From: a virus
DNA length: 42,514 bases
Direction: 5' to 3' (one strand)
Virus record (IMG/VR): IMGVR_UViG_3300049617_000019
Coordinates: 1 to 42,514 of that record
Positions within the stretch are counted from its first letter, which is position 1. Every line of letters starts with the position of its first letter. Positions 1 to 42,514 of the stretch are shown here, in pieces. The position numbers were made by a program, and so were the translations under genes. The notes beneath the pieces are model-generated. The model ran no database searches, was not told where the DNA came from, and saw only the letters and a program-made list of their open reading frames with translations.

Positions 1-141
1 TGACTTTCTTGAAAATAGCCGACGCGCGACTACAGACGGTCCCGTCCGACTCGATAGAACGGTTTTTCTCTTGAGCTTAATGAGCTAAGTGCAAAATGCC
101 AGTGGCGAACATACTGGCTGATTTTCATAAGCCTGCGGGGA

Positions 142-522
142 TCACCGCAACATGCCCGGCATGAAACCGGTCGGCGGTACCGGCGACCGCGCGTCGCGCT
201 CGGCCTCGGCGACGGGCGCGACCGCCAACGGTGCAACGCCCTTCTCGGCAAGCTGTTTCAACACTTCATCGGCGCCCTGTGTCGCGGCCATGTGGTCGTC
301 GGGTTCGATTGGCGCTCCGTCGAATCTCTTGTGAATGACGGGCGTAACCTTGGCGAGTCCCGGCACAACCATTTCGCCAGCTTTGAGCGCATAGAAAAGC
401 CAGTCGGCTTCGGTGCGCGTGACCGGCGCCCCGGTCAAGCCTTTGTCGAGCGTAGGCAGTACCTCGACCAGTACCGGCGCGAGCTTGCTGGCGTGCGCAA
501 CCGTGTCGAACAAAATCCCCAT
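142..522 (-). CDS. hypothetical protein downstream of holin
   Basis: A 126-residue soluble protein beginning MGILFDTVAHASKL. The open frame extends further upstream, but this ATG has a strong Shine-Dalgarno sequence (GAGAGGG, about 6 bases upstream), so it is chosen as the start. The middle is helical and amphipathic and the C-terminal third is rich in Ala, Pro and Glu. I see no signal peptide, membrane segment or lysozyme motif. It follows the holin gene in a leftward series, so a role in lysis or a late accessory role is possible, but this is inference from position only. The stop codon lies in a small GC-rich inverted repeat (about 136-150). Confidence 0.7.
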   Translation of the reverse strand: MGILFDTVAHASKLAPVLVEVLPTLDKGLTGAPVTRTEADWLFYALKAGEMVVPGLAKVTPVIHKRFDGAPIEPDDHMAATQGADEVLKQLAEKGVAPLAVAPVAEAERDARSPVPPTGFMPGMLR

Positions 523-604
523 AGTGACCCTCTCAATGTGCAGATGAACGGCCATACTTGACCGAAGGACGGCCTCGGCAAAAGGCCGAAGGCACAAGGT
601 ACCG

Positions 605-895
605 TCAGCCTTTCCCGGCTGCCGTCGAGCTTGTCTGAGCGCCCGCGATCTTCTCGACCGTGCGGGCCGCACCGAAGCCCATCATGGGCACGAGTATCAT
701 GGTGATATATGTGGCGTCGGGCTGAGGAAAGCTCGCCTTTAGGCCGAGCAGCGCGGCCACCCATTCACCGACTGGCTGCCCGACCGCCTGCCAAGCGAGC
801 GCAGCTACGCAAACCCAAGCGGCTGCCGGTCGCCAGCCCGACGTGAACAGGCTTTCGCGCGCAACCTGCAACTCGCTTGGGGTTGTATCGGTCAT
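605..895 (-). CDS. putative holin, 3-TM GTA/phage type
   Basis: 96 residues. A short polar N-terminus is followed by a hydrophobic segment at about residues 21-43 (starting SGWRPAAAWVCVAALAWQ), a second weaker one at about 44-52, and a third at about 61-80 that ends in GFGAARTVEKI. This pattern of SGWRP, a Trp-rich helix and a closing GAARTxEKI matches the three-helix holin family described for gene transfer agents and related phages (GTA_holin_3TM). The expected role is to permeabilise the inner membrane at the end of infection. It begins five bases after the stop of the upstream membrane protein. No endolysin gene is adjacent within the window; one may lie left of base 1. Confidence 0.75.
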   Translation of the reverse strand: MTDTTPSELQVARESLFTSGWRPAAAWVCVAALAWQAVGQPVGEWVAALLGLKASFPQPDATYITMILVPMMGFGAARTVEKIAGAQTSSTAAGKG

Positions 896-900
896 CGCCG

Positions 901-1680
901 TTAATCGTCCACGTTTTTGCGAAGGTCGAGCGCGGTTCCGATACGGCGACCATCTTCCTTGACGGTTTGCATGAGCGCCTTTAGCTGTCCGTCGTTCGGC
1001 ACGGTATCGTGATTATCCCAATGCACGAATACAGAGCCGAACACCTGATCGTTCACGTCAATGACCGGGCACGCCAATTCGACGGCCACGTTCATTGAGA
1101 GAAGGCGATTGCGCCGTACGGCGTTCTGCATGTTGTCAACTTTCGTGACCTCGCAATTGTGGGCGAGCAAAGAGGGTATCAGGTCGGGCGACCATTCCGT
1201 AAGCGAGAGATTCGAAAGAAGATCACCCGGCGCGCGACCTGGCGCTGCAATCGAGTTGATAACGTCGAATTTGAGAAGATCGACTCCGGTTATTGTCGCA
1301 ATGCCGTCGTGAATGAGCGCCAAACGAACGCGAGCCGCGTCGGATGACTCGTGAAGGATGTCGGTCAAAATAGACGCTATGATGCGATCCGACTGCACCC
1401 CCCGTTGCAGAGCTTCCTGGCTGTGCAACTGAGAGTAGGGATTGCTCGCCGGCGATAACCACGATCGGTCATAGGCCATCATGAGTCCCTTCGTGACCGA
1501 CTCCTCGCGAATGATGTAGCTGCCCGTGAAGATTACAAGGAAAAAGCCGAAGTAGACGACGGCATGCACCATTGCAACTTTTACCTCGCCTGTCGCCTTT
1601 GCAAAGCCCTCGGCAAGTAGCTTGAACGTATCAACTAACTCCCTGAGCACGGCGTAGTATCCTCGTTGGAGCGCCGCCAA
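901..1680 (-). CDS. membrane protein with C-terminal sensor-like (GAF/PAS-like) domain
   Basis: Up to 259 residues. Residues 1-35 are an amphipathic, presumably cytoplasmic helix. Residues about 36-57 are one strong membrane segment (VHAVVYFGFFLVIFTGSYII). The remaining ~200 residues are soluble and include alternating beta segments (ALIHDGIATITGVDLLKFDV and ACPVIDVNDQVFGSVFVHWD) that look like a GAF/PAS-type ligand-sensing fold. That fold call is a guess from pattern. The start is uncertain: the longest frame begins with TTG at 1680, and a GTG about 11 codons in has a GAGGA sequence 10 bases upstream. The gene lies between the tail fiber and holin genes, so lysis timing or superinfection exclusion are both conceivable. 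Confidence 0.65.
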   Translation of the reverse strand: MAALQRGYYAVLRELVDTFKLLAEGFAKATGEVKVAMVHAVVYFGFFLVIFTGSYIIREESVTKGLMMAYDRSWLSPASNPYSQLHSQEALQRGVQSDRIIASILTDILHESSDAARVRLALIHDGIATITGVDLLKFDVINSIAAPGRAPGDLLSNLSLTEWSPDLIPSLLAHNCEVTKVDNMQNAVRRNRLLSMNVAVELACPVIDVNDQVFGSVFVHWDNHDTVPNDGQLKALMQTVKEDGRRIGTALDLRKNVDD

Positions 1681-1930
1681 GAACCTGTTCCGATCAATTT
1701 CCCACGAGATAACGCGGTTTCCCTGCGTGGCGCCGCTCCTGTTTTCCGTTTTATGCCTAGCCTGATTTAATCAGGCGATTTGCGGGAATGCAGTTGCAAA
1801 GGTAACAGAATCGCGACCAAAGAGCAACACGGAGAATTGATAAGTTTTTGTCCTAAACGGTTACTCATGTGTGACAACAAACGTTAACACGCAACGGGGC
1901 CTTACGCAACCTCTACGTGTAAAAGATGTT
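1681..1930. other. non-coding gap between fiber and lysis-side genes
   Basis: About 250 bases without a convincing gene on either strand. It contains a perfect 17-bp palindrome, GCCTGATTTAATCAGGC (1760-1776), which has no following T-run on either strand and so looks more like a protein-binding site than a terminator. A leftward promoter is possible around 1850-1885 (TTGTCA, 16-base spacer, TAGGAC on the minus strand), but the -10 match is poor. The gap would be the natural place for control of the lysis genes. Confidence 0.4.
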
Positions 1931-3649
1931 TCAGTAGGTTCCTGCCAAAGCATTGCTCCCGGTCGAAGAAACCTCAAAAGCATACAGCTTCAAGTAATTT
2001 ATCGAATCACCAGAAGCAATGACTCCGATTGAAGTAAGACTTCCGGTAAAAAATGAAGAGGATATGGACTCGGCCAGCCCTTGCCATATGTCGCCATCGG
2101 ATGATATTTCGACATCGTAAGACGACCCATCGTACCGCATTCGCATCCAAATAAGGGTGTCTGTCTGGTATAAGTTTTGATTCGCGACCGTAGACGAAAA
2201 ATTCCAAGACGCGCTTGCCGCCGTCCCGGTACCGCTGACCGAAAGCGACCCTTCTTGCACGTACAACTGAGGCGGCGATCCCGGGTACACGAAAGCCCAC
2301 AACGCCTTATTGTTGCTATCGACCAAAATCATCCCTGGTCCCGACCCCTGACTCGAAAAGGTCAGAGCTTCTATAAGGACTTTTACTGTCCATTGTGGGG
2401 TGGTAGGGGCGGCCACGCCAACGTGGCACATGCCCGGTCCAGGGTTGTACACCTTGACGGGACCGGCGAGGCCCGTTGATCCTATTTCAGTCGGCGTGAG
2501 CGTGCCGCCGCCGCTGACTGGAAAAAACACGGTCAGCGCAGACAACGCGGGCCTGTTCCATTGTCCGGTTGACCAGTCGAACGCCTCGCCGATACGAGGA
2601 AAGCAGGACGGCGCCATTGCCGAGCTTGTGCCGCCCCCGGATATTGAAAGCGTTGCGACCGTGCTACTGCCCGAAGATGATACCGAGGCGCCTGATACAA
2701 TGACCTCGGTAACACCCATCACTGTGTGCGTCCCGTCCGATAGCTCCCATCCGCTCGCAACCGGAATAGTCGCCCAGCTTGAGTCCTCCCTCAAAAAGTG
2801 AGTTGTGCCAGCAGTTGGACCCGGATCGGGCACGAGGCCCGCCGAGTGAGACGTGCCGCTCGCGGAGAACACCGAATAGGTTGCGCCGGCCGGAATAGTC
2901 GCCCAGCTTGAGTCCTCCCTCAAAAAGTGAGTTGTGCCTGCCGCCGAGCCGGGATCGGGAACGAGGCCAGCCGAGTGAGCCGTTCCGCTTGCAGAAAATA
3001 CGGAATACGTCGCGCCCGCTGGAAGCGTTGACCAGGTAGCATCCTCCCGCAAAAAGTGAGTTGTGCCTGCCGCCGAGCCGGGATCGGGCACAAGGCCGGC
3101 GGCATGAGCGGTGCCGCTGGCCGAAAACGCTGTATAGGTCGCCCCTGCGGGCAATGTGGCCCACGTCGAATCCTCCCGTAGATAGTGCGTAGTGCCTGCC
3201 GTCGAGCCGGGATCGGGTACAAGTCCCTGCATGTGGCCGGTGCCGCTGGCGGAGAAAACTGGAATATCCGAAGTCGTAATAGACCAAGCGCCCGCGCGAA
3301 AGGTGTAGACCTGAATGGGGCTACCGCCGGAAGACGGTACGAGCTTCGCGCTCCATCCGTCTTGAGGCGTGAAAAAATCCCAAAGCGCCGTATTCGTCTC
3401 ATCGGTAGTCCATACCGTAAGAGCGTTGTCGTGGCCCGCCCATGCGCCCGTAGCGCCGGGCGCCACGATGTACCTGTCACCCTGCGCGGGGCTGCTCGGC
3501 GGCGCAGCCAAGGGCGCTACGCGCACCATGAAAAACCCGAGCGCGTCGAGCGTGCGCAAATTGAGGTTCATCGCGGTGCCCCAATTAGACGCGCCTGGTG
3601 CGTAGCCACTCACGAGGCCGATGTTCGGGCCGGCTGCCGGTTCTGACAT
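1931..3649 (-). CDS. tail fiber / receptor-binding protein with DUF2793 head and 43-residue repeats
   Basis: 572 residues. Residues ~1-110 match the DUF2793 pattern of phage fibers (PPSSPAQGDRYIVAPGATGA, WDFFTPQDGW). Residues 132-300 are four copies of a 43-residue repeat beginning FSASGT at 132, 175, 218 and 261 and containing GLVPDPG and TTHFLRED. The C-terminal ~200 residues are beta-rich with Trp and Tyr, consistent with a jelly-roll carbohydrate-binding head (FSSQGSGPGMILVDSNNKAL, YDGSSYDVEISSDGDIWQGL). The expected role is host-surface binding at the tail tip. It starts 26 bases after the tip protein stop. The short gap between the two genes carries AAACTCAGTTTAGGA, one variant of the dispersed motif. 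Confidence 0.8.
   Translation of the reverse strand: MSEPAAGPNIGLVSGYAPGASNWGTAMNLNLRTLDALGFFMVRVAPLAAPPSSPAQGDRYIVAPGATGAWAGHDNALTVWTTDETNTALWDFFTPQDGWSAKLVPSSGGSPIQVYTFRAGAWSITTSDIPVFSASGTGHMQGLVPDPGSTAGTTHYLREDSTWATLPAGATYTAFSASGTAHAAGLVPDPGSAAGTTHFLREDATWSTLPAGATYSVFSASGTAHSAGLVPDPGSAAGTTHFLREDSSWATIPAGATYSVFSASGTSHSAGLVPDPGPTAGTTHFLREDSSWATIPVASGWELSDGTHTVMGVTEVIVSGASVSSSGSSTVATLSISGGGTSSAMAPSCFPRIGEAFDWSTGQWNRPALSALTVFFPVSGGGTLTPTEIGSTGLAGPVKVYNPGPGMCHVGVAAPTTPQWTVKVLIEALTFSSQGSGPGMILVDSNNKALWAFVYPGSPPQLYVQEGSLSVSGTGTAASASWNFSSTVANQNLYQTDTLIWMRMRYDGSSYDVEISSDGDIWQGLAESISSSFFTGSLTSIGVIASGDSINYLKLYAFEVSSTGSNALAGTY
2750..3256 (-). repeat. 129-bp tandem coding repeats in the fiber gene
   Basis: Four units of 129 bp encode the 43-residue repeats of the fiber. 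The segment AAAAAGTGAGTTGTGCC recurs at 2791, 2920 and 3049 with exact 129-base spacing; the fourth unit (nearest the N-terminus) has diverged there. The two units nearest the C-terminus are almost identical over about 50 bases, so recent recombination is likely. The AAAGTGAGTT strings here encode the repeat residues TTHF and may resemble the dispersed 15-mer only by chance. Confidence 0.85.
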
Positions 3650-3675
3650 GACCTAAATCCTAAACTGAGTTTGAG

Positions 3676-6387
3676 TTATTCGCCCCATCGGCCACCCCAA
3701 TCCGATCCCCACCCGACGGTCGGGTAGATGATAAGAGGTATTGCGTAGGAGGTGTACGACGTGACGCCGCCGCGTTCGGATTGAAGACCGATGATCGTGT
3801 TACCCTCAATCCCGTCAGCCTCTTGTTCGGCCAGGGTGTACGTCCATGTCAAAGCGGTCAAACCGGTCACGGTTCGAACTACGGCCCCATTAAAAGTTAC
3901 GGTTATGTTATAGGTTGTTCCCGCCTCGGCCGTGACGCTCGCCGCCGTCTGGTCAATCATTACGTCTTGCTGCGTAATGCGATTGCGAGAGGCCCAGGTA
4001 AGAACTATATCGGATGAGATTACAGGCGAAGTTGCAAGCCAATACGATTCGCCTTGAACGGAAACGAGGCCAGGCGGGTACGGCATATTCCATCGAGCCG
4101 CAATCGTAACGTCGTCAATCGGCGCGAGCGTTTCCGACAAAATCCCTTGCGAGGTTATCGTAAGCATCTGCACGCCGACCACCTCGCCGGTTGTATATTC
4201 CTCGTAATCGCTGTTTTCGAAATAGTCGGCGCAGAAGACCGACGCGCCAGCCAAGTGCGCAACGGGAACCGTGTCCAGGCACCCGCGCGCAATAGTGCAT
4301 GTGTACGATGTCAGGTCTATTGCGGTGCAGTTTACCCATTCGCCATCTATCAACATTGCAAACGGTGCGGGGGGCAAGTTGCGTGTATCAATAGGGTTGT
4401 TGAGAACGAAAGACGTATCACCGACACCCATGGCTGCGGTCAGGCTTCCACCAGGCGCGTAACCCGCTCTGTAGCTCGTGGCAACCGGCGCGGCGGGAGA
4501 GATACCGGTGCCGATGTCATAACCAGGCGAGGTGATACCGGGGTTCTGCGCGAGCGTCGAGACGGCCCCCGACGTGGCCGGGAAGGAAGCAAAGGTGGCG
4601 CTCGGGAGATAGTAATACAGATCGCGATAAGTCGCTTCGAACGCCGCCCGCGCGGTGCATGCTGCTGGCGTGTTGGGCGATGCGTTCCAGCCGGTCGGCT
4701 GCGTGTTCAAGTAGGTTGTGTCCGGCAATCCGAAAATGTCTTGCAGACACGTCACCGTAACGGTTCGGTCAACCGGCGTGCCAAACTCGGCTTTGCCTAC
4801 ACGCATCACGATGTTTGAAATGTTGCGTGTGGGATCGCTGAAAGTGAACACGTCGCCGGGATTCAGTATGCGCCCCGACTGGTCGAGCTTTATGGTATAT
4901 CGCTTAAGGCCGGCTGCCTGCTGTCGAAGATCACGTTGGGCAACTTGTGCGGCGAGCGCCGGAATGGGAATCCCCTTGTATTCGGTCGTCTGTGAAATGC
5001 TCGCCTGATTGGCCTTGTAGCTCGAAAGGTTCTGCACCCGCACTTGCAAATCCACATCTTGAATAGGATCGTGATATGTAACGATTATCTGATTGAAGCT
5101 CGTAGGTTGCGCGCTCGTATCGTCGTCAACCGACAAGAGGCCACTGTTAGGCCCGAAGTGCGGCAAGTCGCTTGCGGTGTAGTCTTGCCGCAGCAGCTTG
5201 AGCGTCATAAGCCCCGTGGATCGGCTGATATACATGGCCGCGCCAATCGTCTCAATGACGTGTTGCGCGAAGCTGCCCAGCGAATCTTGTTGCGACCACT
5301 TGAGGCACAAGCCGAACGATTCGCCGTAAAGGGTATCAGCGCACGCCATGAATGCCGCGTTGTCCATCATGGTGGCCGGCAATCCTCGGCCCCAAGTCGG
5401 ATTGGTGCATAGCTCGTACAGGATGTGCGCGCCATTCATCGCGAGAATAGAGCCTGACTGCAAAGTCACTTGCTCAACGCCGAAGTTTGTGGCGTTACTG
5501 CTCGAATTGACCGTGCCGTTCAACGTCGGGTTGTTGATAATGTTGTCGGGGTTATCCGATGACGGCGTGACTTTAATGACGTACGGAGCGCCGCCGATGA
5601 CGGGGTTGTACTGCGTGACCGTTATGGCTTCGTCACTATTAAATTCCTGGTCGGCCGCAGTCGCAATCAAGCCGAAAATTGACGTATTGTTGTTGAGGTA
5701 TTCCATAAGATGCGCCGCGTTGTGCGCGGGTGTATCCTGCGTGGCTAGCGCATACGGGCCGTCGGTCGAACCGTAAGTGACTTCGATTCCGTTGAACGTC
5801 AGGATTTCGCCTGGCAGGGGGTTGTAATAGAAAATGATACGGGCAGCGGCCATCGGCACGACGGCCTTGGCGGGATACCATGGGGTGTTCTGATACCACC
5901 CATTGAGCGCCCGGCGGCAGCGCACTTTCCAGGGCTTGAGGTAAGGGTTGTTGCTGGCCACCTCTCCCGTGTAATAGAGCGTGGTCAGGCCGCGAAACTC
6001 CGGCGACGGAACCCCGCTCGCGTTTTTCTTGAAATGGTTTTTCATAAAATTCGGAATGACTTGGTTCGGAAACCCGAACAGCGGGAACACCGTGCCGACG
6101 ATACCGCCTTCGGCCGTGTCGCCGCCAAAAAGATTGGGCTGATTTATCTGAAAAGAGTTTCCCGTGTTCGGCTCATTCTGCACGTTGCCGTTAATCGTCA
6201 ACGTGATCGTTCCGGCGTCATCATCACCGGTATTTGCGGTATCGACCGCGACGACATTCCCGTGCCAAGCATCGCAATTTGTATTGATTACGATATGACA
6301 GAACGAATCAATGGGGCCTCGGCAAAGCCCCATGTGAATGTCCATCATGTATTTATAGCCGGTCGGTTGACCTTTCTTACTCGACAT
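3676..6387 (-). CDS. tail tip attachment / hub protein (gpJ-like)
   Basis: 903 residues, beginning MSSKKGQPTGYKYMMDIHMG. The N-terminal third has the signature of the large phage and GTA tip proteins (EFRGLTTLYYTGEVASNNPY followed by LKPWKVRCRRALNGWY). The middle has the hub-like sequence IVTYHDPIQDVDLQVRVQNL, and an Ig/FN3-like region follows to the C-terminus (ITVTFNGAVVRTVTGLTALT). By family, this protein closes the tail tip and contacts the receptor or fiber. Its ATG overlaps the stop of the small upstream gene by 11 bases, so it is probably translationally coupled within the tip operon. The fiber gene follows directly. Known relatives are named tip attachment protein J or phage tail protein. 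Confidence 0.85.
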   Translation of the reverse strand: MSSKKGQPTGYKYMMDIHMGLCRGPIDSFCHIVINTNCDAWHGNVVAVDTANTGDDDAGTITLTINGNVQNEPNTGNSFQINQPNLFGGDTAEGGIVGTVFPLFGFPNQVIPNFMKNHFKKNASGVPSPEFRGLTTLYYTGEVASNNPYLKPWKVRCRRALNGWYQNTPWYPAKAVVPMAAARIIFYYNPLPGEILTFNGIEVTYGSTDGPYALATQDTPAHNAAHLMEYLNNNTSIFGLIATAADQEFNSDEAITVTQYNPVIGGAPYVIKVTPSSDNPDNIINNPTLNGTVNSSSNATNFGVEQVTLQSGSILAMNGAHILYELCTNPTWGRGLPATMMDNAAFMACADTLYGESFGLCLKWSQQDSLGSFAQHVIETIGAAMYISRSTGLMTLKLLRQDYTASDLPHFGPNSGLLSVDDDTSAQPTSFNQIIVTYHDPIQDVDLQVRVQNLSSYKANQASISQTTEYKGIPIPALAAQVAQRDLRQQAAGLKRYTIKLDQSGRILNPGDVFTFSDPTRNISNIVMRVGKAEFGTPVDRTVTVTCLQDIFGLPDTTYLNTQPTGWNASPNTPAACTARAAFEATYRDLYYYLPSATFASFPATSGAVSTLAQNPGITSPGYDIGTGISPAAPVATSYRAGYAPGGSLTAAMGVGDTSFVLNNPIDTRNLPPAPFAMLIDGEWVNCTAIDLTSYTCTIARGCLDTVPVAHLAGASVFCADYFENSDYEEYTTGEVVGVQMLTITSQGILSETLAPIDDVTIAARWNMPYPPGLVSVQGESYWLATSPVISSDIVLTWASRNRITQQDVMIDQTAASVTAEAGTTYNITVTFNGAVVRTVTGLTALTWTYTLAEQEADGIEGNTIIGLQSERGGVTSYTSYAIPLIIYPTVGWGSDWGGRWGE

Positions 6388-6586
6388 GCGCGGCCTCGGC
6401 TTCGGCTCGGGCTACAGGTCCGGCCACTACCGAGTCGCCAGTTTCAACTAACTTTGAGGCGGCAATGCCGTTTTTCACAAAATCGTTCCAGTCGAGTCCT
6501 TTTTCGGCAAACCAAAAACGCACGCCACGAAGGCAAAGCTTCTCGGCGCGCACATGACGGACAAAGACTTCCACGTCGGCGGTCAT
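6377..6586 (-). CDS. small tail-tip-associated protein
   Basis: 69 residues, MTADVEVFVRHVRAEKLCLR and onward, ending EAEAAHVE. The pattern of an RHVR...LCxRGxRxWF...GLDWxxFxxxGI helix followed by LVETGD recurs in small proteins coded just upstream of gpJ-like tip proteins in related phages; the function is not established. It is enclosed by ATGA overlaps: its ATG overlaps the stop of the 78-residue gene, and its end overlaps the start of the 903-residue tip gene by 11 bases. Tight coupling suggests a tip assembly role. Confidence 0.75.
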   Translation of the reverse strand: MTADVEVFVRHVRAEKLCLRGVRFWFAEKGLDWNDFVKNGIAASKLVETGDSVVAGPVARAEAEAAHVE

Positions 6587-6819
6587 TTGCCCTTCTTCGT
6601 CGCGTATATGGGATCGTAATAATAGTTACCGAACCATAAGACCATCCAATCGTCTACCCACACGTCGCCGAATATCACGGCTTGAGGTGTACCCTCCGCA
6701 TTTTGCGGCGTTTGGAAATCCGAGAAAAAAGCCGGTTGCGGTTTCTTGGGGCCGCGCGTCGTCATTGCCGTGATTACGGCACTTGCGATCATCAGAACGA
6801 TTGCGATGACGAACTGCAT
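6583..6819 (-). CDS. tail assembly protein with N-terminal membrane-like segment
   Basis: 78 residues. Residues 1-20 are hydrophobic (MQFVIAIVLMIASAVITAMT). The sequence GPKKPQPAFFSDFQTPQNAE then leads into GTPQAVIFGDVWVDDWMVLWF and a basic end, KKGK. This layout matches short proteins of phage tip operons (N-terminal hydrophobic stretch, DFxxP, then G.pxxVxFGxVxxxxxxVxWYG). Whether the first segment spans a membrane or packs inside the tip is not known. GAGG six bases upstream of the ATG overlaps the end of the gpL-like gene. Confidence 0.7.
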   Translation of the reverse strand: MQFVIAIVLMIASAVITAMTTRGPKKPQPAFFSDFQTPQNAEGTPQAVIFGDVWVDDWMVLWFGNYYYDPIYATKKGK

Positions 6820-6827
6820 AGCGGGCC

Positions 6828-7646
6828 TCAGAAAACATTGATATCGTTAAAGGGCGAAAGACCTGGCAGATACGGCGTCGCGCCGTTGTTGGGTAGATTA
6901 TCGAATTTGTTTTGACACGTCTGACACGTCCGGTCGCAACCGGGGTAGAAGTTGACCAGCATACCCACGGCGAGGCCGTCAGGCAAGCCGATAAGAGTGC
7001 AGTCGGTCCCGGCCTGGGTGTCGATTGCCCGGCGCTCGTAGGTGTCCGTCGTGCCGCCGATCTGCCATTCAACATATCCACCGTTGAACCATCCGTCAGG
7101 CTTGGTTCCGACGTTCGCCGCGAAAATATCCTGGCCCGAGATTTGAGTTATGATGCCCCGCACCTGGAAAATTTCAGGATTGACCTGGCAAGTGGTCGGG
7201 TCATACAGGAAATATGGACAGGAACGGCTATAGGTCATCGTGAGGCCGTCCCGAAGGAAGCTTTGCGCGATTGTCTGGCAAGTTATTTCAGCCGTCGCGT
7301 TGTCCTTCTTTCGGCATGACACAATGCTGCCGGTCCATGTCAGATAGGCCGTCGTGTCGCCAAACTGCAACTCGCTTATGGTCAGAAAAACCTCATCGCT
7401 CGGGGGCGTTCCATCGTATAGCATCGTCACAGCCGCCGTCCATGGCAGCGTTATCACGACATCATCGTCTACCTCTTCGCTCGACTGTTTTATTCCACTA
7501 TCGGTTATAGGCGTGGCCGCGTAAACCGCATTGTTGTACAGCGTGTCACGGTCGGCCGCGCAGTAGCAGTACTGAATTGAGCCGCGTGTGAAACGGTAAA
7601 GCGTGACCGGCAAAGAGCCGGTGTTGCTGCCTTGATAATCGCTCAT
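6828..7646 (-). CDS. distal tail / tip protein, BR0599-DUF2163 family (gpL-like)
   Basis: 272 residues. The N-terminal half is beta-rich (LPVTLYRFTRGSIQYCYCAA). The C-terminal half carries the family cysteines: RSCPYFLYDPTTCQVN at about 141-156, then GCDRTCQTCQNKFDNL and PYLPG near the end. This matches phage BR0599/DUF2163 proteins, the functional counterpart of lambda gpL, for which an iron-sulfur cluster bound by conserved cysteines has been described. The role is tail-tip assembly between hub and fiber. Start and upstream stop share ATGA, so it is coupled to the 793-residue gene. Confidence 0.8.
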   Translation of the reverse strand: MSDYQGSNTGSLPVTLYRFTRGSIQYCYCAADRDTLYNNAVYAATPITDSGIKQSSEEVDDDVVITLPWTAAVTMLYDGTPPSDEVFLTISELQFGDTTAYLTWTGSIVSCRKKDNATAEITCQTIAQSFLRDGLTMTYSRSCPYFLYDPTTCQVNPEIFQVRGIITQISGQDIFAANVGTKPDGWFNGGYVEWQIGGTTDTYERRAIDTQAGTDCTLIGLPDGLAVGMLVNFYPGCDRTCQTCQNKFDNLPNNGATPYLPGLSPFNDINVF

Positions 7647-10024
7647 GCGTCAGGGTCCGTGCGAAGATTTGGCGCCTCACGAAAAATCGTCGCGACGGTG
7701 CAAACACCTCCCGCTTGTTCGTGTTGAATCTCTATGGCGTCGGTGTCTTGCCGACAAAGCACCATGAAGCTGACTCGCTTCACCGCCGACATCGGAACAG
7801 AGGCGCCGAGCGCACCGACGGCGAGGATTTCCTCTGCGCCATACGCGGCGCTTCCGGTGATCGTCGTATAGAGCGAGGTGCCATCATATTTTTCGATTCG
7901 AATGTTTTGCCGACCTTGCAGCGCCGATCCACCGAAAAGCGTATAGCCGCATTGTTGCACGATAATGGTGCCGTCGCTCGACGCGATGTCTTGTTTTAGC
8001 ACCAAGTCTTCATAAAATGTCGGAACCCAAACTAAGTTGAGCTTGCCGGCGAGGGCATAGAGGAATTGACGCAATAGGTTCAACGCCGGGTAGCCTTGCG
8101 TGAACCAGTTATATTGTTGTGAACCAAAGCCGTACCCCGCCGTGTCGGCCACGAGGCGCAGCCCAATGGTCGGGTCGAGCGTGTCTAGGATTCGCTGAAA
8201 TTCGTAATTCATATCTACGGTTTCGTCGGGGGCGACCGTGAGCACCGGAAAAGATTGGTACGTATCAGTGCCGGCGGCAGAGTCGCTCGACGTGTAGTCG
8301 TTGGCCGTCTTGCTCTGCCAGCCGACCGTAACAATGAGCGCATTGTCGCCTTGCCTGGTCGCTTTCGGTTCTTCCGTCGTGCTGGCGCGCATGATGGGCA
8401 TAACCCGCGTGTTCACAGGCCAGTTGTTTTGCAGGGCGCTTGCCAGGGTGACGGCGTTGCTGGACAGGGCCGTCACTTGGCATAGCTCGTAGCTGAAAGG
8501 GGTTTGGTACAAGATCGCTATGCTGCCCGCTGAAAACTCGTGCCCGGCTGTAGGGAAAGATATGACAGTGCCGCCGGAGGAAACAGCGGCGCCGATTCGT
8601 GACACGTCGTACCAGAGCGGCACGTACCAGTCAGCCGTGCCTTGCGCTTTCAGGCCCAAGTCGTACAGCGCGCGCTCGGGGCCGAACACGACGGTTTTCA
8701 TTTCGAAAGTACGGCGAGGCGACACGCGAATTTGTATGCGCTGCTCGGCGCCGGACGTGCTACGCAAAACGTCGGTCAGCCATTCGAGCCGTTCGGTCAT
8801 GCCGTCCGACCAGTCGGGTTGCACGCTCCAAACGGGATAGTCCTCTAGCGTCTGACCGCCCTGGCCAATCTGATACTCGATGTAGTTTGACGTGATCGTA
8901 GGCCGGTTGCTGTCGCGAACCTGCATGACGTAGATGCCATTAGGCTCGGCCGGTCCGTCGCCGTACCAAGTGCCACCCAAAGAAGTTGCCGGCGTAAAAT
9001 TCGAAACGGTTTCCCATGCGCCTTGTCCCTGCATTTGGTATTGCAAGGCGGTCGCCGGCGTTACCTCGTAGTCGATTCCGGAGATTGGCGGCGCAACGTT
9101 TGCGGTCGCCGTGACCTGATTAAGCTCTAAGCCTTCAAGCGTGTATGTGACGATATTCGATACGACTTGCGTATTGACCGCATCCTGCACTTGCAAGGTA
9201 TGCACGCCGTACGCTGCGTCCGGTCCTATCGCCGTCCAGGAGTTACCCGGCGTAAACTCGCTCAGAACCGTGAAACTGCCGCCATCTATCGAAAGGGCGA
9301 GGGTTCCCGCCGTGATGAAGGCGTTCGATCCAGAAAGCTCAAGGGGAAGTCCGGCAGTCGGTGAAACTGAGTTGAGAGCTAACGTCTCGACCGGGCCGCC
9401 CGTAATGTCGATTGTCCAAAGCGTATTGGCAATAGAGTTGGCAGCCTTGACCAAACGCAAGCCGTAGTCGCTTCGCGCAGCGTCGAACTTTACCCCCAGC
9501 CATGTTTGCGTGCCGCTCGGCGTTACGATAGTAGCGTTACCGTAAACTCCGGTCGAATCGGATCGAGTGACCGTCACCGTTCCATTGTTCATCGTGGTAA
9601 ACGTGTCGCCCGGATATTGGCCGCTTCCGGTCGTATATGTTCCGTACGTCTCTGGTGGTTCCTGTATCGTCGGCGCCACGCCGCCCACTTCTACGATAGT
9701 TAAAACGTAACCGGCGCCGTGCGCGCCCGAAGCGTCGCCATCCGGCCACTGCCATTTCTCAGTTATCAGAACAACCGACGTAGCCATATTCGTGTCATCG
9801 TCGCCGCCGCCAGGCGCCGTGCCGGGGTAGCCTATCGCGAAATTATCAAGAGGCCCGACGGCGCCAAGCGGATACGAGACCAGCGTTGACGTACGGGTGA
9901 CATTGAAACAAACGCTGCTGTCTTCGGTAAACCCTGTCAGGTTTACTGGATTCGTGGTACCGATTCCCGCGTCAAGCTGAAACTCTAGGCTGACAAGAGT
10001 CGTGCCTGGTATCGGTTGCGTCAT
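7643..10024 (-). CDS. large tail tip structural protein (distal tail / hub component)
   Basis: 793 residues from MTQPIPGTTLVSLEF; the frame is open further upstream, but this ATG overlaps the tape measure stop and fits the coupling seen in the rest of the operon. Residues ~1-400 contain beta-rich segments that may be Ig-like repeats (LALNSVSPTAGLPLELSGSN and similar). Residues ~420-790 hold the phage tip signature: VWSVQPDWSDGMTERLEWLT, QIRVSPRRTFEMKTVVFGPE, then VNTRVMPIMRA and VKRVSFMVLC. Relatives sit between the tape measure and DUF2163 genes, so this protein probably forms the first ring or hub below the tail tube. The long N-terminal part is unusual for the family and could be surface exposed. 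Confidence 0.75.
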   Translation of the reverse strand: MTQPIPGTTLVSLEFQLDAGIGTTNPVNLTGFTEDSSVCFNVTRTSTLVSYPLGAVGPLDNFAIGYPGTAPGGGDDDTNMATSVVLITEKWQWPDGDASGAHGAGYVLTIVEVGGVAPTIQEPPETYGTYTTGSGQYPGDTFTTMNNGTVTVTRSDSTGVYGNATIVTPSGTQTWLGVKFDAARSDYGLRLVKAANSIANTLWTIDITGGPVETLALNSVSPTAGLPLELSGSNAFITAGTLALSIDGGSFTVLSEFTPGNSWTAIGPDAAYGVHTLQVQDAVNTQVVSNIVTYTLEGLELNQVTATANVAPPISGIDYEVTPATALQYQMQGQGAWETVSNFTPATSLGGTWYGDGPAEPNGIYVMQVRDSNRPTITSNYIEYQIGQGGQTLEDYPVWSVQPDWSDGMTERLEWLTDVLRSTSGAEQRIQIRVSPRRTFEMKTVVFGPERALYDLGLKAQGTADWYVPLWYDVSRIGAAVSSGGTVISFPTAGHEFSAGSIAILYQTPFSYELCQVTALSSNAVTLASALQNNWPVNTRVMPIMRASTTEEPKATRQGDNALIVTVGWQSKTANDYTSSDSAAGTDTYQSFPVLTVAPDETVDMNYEFQRILDTLDPTIGLRLVADTAGYGFGSQQYNWFTQGYPALNLLRQFLYALAGKLNLVWVPTFYEDLVLKQDIASSDGTIIVQQCGYTLFGGSALQGRQNIRIEKYDGTSLYTTITGSAAYGAEEILAVGALGASVPMSAVKRVSFMVLCRQDTDAIEIQHEQAGGVCTVATIFREAPNLRTDPDA

Positions 10025-10025
10025 G

Positions 10026-13000
10026 TCAGCTTCCCCCGACTCGGCGACCGCCGACGTTGAGAAGCTGGCGCAGCGTTGGCAGGTTGTTTTTGATGTGCGA
10101 CATGGTTGTCTCTTCTCCGCGCGCACTCAACATTGCTTGCGGTATCAGGTCGGGGTCCATGACCAGGATGTGGCGCATGTTGATTTGCGGTTGACCTGCA
10201 ATTGAGTTGCCTTTGCCGCCATTGAGCGCATTGCGTGGATCGCTCTTGGTCAACACCTCTTCGCCGTGTTGAAGCACCGCAGCCTGCTCGTTCGGCGCCA
10301 AGCCAATCATTCCGCCGTTGTGGTACCGTGGCGCGTTCGCAAACCACGAAGGATGAACCAAACGTGTTGTGCCCATGACAGGCTCGACCAAACCGCCCCC
10401 GTGGCTGACTCCGGCCGCTTCGGCTTCGCTCAGGTAGTCAGTCGCGCCCGCGCCCGATGACTCTGCCGCGCCCGACGACCCACCGAAAATGCTGGAAAAG
10501 AATCCCCCGACGCCCGACCCTGCGCCTGTCCCGAGGCCGAGCGCCTTAAGAAGCATAAGCTCTGCCTGCTCTTCCTGCTGCTTCAACAAAATTCGCGCAA
10601 TGCCCATCAAGAAACTGGAAACCATGCTGCCGACGGCTTGAACAATTCCGTGAAGCGCGGTGCCCCACTTTTCGGTCCCGGCGATGACCTTGCCAAGCTG
10701 TTCGGTGATTCCCTCAAGCCCTTTGTTGACGGAGGACTCGCCGAGCTTCAAAATCTCTTTGTTCATTTCCTCGGCGGACTTGGAAACGTATTTAGAACTG
10801 TCGGCGATCTTTGCGAGTTTTGCGGCAAGAAGATCAAGCTCGGGTGTATCGCCTGCCGCTTGCAGGGCTTTCACAAGGTCTTGCGCATTCTTTATGGCCA
10901 TCTGCAACGCCGCATCGGTTTGCGCGTAGTTGGCCTTCAACTTAGTTTCGGCCTCTTGCTCAGTTATGATTCCTTTAGTCACAAGCTCGCCGTATGCCTC
11001 CTGCAAATCGTTGCGAGTCTTCATTATATCGTTTGCTCTTTCAATCTCCGTGTTCGCCAACTCCTGCCCGCTCTTGGCTACGGGACCGCCAGCCTCGGTT
11101 CCTTTCGTGGCGTCGTTTCCGATAGCGCGATTGAATTTGTCAACGAAGGCGTCAAGGGTCGGCCCCGCATGGGCGCTGCCGAGATTGCGCGCGAACCGCA
11201 ACGCATCGTCGGCAAGCTGCTTGATTTTCGGTGCGATCTTGGCCACCTCGACTTGCGCGGCTGCATAGCCCTGCAATCCCGTGATGTTGCCGGCTTTCAC
11301 GTCGTCGTTTATCTGCTTGAGCGCGGCGTCACGTTGCTGCGTCAGCTTCGTCAATTCTTCTTCGTCAAATTTCATTTCCTCTTGCTGCTTGAGCAATTGC
11401 TCATTGGCCTCTTCCTGAGCTTTGAATTCATCCAAGCTCATTGAGCCGCCTTTGCCGTCGGGTACCCTGCCGCCGCCGCGCGCCTGCAAGTCTTTGACTT
11501 TTTCATAGGTGGCCGAATATCGCTCCGTAATCGCGTCGAGCCGAGCTTGCAGGCTGTCCGTCATGGACTTGTCGCCTTCGGCCACGAGGCCGGCAAGCTC
11601 GCGCTGCAAGCCTTCCTCTTTGCGTCGTAGCTGCTCGTTTATGCGCTCTTGCTCGGCCGCGCGGGCAATGTCGCCGGCCTTCTGCGCGGCCAAGTCTTGC
11701 TCACGGGTGCCGGTGCCGAGCTTAGCCTGTGCGGCCTCGACCGCTTGCTTGTACGCCAAGTCAAGACGCGCTTTAGAATTGTTCTTTTCCCTGGCTTCGT
11801 CTTCTAGCTGCAAATCGTGAAGATAGTCGGCAATCTGCTTGCGCTGTGCTTCGGTCGCCATACCGAGGCCCTTGGCGGTCTTCTCTGCCGCCGCAGCAGA
11901 AGCCACACCTTGCGCTTGGGCAGCACGCTGTACGCGCTCATATGCGCCTTGGAGGTCCCTGAGATTGGCCTTGACCTCGGCAAGCTGCGCTTTGATGTTA
12001 TCCTGAATTTGCGGGGGTGCGCCGGTTCGCTGCGCCCGGTCCCGCATGTCTTCAAGCCGGGCGCGTGCAGCCTTCTGCCCTTCGATGTTGCTTTTCAATT
12101 CGTCGCGGCTCTGGCCCGTCTCCGGGTCTACCTCAGATGCCGCTTGACGGTACGATTTAAGCCGGGCTTCGAGATTTTGCAGCGTGCCCGTCAAACTGCT
12201 CAACTTCGTGGTCAGCGTGTCTACGCCAGCCCAATGGTTGAAGTCGTCAAGGAACAAGTCTAAAGCAAGTTTGGCGTCGCGCAGAGCTACAGCGAAAGGA
12301 CCGTCCGCCTGCTTCGCCGCTTTGTCTACCTTGTCGGAATACAGGTCGAAGGCCATTGCAGCACCTTCGGCGCCTCGACCTTGCTCATACAGGTTGCGAA
12401 TTTGCTCCCGTTGCGCCGCCGTCAAAAAATCATATTTGTCGTCAAGCTTCGTAATAGCTTCGTAATTTCCGGTAAACGCCGCCGTTGTTTCCTTCACGGC
12501 CTCGGGAAAGGCTGTGCCGTACACACGGCTAACCATCGTGGCCGTTTTAGCGAACCGCTCAAACTCATCAGGCCGAAGCCCTTTTTCCATAAACTCGCGT
12601 ATAGCGTCGCCGGATTCCTTAAACCCGTTGCCCAGGTCTTGTATGGCGCGCTGGTCGGCCACAAGGGCGTCGGCGCTGTATTTGGCGCCGTCTACGCTAA
12701 CCATAAGCTCGGCGTTAAACTCGCGCAGTGACCTGGCGCTTTCGTTGAGCCGGTAGAACGCCGCCGCGAGCAAGGCGACCGCCGCAGCACCCGCGCCGAT
12801 GATCGGCAGGTACGCGACAAGCTGACCGGCCTCTCGCATGAAGATACTGGCGGTCGCCGCGCCCTGCTGCGCGATAACGCGGGTTATGCTTGATCCGGCG
12901 CCAAGCTGGTCAATAATGTCTTTGATCCGGTATCCAAGCTCCTGCAATTCGTAGGGACGCAGCCCTAGCGCCCCTTTTGGTCCGCCGCCTTCACTACCCT

Positions 13001-14270
13001 CGCCCCCTTCCTCGCCGCCCTCTCCGTTCATTCCTGCGGGTTTCTGCGCGCGGTTTTGGCGAACCTGCTCATACAGCAGGTCGCGGGCGATCTTTTGCCG
13101 AGCTTTCGCCTGCTTCTCGGCCTCCATCGTGGCCGCGCGGTCCCGCCGTTCATTCTCGGCCTCGGCCTCGGCGCGGGCGCGATCAAGGCTTAGAACGGCT
13201 TCAACTTCGGCGTCGAGCAACGCTATTTCGCGGTCGAAGGATTCGCGAGCGAGCGCGTCCTTGTTCGCGTTTATCTCTTGCGCCAGCTTGTAGTCAGCTT
13301 CATATCGTTTCTGATTCTCGGCTTCAATCTGCGCGGCGAGATTTGAATTAAACTGCGCTATTGTGCGCGCCTTATCTTCCTCGGCCTTGGCCTGAGCAGC
13401 GGCGAGCTTCTGAGCTTTGGCTAGCGCGGCTTCATCGCGCGCGGCATTCTCGGCGTCGGCCTCTTCGCGGATCGCTTCGGCTCGCAACACAGCTTGAACT
13501 TCCGCGTCGAGCGTCGCCATCTGCTGTTCAAAAGTTTCGCGAGCCGCAGCATCCCGCTGCTTGTTGATCGCAACCGCCTGCTTGTAGGCATTGTCTATGC
13601 GCTCGGCATCTTCTTCAACCGCCGCCGCGTAGGCCCTGTCGAACGCTTCGGCTTGCTTTGCCGCATCTGAGGCAGCCTTGAGCGTCGCATTGTGCTTCCG
13701 CACATTCTCATCATAATTCTCGTACGCTTCGCGGGCGACGGCGAGAGACTCAGAAGTCCTCTCGAACGTCTCGGCCAAACCGAGTTGAAAAGACTCAAGG
13801 TTTTTCGTGTCCGCGCCAACGGCCTCAAGCTTCTGTTGCAGCGTTGTCAGGCGTCCGGTCGCTCTATCAAACGCTTTCTGCGCGTTCAATACGCCGTTCT
13901 CGGCCGATTTCATGTCACGGGCGAAACCCTTGACCGCCGCAGCGGCCGTACCCTGCTTCGCCCGAAACGATTCTAGCTTCTCTTGCGCCTGTTGCAGTTT
14001 TTGGCTGGCAGCTTCTACAGCTTCGGATTGGTTCTTAAAGTTTTCCGCGAGCGCGTTTTGCGAAGCAAGAGCTTGTTGCGCTTTGGTCAGCTTGTCTATG
14101 GTCGTATAAAGCTCACCGGATTTGATTTCAGCTTTCGTGGCCGCTTCGGCTTGCAAAGTGAGTTTGGCCGAGAGGGCGTCTACCGAAGCAGCCACTTCCG
14201 CGAAAGGACGCGAGACGTTGTTCTTTGCGTCGAGCGTAAAGGTAGAGGTGCGCGAACTGTTACCCGCCAT
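10026..14270 (-). CDS. tail tape measure protein (gpH-like)
   Basis: 1414 residues. Residues 1-410 are almost pure coiled coil and include a tandem duplication of 98 residues (YKQAVAIN... from 229, YKLAQEIN... from 327). A Gly/Glu-rich linker at ~414-430 follows. Residues ~434-510 hold the TMP_2-type signature (LRPYELQELGYRIKDIIDQL, VIAQQG) and a hydrophobic segment at ~484-506. More coiled coil follows to a Gly-rich C-terminus. The protein sets tail length. At about 0.15 nm per residue the tail would be near 200 nm, less any processing. Its ATG overlaps the end of the frameshift product by 11 bases. One perfect copy of the dispersed 15-mer lies at codons ~36-40. Confidence 0.9.
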   Translation of the reverse strand: MAGNSSRTSTFTLDAKNNVSRPFAEVAASVDALSAKLTLQAEAATKAEIKSGELYTTIDKLTKAQQALASQNALAENFKNQSEAVEAASQKLQQAQEKLESFRAKQGTAAAAVKGFARDMKSAENGVLNAQKAFDRATGRLTTLQQKLEAVGADTKNLESFQLGLAETFERTSESLAVAREAYENYDENVRKHNATLKAASDAAKQAEAFDRAYAAAVEEDAERIDNAYKQAVAINKQRDAAARETFEQQMATLDAEVQAVLRAEAIREEADAENAARDEAALAKAQKLAAAQAKAEEDKARTIAQFNSNLAAQIEAENQKRYEADYKLAQEINANKDALARESFDREIALLDAEVEAVLSLDRARAEAEAENERRDRAATMEAEKQAKARQKIARDLLYEQVRQNRAQKPAGMNGEGGEEGGEGSEGGGPKGALGLRPYELQELGYRIKDIIDQLGAGSSITRVIAQQGAATASIFMREAGQLVAYLPIIGAGAAAVALLAAAFYRLNESARSLREFNAELMVSVDGAKYSADALVADQRAIQDLGNGFKESGDAIREFMEKGLRPDEFERFAKTATMVSRVYGTAFPEAVKETTAAFTGNYEAITKLDDKYDFLTAAQREQIRNLYEQGRGAEGAAMAFDLYSDKVDKAAKQADGPFAVALRDAKLALDLFLDDFNHWAGVDTLTTKLSSLTGTLQNLEARLKSYRQAASEVDPETGQSRDELKSNIEGQKAARARLEDMRDRAQRTGAPPQIQDNIKAQLAEVKANLRDLQGAYERVQRAAQAQGVASAAAAEKTAKGLGMATEAQRKQIADYLHDLQLEDEAREKNNSKARLDLAYKQAVEAAQAKLGTGTREQDLAAQKAGDIARAAEQERINEQLRRKEEGLQRELAGLVAEGDKSMTDSLQARLDAITERYSATYEKVKDLQARGGGRVPDGKGGSMSLDEFKAQEEANEQLLKQQEEMKFDEEELTKLTQQRDAALKQINDDVKAGNITGLQGYAAAQVEVAKIAPKIKQLADDALRFARNLGSAHAGPTLDAFVDKFNRAIGNDATKGTEAGGPVAKSGQELANTEIERANDIMKTRNDLQEAYGELVTKGIITEQEAETKLKANYAQTDAALQMAIKNAQDLVKALQAAGDTPELDLLAAKLAKIADSSKYVSKSAEEMNKEILKLGESSVNKGLEGITEQLGKVIAGTEKWGTALHGIVQAVGSMVSSFLMGIARILLKQQEEQAELMLLKALGLGTGAGSGVGGFFSSIFGGSSGAAESSGAGATDYLSEAEAAGVSHGGGLVEPVMGTTRLVHPSWFANAPRYHNGGMIGLAPNEQAAVLQHGEEVLTKSDPRNALNGGKGNSIAGQPQINMRHILVMDPDLIPQAMLSARGEETTMSHIKNNLPTLRQLLNVGGRRVGGS
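14152..14166 (-). repeat. dispersed 15-mer inside tape measure gene
   Basis: A perfect copy, TGCAAAGTGAGTTTG on the plus strand, lies about 26 kb from the intergenic cluster. On the coding strand it reads CAAACTCACTTTGCA and encodes part of AKLTLQA. A 13-of-15 copy follows at 14608-14622 in the chaperone gene. Confidence 0.9.
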
Positions 14271-14927
14271 CGTCCCGCAACCTTTCCAACGCCTCGTTTA
14301 GAATCTTGGAACCGGCAAAAATACTGCCGATGACCGCCTGCATCAAAACGGCTTCGGTCGAAGCCTTGTCAACATACCTTTCTCGTACCGTCCGTGCCTC
14401 CTGCCATACCATCCAAATCGGGTACAACCGAGCCGACTGGTGGCCCTCGGATAGCAAGAGAGATACGTCTCGCCTGATACCGTGGTAGTAGTCTTCGACG
14501 GTAGGCTTTTTTACTCTGCGGCGTTTGCCATTATGGCGGTCGACCTTTGCGCGCTTCTCACGATCGCTGCCATAATGGCCAATGCGTTTCCCGCGCCACC
14601 TACCGACTCAAAAGTGAGTTTGAGCGTCTTCTGTAGGCCGTCGAGCGCGACGGGCGCCGGCAATTTTAGTATCTGTTGAAACGCTTCCGGCTCATCGCTC
14701 GCAAGCGCCAACGCATGCGAACACAGCATCGGCGCGTCGTGTACGGCGGTAAGCAGGAAGTCTTGGTTCTGACCAAGCTCCTGCCACCTCGTGAGCAGAA
14801 TCGTCGCAACATTGAGGTGTTGCGATATCAACTCGGAAAGATCGTTCAAGGTCAGCCCGCGCACATAGAACGAGCCGCCCGTGAACTCAACTTCCGCTTT
14901 CTCCGGCCTAAAATCCGAAAGCGGCAT
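14260..14927 (-). CDS. tail assembly chaperone G-GT fusion by -1 frameshift (inferred)
   Basis: Inferred product of ~222 residues. The first 114 codons are read from 14927, the ribosome slips back one base on GGGAAAC, and 108 codons are read in the -1 frame to 14260. The -1 frame is open without a stop from the slip site through a basic linker (KRIGHYGSDREKRAKVD...) to VKKPTVEDYYHGIRRDVSLL and the GT-type helix YPIWMVWQEARTVRERY. Without slippage this second frame would have only an internal ATG at 14457 with no evident Shine-Dalgarno sequence. In lambda, gpG and gpGT bind the tape measure protein and the tube subunit during tail assembly, and only a small share of ribosomes slip. Confidence 0.75.
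14511..14927 (-). CDS. tail assembly chaperone, gpG-like
   Basis: 138 residues, MPLSDFRPEKAEVEFTGGSF and onward, mostly helical. Its position between the tail tube gene and the tape measure gene, its length, and the second overlapping frame that follows all match lambda G. It acts as a chaperone for the tape measure protein and is not expected in the mature particle. The stop lies 75 codon-lengths downstream of the slippery site, so most ribosomes would make this short form. The frame also contains the motif derivative CAAACTCACTTTTGAG about 16 bases upstream of the slippery heptamer. Confidence 0.85.
   Translation of the reverse strand: MPLSDFRPEKAEVEFTGGSFYVRGLTLNDLSELISQHLNVATILLTRWQELGQNQDFLLTAVHDAPMLCSHALALASDEPEAFQQILKLPAPVALDGLQKTLKLTFESVGGAGNALAIMAAIVRSAQRSTAIMANAAE
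14586..14592 (-). other. -1 ribosomal frameshift site GGGAAAC
   Basis: The heptamer G GGA AAC is in the correct register in the gpG-like frame (codons GCG GGA AAC GCA), matching the X XXY YYZ rule. Lambda uses GGGAAAG at the same place in gene G. Just downstream, GCCATTATGGC (on the minus strand) forms a small inverted repeat that could contribute to pausing. Slippage was not tested here. Confidence 0.8.
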
Positions 14928-14933
14928 GATGTG

Positions 14934-16067
14934 CTAATTCCCCTCGCCGGTGCCTGGCCGCTGGCGGGAATAGACACGCTGCAAGGTCGAGCCTGGTATT
15001 TTCAGCACCTCGCCCTGGAACGTCATCGTCTGCCAAGCGTCGCCCTTGAGCGAGAAGTTGCCGGACGATTGCAACTTGACGTACGGGAAATAGTAGTCGG
15101 TATTGGTGCCGACCGGGTTGTCGGCCACGAAACGAAGCGCGCCGTAGATGTCGATTTCGTTGGTGATGACGATATCGGTTGCAGCCGCCGCAAGCTCGTA
15201 CGTGGCCGTGATAACCGAATTCGGTTGCACACCGCCCGTCGTAAGAACCTGGAACCGGCCGCCCTGCAAGTCGGTCTGAACGTCAACACCCTCAACAAGA
15301 GCTTGACTCGTGCCCGACGTGCCGCCGGTCAGCGTCGCACCGGACACGGTGATGCCGGCGCTGGATTTGGCCAGGGTGATGGCGTTGCCGGCCGTGCCGT
15401 ACACGTTGGAATTGAGCGTGATGACGGCACCCGCGCCGCTGGCGGACACGCCGAGTTGCGCGCTGTTCACATTGACGTACTGCAAGAATTCCTGCGCGGT
15501 GCCGGCGTAGTTGCCACCAAGCTCGACTTGTGCGGCACCAGGCGCGGTTGCCACGAACGTAATGACATTGCCGCCGATTGTGACGGTATCATTCACGGCC
15601 GGTTGCGCGGTGAACGTAACGGTTCCCGTCGCGTCAACCTCTTCGACGCCCGCGTATGTCACGCTGGCCAGATTGGACAGGCCCAGCGGACTATTCGCCG
15701 TTGAACCGATCTGGTACCAGTACCCCGGCTGCACGGTGAACTGCTGCGTGGCTGCCGAAACGGTCGCCGCTTGGTTGACAGGGTTTGACGTGGCACCCCA
15801 CCAGAGGGCGAGGTTCGACGGGCTGATATTGTCACACGCGAACTGCGCTGTGATATTGCGCTCAAGCGTGACCGCGCCATCCTGCACTTTCAGCCCGGCC
15901 TCGGAACTGTAATGTTTCAGGTCCGTGGTGGCTTGAGTCAATTCGAGACTCGGTGTATTCCCGAAATAGCCCTCGGGACCAGGCGTCATCGTACCGGCGA
16001 GGAACGGCGCGAAGAAGACCCTGCCCCGACCGACAACATAGTTGAAATTTGAAAGGCTTTCCGACAT
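14934..16067 (-). CDS. major tail tube protein (gpV-like) with inserted beta module
   Basis: 377 residues, MSESLSNFNYVVGRGRVFFA and onward. Residues ~1-140 and ~260-377 form a tail tube core (SLELTQATTDLKHYSSEAGL, ITAQFACDNIS, FVADNPVGTNTDYYFPYVKL, NFSLKGDAWQTMTFQGEVL). Residues ~146-250 are a separate Thr/Ala/Gly-rich module that is strikingly similar to one in the capsid decoration protein of this same phage: PAVNDTVTIGG, GNAITLAKSS and SGATL.GG are shared. Lambda gpV also carries an extra Ig-like domain, but at its C-terminus. GGAG is well placed upstream of the ATG. As the main tail subunit it should be highly expressed. Confidence 0.85.
   Translation of the reverse strand: MSESLSNFNYVVGRGRVFFAPFLAGTMTPGPEGYFGNTPSLELTQATTDLKHYSSEAGLKVQDGAVTLERNITAQFACDNISPSNLALWWGATSNPVNQAATVSAATQQFTVQPGYWYQIGSTANSPLGLSNLASVTYAGVEEVDATGTVTFTAQPAVNDTVTIGGNVITFVATAPGAAQVELGGNYAGTAQEFLQYVNVNSAQLGVSASGAGAVITLNSNVYGTAGNAITLAKSSAGITVSGATLTGGTSGTSQALVEGVDVQTDLQGGRFQVLTTGGVQPNSVITATYELAAAATDIVITNEIDIYGALRFVADNPVGTNTDYYFPYVKLQSSGNFSLKGDAWQTMTFQGEVLKIPGSTLQRVYSRQRPGTGEGN
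15318..15632 (-). repeat. beta module, tail-tube copy
   Basis: DNA coding for residues ~146-250 of the tail tube protein, the partner of the copy at 19507-19845. It is somewhat shorter (about 105 against 113 residues); the difference lies in the middle between the two identical strings. Confidence 0.75.
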
Positions 16068-16076
16068 TTCGAACTC

Positions 16077-16619
16077 CTAGACGAACGGGTTTAGCAGGTC
16101 TTCCATATACTCGATTGTGAGCGGAAGATAGAAGAACGCGCGAGACGATAGCTTGCCGTCGGGCGGCCGGCAAACGCCTGGCCCGATCTTCATGGCAGCG
16201 ACTCGCCATGTGCCTGTTGAAACGACTTTGCCAAGCCGAAACTCGGCGGGAAAAGCGGGAAGGCCGCTGTTTGGATCGGTAGCCGCCGCACGGGCAAGCT
16301 GGTATTCGACGCTGGCTTTTAGCGGGTAGACCGGATCAAGAGGATTCCATTTATCATCTACGGCCCAGCCTTGAATCAGCAACTCCCATTCGGTCTTGCG
16401 CTTCACCATTTCGGTATCGGCGACCACTTCAACGCCGGGCCGTGGCGCCTCAAGGATGGACAGGCAAGGCAGCGGATCGGCGTCGCCGAACACAGTGCGC
16501 CCCCGGAAGACCGCAGCACTCAGGTCGTAAGCAAACCCGTTCTGCGGGGTTATGCCCTGCAATTGCGTGGTCAGCGCAGACAGAATATCGAACTGACGTG
16601 ACAACGTTGTAATCGCCAT
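16077..16619 (-). CDS. tail terminator / minor tail protein (gpU position)
   Basis: 180 residues from MAITTLSRQFDILSALTTQL (a GTG one codon earlier is an alternative). Features include an N-terminal helix, the sequence RGRTVFGDADPLPCLSILEA, then KTEWELLIQGWAVDD and a C-terminal strand-rich part ending FFYLPLTIEYMEDLLNPFV. Phage proteins of this pattern sit between the Z-like and V-like genes, where lambda has U, the hexameric tail terminator. The ATG overlaps the TGA of the upstream gene. The function is assigned from order and general pattern. Confidence 0.65.
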   Translation of the reverse strand: MAITTLSRQFDILSALTTQLQGITPQNGFAYDLSAAVFRGRTVFGDADPLPCLSILEAPRPGVEVVADTEMVKRKTEWELLIQGWAVDDKWNPLDPVYPLKASVEYQLARAAATDPNSGLPAFPAEFRLGKVVSTGTWRVAAMKIGPGVCRPPDGKLSSRAFFYLPLTIEYMEDLLNPFV

Positions 16620-17278
16620 CACACTGTTCCGTCAACACGCAAGGCGAACTGCCTGTAAAACTCGCTTTCGAGCGTGTCGGTCACATCGTCAAGCGCGCCC
16701 GCGTCGAGCGCGCCGACGAAAGCCTGTTTGACCGATGGGCCGTACAAAATGAACACTCCGGGATTGTCTTTCATTTCAAGTCCGGTGTTACCGAGGGTCC
16801 GGTGCGATAACACCTCGCCGTGTTCCAAACGTATTGCGAGGCCGACGTTGAAGCTGTCCGCCGAAACTTCATCCGGCCCTTTCTTGAGCCGAAGAAAGAA
16901 CGCGCGCCTGAGCGTGTGGGGCTTGCCAGGTTGCACCAGGAGGCCGACGTTATGGCGATCCCCTTTCTTGCCCGTCGGCTTCCAAATCGCCAAGCTTGTC
17001 GTCACGAAACGCGCCAGCGATGTCGGGCGTTCTCTGGCGCTGATAACCGTCATGAGATTATCGTCGCTTGCGAGGTTGTCGATTTCGATACGGCCCGGCG
17101 TATCCAGATAGCCGGCCGGAAACGCAACCTGCTTTTGAATTTCGGTCGGTATCGACTTCGACTGCGCTTTCTTGGCCGCAAAATTCAGCGCAATACGCAT
17201 GGCAGTCGTCGCCGCAGCGGGCGCCGCGTCGAGATACTTTTTGAAGCCGTCAAAGCTGTAGCTGACATTGACGCTCAT
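16619..17278 (-). CDS. minor tail protein, gpZ-like
   Basis: 219 residues. It begins with a helix containing AAPAAATTAMRIALNFAAKK, followed by VAFPAGYLDTPGRIEI, a central beta part, and the sequence GVFILYGPSVKQAF at ~185-198, a hallmark of lambda gpZ-type tail completion proteins (LYGPSVxQxF). It ends in a helix and DGTV. The role is completing the head-proximal end of the tail. It overlaps both neighbours by 3-4 bases. Confidence 0.75.
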   Translation of the reverse strand: MSVNVSYSFDGFKKYLDAAPAAATTAMRIALNFAAKKAQSKSIPTEIQKQVAFPAGYLDTPGRIEIDNLASDDNLMTVISARERPTSLARFVTTSLAIWKPTGKKGDRHNVGLLVQPGKPHTLRRAFFLRLKKGPDEVSADSFNVGLAIRLEHGEVLSHRTLGNTGLEMKDNPGVFILYGPSVKQAFVGALDAGALDDVTDTLESEFYRQFALRVDGTV

Positions 17279-17742
17279 CCTGCCATAACTCCACCGGAGC
17301 TACCGCCGCCTGTCGCCGCCATCATAAGAGACGCGAACAAGTCGGAAGTCGGATCGACTCTCGTGACGTTCCACGTCACGTTCACCGGGCCGTTGGCCGG
17401 AACAAGGCTGTCGAGAACGAACGCTTGCGAATAATCGGTAAGCAGAAAAGCGTCAACTTTCTTGAGTGTGATATCGTAAAGCGACAACTCACTTTGCGAA
17501 AAAACGAGCGTATCGACATTCTCGAAAATCTGCGCGTAACCGGCTGAATCAAGGTTGCCCACCTCGGCCATCATCTTGCCATGCCAACGTACGTGCAACG
17601 TGTTCGGGTTCGGCGTGTAGCTTCCTCCCGATCCCCCGGACAGGTACACGGCAGGCACAGCGAAAGCGGCGTGAACCGCCGCCCGCATAGATGCCCGCCG
17701 TTGGCCCCAATCCGGCAAAGGAAGGAAAGAGGCGCCGGACAT
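17275..17742 (-). CDS. head-tail connector protein (gpFII position)
   Basis: 155 residues. The N-terminus PDWGQRRASMRAAVHAAFAV is followed by NTLHVRWHGKMMAEVGNL and a strand-rich second half. Gene order (capsid, 144-residue gene, this gene, Z-like gene) is that of lambda E-FI-FII-Z, so this is probably the connector that binds the tail. Sequence similarity to FII itself is not evident to me. It carries a 12-of-15 copy of the dispersed motif at 17484-17498, encoding SQSELS. Confidence 0.55.
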   Translation of the reverse strand: MSGASFLPLPDWGQRRASMRAAVHAAFAVPAVYLSGGSGGSYTPNPNTLHVRWHGKMMAEVGNLDSAGYAQIFENVDTLVFSQSELSLYDITLKKVDAFLLTDYSQAFVLDSLVPANGPVNVTWNVTRVDPTSDLFASLMMAATGGGSSGGVMAG

Positions 17743-17744
17743 GC

Positions 17745-18179
17745 TTACAGGTCGTCAACGGCCTGTGCGGGCTTTCCTGCCGCCCTGGCTACCGCCGGAG
17801 GCGGCGTCCGCAGGGTTGACGCAGCCCGCACAGGCGTCTTGGCCTCGACCACCTCCCGCGCCGCGCCGACCCGACCGGAAATGTCCGGACTCGCCTTGGC
17901 GACCGGCTCGCCCGTGTTGACATCGGGAATGCGGTCTTGCGTCGGCTTGTCGAGCACGTTGTCGCTTGGACCTGTCGGCTGCGTAACGAACGTGGGCGCG
18001 TTCTCGTTTCGCGGCATCCGGGTATGGTTCGGGTGGTTGCGTTGCAGATGCTTGACCTCTTCGGGCGTGAAATCGAACGGCTCGCCGATCTTGGGCGCAA
18101 CCGTGTGATACGCTCCATTGATTTCCCGCACGACGCGGATACCGCGCCGGACGATCAAGGTTTTCATGTTGAGGGCCAT
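17745..18179 (-). CDS. hypothetical head protein (gpFI position)
   Basis: 144 residues. The N-terminal ~50 residues look folded (KTLIVRRGIRVVREINGAYH, then KIGEPFDFTPEEVKHL) and contain basic and aromatic residues. The remainder is Pro/Ala-rich and probably disordered. It sits where lambda has FI, which helps packaging, but no homology is claimed. GGAG is 8 bases upstream of the ATG and touches the palindromic motif variant CAAAGTCACTTTG on the minus strand. The C-terminus VDDL uses the same GTTGACGACCT sequence that ends three other genes. Confidence 0.6.
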   Translation of the reverse strand: MALNMKTLIVRRGIRVVREINGAYHTVAPKIGEPFDFTPEEVKHLQRNHPNHTRMPRNENAPTFVTQPTGPSDNVLDKPTQDRIPDVNTGEPVAKASPDISGRVGAAREVVEAKTPVRAASTLRTPPPAVARAAGKPAQAVDDL

Positions 18180-18208
18180 CGTAGAAACTCCAAAGTGACT
18201 TTGCGGAA

Positions 18209-19249
18209 TTAACAGACGGTCAGCGTGAAACTGGCGTTCGGCTGCTTCGGAATCATGAGCGGCGCGCTCTGCGTCATCATCATGCGGACGCTCGGGTCCT
18301 CCTTATCCCACATCTTCGGGTACATGTCGGTCGCGACAAGACCGGCCTGGATATCCTGAATCGCGCCGAACGCGCGAAATCCCTCCATGCCATTGCCCGT
18401 ACCGATCACGACATTCGTGGGCATGTACAGGACCGAATTGTTGTTATCGTCCTCGTAATAGTCGTTGTACGTCCAAAGGTCGAGTTGCCCCGAGCCGTTG
18501 AAGCCGGACAAGCTGCCCTTGTATTCGTACGGACCCGGCTCGCTCGTTACGGTGTTGAAGACGCTCGCCGAACCCCGGAAGAAGTCATTGAGGGTTTGCA
18601 GCACGCCGGGCGCCTGTTTGAAGTAGTACCAGGCTTCAAGGCCGAAGGTCAGCCGATTGATCGGCTGGCGCGACAAGTTGAACGCCGTAATGCGCGCGTC
18701 GTCAATGTCATTGAGCGGATTGGCCGTGGTCGGCGCCGACCACAGGGCCGCGCCCGTCAACACAATATCAAGGCTTGGGTCACGCCCGAAATCGACGGTG
18801 ACGGTCGGGTAGTCGTCGCCCGCGACGGTCACAAAGCCGGTTGTGATGGCTTGGCAAGCCATCCAATCCCAACGCCGCATCGTCATTTCCTTTTCCAGTT
18901 GCAGGTTAAATGCAACCAGGGCCATAAGGCGCTGCTCCATGCTCATGCTGCCGCCGATCTGCTCGCCGGCCATGCGCGGAATCGCGCGCTGCGGCGTGAG
19001 CACATGCTTGGGCTTGACGTAGGCCGGCCGGAACGTCTTGGTCGAGAACCCGGTTTCCTTCATGACTCGGCCTTGGACGTTCGGCGAAACGAACGGGGCG
19101 AGGCGGCGGTATTCAACGATCACGTCGAAGAAAATTTCCTCCGAGTCGAACGTGATCGTCTGCTTCATGAAGTTGTCAAGCCAGTACGTGGTCGGCGGCT
19201 TCTGCACCCTCAAAACGGGGATGAGGGTAAGCGTGTCGAAGATATCCAT
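18209..19249 (-). CDS. major capsid protein (gpE-like)
   Basis: 346 residues, close to lambda gpE in length. The start MDIFDTLTLIPVLRVQKPPT, then TYWLDNFM, ITFDSEEIFFDVIVEYRRLA and PFVSPNVQGRVMKETGFSTK are the recognisable beginning of the gpE family. The C-terminus has WDKEDPSVRMMMTQSAPLMI typical of the fold end. It forms the HK97-fold shell together with the decoration protein coded upstream. AAAGGG precedes the ATG. Confidence 0.95.
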   Translation of the reverse strand: MDIFDTLTLIPVLRVQKPPTTYWLDNFMKQTITFDSEEIFFDVIVEYRRLAPFVSPNVQGRVMKETGFSTKTFRPAYVKPKHVLTPQRAIPRMAGEQIGGSMSMEQRLMALVAFNLQLEKEMTMRRWDWMACQAITTGFVTVAGDDYPTVTVDFGRDPSLDIVLTGAALWSAPTTANPLNDIDDARITAFNLSRQPINRLTFGLEAWYYFKQAPGVLQTLNDFFRGSASVFNTVTSEPGPYEYKGSLSGFNGSGQLDLWTYNDYYEDDNNNSVLYMPTNVVIGTGNGMEGFRAFGAIQDIQAGLVATDMYPKMWDKEDPSVRMMMTQSAPLMIPKQPNASFTLTVC

Positions 19250-19296
19250 TAGATTGCCCTTTCAAGCGGCGGTCAAAGTGAGTTGAGTCCCGTCGC

Positions 19297-20133
19297 TTAC
19301 TTGAGCGCCCGGCAAGACATCTTGGTCGCGTCGAGAAGCTGCTTCATCTGCAACAGCGTCGTAACACCGGGGGGCCAGAGAAGAATCTGGTAGTTGAAGC
19401 ACCCGGAAATGTAGATGGGCGCTTGCACGTCACCCAGCGTAGAGTCGATGGGCGCAGCCAGCACAGCGACGGGCCGGCTTTCCGGCGCAGGCTCGGCCGT
19501 CGTGGTCGAGCCGCCGGACAGTGTGGCACCCGAAAGGGTGATGGCCGTGCTCGACTTCGCAAGCGTAATGGCGTTGCCACCCGTGCCCGGCGTGTTGGCC
19601 TCAATTTCCACGGCCGTTCCGCCATCGGTTTGCAGGGTCGGCTGAATCGTTGGAAACGCGGCGGCGTTGGCCGAAATGAAATCGTAAAGCTGTTCGGCTG
19701 TACCTGCGGCGGTCGGTGTTGCCGCGAGCGCAATTTCGTTCCCGACCGGAGTCGCGCCATTGGCGATAAACGTGACAACCGTGCCGCCGATTGTTACGGT
19801 ATCGTTCACAGCAGGCGCACCGGAAAACGTGATCGTGCCGGTTGCGACGGCCGTGCCGGCGGCATCACGCGAGTAGGGGTCGAGCGGTACCAGCTTCCCA
19901 TCGGCACGGCGACCGAGTACAGCGAAAGCGGCAATCGGCCCAAGCTGCGCAATCGTGTCGTCGCTGGTCGAGCCCGCCGGGCCAGCCCATACCTGCATCG
20001 GCGCAAAGCTGCCATACCCGCCGCTGGCGGCGACTGGCGGCAGGTACCACATCGGCGTGTCGAGGGTGCCGGCTGCGGTATCATACGGCGGGCCGCCACT
20101 GTCGCCCTGTGTCGTGTAGTAGGAATCACTCAT
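19297..20133 (-). CDS. capsid decoration protein (gpD-like) with inserted beta module
   Basis: 278 residues; lambda gpD has about 110. Residues ~65-95 (PIAAFAVLGRRADGKLVPLD) and ~218-278 (SRPVAVLAAPIDSTLGDVQA, then PIYISGCFN) match the head decoration protein family. Between them, residues ~97-209 are an extra module almost the same as that in the tail tube protein: PAVNDTVTIGG, GNAITLAKSS, SGATLSGG. It lies between protease and capsid genes as in lambda. AAAGGA precedes the ATG. The insert would project from the capsid surface. Confidence 0.85.
   Translation of the reverse strand: MSDSYYTTQGDSGGPPYDTAAGTLDTPMWYLPPVAASGGYGSFAPMQVWAGPAGSTSDDTIAQLGPIAAFAVLGRRADGKLVPLDPYSRDAAGTAVATGTITFSGAPAVNDTVTIGGTVVTFIANGATPVGNEIALAATPTAAGTAEQLYDFISANAAAFPTIQPTLQTDGGTAVEIEANTPGTGGNAITLAKSSTAITLSGATLSGGSTTTAEPAPESRPVAVLAAPIDSTLGDVQAPIYISGCFNYQILLWPPGVTTLLQMKQLLDATKMSCRALK
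19507..19845 (-). repeat. beta module, decoration-protein copy
   Basis: DNA coding for residues ~97-209 of the decoration protein. The protein strings PAVNDTVTIGG and GNAITLAKSS are identical in the tail tube copy at 15318-15632, and the DNA is recognisably similar too (for example ATGGCGTTGCC in both). Flanking sequences of the two proteins are unrelated, so the module behaves as a mobile domain. Confidence 0.75.
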
Positions 20134-20178
20134 CGGATAATCCTTTCGATTATAGCCGGATCATCCGGCCAGTCTTGT

Positions 20179-20604
20179 TTACGAGACGGCGGAGCGGCGC
20201 TTGCGGTGATCGGACAAGCTGGTCGTACCCGTCGCCAGGTCTTGCGCCTGCATGATCTGCTCGGCCATGGAAAGCGTCTCGGTGTTTGAACCGCCCGCGC
20301 CGACCTTCACGCCGCTGGCTGGCGTATTGGTCATAGCCGCGTCAAGCAGATTGCCCGCCGCGCCGGTCACGGATGCACCAGCAGCGCCGGAAGCGGCAAC
20401 GGAAGGGGTTTCGACGGCGGCGACCTTGAGCGCCGCCTGAGCGTCTTCCACGCTCATTGTCGTTTTCGTCGCGAAGAACTGCGCGAGCGCCGGGCGCTGC
20501 TTGGCCTCTTCGCAATTCAAGATGCCGGAGACGCGGGCGCGCTCGGCAGTCAATGCGGCATCGACGTTCTCGCGTGCCGCTTTTTGTTCCGGTGTCAAAG
20601 CCAT
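20179..20604 (-). CDS. possible scaffold protein from internal start (Nu3-like)
   Basis: Within the protease gene, an in-frame ATG (Met333, MALTPEQKAARENVDAALTA) has GGAG exactly 8 bases upstream; a second ATG two codons earlier is too close. Initiation here would give 141 residues containing all of the helical scaffold region, the same nested arrangement as lambda C and Nu3. This is inferred from sequence; no separate promoter was seen. Confidence 0.5.
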   Translation of the reverse strand: MALTPEQKAARENVDAALTAERARVSGILNCEEAKQRPALAQFFATKTTMSVEDAQAALKVAAVETPSVAASGAAGASVTGAAGNLLDAAMTNTPASGVKVGAGGSNTETLSMAEQIMQAQDLATGTTSLSDHRKRRSAVS

Positions 20605-21600
20605 TTCCATTTCTCCGTCGGGGTCATTGGGGTCTTCGTCTTCGTCGTCTTCGGCAGGGTCATCGTCCCGGCCACCGCCTTCGTTCGGATCGTCAGGCAG
20701 TAGGACTTTCATCGCCTGCATGAGTGCCGCACCGGCTGCCGCAATGCCGTCTATCAAACCGAGTTGAACCGCATCGGTCGGATTGTACATAGACGCTTCA
20801 GTGTTTCTCACGTCCTCCGGGTCCATGCCCCGATTTCGCGATACCGCCGAAACAAACATGCCATAAGCATTGTCGATATCTGCTTGCCACCTCGCTTTAG
20901 CTTCGTCGGAAAAGGGAACAAGCGGGTTGCTGTCAAGCTTGTTCGCACCTTTATAGACAACGTTGGCCTTAATTCCCATCTTGTCGAGCGCACCAGAAAA
21001 GTCCATTCGGACTCCCAATACGCCAATGCTACCGACTCCGGCAGTAGGAGTCGCATACATTCTTGTGGCCGAAGATGCAACATAATATGCAGCACTTGCC
21101 GCGTAGGCGTCAACCAAGGCCACGCTCGGCTTTGCGTCACGAGACGCGAACACCTCGGCCGCAAGCTCATCGCAACCCATGAACATCCCGCCGCCGCTAT
21201 TCACGTCGTACGCGATCATGTCAACGTCATCGTCGGCGAGTGCCGCACGCAACTGACTTTGAATGAAGTTGTACCCGGTGACATATCCGAATGAATATGG
21301 AAAACGATTTATGAGCATTCCCCAAACAGGAATGACGGCCACGCCCTTACCGGAGCGCGTTTGACCGAAGGCGAATGGTTTGTCGCTCGACGCGGCGACC
21401 AAACCATAGCTCGCTACGAGAAGCAGCTTGGTCGAAATGAACGCTTCGATTTCCGCCGTCACGTCGGCCTCGGCGAGCGCATGGAGCGCGTCAACCATGG
21501 CGGATCGCCCGTCACCCGCGCCGGCCGCAAAAAAGTCATCGGCTAGGATCGGCTTGGCTTGCAGTGATGCGGCAGCGAGAAGGGCGTCTTGCTTTGGCAT
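20179..21600 (-). CDS. head maturation protease, S49 family, with C-terminal scaffold (gpC-like)
   Basis: 473 residues. Residues ~85-295 are the S49/ClpP-like protease: GVAVIPVWGMLINR, SGGGMFMGCDEL and DAYAASAAYYVAS, with Ser169 as the likely nucleophile. Lys221 (KGANK) is 52 residues later, the same spacing as the Ser166-Lys218 dyad of lambda gpC. A very acidic linker at ~303-332 leads to a helical scaffold-like tail. Lambda gpC and scaffold Nu3 share the same C-terminus in this way. The protease cleaves portal and scaffold during prohead maturation. AAGGA precedes the ATG. Confidence 0.9.
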   Translation of the reverse strand: MPKQDALLAAASLQAKPILADDFFAAGAGDGRSAMVDALHALAEADVTAEIEAFISTKLLLVASYGLVAASSDKPFAFGQTRSGKGVAVIPVWGMLINRFPYSFGYVTGYNFIQSQLRAALADDDVDMIAYDVNSGGGMFMGCDELAAEVFASRDAKPSVALVDAYAASAAYYVASSATRMYATPTAGVGSIGVLGVRMDFSGALDKMGIKANVVYKGANKLDSNPLVPFSDEAKARWQADIDNAYGMFVSAVSRNRGMDPEDVRNTEASMYNPTDAVQLGLIDGIAAAGAALMQAMKVLLPDDPNEGGGRDDDPAEDDEDEDPNDPDGEMEMALTPEQKAARENVDAALTAERARVSGILNCEEAKQRPALAQFFATKTTMSVEDAQAALKVAAVETPSVAASGAAGASVTGAAGNLLDAAMTNTPASGVKVGAGGSNTETLSMAEQIMQAQDLATGTTSLSDHRKRRSAVS

Positions 21601-21602
21601 TT

Positions 21603-23219
21603 TTACGATCCTTCCGATGCCGCGTCTTGCGGAGGTGTCTGCGCGCCGAGTGGCCGTTTCGCCGTCAAAAGAAACTCAAGCTTGCCCTCGCGAATCATCT
21701 TCTGCTCCCGTATCGCTTGGCGGAACATTTCGCGGTAGTCGCCGCCGAGCTTGGAAATTTCCGCCTCGTACGTGCTCAGGCCCGACTGCACCTTGAGAAT
21801 CGCGGCTTGCGTTTCTTTCAATTCGTCAATCTGGCCGGCACCCGAGCCGATCCAAAGCGCTCGGCAAAACGCCTCTTTCATGAGCGGCATGTAGAACAGC
21901 GTCTTGTCGGCGCCGGGCGGCATCGGCAGACGACCTGCCATCCACTGTTCTTCAAGCCAAAGCGAATAAATTTCATTCGCCCAACGGTCGGCGACGATCT
22001 TCTTTTTCGCCCGCGTGCTCTTCTCTGTGTTCGCCGCCGAAGTGCGCGCCGAGCTATAGCTGACCTGGCTATAGTCGCGGCTCAATTCCTCGTAGCTCAC
22101 GCCCAAGCCGGCCGCGATGTGGCGCAAAAGGGAAGCCTCAAACGGCGCACCAACGCCACCAGGCGTGCCGATGGGTTTCATATTGAGCTTAGTGCCGGGG
22201 TAAAGATGGGGCACCTTGGCACCATCTATGGCAATGTTTTTGGCGCCCTCAAGGTAGCTGTTTAGGCCCGTCATATAGAGGCCATACAGGTCATTGAGGC
22301 CCGCGCCGACCGGTCCGTGGGCGTAGGCGCCGAGCGCCGTGGCCAGAACGCTGTCGGGCAACTCACTTTCGATTGCGGCGGCGTAGCTCGCATTTATGAC
22401 GGCGTTCTGCAAAACGATGTCTTGAAACTGCCGAGTCATGCGAAGCTGCTTAAGAACCGAAACCATGTCGGCGATGCCGCGCGACTGGTCGGGAAAAAGC
22501 TGCTCTTGGATGTGGATGAACTGGCGCCGGCCCCATTTCGTTTTCGCCGGAACAATTGTCCAAGTGTAATTGGAAGGCGACGGGTATAAAGCAAACTGGT
22601 CGCCGTTCCGGACCGCGTACTGAAGCGGCTTGCCTTTGTCGTTTTTGAATACGCCTCGCCGAAGGTTGTAGGTGTCTGCCCGGCCGTCGGGATTGCTTAG
22701 GCGATCCGGCGAGAACATGAGCGCGCACGTACGAAAAGGACGCAGCGGGTCCTTATCCCATTCGGCCGTGGCTGTGACCTCGCCCGACATACAAAAGCTT
22801 GCGACCGCCAAGCGACATTGTGAGGTAAAATCATTCACGCCGGCCGCGTCAAACCACGCATCGGGCGACATCGCTGCCAGCGTGAAGGCTGCTTCGGCCA
22901 CTTGCTGAAACTCGTCGGCCCATGCTTCCGAGGCGCCCGGAATGATTTGCCAGACAGGCGCCGCGCTCAGGCGATATTGGGCGCCGACAATCGAGTCGCG
23001 CAAAACGTTGACGGCGCCGAGGGCATAGCCGTCGTTTTGAACCGTGTCCCGTCCGCGCGCGTCGGCGGTCAGCTTGACAAGGTTTATTACGCCGTCGGGA
23101 TTTAGGAGGCTCGGATTCCAGCGCGCAGTTTCGCGGCTCGAAAACTGCGCGCCTTCGAGTCCGCCGCCGAAAGCCTCAACTTGCTTTGACGCTTCGTAAA
23201 CCGTTACTGCGGTTGTCAA
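21603..23219 (-). CDS. portal protein (gpB-like)
   Basis: 538 residues, lambda-type portal. Recognisable parts are DGYALGAVNVLRDSIVGAQY near 63-82, ADEFQQVAEAAFTLAAMSPD, the central GIADMVSVLKQLRMTRQFQD, and LGVSYEELSRDYSQVSYSSA followed by RTSAANTEKSTR. It forms the dodecameric DNA channel at one capsid vertex. The frame appears to start at TTG (23219), which overlaps the TGA of the gpW gene; no ATG lies near the N-terminus. The NCSA-like strings expected of the family are all present, so the gene is intact. Confidence 0.95.
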   Translation of the reverse strand: MTTAVTVYEASKQVEAFGGGLEGAQFSSRETARWNPSLLNPDGVINLVKLTADARGRDTVQNDGYALGAVNVLRDSIVGAQYRLSAAPVWQIIPGASEAWADEFQQVAEAAFTLAAMSPDAWFDAAGVNDFTSQCRLAVASFCMSGEVTATAEWDKDPLRPFRTCALMFSPDRLSNPDGRADTYNLRRGVFKNDKGKPLQYAVRNGDQFALYPSPSNYTWTIVPAKTKWGRRQFIHIQEQLFPDQSRGIADMVSVLKQLRMTRQFQDIVLQNAVINASYAAAIESELPDSVLATALGAYAHGPVGAGLNDLYGLYMTGLNSYLEGAKNIAIDGAKVPHLYPGTKLNMKPIGTPGGVGAPFEASLLRHIAAGLGVSYEELSRDYSQVSYSSARTSAANTEKSTRAKKKIVADRWANEIYSLWLEEQWMAGRLPMPPGADKTLFYMPLMKEAFCRALWIGSGAGQIDELKETQAAILKVQSGLSTYEAEISKLGGDYREMFRQAIREQKMIREGKLEFLLTAKRPLGAQTPPQDAASEGS

Positions 23220-23503
23220 AACAGGAACCTCATAGGACCAGGCCGATCCTCACAAGCGAGACGTGGGTTCGCCGCGGACTCAAGCTGACCGATAAGACCC
23301 TGAATATACTGGTAAAGATCGTTCCGGTTCGCCGAGGTGTATTGAATACGCTCGCCGTTCTGGTCAACGATCACCGAAGGCTGCTGACCAGTAACGAGCG
23401 CATGATACTGCGTCTGCGCGTCGGTCAACATAGCCTGCAACTGAGTTGTCGTGAACGTTCCAGGGAGCGGAGTTTGCCAAGGCGCTTGGCCGTACCACGG
23501 CAT
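23216..23503 (-). CDS. head-tail joining protein, gpW-like
   Basis: 95 residues. The second half contains DQNGERIQYTSANRNDLYQYIQGLIGQL, the gpW signature (Y(T/S)xANRxxLxxYI). It seals packaged heads and makes the site for FII-type connectors. The N-terminal ~25 residues (PWYGQAPWQTPLPGTFTTTQ) extend beyond lambda gpW, which has 68. AAAGGA precedes the ATG and includes the terminase stop codon, so coupling is likely. Confidence 0.9.
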   Translation of the reverse strand: MPWYGQAPWQTPLPGTFTTTQLQAMLTDAQTQYHALVTGQQPSVIVDQNGERIQYTSANRNDLYQYIQGLIGQLESAANPRLACEDRPGPMRFLF

Positions 23504-23517
23504 CGGAAGTGTTTCCT

Positions 23518-25668
23518 TTAAGCCAAACTTTTACCTAATGCTGTCAAGTCATAGCTCACATTTACGGGAGACGCAAATCTTTCTTTCGCGTCGGGTTTCG
23601 TTACTAGGTCATTCTCATCCCAAGGTCTAGCCCACGAGGGCGGGTCGGTCCACAAGATTTGCTCAATTCGGATGATAGGCGAAACGAGAAGGCCCAAAGC
23701 GTAATAGGTCAAATCCCATGCTTCGTTGCGAGTCTTGCCCGGTTTTGCCCACCCGTCGGCGCTCCGTGTTTCGGCGCAAAGCTCAACAAAAAAGCTATCC
23801 GGCAGCCAGTCGGGCATGAGCAACATACCTTTGCCCGGAACGGTGCAGTCGAGCCGACCGAGCACATCGTCTTTCAAAATGTTCGAATTGAGGAAGAGAA
23901 CGGGCACGTCACCTCGCGCGCCAGCCAGCCGGTCCTTACGCGAGCTATCCGGGTACCCGATGACGGCCCTAGGCTTGCCGCTAGCACCTTCGCCCTTGAC
24001 CAGATAAAACCGTGCAGACAAACGCTCATCTTTCAGCTTGCGCCAGTAATTATAGGCGTTCACCGTCACGCCGTCTCGACCGCCTGAGTCGCATGCGGTC
24101 ATTTTTATCTTCATGAGACGCCCGCTCCCGTCTGACAGCGGGTAGGACCTATTAAGGACTTGTTCCGTTATCAAATCCCAATCTTCAAGATAGGTTCCAG
24201 GCTTGCACCAAAGCGCATCGCCGTCGCCATCGAACCGTTTTGATTTGTAGATGTTATATCGGTCGATAACCGCAAGGTCGAACGGCGCACCAGGCAACAC
24301 GCCATAGACCTGCACCACAAACATATTCGTTTGCACGTCTATTGCGGCAATGAGAAAACGAACATTCGGGGGCACCTCACGTTCGGGCAACTTGAACGCG
24401 CGGGATTTCAGCACTTCGGGCAACCTTTCCAACTCACTTGACTTGTTAATATAAGGCTCGCCTAGATCGTTGTTGTAGAACTTCTTGAGTGCTTCCTGGC
24501 TTCCGGTCTTCTCGTAGTCGGCCGTCGCGTCGAGATAAATAGAAACAAGCTTTGCCCAGGATATGAACGAAGCGGCCACCCCGTTAAGCCAGAAAGATGC
24601 AATTCGGCTATGGCGACCTTCCCCCTGAATTTGTCCGTCGCGAATGTACTCCCCATCACGAAGCCACACGCCGATTTCCAGCATGTATTGCCGGTCATCG
24701 AAGGTGATGCGACCCCCACAACTTGGGCACAGCATCACGGCCTTTGCGCCGGCCTGAGCGGGCGACAAGCTTGCGTCGAATTGAAGGTGCTTGAAGTTGC
24801 CTTCAAACCAGTGCGAACAGTGCTTGCAAGGCCAGTAGAACCGCCGCCGGTCGCCTCGATTATAGAGAGCGAGAATGCCCTTTGTTGGTGGAGCTTCGTG
24901 CGGCGAGGTGGAAATCCATTTTGGTGATTCGAGCGCCCGGCTCGGCGACGATTCCGCCAGCGTCATGGCAAAACTACCGAACGTGGTAGCTCGCTTGCTG
25001 GCCAAGTCGTACGGGTTGCCGTCGCCCTCAATATCGTCGGGCATCCGGTCGTAGTCCGTAAGCATGAGACGCCCAATCGGCCGACCGGCAAACTGACTTA
25101 CGGTCGGCCACCCGAGGGTCAGATAGGTGCCGCTCCGGTAGCTCTTGTCATACTTGTTGTCGGCGTCACGGTCAGGCAAAAGCTTGTTGCCGACCTCGGG
25201 GCTGAATCGGTGCAAACGATCCACGCGCCGAATGCTGAAATCGCGGGCCATCGTCATCGTCGGCGAGAAAATCGCCATGTCCATCGGATCAACGATAACG
25301 CTGTAAGCGAGGAAATTCAGGATGAGGCTTTGCGTCTTGCCCGACTGCGCGGGACCAACAAAAATCAAACCCTCAAATTCGCGCGCTGTCAGCGTGTCAG
25401 CCGGCTCGACCATGTAAGGTGCCATGCTGTTGAGATATCGCCCCACATAGGCGCCTGGCTGGTTTATGGTGACGTATTTTTCCGCCGCCTGAGAAACCGT
25501 GATGCGCTCCGGCGGCGCGAATAGCTCGGCGAGTTGCAGAAACAGGTCGGCGAGAGTTTCAAAGGTCCCTGATTGCGTCTTGGACGGTTGTGAACTCTTC
25601 GGTAGCGCCCCCCGGCTTTCCAGCAGGGTCGCGGCGCTTTGCCGCGAAGATACGGGTAAGATTTGCAC
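23518..25668 (-). CDS. terminase large subunit, GpA family
   Basis: 716 residues. The ATPase has Walker A GPAQSGKT at 105-112 and an acidic Walker B-like LMLTDYDRMPDDIEGDG. Two CxxC pairs (CKHC, CPSC) form the zinc-binding insert known in GpA proteins. The C-terminal nuclease contains ACDSGGRDGVTVNAYNYWR and ETRSADGWAKPGKTRNEAWD. It cuts and packages DNA into the prohead. A GTG start at 25668 with GGAG 7 bases upstream is chosen, as there is no ATG before residue ~82. This gives a 110-base overlap with the small subunit gene in another frame. GpA-type enzymes usually act at cos sites. Confidence 0.95.
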   Translation of the reverse strand: MQILPVSSRQSAATLLESRGALPKSSQPSKTQSGTFETLADLFLQLAELFAPPERITVSQAAEKYVTINQPGAYVGRYLNSMAPYMVEPADTLTAREFEGLIFVGPAQSGKTQSLILNFLAYSVIVDPMDMAIFSPTMTMARDFSIRRVDRLHRFSPEVGNKLLPDRDADNKYDKSYRSGTYLTLGWPTVSQFAGRPIGRLMLTDYDRMPDDIEGDGNPYDLASKRATTFGSFAMTLAESSPSRALESPKWISTSPHEAPPTKGILALYNRGDRRRFYWPCKHCSHWFEGNFKHLQFDASLSPAQAGAKAVMLCPSCGGRITFDDRQYMLEIGVWLRDGEYIRDGQIQGEGRHSRIASFWLNGVAASFISWAKLVSIYLDATADYEKTGSQEALKKFYNNDLGEPYINKSSELERLPEVLKSRAFKLPEREVPPNVRFLIAAIDVQTNMFVVQVYGVLPGAPFDLAVIDRYNIYKSKRFDGDGDALWCKPGTYLEDWDLITEQVLNRSYPLSDGSGRLMKIKMTACDSGGRDGVTVNAYNYWRKLKDERLSARFYLVKGEGASGKPRAVIGYPDSSRKDRLAGARGDVPVLFLNSNILKDDVLGRLDCTVPGKGMLLMPDWLPDSFFVELCAETRSADGWAKPGKTRNEAWDLTYYALGLLVSPIIRIEQILWTDPPSWARPWDENDLVTKPDAKERFASPVNVSYDLTALGKSLA

Positions 25669-26149
25669 GAATAGACTCCATCATGCCATCCATGAGTGAT
25701 TTGACGGCCTCGCGTTGACGGTCCGTTAGCTCCGTCTCGCGCTCAAGGCGGTCGGCCGCTAGCTGGATTTCCATGCGTATAGTTTTGAACGCTTCACCAA
25801 CATAGTCAAGCACGCTCTGCGTGTTCCATAGCTCGCCCTCTTGCTCGCGGACCTTGAGGCGGTTTGACTGACCAATCCAGTACTCTTTCTTGAGCATCGG
25901 CGGCAGGTCCATATGGTTCATTCGCATGACCCGGTGTACTTGCTCTTCGGGAACAGGAACCAGATATTTGGCCACGTCTCTCAACAAGTAAGTTTTACGT
26001 TCCTCCCGCTTGCCGTGCGGTCGCACGTTCGCCACGCGATCCCGTACCGTGGCCGGGTTCATGCGGAACGCCCTGGCAATCTCTGACACCGTAAAGCCCC
26101 CGTCGAGCATTTCCTTGACGGGTTCGCTCATCAGTTTAGCGGCTGGCAT
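25559..26149 (-). CDS. terminase small subunit, DUF1441/Nu1-like
   Basis: 196 residues from MPAAKLMSEPVKEMLDGGFT. AGAGG stands 5-6 bases before this ATG, which is preferred over an upstream GTG at 26170. Residues ~17-45 are a helix-turn-helix (FTVSEIARAFRMNPATVRDR) for cos recognition. The remainder matches DUF1441: DVAKYLVPVPEEQ, DLPPMLKKEYWIGQSNRLKV, GELWNTQSVLDYVGEAFKTI. It binds cos and assists GpA. It overlaps the helicase stop by 14 bases. No cos site could be identified by eye. Confidence 0.88.
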   Translation of the reverse strand: MPAAKLMSEPVKEMLDGGFTVSEIARAFRMNPATVRDRVANVRPHGKREERKTYLLRDVAKYLVPVPEEQVHRVMRMNHMDLPPMLKKEYWIGQSNRLKVREQEGELWNTQSVLDYVGEAFKTIRMEIQLAADRLERETELTDRQREAVKSLMDGMMESIRANLTRIFAAKRRDPAGKPGGATEEFTTVQDAIRDL

Positions 26150-27623
26150 GTTGTCCTCTTGCTTTGTCACGAAGGTATTTCAATCGGGCAAACAGATAAT
26201 TTTGAGCAGACTCTTTGCGCTTGAGACGCGGAACGATCTTTTGATCTTCGGTGTTCGCCGTTATGAGGTGAAAAATCTTGACCGCTTTTTTCTGTCCCTG
26301 GCGGTCGAGCCGCTTGTTCATCTGCAAATAAAGCTCAAGAGGATAGCACGTATCGAACCATACAATAATGCTCCCTCCATCCTGTAAGTTGAGGCCGTGT
26401 CCGCCGCTGCCAGGCTGCATAAATAGCAGCGGAATTTTCCCGGCGTTCCAGTCGTGTTGCAATTCGCCGCGCTTGTCCATCGCCTGCCCGTGCGGAAATG
26501 CCCGCTTGAGGCGCGGCAGCGAATGGTTGAACCAGTACGCAACAATGATCGGCTGGCCTTGGCTTTCATCTATGATATCCTTGAGCGCGTCGATCTTGTG
26601 ATTGTGGATGTGATGCACGCGGCGCTGGGTATCATAAACGGCACCACTCGCAAACTGCAAAAGTTTTTGCGCAAGCACCGAAGCGTTGTCGGCCTCAAGC
26701 TCTAAGCCGTCGGTCAGGTCAAGAATAAACTCAGTTTGAAGTCTGTCGTAGCGAAGTTGTTCCGTTTCCGTCATTTCCACAAACCTATCCACATATACCA
26801 CCTCGCGCGGCGGCAAATAGTCTTGCTCTTTCATCGGCAAAACGATGCCGTCAAGCTTTGCGATTATCTGGTCTTTTGCTCCGGGGCGAAGAGTGTAGCC
26901 ACGGGTGAACGGGTTCTGTGTGAAATACTGCTCGCGATAAGGCGTCACGGCTCGACCAAACCGGGCGCCGCCGTCGAGAAGATACGTCGGCGCGAACAAG
27001 TCGAGGTACGTCTCCGGCGCTGGCGTGCCGGTAAGCTGCACCATTCGCTTGAGAAACTTCCGAACATAAAGCATGGAGCGTACGCGGTCGCTCTTGTGAT
27101 CGCGCAACCCGCTCGACTCATCGAAGACGATCATATCGTACGGAAATTTCCGGCCGAACAGCCTGACCAGCCAAGGCAGGGCTTCTCGGTTGATTATGTG
27201 GATAGGCGTCTTTTCGCTGAGAAGGCGCAAGAGGACATCCTTTTCGGCTTGTGTCTGCACCTTGCCCATAAGGCGCGCGGCATGGCGCAATGACAAACCG
27301 AGCCGGCGACATGCGGACTTACACACGTCCCGCGCGTCGGCCACCTCACTTTCTTCGCCTGTCGCACGAACCACCGTGAAACTCAGTTTGCGCGTGTGTT
27401 GCCATTTTCCTATCTCGGTCGGCCAAGTTTGCAGAGCGACCCGCAACGGCGCGACGATCAAAACTTTGTTCACCTCCTGTTCGGAAAGAATATCGACAAG
27501 TAACGTGAGAACAGAGACGGTCTTTCCGAGGCCCATATCTAACCAAAGAGCGCAGAACGCAGTATTGCGCATGAACTCGACGGCGGTTAGCTGATAAGGC
27601 TTAAGTTGTGCTCTACTATTCAT
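26136..27623 (-). CDS. SNF2/DEAD-like superfamily II helicase
   Basis: 495 residues with the expected motifs: I (DMGLGKT, 29-35), Ia (VLIVAPLRVALQTW), II (FDESS, ~167-171), III (LTGTPAP), V (SGGHGLNLQDGGSIIVW) and VI (QMNKRLDRQGQKKAVKIFHL). DESS in place of DEAH is common among phage members. A ~45-residue helical insert (about residues 92-137) separates the first strand region from INREALPWL. Such helicases accompany VRR-NUC and family A polymerase genes in many phages and act in replication or recombination. The start overlaps the nuclease stop (ATGA). Confidence 0.9.
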   Translation of the reverse strand: MNSRAQLKPYQLTAVEFMRNTAFCALWLDMGLGKTVSVLTLLVDILSEQEVNKVLIVAPLRVALQTWPTEIGKWQHTRKLSFTVVRATGEESEVADARDVCKSACRRLGLSLRHAARLMGKVQTQAEKDVLLRLLSEKTPIHIINREALPWLVRLFGRKFPYDMIVFDESSGLRDHKSDRVRSMLYVRKFLKRMVQLTGTPAPETYLDLFAPTYLLDGGARFGRAVTPYREQYFTQNPFTRGYTLRPGAKDQIIAKLDGIVLPMKEQDYLPPREVVYVDRFVEMTETEQLRYDRLQTEFILDLTDGLELEADNASVLAQKLLQFASGAVYDTQRRVHHIHNHKIDALKDIIDESQGQPIIVAYWFNHSLPRLKRAFPHGQAMDKRGELQHDWNAGKIPLLFMQPGSGGHGLNLQDGGSIIVWFDTCYPLELYLQMNKRLDRQGQKKAVKIFHLITANTEDQKIVPRLKRKESAQNYLFARLKYLRDKARGQHASR

Positions 27624-27961
27624 AGATCCTCACAACCTGGAAAATAGTTGCTACCGGGCCTTTCTCTTCTTAGATATTCGTCGCACTCATCCGCCGACCA
27701 GCAGACATATACTGCGCATAACTGTTCACGCAACTCGGCGTGGCGCTTTTCCTGTATCAACGTCAGGCTATTGCCTGGTCGTTTGAACTCCACAAAAATG
27801 TACACCCCGAGCCGGATGAACAGCCGATCCGGCCAGCCTCGCTTATTGCCGGTCATCGCGCCGCCCTGCTTGATCGCAAGCCAGCCGTCGCGGCGCGCTC
27901 GACGCACGGCCTCGGCCTCTATTGCGCTTTCGAGAGGCGCAGATTTAAGCACAGAAGCCAT
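27620..27961 (-). CDS. VRR-NUC domain nuclease
   Basis: 113 residues, a full-length VRR-NUC domain. An N-terminal helix with Glu (LESAIEAEAVRRARRDGWLA) is followed by the PD-(D/E)XK core GWPDRLFIRLGVYIFVEFKR and a C-terminal helix that binds the fold (LIQEKRHAELREQL). All catalytic positions (Glu, Asp, Glu-x-Lys) are present. In cellular FAN1 this domain acts on branched DNA, and the phage form likely resolves replication intermediates with the adjacent helicase. Confidence 0.9.
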   Translation of the reverse strand: MASVLKSAPLESAIEAEAVRRARRDGWLAIKQGGAMTGNKRGWPDRLFIRLGVYIFVEFKRPGNSLTLIQEKRHAELREQLCAVYVCWSADECDEYLRRERPGSNYFPGCEDL

Positions 27962-28586
27962 GAAGCTCCCTGGTCATCCTGTCGAGCGCCCGGCCAAGCG
28001 AAAGGGTCGCCAGCGCCAAATTTGGCGACCGTGACAGCCATCCTACCGTAGTCGGCCCGACGTGCTTCCGATCCCATACAAACCAAGCATACGGTATGGC
28101 GCCGCCGGTCGTCTTATCTGACCCTCCTGAACCAGTCCATAGCGTCGGGCGGTTGCTCATCACCCAAACTCGCGACGGCGGCGTACGGTCAAATATGGAG
28201 GCTTTGCGGCGACCTCCTTCCAGCCAAGCGAGCCGGAGGAACATCGCGACTTTCGGCGACCGCATCGCGAGTGCAGCGTGAACGAAATCCTCGGCCAGCC
28301 GGTAAGGCGGGTTTGTGACGACGTTCGGGTGCTGCGGCGGAATTTGAAGATTACGGAACGCAAGAAAATCGGCAGTCCATCCGTATCCCCTGCTTATCAA
28401 ATCCGAACTGGTGACTTCGTAGCCGTACCACCGTAAGACCTCGCTTATCTCGCCGTCGCCGCATGCCGGTTCCCAAACGCCTCCGTCAAACTGCTCGACG
28501 CGGCAAAGCGCATCGGTGCACCAGTACGGCGTGCGATAGAAGTCATCTACCTCTCGCGGTATCAAGCTGCGCTTTTTTATCGTCAC
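27945..28586 (-). CDS. DNA adenine/N4-cytosine methyltransferase-like protein
   Basis: 213 residues. The SAM-binding motif EPACGDG is at ~39-45 and the catalytic motif TNPPY at ~91-95, both typical of amino-methyltransferases. The N-terminus REVDDFYRTPYWCTDALCRV resembles phage MTases that recognise short targets. The GTG start overlaps the TGA of the next upstream MTase-like gene. Its end overlaps the nuclease start by 17 bases. The target sequence is unknown. Confidence 0.8.
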   Translation of the reverse strand: MTIKKRSLIPREVDDFYRTPYWCTDALCRVEQFDGGVWEPACGDGEISEVLRWYGYEVTSSDLISRGYGWTADFLAFRNLQIPPQHPNVVTNPPYRLAEDFVHAALAMRSPKVAMFLRLAWLEGGRRKASIFDRTPPSRVWVMSNRPTLWTGSGGSDKTTGGAIPYAWFVWDRKHVGPTTVGWLSRSPNLALATLSLGRALDRMTRELHGFCA

Positions 28587-29185
28587 AGGTCAGCCACTTG
28601 TTCATGAAGCGTGCTTTGCTTGCGCTCGAAGAATGTCACGACGCGGAAACGGTGATTCGTCGATTTGACGATACCGATGCTGCCTTGCATTTCGACCGTC
28701 GCCTTGGCGTACATCGGCAGCACTTGGTCTAGCCATACGATGTGCGCGCCTGGTCGCAACCGGTCGAGCGCGCGGAACACTTTCGTCCGCTTTATCATAC
28801 TCGGCTGATAGTGCTCGGCGTCCTCGACTGAATAGGGGGGATCGCACATCACAAGATCATAGAGGTGCAGCGGCACGTCTTCAAGCGTCTGCGCGTCGTC
28901 AACGTAAGTCGGCGATGTGCTCGGGTCCAAATCCACGGTATCGCCTGGCATGATATCGGTATCGACGTGACCGGAAAAAAGGTGAAGGACGCGCCTTTTG
29001 TCAGGGAACAGCGCCTTTACCCGTTTGAGATACGTGGCCGGATAGCCGCCGTAATATCCGCTTTTGACGCGATAATCGTTTCCCATCACCCAAATACCGA
29101 ATACCCGGCCGTCGCACATACCCATCGGGCAGGGCAGCGGGGCCATGGCTTTGCGGTAACTATCAATGCGCTCTTCCCAAGTCAC
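28583..29185 (-). CDS. second methyltransferase-like protein with Cys motif
   Basis: 200 residues. A possible metal site, CPMGMCDGRVFG, occurs near residue 19. The SAM-like motif VLHLFSGHVD follows, then DTVDLDPSTSPTYVDDAQTL and the catalytic-type motif CDPPYS. The order fits an amino-methyltransferase of Rossmann type, though the motifs are looser than in the neighbouring enzyme. It starts with GTG inside AAAGTGACTT, a variant of the dispersed motif, with only a weak Shine-Dalgarno sequence. It ends VADL, sharing GACCT-TGA with other junctions. Confidence 0.65.
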   Translation of the reverse strand: MTWEERIDSYRKAMAPLPCPMGMCDGRVFGIWVMGNDYRVKSGYYGGYPATYLKRVKALFPDKRRVLHLFSGHVDTDIMPGDTVDLDPSTSPTYVDDAQTLEDVPLHLYDLVMCDPPYSVEDAEHYQPSMIKRTKVFRALDRLRPGAHIVWLDQVLPMYAKATVEMQGSIGIVKSTNHRFRVVTFFERKQSTLHEQVADL

Positions 29186-29194
29186 TTTGTCACA

Positions 29195-29662
29195 TCAAAA
29201 GGAAAGAAAAAATTCGAGTCGCCCCTGGTCGTCAAACTCCGGCCAGTAAGTTTTGAGAGCGCCGGCAAGCTCTGCAAAGGCTTTTTCCAGTGTCTCTCGT
29301 GCATCGCGAGGTATTGGCGTCAACATCGGCGAATCAGCCGCCGCTATGCCGAGCACATCCGAATGTGAAGCCGAAGGACCGACACCCGGCTTTTGCGTGT
29401 GAGCGTTGCGCTGCTGCTTAATGTCGAATATGGCAGCAGCCACGGCTTCTTCAGGACTGTACGCGTCGGCGTATTCGCTCGTAATTTTTCCGGTCTTGGC
29501 GTTTATGTGCGCAACGTTGCACCGCCAGAATTTCGGGTTGCCGACCTCGAACAGATTATTGACGATCCACCCCCACGCATGCACGTCCGCAATAAGCTCT
29601 TCAAGTGACTTGCCTCCGGTATCGACTTTCTTGATGTAGCTCTGAGCGTTCTTCTGCATCAT
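29195..29662 (-). CDS. hypothetical protein between polymerase and MTase genes
   Basis: 155 residues, unrecognised. The N-terminal half looks folded: GGKSLEELIADVHAWGWIVN, PKFWRCNVAHINAKTG, and YSPEEAVAAAIFDIKQ. A low-complexity stretch follows at ~85-112, and the end is helical. AGGA six bases before the ATG includes the polymerase stop codon, so expression is probably coupled with the polymerase. Confidence 0.65.
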   Translation of the reverse strand: MMQKNAQSYIKKVDTGGKSLEELIADVHAWGWIVNNLFEVGNPKFWRCNVAHINAKTGKITSEYADAYSPEEAVAAAIFDIKQQRNAHTQKPGVGPSASHSDVLGIAAADSPMLTPIPRDARETLEKAFAELAGALKTYWPEFDDQGRLEFFLSF

Positions 29663-29670
29663 TGTGATTC

Positions 29671-31803
29671 CTAGTCTTTCCTGTAGTAAGGCGCGACGTA
29701 GCCCGCCGCATTGAGCGGAAGGCCGGGCATGCAGTCGATTGGCTGGCGCATATGATCTATCAGGCGGTCGAGCGTGTGATAGTTGTCACCTTTGCGGGTC
29801 ATCGTAATGTTTTCATCGTGCGAATGACCTACGATCTTGAAGCCGTCAGCGTGCGCGCGCTTCATGCCAATTGCGAAAACTTCGCGGGCGGTCGCCTGCG
29901 TCGCCTGCTCCATAAATCGACCGCCGTGCGTCGGAATGCGAATCCACTTTGTTCCATTCTGCTGCTTGCCCATATAGGACAAACCCATGCGCGTGTACGT
30001 TTCTTCCTCTTCGTATTCCTCGCCGATCCGGGCACCGTGCAGGAAGTAGTCCTGTTCGGTCTTGGCAATTTTGACAATCATGCGCCCTGTGTGAACGATT
30101 TCGCGCTGCATGCGCGGCTGATAGTAGTGAATGCAACGGCCGGTCGGCAAGCGCATGAGAAGGTAGGGCTTGCGGCGCAGGAAAGTGAGAAAACCGACTT
30201 TACGAGGCTTGCCCGTTGCCATGACATATGCAACAGCGTCCTCAATGACTTTCCACATTTCCGGAATCTCCGGGTACGTCACGCGATAGAGCTTCACGGC
30301 GCGGTGCGCTTGTTCGCGCGTCATATCAACGCCCATGTTCTCGGCGTAACCCCACAGGCCGGTTTTCTTTCCGTCGTATAGCTCGCCTCCACCTAATCTA
30401 TAGCCACATCCGAGCATGGGCGGCTTGCATATCTGGCGTTCATCCTTGGTTATTTCATCGTAAGCCTTCTGGTAAAATTCCTGCCCAAAGTCCTTATAGG
30501 GATCGCGTCCCGACCTCAAAACTTTCAGCAATCGAACACATTGGCACAGCCACGCAATAACCGCGGTTTCGATAGAGGAAAGATCGGCAACAACAAACTG
30601 GTCTTCCGGCTTTGCGCGAAATGCGCTCCGCACAGTGCCTACCACTGCCTCCATGACCTCGGGTACGAAAAGCGTAAGAAGGTCGTAATCTCCGCGACGT
30701 ATGATATTCGTGCATTCCGTCAAAACGTCTGCCGGTTCCAACTGACTTTTAGACAGAATCGGCGGCGTGCGGGTCAGGTTTTGAGTTTGCACAGCGCGGC
30801 CCGCCCACCGGGCTGTTCGCGACGCTCCGCAAAATTGAAACAGGTAACGCAACATGCCATCAGGGCCAACACGGTTCAATATCGTGTCGAACTTTTTCAC
30901 CGACAATCGAGCCTGCCATTGGCGAAGCTGCAAGACCTTGACGCACCACGGATCAAGGTCGCTCGGCTTTCCTTCGGCAACGCGAACGTTGTGAATAGCG
31001 AGAACCTTAGACACGCTGTCCTTGTTAAGATCGGCGAAGGGATAGCCGCGCTCGCGTATCCATGGCAAAAGTTGTTGCACGCTGCCAGGGTTCTGCAACT
31101 CGGTTATGTCGCGCATCTGCGCGGTAAGCTCGGCCCGGCGTCGGTTCGCAAACTCAATGGCGTTTTGCGTGAACGTCAAATCGACAGGCATACCCCTGTC
31201 ATTGATAATCTGGTCAATAGCGTAATAATCCCACTCGACCGCTGGCGTCGGGTGCTGGCTGCATCGAAATTCTATGCCGCGCTCGGCAACCACGTCTTGC
31301 TTGTTGTATTCACAAAACAATTCCCAATCCTCGGGATCGGTGTCATAATCCCGACGCGCGTGAGGCTGCTTCTTCGTTACTTTCTGCGGCATGCAGAAAA
31401 GCTGAATAAGCCTCTTGCCGTCTGACATCTTGCGTTTGTCGAACGGCAAACCGACTTGCTCGCCAACTTGCTCAAGCTTACCGAAGAAAGACTGCATGTA
31501 CGCGAGAACTTGGGTACACCTCCATCCTTCAATGGGCGACGGTATTTTGAGCGCGCGATTTGTCATGACGCGCTCGAATTGAGCATTAAACGCCCACTTC
31601 GTAACGGTGTGGTCCATCAAAGCGGCTTTCAGGTCGCGCGGAAATTCGCTATACCGGCGCTCCCAATGCTGCAACGTCTCATCGTCAAACTGATAGGCGC
31701 ACATAAAAATGTCGGCGCTCGGATCGCGCGAATAACGGTCAAGACCTACTCTGGTCAGGTCTAGGTCGCAATATCCTTCGTAATCCAGGCGCAATGTCGT
31801 CAT
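29671..31803 (-). CDS. DNA polymerase, family A (phage PolA)
   Basis: 710 residues. The 3'-5' exonuclease has exo I DYE (7-9), exo II NAQFE (73-77) and exo III YNKQD (166-170). The polymerase has motif A DLSSIE (407-412), motif B around RQICKPPMLGCGY (456-468) and motif C HDE (662-664). Motif A has SSIE where most phage relatives have SAIE. The expected role is replication of the phage genome with the PrimPol-helicase. Its ATG overlaps the TGA of the upstream GNAT-like gene in the recurrent junction GACGACCTATGA. Confidence 0.93.
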   Translation of the reverse strand: MTTLRLDYEGYCDLDLTRVGLDRYSRDPSADIFMCAYQFDDETLQHWERRYSEFPRDLKAALMDHTVTKWAFNAQFERVMTNRALKIPSPIEGWRCTQVLAYMQSFFGKLEQVGEQVGLPFDKRKMSDGKRLIQLFCMPQKVTKKQPHARRDYDTDPEDWELFCEYNKQDVVAERGIEFRCSQHPTPAVEWDYYAIDQIINDRGMPVDLTFTQNAIEFANRRRAELTAQMRDITELQNPGSVQQLLPWIRERGYPFADLNKDSVSKVLAIHNVRVAEGKPSDLDPWCVKVLQLRQWQARLSVKKFDTILNRVGPDGMLRYLFQFCGASRTARWAGRAVQTQNLTRTPPILSKSQLEPADVLTECTNIIRRGDYDLLTLFVPEVMEAVVGTVRSAFRAKPEDQFVVADLSSIETAVIAWLCQCVRLLKVLRSGRDPYKDFGQEFYQKAYDEITKDERQICKPPMLGCGYRLGGGELYDGKKTGLWGYAENMGVDMTREQAHRAVKLYRVTYPEIPEMWKVIEDAVAYVMATGKPRKVGFLTFLRRKPYLLMRLPTGRCIHYYQPRMQREIVHTGRMIVKIAKTEQDYFLHGARIGEEYEEEETYTRMGLSYMGKQQNGTKWIRIPTHGGRFMEQATQATAREVFAIGMKRAHADGFKIVGHSHDENITMTRKGDNYHTLDRLIDHMRQPIDCMPGLPLNAAGYVAPYYRKD

Positions 31804-32303
31804 AGGTCGTCAACCGTTCGACGTATATCGCGCATTCGCTTGTCTGCGTTCCAGCCCCATATAATTTTGCTTCGGCCCTTGCGTCCTTCGCCTCTTGTGT
31901 CATTGCCGCTCCGGGACGCGCCGAGCTTTACCCAGCCATCAAATCTATACGTGTCGCCGTTGTGAAGTTTTTTGTCTTGGTAGCTCACTGCCCAAGATTT
32001 CCCGTAGCACGGAAAAATAAATTCACGCCATAACCGCAAAACCGGCCGACACAAATGCGGGCGGTCGGCGCATAGCCTGGCAAGCTCTATCGCCTGCGCT
32101 CGGTTGAAACCGGCGCACGTCTCCCTCACTAAGTCGGCCGTTACAGTGACAGCGCAAAGCTCGCCGTCCAAAAACGCGCCGTGAGATTGCACCAAGCCTA
32201 TAGGTCTATTGCACATGCCCATTTTGTGGCCCCACAGAGTCAACGCAAGGTCGGCCTCGTGATTATCGACACGCTCAAACGTGAATCTTGGCGAAACAAT
32301 CAT
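31800..32303 (-). CDS. GNAT-fold protein, possibly Mom-like DNA modification enzyme
   Basis: 167 residues. The core AIELARLCADRPHLCRPVLR and the later AVSYQDKKLHNGDTYRFDGW followed by VKLG follow the pattern (ELxRL ... VSY.D....H.G..Y...GW...G) of Mom-related acetyltransferase-fold proteins. Phage Mu Mom changes adenine in DNA to an acetamido form that blocks restriction. The match is from motif memory only. The neighbourhood supports it: a C5 methyltransferase gene directly upstream, and two amino-methyltransferase-like genes beyond the polymerase. A plain N-acetyltransferase is the alternative. It ends VDDL and overlaps the polymerase start. Confidence 0.5.
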   Translation of the reverse strand: MIVSPRFTFERVDNHEADLALTLWGHKMGMCNRPIGLVQSHGAFLDGELCAVTVTADLVRETCAGFNRAQAIELARLCADRPHLCRPVLRLWREFIFPCYGKSWAVSYQDKKLHNGDTYRFDGWVKLGASRSGNDTRGEGRKGRSKIIWGWNADKRMRDIRRTVDDL

Positions 32304-33253
32304 AGGTCGTAAACGTTCTCTTGCAAAACTTCCATGCAGGCTTTAATAAACTCAGTTGCGACGAACGGGTTTATCGCATTGCCATAGGCGCGCAGCTTGC
32401 CCACGTCGGCGGGATTCCTTGCAGCCAACGGGAAAAGTCCGGGTTGAGTAGGCCGCGAGACTCCGTCGAGACATTTGATCCATTCAAGCTCGCGCCAGGG
32501 ATGACATGCGCGACTTGATTTTGAAGCTGCTCGCCCTTCGTCCCGCCGCCCCGTTCGCCATATGTCGAATGATTCGGCGTTCGATAGTCGCGCGCTGCCG
32601 GCGAAGCCCATCCGGCCGTAAGTGCGACCATCTGACTCAAATGGATTCTCGTTTCGTGTGGCCTCGCAACCTTCCCGCCCCTGCTGTGGTCTTGCGCGGT
32701 CGGCGTCGGCCAGCCAGAAACGCCGATGTCGGATGTTGGGAGCGGAGACGCCCGCTGACGCAAGTACCACATGCCCGACGTGGTAGCCGATGTGTTCCAA
32801 GTCACTTGATACAAGATCGAACCATAGACGGCCATCCGGGGAATCAACTTGTTCCCCAAAGATCGTGACAGGGCGTTGTTGTTCGACAAGCCAGAAAGCC
32901 GAAGGCCATAAGTGCCGCTCATCATCAAACCCGCCGCCTTTGCCTGCTTGGCTGAAAGGCTGGCACGGGCAAGAGCATGTCCACACGGGCCGGTCATCCG
33001 GCCACCCTGCCATGCGCAACGCCAAAGACCATATTCCGATTCCCGCGAATAAATGCACTTGATTGAAACCATCAAGATCGTCCGAACACAAGTCTTCAAT
33101 GCTGCGCCCGTCAACCTTGCCGCCCGCTATCAGGTCTTCGAATATCAGATTGCGAAGCCAACGCACGCAATATGAATCGTTCTCGCTATAGAAGGCGCGC
33201 GGGGCATTGCCGCCCCGCGCAAAGTCACTTGCTGTCACGCCACGGTTCGCCAA
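32300..33253 (-). CDS. DNA cytosine-5 methyltransferase
   Basis: Up to 317 residues. Motif I HLFAGIG (67-73), motif IV PCQPFSQAGKG (Cys97 is the nucleophile), motif VI-like GEQV and RHRRFWLAD of motif VIII are visible. The first ~60 residues (SENDSYCVRWLRNLIFEDLI) are a helper part seen in other phage Dcm-like enzymes. Start codons are poor: TTG at 33253, or GTG five codons in. The gene overlaps the previous one by 29 bases and has no clear Shine-Dalgarno sequence. It probably protects phage DNA from host restriction. No cognate endonuclease gene is nearby. Confidence 0.88.
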   Translation of the reverse strand: MANRGVTASDFARGGNAPRAFYSENDSYCVRWLRNLIFEDLIAGGKVDGRSIEDLCSDDLDGFNQVHLFAGIGIWSLALRMAGWPDDRPVWTCSCPCQPFSQAGKGGGFDDERHLWPSAFWLVEQQRPVTIFGEQVDSPDGRLWFDLVSSDLEHIGYHVGHVVLASAGVSAPNIRHRRFWLADADRARPQQGREGCEATRNENPFESDGRTYGRMGFAGSARLSNAESFDIWRTGRRDEGRAASKSSRACHPWRELEWIKCLDGVSRPTQPGLFPLAARNPADVGKLRAYGNAINPFVATEFIKACMEVLQENVYDL

Positions 33254-33443
33254 TAGTCAGCGTGGTCGTAATAAGCGGTTCGCGGTCTTTGAAGAGCTTA
33301 CCGCTTCGACGCCAAAGCAAGATTTTTCCTTCCGGGACGAAAACGACGCCGCCGCCTGGCGCCAGATGAGCGTTCAATCCCGGCTCATCCCGCGCCGTAC
33401 AACGTGGATATAAACGCCGATCAACTTCCGCCACGTCGCTCAT
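33225..33443 (-). CDS. small hypothetical protein
   Basis: 72 residues, MSDVAEVDRRLYPRCTARDE and onward, with a central LNAHLAPGGGVVFVPEGKIL and a basic segment. No family is recognised. It is held by an ATGA overlap to the DUF2815 gene in the recurrent junction GTTGACGACCTATGA, which supports its being real. Its stop codon lies inside a copy of the motif variant AAGTGACTTTG. Confidence 0.6.
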   Translation of the reverse strand: MSDVAEVDRRLYPRCTARDEPGLNAHLAPGGGVVFVPEGKILLWRRSGKLFKDREPLITTTLTIGEPWRDSK

Positions 33444-34063
33444 AGGTCGTCAACATCGGAAGAGTCGAAGCTCGCTTCGGTGTCGAACGTTTCGTCAATG
33501 TCGTCTTCGCTGATGCGGCCCTCGCCGAACGGCTCGCCGTCACGAAGAAACTGCACGGCTGACAGGCCCGCGTTGACGCGCTTACCGTAGCCCTTGTCCG
33601 GCTGATACCAGGGCCGAATAAGCAGATTGCCGTAGCAACCGCCATAGATGAGGGCGGCGTGCTTCTCGGCGGTCCACCGGGACTTATCCGGCCCCTTGAT
33701 GATTGGGGGCCTGGCAGCTTGTTCCCTGGCGCTTATGGTGAACATGCCGACGTTTTCCGGCTTGCCCGAAAGATCGCCGTTGCGAAGGAAGAGCCGGTCG
33801 GCAGCAAGAGGCAAGCCCTTGTTTGCCTCTTTGAGAATTTGGTCAATACGCTTTTTGATGAGGTTCTTCGCGGCCAAATGCGTCTTTTTCGGCGCCAATC
33901 CGACGACGGAAAAAGACAGCTTGTCGGCGTTCTCGGCCATCCCCTTACGGGGGATAAGAACGTTCGGGTAGGAAAGTCGCAACTCTTTTACGAGAAGCGT
34001 ACCGTCGGAATAAAGACGGCAAAATTGAACCTCTTCGACGATTTCTCTGCTTGCTTTTGCCAC
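33440..34063 (-). CDS. DUF2815 protein, probable ssDNA-binding/annealing factor
   Basis: 207 residues from the GTG at 34063 (MAKASREIVEEVQFCRLYSD); the frame is open to 34153, but that part lies inside the upstream gene. Motifs are LVKELRLSYPNVLIPR, DKLSFSVVGL, RNGDLSGKPENVGMFTISAR, and ALIYGGCYGNLLIRPWY, then an acidic tail ending SSDVDDL. The family accompanies DUF2800 and phage family A polymerase genes in many phages. An acidic C-terminal tail is also typical of ssDNA-binding proteins. The function is not proven for the family. Confidence 0.85.
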   Translation of the reverse strand: MAKASREIVEEVQFCRLYSDGTLLVKELRLSYPNVLIPRKGMAENADKLSFSVVGLAPKKTHLAAKNLIKKRIDQILKEANKGLPLAADRLFLRNGDLSGKPENVGMFTISAREQAARPPIIKGPDKSRWTAEKHAALIYGGCYGNLLIRPWYQPDKGYGKRVNAGLSAVQFLRDGEPFGEGRISEDDIDETFDTEASFDSSDVDDL

Positions 34064-34076
34064 GGTTCTCGCTCTT

Positions 34077-35435
34077 TCACAGGTTGTCCTGGCCGGTTTC
34101 ATCATCAAAACTGCTGTCTGCCAGGTCAACAGCAGGTCTTTTACCCGGCCCAATGGGCGCGAGAACGGCTTGCCCGGCGGCCACGTTCAGGAACGGGGCG
34201 AGCAATTCAGCGGCGCGTTTTTTCTTGACGCCGCCTATTTTAACTAGAGCTTCTTCGAGCTTGGCCGGGCTCAAGAACTGAGTTTCGTAAAGGTCTTCGG
34301 CGGGAACTCCGTATTGGCCCATGAGCCGAATGATGGCGCGACGTGCGGCGACGCTTCGAGAAACCCTTCCTTCGGCCAGCATGAAACGAGACAAAGTCTC
34401 GCCGGCCAGCGCGCGCTTGTGCAACTCTTTCCACATTTCCGCGAAAGACGATTCGAAGAGCTTGCGATAGGTCAACAAAGCTTCAAGCTGCGCCGTCGAT
34501 AAATGACCGACACGGAGGCGGGGCGCACCGAGCGCGTCGATATCAAGGCGGGCGAGACTCGCGGCCATATCGAATGTGGTAACTGTAACCGGGTACTCAA
34601 CCGGCTTTGCCGTTTCGTCGTCAAAAGTCTGGTCCGCGATGCGGTCGGCGAGCGCGACCAACGCCGCGCAACCCGCACGTTTGGCACGGCAGAAACGGCA
34701 CGCGGCTTCGCTCGGCACCCGTGGGGCGTCGGGCTGCCACCCGAGGGCCAGCTTGGCCTTTATCTCCCTCCCGTATTCCTTCAACTCACTTTTGGTCGTT
34801 TCCCAAACATCGAAATGGCCAAGACGCGGTTGCGCAATGCGGATCGTCACGCGGTCAATGTCGAAAATAAAATCCCACTCATCTATGACCCCGAGCGCGT
34901 ATCCCGCTTGCTGCGGGTTGCGATCTGCAAACACCTTGACGCCAGTGCCGTACTTCAAGTCGGTAAGGGTCAAGTGCCCGATTTCGAGCGCAATATGATC
35001 GGCGCGGCCCTTCTGGTTCGGGATCGGGGTGTAATTCGAAAGGTCCACAAGCTGCTCGACAAAGTGCATGCCTGGTAGCTCATTGCACCAATCGACGTAT
35101 TGTTGCACATACTCAACCATAGCGAGGGTGATTTTGACCTCGTGACCTTCCTGCAAGACCCGCGGCTGTAATTCGAGAAAGGCGTTCTCCGGCAAGACGC
35201 CACGCTCAAAGATGTCCTCGGCTACAGCGTGCGCCACAGTGCCCTCTGCGGCCTCGTAGCTGGCCTCATCGGGCAGCCCGATTTCGGCCAGCGTGCTGCC
35301 GGGGCAAGCGAGTTTGCGCGCCCAACCGGAAGCGCCGAACAGGCTGTGCCCGTTCGACTCTGCGTCCGCAAGCTGGTCTTCTGAAATCACTCGTGGGGCG
35401 CTTTCGGTGTGATGTGATGTTGCGAATTTGCCCAA
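34077..35435 (-). CDS. DUF2800 protein, Cas4-like PD-(D/E)XK nuclease
   Basis: 452 residues. The N-terminus (FGASGWARKLACPGSTLAEI, EAAEGTVAHAVAEDIF) and the core NQKGRADHIALEIGHLTLTD followed by LKYGTGVKV give the RecB/Cas4-type nuclease motifs: His in the first helix, Asp in GRADH, and D-x-K in DLKYG. A cysteine group (CRFCRAKRAGC) near residue 241 may help hold an iron-sulfur cluster. The role is likely in recombination or replication with the DUF2815 protein. The start appears to be TTG at 35435, as no ATG lies nearby. Confidence 0.85.
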   Translation of the reverse strand: MGKFATSHHTESAPRVISEDQLADAESNGHSLFGASGWARKLACPGSTLAEIGLPDEASYEAAEGTVAHAVAEDIFERGVLPENAFLELQPRVLQEGHEVKITLAMVEYVQQYVDWCNELPGMHFVEQLVDLSNYTPIPNQKGRADHIALEIGHLTLTDLKYGTGVKVFADRNPQQAGYALGVIDEWDFIFDIDRVTIRIAQPRLGHFDVWETTKSELKEYGREIKAKLALGWQPDAPRVPSEAACRFCRAKRAGCAALVALADRIADQTFDDETAKPVEYPVTVTTFDMAASLARLDIDALGAPRLRVGHLSTAQLEALLTYRKLFESSFAEMWKELHKRALAGETLSRFMLAEGRVSRSVAARRAIIRLMGQYGVPAEDLYETQFLSPAKLEEALVKIGGVKKKRAAELLAPFLNVAAGQAVLAPIGPGKRPAVDLADSSFDDETGQDNL

Positions 35436-35484
35436 AGCTCTTTCGTCCGCTTATGACGGTAGATCGCGCAAGTCTGCAAGGGCG

Positions 35485-35751
35485 TCATGGCGTCAGATGC
35501 TCGGCGATGTTGGCCAAGCTCAACGCGATTGCGCGTTGATTGTCCTGCATCAATTCCAAAGACGCCTTGATTTGGCCGACGTGATTGAAGAAATTGATAA
35601 CCGCGCGTAAGGCGATGTCGATAGATTGCACATTCGTTGCGTGAACGGCCAGCGCCTTTTTGTCCTTCTTATCAATCTCAGAATAAATCTGGTCAGTAAC
35701 CATACTGATGGCATTGCGTATCACCTCCGCATCGGCGGGCGTTATCGGCAT
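35485..35751 (-). CDS. hypothetical helical protein
   Basis: 88 residues, mostly helix (VIRNAISMVTDQIYSEIDKK, SIDIALRAVINFFNHVGQIK). No family is recognised. GAGGAGTCC stands before the ATG at 35757-35765, the same leader used by four small genes at the right end of the window. The small size and position between DUF2800 and a 69-residue gene suggest an accessory replication role, without direct evidence. Confidence 0.6.
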   Translation of the reverse strand: MPITPADAEVIRNAISMVTDQIYSEIDKKDKKALAVHATNVQSIDIALRAVINFFNHVGQIKASLELMQDNQRAIALSLANIAEHLTP

Positions 35752-35768
35752 GACGTGGACTCCTCGCG

Positions 35769-35978
35769 TTACTCTTCCTGTGTGTTTCGATTAACGCCAA
35801 TTTGCTCGGCGACAGCGCGAGCTTCTACCAGGGCCGGGTGCGCCGTCAGAGGTGCGACCATCGGCGGCGTGGCCTCCGTCGCGGTAAGATGCATGGCCGC
35901 AAGCTCGGCAAAGTCGAGCAGGCGCCGGAACACCTCAATAAGCCTAGCGCCTGAAAACTCATTTATCGTGTCAATCAT
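35769..35978 (-). CDS. small hypothetical protein
   Basis: 69 residues from MIDTINEFSGARLIEVFRRL. AAGGA 7 bases upstream decides this start against the longer open frame. It is helical, with a Pro/Ala-rich second half ending NTQEE. It follows a terminator hairpin (36001-36024), so it may depend on read-through or its own weak promoter. Confidence 0.55.
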   Translation of the reverse strand: MIDTINEFSGARLIEVFRRLLDFAELAAMHLTATEATPPMVAPLTAHPALVEARAVAEQIGVNRNTQEE

Positions 35979-35995
35979 AGGGCCGTCCTTCAAAG

Positions 35996-36024
35996 AAAAA
36001 CGCGACGCCCTTTCGAGCGTCGCG
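35996..36024 (-). terminator. rho-independent terminator
   Basis: Read leftward, a perfect 8-bp stem CGCGACGC / GCGTCGCG with an 8-base loop is followed by TTTTTC. It stands between the 121-residue gene and the rest of the leftward replication genes, and could be a regulated attenuation point, since the genes beyond it are on the same strand. Confidence 0.8.
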
Positions 36025-36039
36025 CTTATTGCAGGTTGA

Positions 36040-36405
36040 TTAGATTTCGTCCTCGGCAGCCTCAGCCATTTCGGCGACCTCGCCGGCCTCAAGCGCCGCT
36101 TGGCAAGCCGCCACGAACTCATCGAATTTCGCCGGTTTCATCTGCGCGAGCTTCTCGGCGCCGCCCTTGTTGGCGATAAGCCAAACAGCGGCTTCCTTGC
36201 CGAGCTCGGACTTCACGCGCGCCGCCATTTCGGCGACCGTCTCGACGGTGTTCTTTGGCCCCTTCGCCGTCGCCGACGGAGGCTTGCCCGCAGCCGCAGG
36301 CTTGCCTGCCGGTGCCGATGTCCCGCCGCTCTTCCCGCTTTTGATTTCCGCCGTTAGCGCATTCACCGCTGCGGTCAGGTCCGTAATCAACGATTCCAAA
36401 CTCAT
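36040..36405 (-). CDS. hypothetical protein, first gene of leftward operon
   Basis: 121 residues. An N-terminal helix (MSLESLITDLTAAVNALTAE) and a Gly/Ala/Pro/Lys linker at ~23-50 lead to a folded C-terminal part (VAEMAARVKSELGKEAAVWL, GGAEKLAQMKPAKFDEFVAA) and an acidic end. Similar helix-linker-helix proteins with K.GGAEKL..V.P..F occur near phage replication and ssDNA-binding genes. The function is unknown. It is the first gene left of the divergent control region. Confidence 0.65.
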   Translation of the reverse strand: MSLESLITDLTAAVNALTAEIKSGKSGGTSAPAGKPAAAGKPPSATAKGPKNTVETVAEMAARVKSELGKEAAVWLIANKGGAEKLAQMKPAKFDEFVAACQAALEAGEVAEMAEAAEDEI

Positions 36406-36442
36406 AATTTTCGTTCTCTCCGGTCAGGCCAGGATTGGCCGC

Positions 36443-36477
36443 TTGACTCTCCTAAACCATTCACATTAACGTGTCAA
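36443..36477. promoter_or_regulatory. overlapping divergent promoter region
   Basis: Rightward: TTGACT (36443-36448), 17-base spacer, TTAACG. Leftward: TTGACA (complement of 36472-36477), 17-base spacer, TAGGAG. Each -35 lies next to the other promoter's -10, so only one polymerase could bind at a time. The -10 elements are poor matches to the sigma-70 consensus, so a regulator or another sigma factor may be needed. The region separates the leftward replication operon from the rightward HTH and PrimPol genes. Confidence 0.5.
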
Positions 36478-36505
36478 CCACTCTTTTTCTGCGAGTCACA
36501 AACCT

Positions 36506-36808
36506 ATGAACGATCAAACAATGAAATTTAATTATCCGCGCTGGATTCATGATCTATGCCCTAGCGAAAAAATCCAACGGGAGGAAAAACTGAAATTCTT
36601 GATAAAACTGGCCGCGCTCTATGCCACACCGGACGGGACGATAGGCGCGCTATGCAAATTGCTCGGCAAGAACAAGCAGGCGTTCGCGCCGCAGTTTCGT
36701 GGGTTCAATAATCAACCCTTGAACATAAATCTTGCCATCGAAATTGAGAAGGTCGTTGGCGCAGACAACATATCCCGCAAAGACCTCTGCCCGCACATTT
36801 TCGAATAG
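36506..36808 (+). CDS. Cro/YdaS-like small DNA-binding protein
   Basis: 100 residues. After a ~25-residue N-terminal part, LIKLAALYATPDGTIGALCK and KNKQAFAPQFRG fit a helix-turn-helix, and the end, INLAIEIEKVVGADNISRKD then LCPHIF, matches the YdaS/Cro-like ending (AIxIExxxxGxxxRxDLxPxxF). It likely represses or activates at the adjacent divergent region and sets the balance of the two operons. No clear Shine-Dalgarno sequence precedes the ATG. No CI-type repressor gene is visible beside it. It is one of only two rightward genes. Confidence 0.7.
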   Translation: MNDQTMKFNYPRWIHDLCPSEKIQREEKLKFLIKLAALYATPDGTIGALCKLLGKNKQAFAPQFRGFNNQPLNINLAIEIEKVVGADNISRKDLCPHIFE

Positions 36809-36841
36809 CCTCATTCCGTAATAAAAATTTGGGGTTGAGAC

Positions 36842-39313
36842 GTGGGCATACCATCTGCTTCCGCGCCAATGCTGCAATGGGCATTGCGCTACGCCAAAAT
36901 CGGGATGTACGTATTCCCGCTCAAGACCTCCGGCGACCTGAAGCGGCCACATGGCTGCCTGGGTGATGAGAACGGAGGGCACCTCAAAGCAACTTTGGAT
37001 GAGGCAACGATTCGCGCTTGGTGGCGGCGACACCCGACGGCCGGCATAGGCGTCAATCTGGCTGCGTCGGGCCTCATCGCCATTGACGTAGACACGCGAG
37101 AGGGCGGCGAGGCCAAGCTCGCAAAGCTGGAACGCCTGCATGGTGCCCTGCGCTCGCCCGTGCGCGCGATCACTGGCGGCGGCGGATCGCACATCTTGTT
37201 CGCGGCGCCGGAGGGCATCCGTCCGCCTGGCAAGGTAGGGGGCGAGAAGGGCCTTGATTTGAAATACAACGGCTACATTGTGGTCGCACCTTCGCCGCAC
37301 TGTGCCGGCAAGCCACCTACGCCTACCGGCAAGACCTATAAGTGGGCGTCGGGCGCCGATCCGTTCGATAACCTCACCCTTGTCCCGCTCGTGCCCGAAT
37401 GGGTGCTGGTACGCACTCCTGGCAAGAGCGTCGCGGTCGCCGGTAGGCCCGACGATGATGACCCTTTTTCGGGCGACTCGCCGAAGGCCGGATTATCGCT
37501 AGACCAAATATCCGACATGCTCGACTTGGTAGACAATTCAGGCCCCGGTTTGAGCTATGATGACTGGCTAAACGTGCTCGCGGGCATCTGGCATGAGACT
37601 GACGGGTCCGCCGAGGGCGAATCCCTAGCCAGAGAATGGTCATATTTGAGCGCGAAGCACGACGAAGAGAAGTTTGCTAGGTCCTGGCGCAGCCTCAACC
37701 ATGAGGGCACTGGGCGACCTCCTATGACAATTAGGTTCCTGATAAAGCTCGCATCGGCTGCCAAGGCCGAGGCGTCGGGCGCTGCTTTGGCCGAAATCGA
37801 AAGTGAGTTGGACACCGTTTTCTCGGTTTCCGAGTTGAGAAAGATTTGCGAGCGCATCCGAACGCTGGAATTGGACACGCTTGATCGCGGTCGCATCCGG
37901 GCCATGGTCCAAAAAGTCTACAAAACCGTGACCGGCGTGCCGCTCGCCGCCGTCGAAGCGAAGAAGCTCACTCGGTTCGAAGACCAGAACGAACGGAAAA
38001 TGCCGGAGTGGATGAAACGTTACACTTTCATTGCAGTTGAGGACAAGCTCATTCGGGAAGGGTCACGACACGGCATAACCCGGCAGGCATTCGACGCGCT
38101 GCACAACAAGCACATGCTCACGTTCGATCAAATCCGCGACGGCGTAGGGTTTCCCGATGTGACCGCCAGTCACGCGGCGCTCAATCTGCACAACATTCCG
38201 CGCGCCGACCGCCGGATGTATAAACCCAACGAAGACCGAATTTTCTATTTCAATGGCGATATGTGTTTTAACACGTTCTCGACCGAAAGCCAGCCACCTA
38301 TTCCCGACCGCTACTCGAAACGGGATTTGACCTGCATTGCGATCCTCGAAACTCACTTTGCGCATCTGGTGCCCGACGACCGGGAGCGCGCCATTTTCAT
38401 TTCCTGGCTCGCGTGGATCGTGCAGACGCAAACCCGGCCTAATTGGGCCGTCGTAATCCAGTCGCCGGAGGGCGAGGGAAAGACGTTTTTCGCAAACCTC
38501 ATGGGCGCAATCCTCGGCGCCGAGAACGTGCAAGTGCTGGATACCGCCGTGCTCAGGGGGGATTTCACCGGATGGGCGCAGGGCGATCTGCTGAAAGTCG
38601 TGGAGGAAATCAAGCTGCACGGTAGCTCGCGGTATGACGTGTTGGACAAAATGAAAGCCTACGTGACGAATGAGGCGATCACGGTTCACCCGAAAGGCCA
38701 GGAACCTTTTACGTGCGCAAATACGGCCGGGTATCTCATGTTCACAAATCACCGGGACGCCCTGCCACTTCACGCGAATGATACCCGGTATTTCATGCTC
38801 GCGTCGCCACGGCAACACAAAACCGAGGTTGACGCCTTCCTTGCCGAAAACCCAAGTTACTTTGACAATTTGTTCCAAATCATCGGCGATGCGCCCGGTG
38901 CTTTGCGGAAGTGGTTTTTGCAATACGCGCTCCATCCTGAATTTCACGCCAGCCGCCGGGCGCCGAAGTCGGCCGAACGGGAATACGTGGCAAAACTCGG
39001 AAAGTCTGAAACCGAAGAACGTATTCAGGACATTCTCGCCGAACAGCGTCACCCCGCTTTGTCGGCGGAGCTTATGAGCGCAACGCTGTTGGCCGAACAC
39101 CTGATGCGGGATGACGGCGAATGTCCGCGAACCAACGTCATGGCCGGATTGTTGACTAAACTCGGTTTCAGATACCTTGACCGAGTCAGGCTTGCGGCAC
39201 GCAACGAAAGGTTCTGGTCAAAGAAGCCGAGCCTGTTCAAAACGACTTCTCCCAAAGAACTCGCGCGGCGCATTCGCGACCACATCAAGGATCGCATGAC
39301 CGAAGGGTTGTAA
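36842..39313 (+). CDS. bifunctional primase-polymerase / superfamily 3-type helicase
   Basis: 823 residues from GTG. Residues ~12-190 are a PrimPol domain: YAKIGMYVFPL, HPTAGIGVNLAASGLIAIDV with catalytic DVD at 82-84, and GGGGSHILF with His117. Residues ~220-310 resemble PriCT_2 (YDDWLNVLAGIWHET, FARSWRSLNHEGTGRPPMTI). The C-terminal half is a DUF5906-type helicase: Walker A SPEGEGKTFF near 541, Walker B DLLKVVEEIK, sensor GYLMFTNHRDALPL and Arg finger DTRYFML. It likely opens the origin and primes synthesis. The GTCCC repeats start directly after its stop. One near-perfect motif copy is at 38349-38361. Confidence 0.92.
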   Translation: MGIPSASAPMLQWALRYAKIGMYVFPLKTSGDLKRPHGCLGDENGGHLKATLDEATIRAWWRRHPTAGIGVNLAASGLIAIDVDTREGGEAKLAKLERLHGALRSPVRAITGGGGSHILFAAPEGIRPPGKVGGEKGLDLKYNGYIVVAPSPHCAGKPPTPTGKTYKWASGADPFDNLTLVPLVPEWVLVRTPGKSVAVAGRPDDDDPFSGDSPKAGLSLDQISDMLDLVDNSGPGLSYDDWLNVLAGIWHETDGSAEGESLAREWSYLSAKHDEEKFARSWRSLNHEGTGRPPMTIRFLIKLASAAKAEASGAALAEIESELDTVFSVSELRKICERIRTLELDTLDRGRIRAMVQKVYKTVTGVPLAAVEAKKLTRFEDQNERKMPEWMKRYTFIAVEDKLIREGSRHGITRQAFDALHNKHMLTFDQIRDGVGFPDVTASHAALNLHNIPRADRRMYKPNEDRIFYFNGDMCFNTFSTESQPPIPDRYSKRDLTCIAILETHFAHLVPDDRERAIFISWLAWIVQTQTRPNWAVVIQSPEGEGKTFFANLMGAILGAENVQVLDTAVLRGDFTGWAQGDLLKVVEEIKLHGSSRYDVLDKMKAYVTNEAITVHPKGQEPFTCANTAGYLMFTNHRDALPLHANDTRYFMLASPRQHKTEVDAFLAENPSYFDNLFQIIGDAPGALRKWFLQYALHPEFHASRRAPKSAEREYVAKLGKSETEERIQDILAEQRHPALSAELMSATLLAEHLMRDDGECPRTNVMAGLLTKLGFRYLDRVRLAARNERFWSKKPSLFKTTSPKELARRIRDHIKDRMTEGL

Positions 39314-39551
39314 TGTCCCATGTCCCGAGTAGGTCCCGAGTGATTAAAACTTGGGACTTTTGAAGTCTTTTGTTCTTTACTGCACCTTTTGAAAAAATGT
39401 CCCAAGTCCCGAGTAAACCTTAACCTACGCATATACGAGAAATTTTTGAGTTGCCCCATGGTTAGATATGGCTTGATGATTCTTACCTCATACGTGGGGG
39501 TTTAGTGCTCGGGACATGGGCCATTTGGCCCCTACTCGGGACATTTGGCCC
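39314..39551. repeat. clustered GTCCC(A/G)AGT repeats, candidate replication origin
   Basis: Beginning at the PrimPol stop codon, (T)GTCCC followed by GAGTA or AAG occurs at about 39314, 39321, 39332, 39398 and 39405 on the plus strand, and in reverse (ACTTGGGAC, CTCGGGACA, TACTCGGGACA) at about 39349, 39508 and 39533. CATTTGGCCC is repeated at 39522 and 39542. Such iteron-like groups next to a replication initiator gene often mark an origin. Part of the group also forms a terminator. An AT-rich stretch follows. Confidence 0.55.
39333..39361 (+). terminator. probable terminator of the PrimPol gene
   Basis: GTCCCGAGT, a 7-base loop, and ACTTGGGAC form a 9-bp stem with one G-U pair, followed by TTTTGAAGTCTTTTG. 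It lies 20 bases after the PrimPol stop, in the right direction. Confidence 0.65.
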
Positions 39552-39559
39552 TAAAAACT

Positions 39560-40146
39560 GCCCAAGTCACCCGTTTTCTGTAAATAATTGACGCAACCAT
39601 TGATAAGCAACTAATTTTTGTTAACTATTGCGGCAATTTCAATTACACTATTTGCAATGATTGATTTGTCTCACAAATGAGACGCAACTGTTGCTATTTT
39701 AGGTTAATGTCAACTACTTTTCGGTTGGTAGCCGTACACTATAGCCGTCTTACGGCCTATTGGATGGCACCTATACCTGACTTCCGACCGTGAGTTAGTA
39801 CCATCGTACGGGGCTCAGCGCCCCCACCCGCAATTATTGACTCTTGCAAAGGACCCAAACGCCTATTGGGATCGCTAAATAGTGCGCCACGCAATCGCTA
39901 ATGCAACGCAGATTGCGAGGACGCATCCCATTAGCCCGTCTAGATCGGTCGCCCATTAGGCCGGGCAATAGACCTGGCTGCACTCAAGCAACGTGAGAAG
40001 TTGGCTCAAACTCACTTTGCATGCATGCACGCACAATCGTATGAACCCGTTACGGCATAACGTTACGTAACAAATTTCTCATAATTCATGATTTGTTCTT
40101 TTATCGCCACGCGCGCGCGTACACCCGTGCGAGGGCGCGGGCTTGT
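39560..40146. other. non-coding AT-rich region
   Basis: No gene is supported on either strand. Positions ~39575-39720 are much richer in A+T than the rest of the window, as expected of a DNA unwinding element. They contain the inverted repeat GTCTCA-CAAA-TGAGAC (39668-39683) and GACGCAAC twice. TTGACG followed by CTAATT could be a rightward promoter near 39588, but is weak. From 39721 on, short repeats occur (TAGCCGT twice at ~39729-39750; GTTACG/CGTAAC near 40050-40070), and a perfect dispersed 15-mer lies at 40007-40021. Confidence 0.5.
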
Positions 40147-40166
40147 GCAAACTCACTTTGCGACCG

Positions 40167-40255
40167 GACCATGGCGCGGCGCCTGCCAAGCATTCCTGCC
40201 GAGGGGCTGACCATGGCATGGCGATCAGCCAAGCATTCCTGCCAAGGGGTCGACC
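40167..40255. repeat. two 43-bp direct repeats
   Basis: GCCAAGCATTCCTGCC followed by (G/A)AGGGG and GACC occurs at 40185-40212 and 40228-40255, and GACCATGGC precedes each copy (40167, 40209). The period is about 43 bases. No reading frame continues through them convincingly. Confidence 0.7.
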
Positions 40256-40269
40256 CGGCGCGCGCCATT

Positions 40270-40590
40270 GTGTAAATCCGTGTAAAGATCGATCAAGCCC
40301 AACGCTATGTAACGTTGCAGTCAATTCAAAACTTTGCAGCGTAAAGCTCAGGAAACAATCGGTCGCCATAGAAGGCCGCAGAGAGGCTTGTAAAGTCTGC
40401 TTGGTATGATCCCAAGCCGGCGCCGCTGACCGGCCTGTACGGTCAGGCCAGCCCGTTCTGACGCATGGTCAAACTCACTTTGCACTCGGCCGTGTAAAGG
40501 CTGGCAACGTGGTCTAACGAATGCGATTGTATGCCCATGCGGACAAAAGAAAGCCCGGCTTGCGCCGGGCTATGTCAAACTCACTTTGCA
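40270..40590 (-). repeat. duplicated intergenic element, copy 1
   Basis: It aligns through its length with 41715-42004. Shared blocks, in plus-strand order, are TGTAAAT...TGTAAAG, ATGTAAC inside a hairpin (stem CAACG/CGTTG here), GGCTTGTAAAGTCTGC, GGTATGAT, GCCGGCGCCG, AGCCCGTTCTGACGCA, GGACAAAAGAAA, the terminator hairpin and CAAACTCACTTTGCAGG. It follows the gene ending at 40602, and no gene is visible to its left. Function is unknown. Confidence 0.7.
40543..40571 (-). terminator. rho-independent terminator
   Basis: Leftward reading: AGCCCGGC / GCCGGGCT, 8-bp perfect stem with a 4-base loop, then TTCTTTTGT. It ends the transcript of the small gene at 40602-40925. The 15-mer TGCAAAGTGAGTTTG lies immediately before the stem. 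Confidence 0.85.
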
Positions 40591-40601
40591 GGGTGGACCT
40601 G

Positions 40602-40925
40602 CTAGAGCAACCTGCACCCGAGCAACCGGGCAATGCGGACTCTGCTAGCATCTGTCACGCAATCCGGAATGTGCAGAGAACGTGACTCATGCGCGCCAGT
40701 CTCGTATTCCGTGCCATTGTAAACCGTGATCCACCTAAATTCGTGGCCAGACTCGCTAGGTTCGATGCACTCGACTCCTCCGCAACGACTCGTGCGTGTC
40801 ATTCTGACCGACTCAATGGCGTGGCGAAAGCAAACCTTTCGTTCAACAAAACCACGTTCTGCCGCGTCGCCATGCTCGGTCGACTCTGGTGTTACAATCT
40901 CATAGGTCACGTCGAACAGGATCAT
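40602..40925 (-). CDS. hypothetical early-type protein
   Basis: 107 residues from MILFDVTYEIVTPESTEHGD. The pattern of YEIVTPES.E.G...ERGF and a later FRWITVYNGTEYETGAHESR is seen in small phage proteins of unknown function that are read early in infection. The ATG overlaps the TGA of the upstream gene, and GAGGAGTCC is 5 bases before it. It is the last gene before a terminator. Confidence 0.7.
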   Translation of the reverse strand: MILFDVTYEIVTPESTEHGDAAERGFVERKVCFRHAIESVRMTRTSRCGGVECIEPSESGHEFRWITVYNGTEYETGAHESRSLHIPDCVTDASRVRIARLLGCRLL

Positions 40926-41095
40926 GGTGCGGACTCCTCTTGCTGAAATTTGATTCGAGCATCCTGCCAGCGCCATCCTGCAAGCCAGTCATGGGCTAGC
41001 GAATCATTGTGCGGGCAAGCCGTGTCCGGCTTGCCGGCATTCCGGGCATGCAGCCCGGACAGATACGCCATATCGCGCATGAATTGCGTGACCAT
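40922..41095 (-). CDS. small hypothetical protein
   Basis: 57 residues from MVTQFMRDMAYLSGLHARNA. Features are a short Pro/Cys section and a helix DSLAHDWLAGWRWQDARIKF, resembling small phage proteins that end in a W..GW..A helix. GAGGAGTCC precedes the ATG (41100-41108). The last codons, EESAP, include the same sequence acting as leader for the next gene. Confidence 0.65.
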   Translation of the reverse strand: MVTQFMRDMAYLSGLHARNAGKPDTACPHNDSLAHDWLAGWRWQDARIKFQQEESAP

Positions 41096-41096
41096 G

Positions 41097-41624
41097 CTAG
41101 GACTCCTCAGCCCGATAATACTTGATTGCGTACAGGCTGGCCTCATACCTCAGTGCAGGAGTCGGAAATTCCAACGCGCCAGCCAAGTAAATGTCGCGAA
41201 GCGTGTACATACGGTCAGCGGAGCGAATATCAAAGCCGGACCATTGCCCACTAGCACCAAGCCGCTCTGTGGTCGCACGCTTGGCTTTCGGCCGGGCTGC
41301 AAAGCACTCTAGCGCGGCCTCATCCCGCGAAGGGTGCGACTTGCTGCGGTACGTCACCTTGCCGCGCCTATCGCGAATTGTGGCGCCGTACAGGATAGGC
41401 GGTACGTCGGGCGCAACACTGATATAGTGGTACCCATGTTCCGCAAGCCATGCGCAAACCGCATCTAAGCGGCAACCGGCATAGTCTCGCGAGCATCCGA
41501 GACTCGGATGAGTGCAATAGAAGTAGCCGGGTTTGCCAGGCGCCGCGTGTATCTCGATTGCGGCGCCAATCAATTCCATATCCGGTTGCCTATGCTGGGC
41601 GTTAATCTTTACGGTATCGGTCAT
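41097..41624 (-). CDS. hypothetical protein
   Basis: 175 residues from MTDTVKINAQHRQPDMELIG, the ATG favoured by GGAGTCC upstream. Cys residues in TYPE order C-THPSLGCSRDYAGC may form a metal site. A basic central section (RDRRGKVTYRSKSHPSRDEA) resembles a nucleic acid-binding AP2-like or strand-rich repeat, but no family is recognised with confidence. It ends RAEES, where GAGGAGTCC is the leader of the next gene. Confidence 0.65.
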   Translation of the reverse strand: MTDTVKINAQHRQPDMELIGAAIEIHAAPGKPGYFYCTHPSLGCSRDYAGCRLDAVCAWLAEHGYHYISVAPDVPPILYGATIRDRRGKVTYRSKSHPSRDEAALECFAARPKAKRATTERLGASGQWSGFDIRSADRMYTLRDIYLAGALEFPTPALRYEASLYAIKYYRAEES

Positions 41625-42015
41625 TGCGAGGACTCCGGTTTGCGAGGCGGGTTTGCCTGCCATCCATTTAGGCGAGCCGAATTGAGTTTGCAATCCCTAC
41701 GTGTCACGGATTCCGTGTAAATTTGTTGTAAAGTTTGCCGCGCGCGATAGCGCGCTAAGTGAGTTTGGGCATATGTAACATGCCAGTAAAATGCAAACTT
41801 GCGGGGTAAACACTAAAGAATTCAACAACCCTCTAGGACGGCCGTACAGCGGCTTGTAAAGTCTGCCCGGTATGATTGAGTGCCGGCGCCGTTCCCCTGG
41901 CTGTACGCCCATCCTAGCCCGTTCTGACGCACCCTCGGCCGGTCAGCCGGACAAAAGAAAACCCGGCTTACCGCCGGGTTTCTCGACTCCAAACTCACTT
42001 TGCAGGTCCGACCTA
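41625..42015 (-). other. intergenic control region with duplicated element copy 2
   Basis: Copy 2 of the intergenic element is at 41715-42004. Its hairpin around ATGTAAC has stem GGCAT/ATGCC, different bases from copy 1. Additional features are the palindrome CACGGATTCCGTG (41705-41717), the hairpin GCGCGC-GATA-GCGCGC (41740-41755), and motif copies at 41753-41767 (13 of 15, reverse orientation) and 41990-42004 (perfect). TTTACA hexamers on the minus strand could be -35 elements, but no good -10 follows. It should contain the promoter of the genes at 40602-41624. Confidence 0.6.
41951..41980 (-). terminator. rho-independent terminator
   Basis: Leftward reading: AACCCGGC / GCCGGGTT stem with a small loop, followed by TTCTTTTGT, nearly the same as the terminator at 40543-40571. 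It stops the transcript from the 145-residue gene. A perfect 15-mer lies between the gene end and the stem. Confidence 0.85.
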
Positions 42016-42453
42016 CTAATATAAATGCAGCCATCCTGATGACCCGCGCCAAACTTCATGCAAGCGAAGATTGCGCGCGGCCGCAGATAACCGCTCACAT
42101 GCTGCCCTAAACTCACTTGAGTCCTTGTGTGTCGCACGGTCGTAGAATCCGACTCCGTGGCCCTGCGAGTCGTACCATATATCGTGACCGATACACTCAT
42201 CAGCCGAGTACCCGTGAGATTCGCCACGCGGACCGTAACCCTCGCGATACACATTCAAATCGGACTCAGATACCGAGTCGAGAAACTGTTTTACGGCGCG
42301 CGCGGCCTTGCGCTTCGCGTCACGACTCCACCCTCGGATAGGCTTGCGCGAGTCTTTTTCGTCAAGGTCGGCAAACTCTGCACATTCGAGATAGCCCGAA
42401 ACCATGTCATCCAGGCCGGACAAATTACGTGCTTGTGCGACAAATTGTGGCAT
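42016..42453 (-). CDS. conserved phage hypothetical protein
   Basis: 145 residues. The sequence GHDIWYDSQGHGVGFYDRAT near 88-107 matches the GHDFWLTRNGHGxGFWDR signature of a widespread family of small phage proteins of unknown function. The N-terminal half is helical (KRKAARAVKQFLDSVSESDL). GAGGAGTCC precedes the ATG (42460-42468) and is shared with the end of the upstream gene. A motif derivative, TAAACTCACTTGAG, lies in the coding part at ~42108-42121. Confidence 0.75.
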   Translation of the reverse strand: MPQFVAQARNLSGLDDMVSGYLECAEFADLDEKDSRKPIRGWSRDAKRKAARAVKQFLDSVSESDLNVYREGYGPRGESHGYSADECIGHDIWYDSQGHGVGFYDRATHKDSSEFRAACERLSAAARNLRLHEVWRGSSGWLHLY

Positions 42454-42456
42454 GAT

Positions 42457-42514
42457 CTAGGACTCCTCGGTATCGATATCGTTCTCATCCGGCTCGTACG
42501 CGCATGGGATGGGC
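42457..42514 (-). CDS. partial gene at right window edge
   Basis: Only the last 18 codons and stop are present (PIPCAYEPDENDIDTEES). The EES ending contains the GAGGAGTCC leader of the next gene, as for two genes further left, which supports this frame. Nothing can be said about function. Confidence 0.5.
   Translation of the reverse strand, partial: PIPCAYEPDENDIDTEES

Follow-up and report, generated by a model that had tools for sequence, protein, structure and literature searches.

The window, a stretch of 42,514 nucleotides analysed at its full length, belongs to an incomplete Casjensviridae siphophage, a relative of BcepNazgul. The record is short (42.5 kb versus ~58 kb), and the early region, where relatives carry a ParB-like gene, is absent. 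A megablast search of the window against phages gave no match. Among the genes of the window are methyltransferase and Mom-like ones. The window also carries many copies of a short motif, of which a position weight matrix (PWM) scan found 46 sites (Table 1). A previous, sequence-only reading had followed this motif from position 14152 onwards; it does occur there, but it also extends further left, to ~2.8 kb. The copies listed in that reading all exist, with starts within 1-2 bases: five perfect 15-mers, one 14/15 and three 13/15 copies, and shorter cores at 17486, 19274, 22360, 24431, 27342, 34783, 37800 and 42109.

Table 1. Positions of the motif in the window
Feature	Position	Strand	Basis
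Site in 129-bp tandem repeat	2793..2807		PWM 15.9
Site in 129-bp tandem repeat	2922..2936		PWM 15.9
Site in 129-bp tandem repeat	3051..3065		PWM 15.9
Site CTAAACTGAGTTTGA	3660..3674		PWM 19.5
Site	5460..5474		PWM 16.1
Site	6443..6457		PWM 16.2
Site	8027..8041		PWM 15.7
Site	9362..9376		PWM 17.1
Site	10936..10950		PWM 14.8
Weak site	13775..13789		PWM 12.3
Perfect copy CAAACTCACTTTGCA	14152..14166	-	15-mer match + PWM
13/15 copy	14608..14622	-	15-mer match + PWM
Weak site	16656..16670		PWM 11.8
Site ACAACTCACTTTGCG	17484..17498	+	15-mer near-match + PWM
Site CAAAGTGACTTTG	18190..18204		PWM 19.3
Site	19273..19287		PWM 18.2
Weak site	20754..20768		PWM 12.7
Site	21248..21262		PWM 17.8
Site	22357..22371		PWM 15.8
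Site	23436..23450		PWM 15.5
Site	24428..24442		PWM 16.7
Site	25088..25102		PWM 13.9
Site	25983..25997		PWM 13.9
Site TAAACTCAGTTTG	26725..26739		PWM 18.7
Shorter core	27342		Sequence-only reading, confirmed
Site GAAACTCAGTTTG	27377..27391		PWM 18.7
Site	29176..29190		PWM 17.8
Site	29600..29614		PWM 15.2
Weak site	30189..30203		PWM 11.1
Site	30737..30751		PWM 18.4
Site	32346..32360		PWM 15.9
Site	32796..32810		PWM 16.1
Site	33219..33233		PWM 16.1
Weak site	34273..34287		PWM 11.6
Site	34780..34794		PWM 17.2
Weak site	36984..36998		PWM 11.6
Site	37798..37812		PWM 17.8
13/15 copy GAAACTCACTTTGCG	38348..38362	+	15-mer match + PWM
Site	38851..38865		PWM 16.6
Weak site	39156..39170		PWM 12.1
Perfect copy	40007..40021	+	15-mer match + PWM
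14/15 copy	40148..40162	+	15-mer match + PWM
Perfect copy	40470..40484	+	15-mer match + PWM
Perfect copy, near partly duplicated segment	40576..40590	+	15-mer match + PWM
13/15 copy	41753..41767	-	15-mer match + PWM
Perfect copy, near partly duplicated segment	41990..42004	+	15-mer match + PWM
Site	42107..42121		PWM 16.9

The Repeated Motif Is Real

The repetition of the 15-letter motif is genuine. When as many as 3 mismatches are allowed, the 15-mer has 16 matches in the window against 0.99 expected, a count reached by no shuffle. The 9-mer AACTCACTT is present in 19 copies (0.2 expected), and the core AASTNASTT in 41, compared with 3 for a reversed-pattern control. Synonymous-codon shuffles predicted 1.84 coding sites (maximum 6 in 100 shuffles), whereas 32 were seen. 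The over-representation in non-coding DNA that had been claimed is borne out but moderate, with 9 of 41 core sites against 2.4 expected.

Some copies do have a local history. The 95-bp stretches 40371-40465 and 41837-41931 share 78% identity, and shorter matches of 37 and 29 nt lie around the perfect copies at 40576 and 41990, suggesting that these two may share descent; three weaker sites, near 2794, 2923 and 3052, lie inside a 129-bp tandem repeat. Recent copying of one segment nevertheless fails for the array as a whole, because the sites are scattered among unrelated flanks and keep their positions in relatives: 12/13, 17/19 and 58/60 sites remain in place at 69, 77 and 90% identity, respectively. 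Together with the shuffle and codon-shuffle controls, this leaves chance, codon bias or recent copying with next to no probability. The dispersed sites are under selection.

Related Arrays in Other Phages

An exact 15-mer scan of viral contigs returned 68 single matches, about the chance level, and the exact motif is not common to relatives. Relatives carry dispersed palindromes of 13 bp that are related to it but written in other dialects (GGAAGTWACTTCC, GGAACTWAGTTCC and GGAAAYSRTTTCC), with up to 73 per genome. In most of them the sites are exact palindromes around one central base; those of the window are near-palindromic. We conclude that the motif represents one of several dialects in which a short near-palindrome recurs, about once per kb, across the genomes of a phage branch. 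G035 has the dialect of the window itself (AACTCACTT/AACTCAGTT). Spacing in relatives is often more even than chance, with intervals of about 0.9-1.3 kb between sites in the genomes with the densest arrays and CVs of 0.45 in G012 and 0.38 in G022 (both P<2e-4); in BcepNazgul the evenness is not significant (P 0.13). AH2-type relatives have 5-13 sites only. A search of the open-access literature found no description of the repeats of these phages.

A ParB-like Gene Accompanies the Motif in Relatives

We screened the gene families of 26 near-complete relatives, 13 motif-bearing and 13 motif-lacking. An orphan ParB/KorB/Noc-like family was present in 13/13 of the former and 0/13 of the latter (Fisher 2e-7). 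It alone, among 32 families found in at least 4 motif-bearing phages, tracks the motif perfectly, the next best scoring 7/1. On a TerL tree, motif and ParB-like gene change together, with 4 changes by parsimony, 2 of them forced by starred branches. Phages picked by ParB alone also had arrays: 25 sites in R16L, 29 in G039, 33 in G040, 18 in G035 and 21 in G036, with 30 perfect copies of its own dialect, GGAAAYSRTTTCC, in Carli. Five named isolates without ParB had 0-1 sites.

The linkage fits most, not all, of the phages examined after the screen. In the ParB-encoding, Casjens-type G037, G038 and W03, a clear array of such sites was not seen. In Milano, RG-2014 and BS5, members of other families that have a ParB-like gene, tiling was not found, nor was an array in the 12.7 kb around the ParB-like gene of plasmid pPNAP01. 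The ParB-like-encoding Milano and contigs L264-L278 have the related palindromes CAAATnATTTG and TAAATnATTTA between TTGAC- and TATA-like elements; Milano has 4 such promoter-spacer palindromes only.

The methyltransferase and Mom-like genes of the window raise the idea that the motif is what a phage DNA methyltransferase, or another modification enzyme, recognises. A degenerate 13-bp palindrome with a variable centre is not methyltransferase-like, however, and none of the methyltransferase families in the screen tracks the motif, making this explanation very improbable.

The protein itself, gp29 in BcepNazgul, points to the ParB superfamily. Its family profile matched Spo0J (5.5e-10), Noc (8.7e-10) and KorB (3.7e-5); HTH_ParB scored 35.2 bits in the AH2 protein against a cutoff of 22.6; and the predicted structure, of moderate confidence (pLDDT 69), matched Noc and KorB in Foldseek at E 1e-8. 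GxxR (GHRR/GHTR) and N..RPLTP.E motifs align with the GERR and EN..R regions of ParB. The presumed binder in relatives thus combines the ParB N-terminal fold with a ParB-type HTH, as in the ParB/KorB/Noc superfamily. ParB-like genes that lack a ParA partner are widespread among phages and plasmids; a survey from 2025 describes such orphans as largely unexplored in function (PMC12704722).

A ParB-family protein might imply a ParABS partition centromere of a plasmid-like prophage, dispersed centromere sites being known in N15 and RK2 (PMC3235114). We think this very unlikely, since a ParA-type ATPase (PF13614) was found in 0/14 records and 20-70 evenly spread sites far exceed described centromeres.

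The sequence-only reading had instead compared the motif with stoperators, suggesting the HTH-like protein at 36506 as one possible binder. Its dispersed, putative protein-binding sites stand, being genome-wide and under selection; asymmetry and orientation bias do not, the sites being near-palindromes and the AACTCACTT copies in the window lying 8 with transcription and 11 against. Mycobacteriophage-type immunity through a small HTH repressor would fit dozens of dispersed sites whose consensus is specific to the subclade, as Cluster A has them (PMC6550527), the tyrosine recombinase of AH2 and three relatives, and the CI-like and Cro-like genes of AH2 (PMC3483164). We give it very little credence: the sites are palindromic and unoriented, and the densest arrays belong to phages without an integrase match. 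The 36506 product was rejected as binder because the distribution of its family is unrelated to the motif (10/13 motif-bearing versus 12/13 motif-lacking relatives). Support is strongest for a binder of the ParB/KorB/Noc-like family rather than for a mycobacteriophage-type repressor. A search for a ParB-like gene in the window gave no match. The binder may be encoded beyond the window, as the same reading had allowed; the gene would lie in the early ~15 kb missing from the record, and this phage presumably has it.

Discussion

Because the motif accompanies a ParB-type clamp gene among these viruses, the viral chromosome appears to be dotted with sites at which its own clamp is loaded. We propose, with a probability of about one half, that the motif is a putative loading site of a ParB-family clamp that covers the phage genome and damps or times transcription genome-wide. 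The 13-bp near-palindrome CAAASTSASTTTG would be the candidate binding and loading site of the orphan ParB/KorB/Noc clamp, bound directly, with the window motif as its dialect. Some 40-70 sites would load the clamp along the entire genome, and from each it would slide in an NTP-dependent way, covering essentially all phage DNA. Transcription of the covered DNA might then be damped or timed genome-wide, following the example of KorB, which silences promoters by sliding over distances of up to ~1.5 kb from the operator (PMC11790492).

In Nazgul-like phages the sites do not serve mainly for simple promoter repression, because only a few of them fall within sigma70-like promoters (12 against ~6 expected, summed; a minority of sites) and most are mid-gene, with no bias to gene starts. 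The most likely use of the proposed clamp would be long-range silencing or nucleoprotein packaging. Slightly more tentatively, the ParB-family clamp may act as genome-wide chromatin, an even lattice of 40-70 sites, mostly in coding DNA, allowing it to coat the whole genome for silencing, compaction or protection, with site and protein specificity having drifted together into dialects.

The same protein and sites could have an architectural output instead of a transcriptional one, a genome-wide nucleoprotein condensing, tethering or shielding phage DNA in the manner of Noc or chromosomal ParB. The even spacing, the mostly mid-gene sites in all codon phases and the use of convergent gaps as often as divergent ones are consistent with this, and Noc ranks with the closest matches in both sequence and fold. 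Yet the fold matches KorB equally well, and KorB-CTP fails to condense DNA in vitro (PMC11790492); related palindromes lie inside promoters in other phage families, and non-coding sites are in excess. An architectural output is possible but less likely than not.

The sites described here are named candidate DNA targets for the orphan ParB-like proteins of one phage family. As these targets are in cultured phages (BcepNazgul, Carli and R16L), the question of orphan ParB function becomes testable. Should the proposal be confirmed, it would give what is, to our knowledge, the first example of a phage genome carrying ParB-type loading sites from one end to the other, and the dialects would form a set for studying the evolution of ParB specificity.

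Several known systems invite comparison. Noc, which the phage protein matches in profile and fold, has many short palindromic NBS sites over the chromosome, as the phage sites are spread over the genome; the site sequence differs, and the replicon here is a phage genome. Prophage N15, which like some plasmids has a dispersed centromere, combines a small number of sites with a ParA partner. As is proposed for our phages, its ParB-family binding sites are distributed over a phage genome (PMC3235114), whereas no ParA was found in the 14 records searched here. Cluster A mycobacteriophage stoperators are likewise short, dispersed and numbered in tens, with a consensus that shifts from subclade to subclade (PMC6550527), and L5-type stoperators lie largely outside promoters; but Cluster A sites are asymmetric, transcription-oriented and bound by a temperate-phage repressor, whereas those described here are near-palindromic, unoriented and ParB-linked. 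KorB of plasmid RK2, a ParB-family CTPase clamp and repressor with dispersed OB operators, is similar in its ParB fold and HTH (the fold match being to KorB-KorA-DNA), in its short palindromic operators spread over the replicon, and in its 1.5-kb sliding range, to which the phage site spacing is comparable. Promoter-associated putative operators like those of KorB are clear in Milano and L264-L278; in Nazgul-like phages only the smaller part of the sites is placed in this way. The phage system differs from KorB in being phage-borne, in its operator sequence, in its lack of ParA and in its 20-73 evenly tiled sites, mostly within genes.

Results

The 15-bp motif is abundant and under selection

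Every copy of the dispersed motif claimed by the sequence-only reading was found in the window. Beyond the 15-mer lies a shared core, AA-S-T-N-A-S-TT, with flanks that differ by clade; the window's form of core plus flanks is CAAASTSASTTTG. Its 42.5 kb hold 41 copies of the core, compared with 3 of the same pattern read backwards, and a PWM scan gives 46 sites. The motif also survives the comparison with codon-preserving shuffles on which that reading had made it depend, with 32 core copies in coding DNA versus 1.84. Two perfect copies are found close to partly duplicated segments; the remaining sites, apart from three weak copies within a tandem repeat, are scattered.

The sites are under selection. 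Between relatives at 69%, 77% and 90% nucleotide identity, 12 of 13, 17 of 19 and 58 of 60 were kept, against neutral expectations of about 0.7, 2.4 and 26. Most lie mid-gene and in all three codon phases; gene starts show no enrichment, and non-coding DNA holds a several-fold excess.

Relatives use different dialects

An unbiased k-mer search over 65 related loci recovered GGAAGTWACTTCC in one group, GGAACTWAGTTCC in the relative G002 and mixed forms elsewhere, many loci having no such motif. Whole records carry 0 to 73 sites; BcepNazgul has 18 by strict core and 29 by PWM. G035, whose 56-kb record includes a ParB-like gene, uses the window's dialect. Carli, a cultured relative, has a new one, GGAAAYSRTTTCC, with 30 perfect copies versus zero in 11 other records. 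Two ParB-encoding records without a standard array contain CTCTAGAGA (G037, 9 copies) and TTTGCnGCAAA (G038, 5 copies), which are candidates for further dialects.

A ParB-like gene tracks the motif

Site count alone divided 26 near-complete relatives into 13 with at least 5 sites and 13 with at most 2. Among the 32 gene families found in at least four motif-bearing phages, only that of BcepNazgul gp29, annotated ParB-like, was present in 13/13 motif-bearing and 0/13 other phages. Because gp29 had already been noticed, this screen confirms rather than discovers the link; and because the shared motif/gene trait changes only about four times on the TerL tree (at least two changes forced), the records are not independent and the Fisher value of 2e-7 overstates the evidence. 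The Cro/YdaS-like protein at 36506, previously named as one candidate binder, does not follow the motif: its family occurs in 10 of 13 motif-bearing and 12 of 13 motif-poor relatives.

In the converse test, nine large Casjens-type records were picked through the ParB-like gene alone. Arrays were present in six (G035, G036, G039, G040, R16L and Carli) and not found in G037, G038 and W03; in five named isolates that lack the gene, 0-1 sites were counted. Thus, in every near-complete record examined, the motif implies the gene, but a phage with the gene need not have a recognisable array. The window phage itself presumably carries such a gene.

Profile and predicted fold place the gp29 family with Spo0J/ParB, Noc and KorB. 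No ParA was found in 14 records. Integrase-like genes are confined to the sparse AH2-type group, so the densest arrays lie in phages without sign of integration. Aligned members of the family have a low-complexity, acidic C-terminal tail that ends on a hydrophobic residue (DL, GL, SL) and is reminiscent of partner-binding tips.

The window phage is a BcepNazgul relative

Terminase, portal, capsid, tail, DNA polymerase, exonuclease and primase sequences place the window with BcepNazgul-like Casjensviridae. Its TerL has at most about 60% full-length identity to anything found, and the phage collection gave no nucleotide match. The record is 42.5 kb long, against about 58 kb in complete relatives; judged by BcepNazgul gene order, the plus-strand early region is absent from it.

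Coordinates of additional features in the window and in other phage records
Location	Feature	Remark
1931-3649	Tail-fibre-like gene	~129-bp unit x3 in tandem at 2763-3259 (83 and 73% identity)
27945-28586; 32300-33253	Methyltransferase-like genes	
31800-32303	Weakly resembles Mom-like DNA modification proteins	Beside methyltransferase-like genes
39312-39544	Nested inverted repeats with ~180 nt between arms, ATGTCCCGAGTAGG / CCTACTCGGGACAT	In the gap that follows primase; may be a cos-proximal or replication element
40371-40465; 41837-41931	95-bp segment present twice	78% identity
40540-40566; 41948-41984	Hairpins, alike and terminator-like	Adjoin motif copies
G005:61634-63232; G012:1757-2428	Second, divergent ParB-like gene	Both among densest-array phages
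L264-L278; L252:42974-49093	TAAATnATTTA, CAAATnATTTG	Flanked by TTGAC-like and TATAAT-like elements, with ParB-like genes nearby; likely operators

Discussion

KorB loads at an operator and then slides up to 1.5 kb, silencing promoters (PMC11790492). Sites 0.9-1.3 kb apart would suffice for a KorB-like sliding clamp to cover the entire genome, and it is this match of reach to interval that leads us to favour a predicted clamp silencing genome-wide, at roughly even odds (about 0.5). The main rival, a Noc-like architectural or protective role, is possible and in our estimate the less probable. Spacing is evener than random placement in G012 (CV 0.45) and G022 (CV 0.38; both P<2e-4), in Carli, G016 and R16L (P<0.001) and in the window (P 0.006). 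BcepNazgul gave P 0.13 in the same comparison, so evenness is not found in all genomes.

In Milano, a phage of another family, and in other contigs, palindromes of similar design lie within the spacer of sigma70-like promoters. The data suggest promoter operators in those lineages and genome-wide spread in the Casjens-type lineage; the direction of change between these uses is something we can only infer. ParB-family proteins, dispersed operators, stoperators and dispersed centromeres are each already known. Judged by the open literature that was searched, what is new is an evenly tiled, dialect-forming array spanning entire phage genomes that lack ParA.
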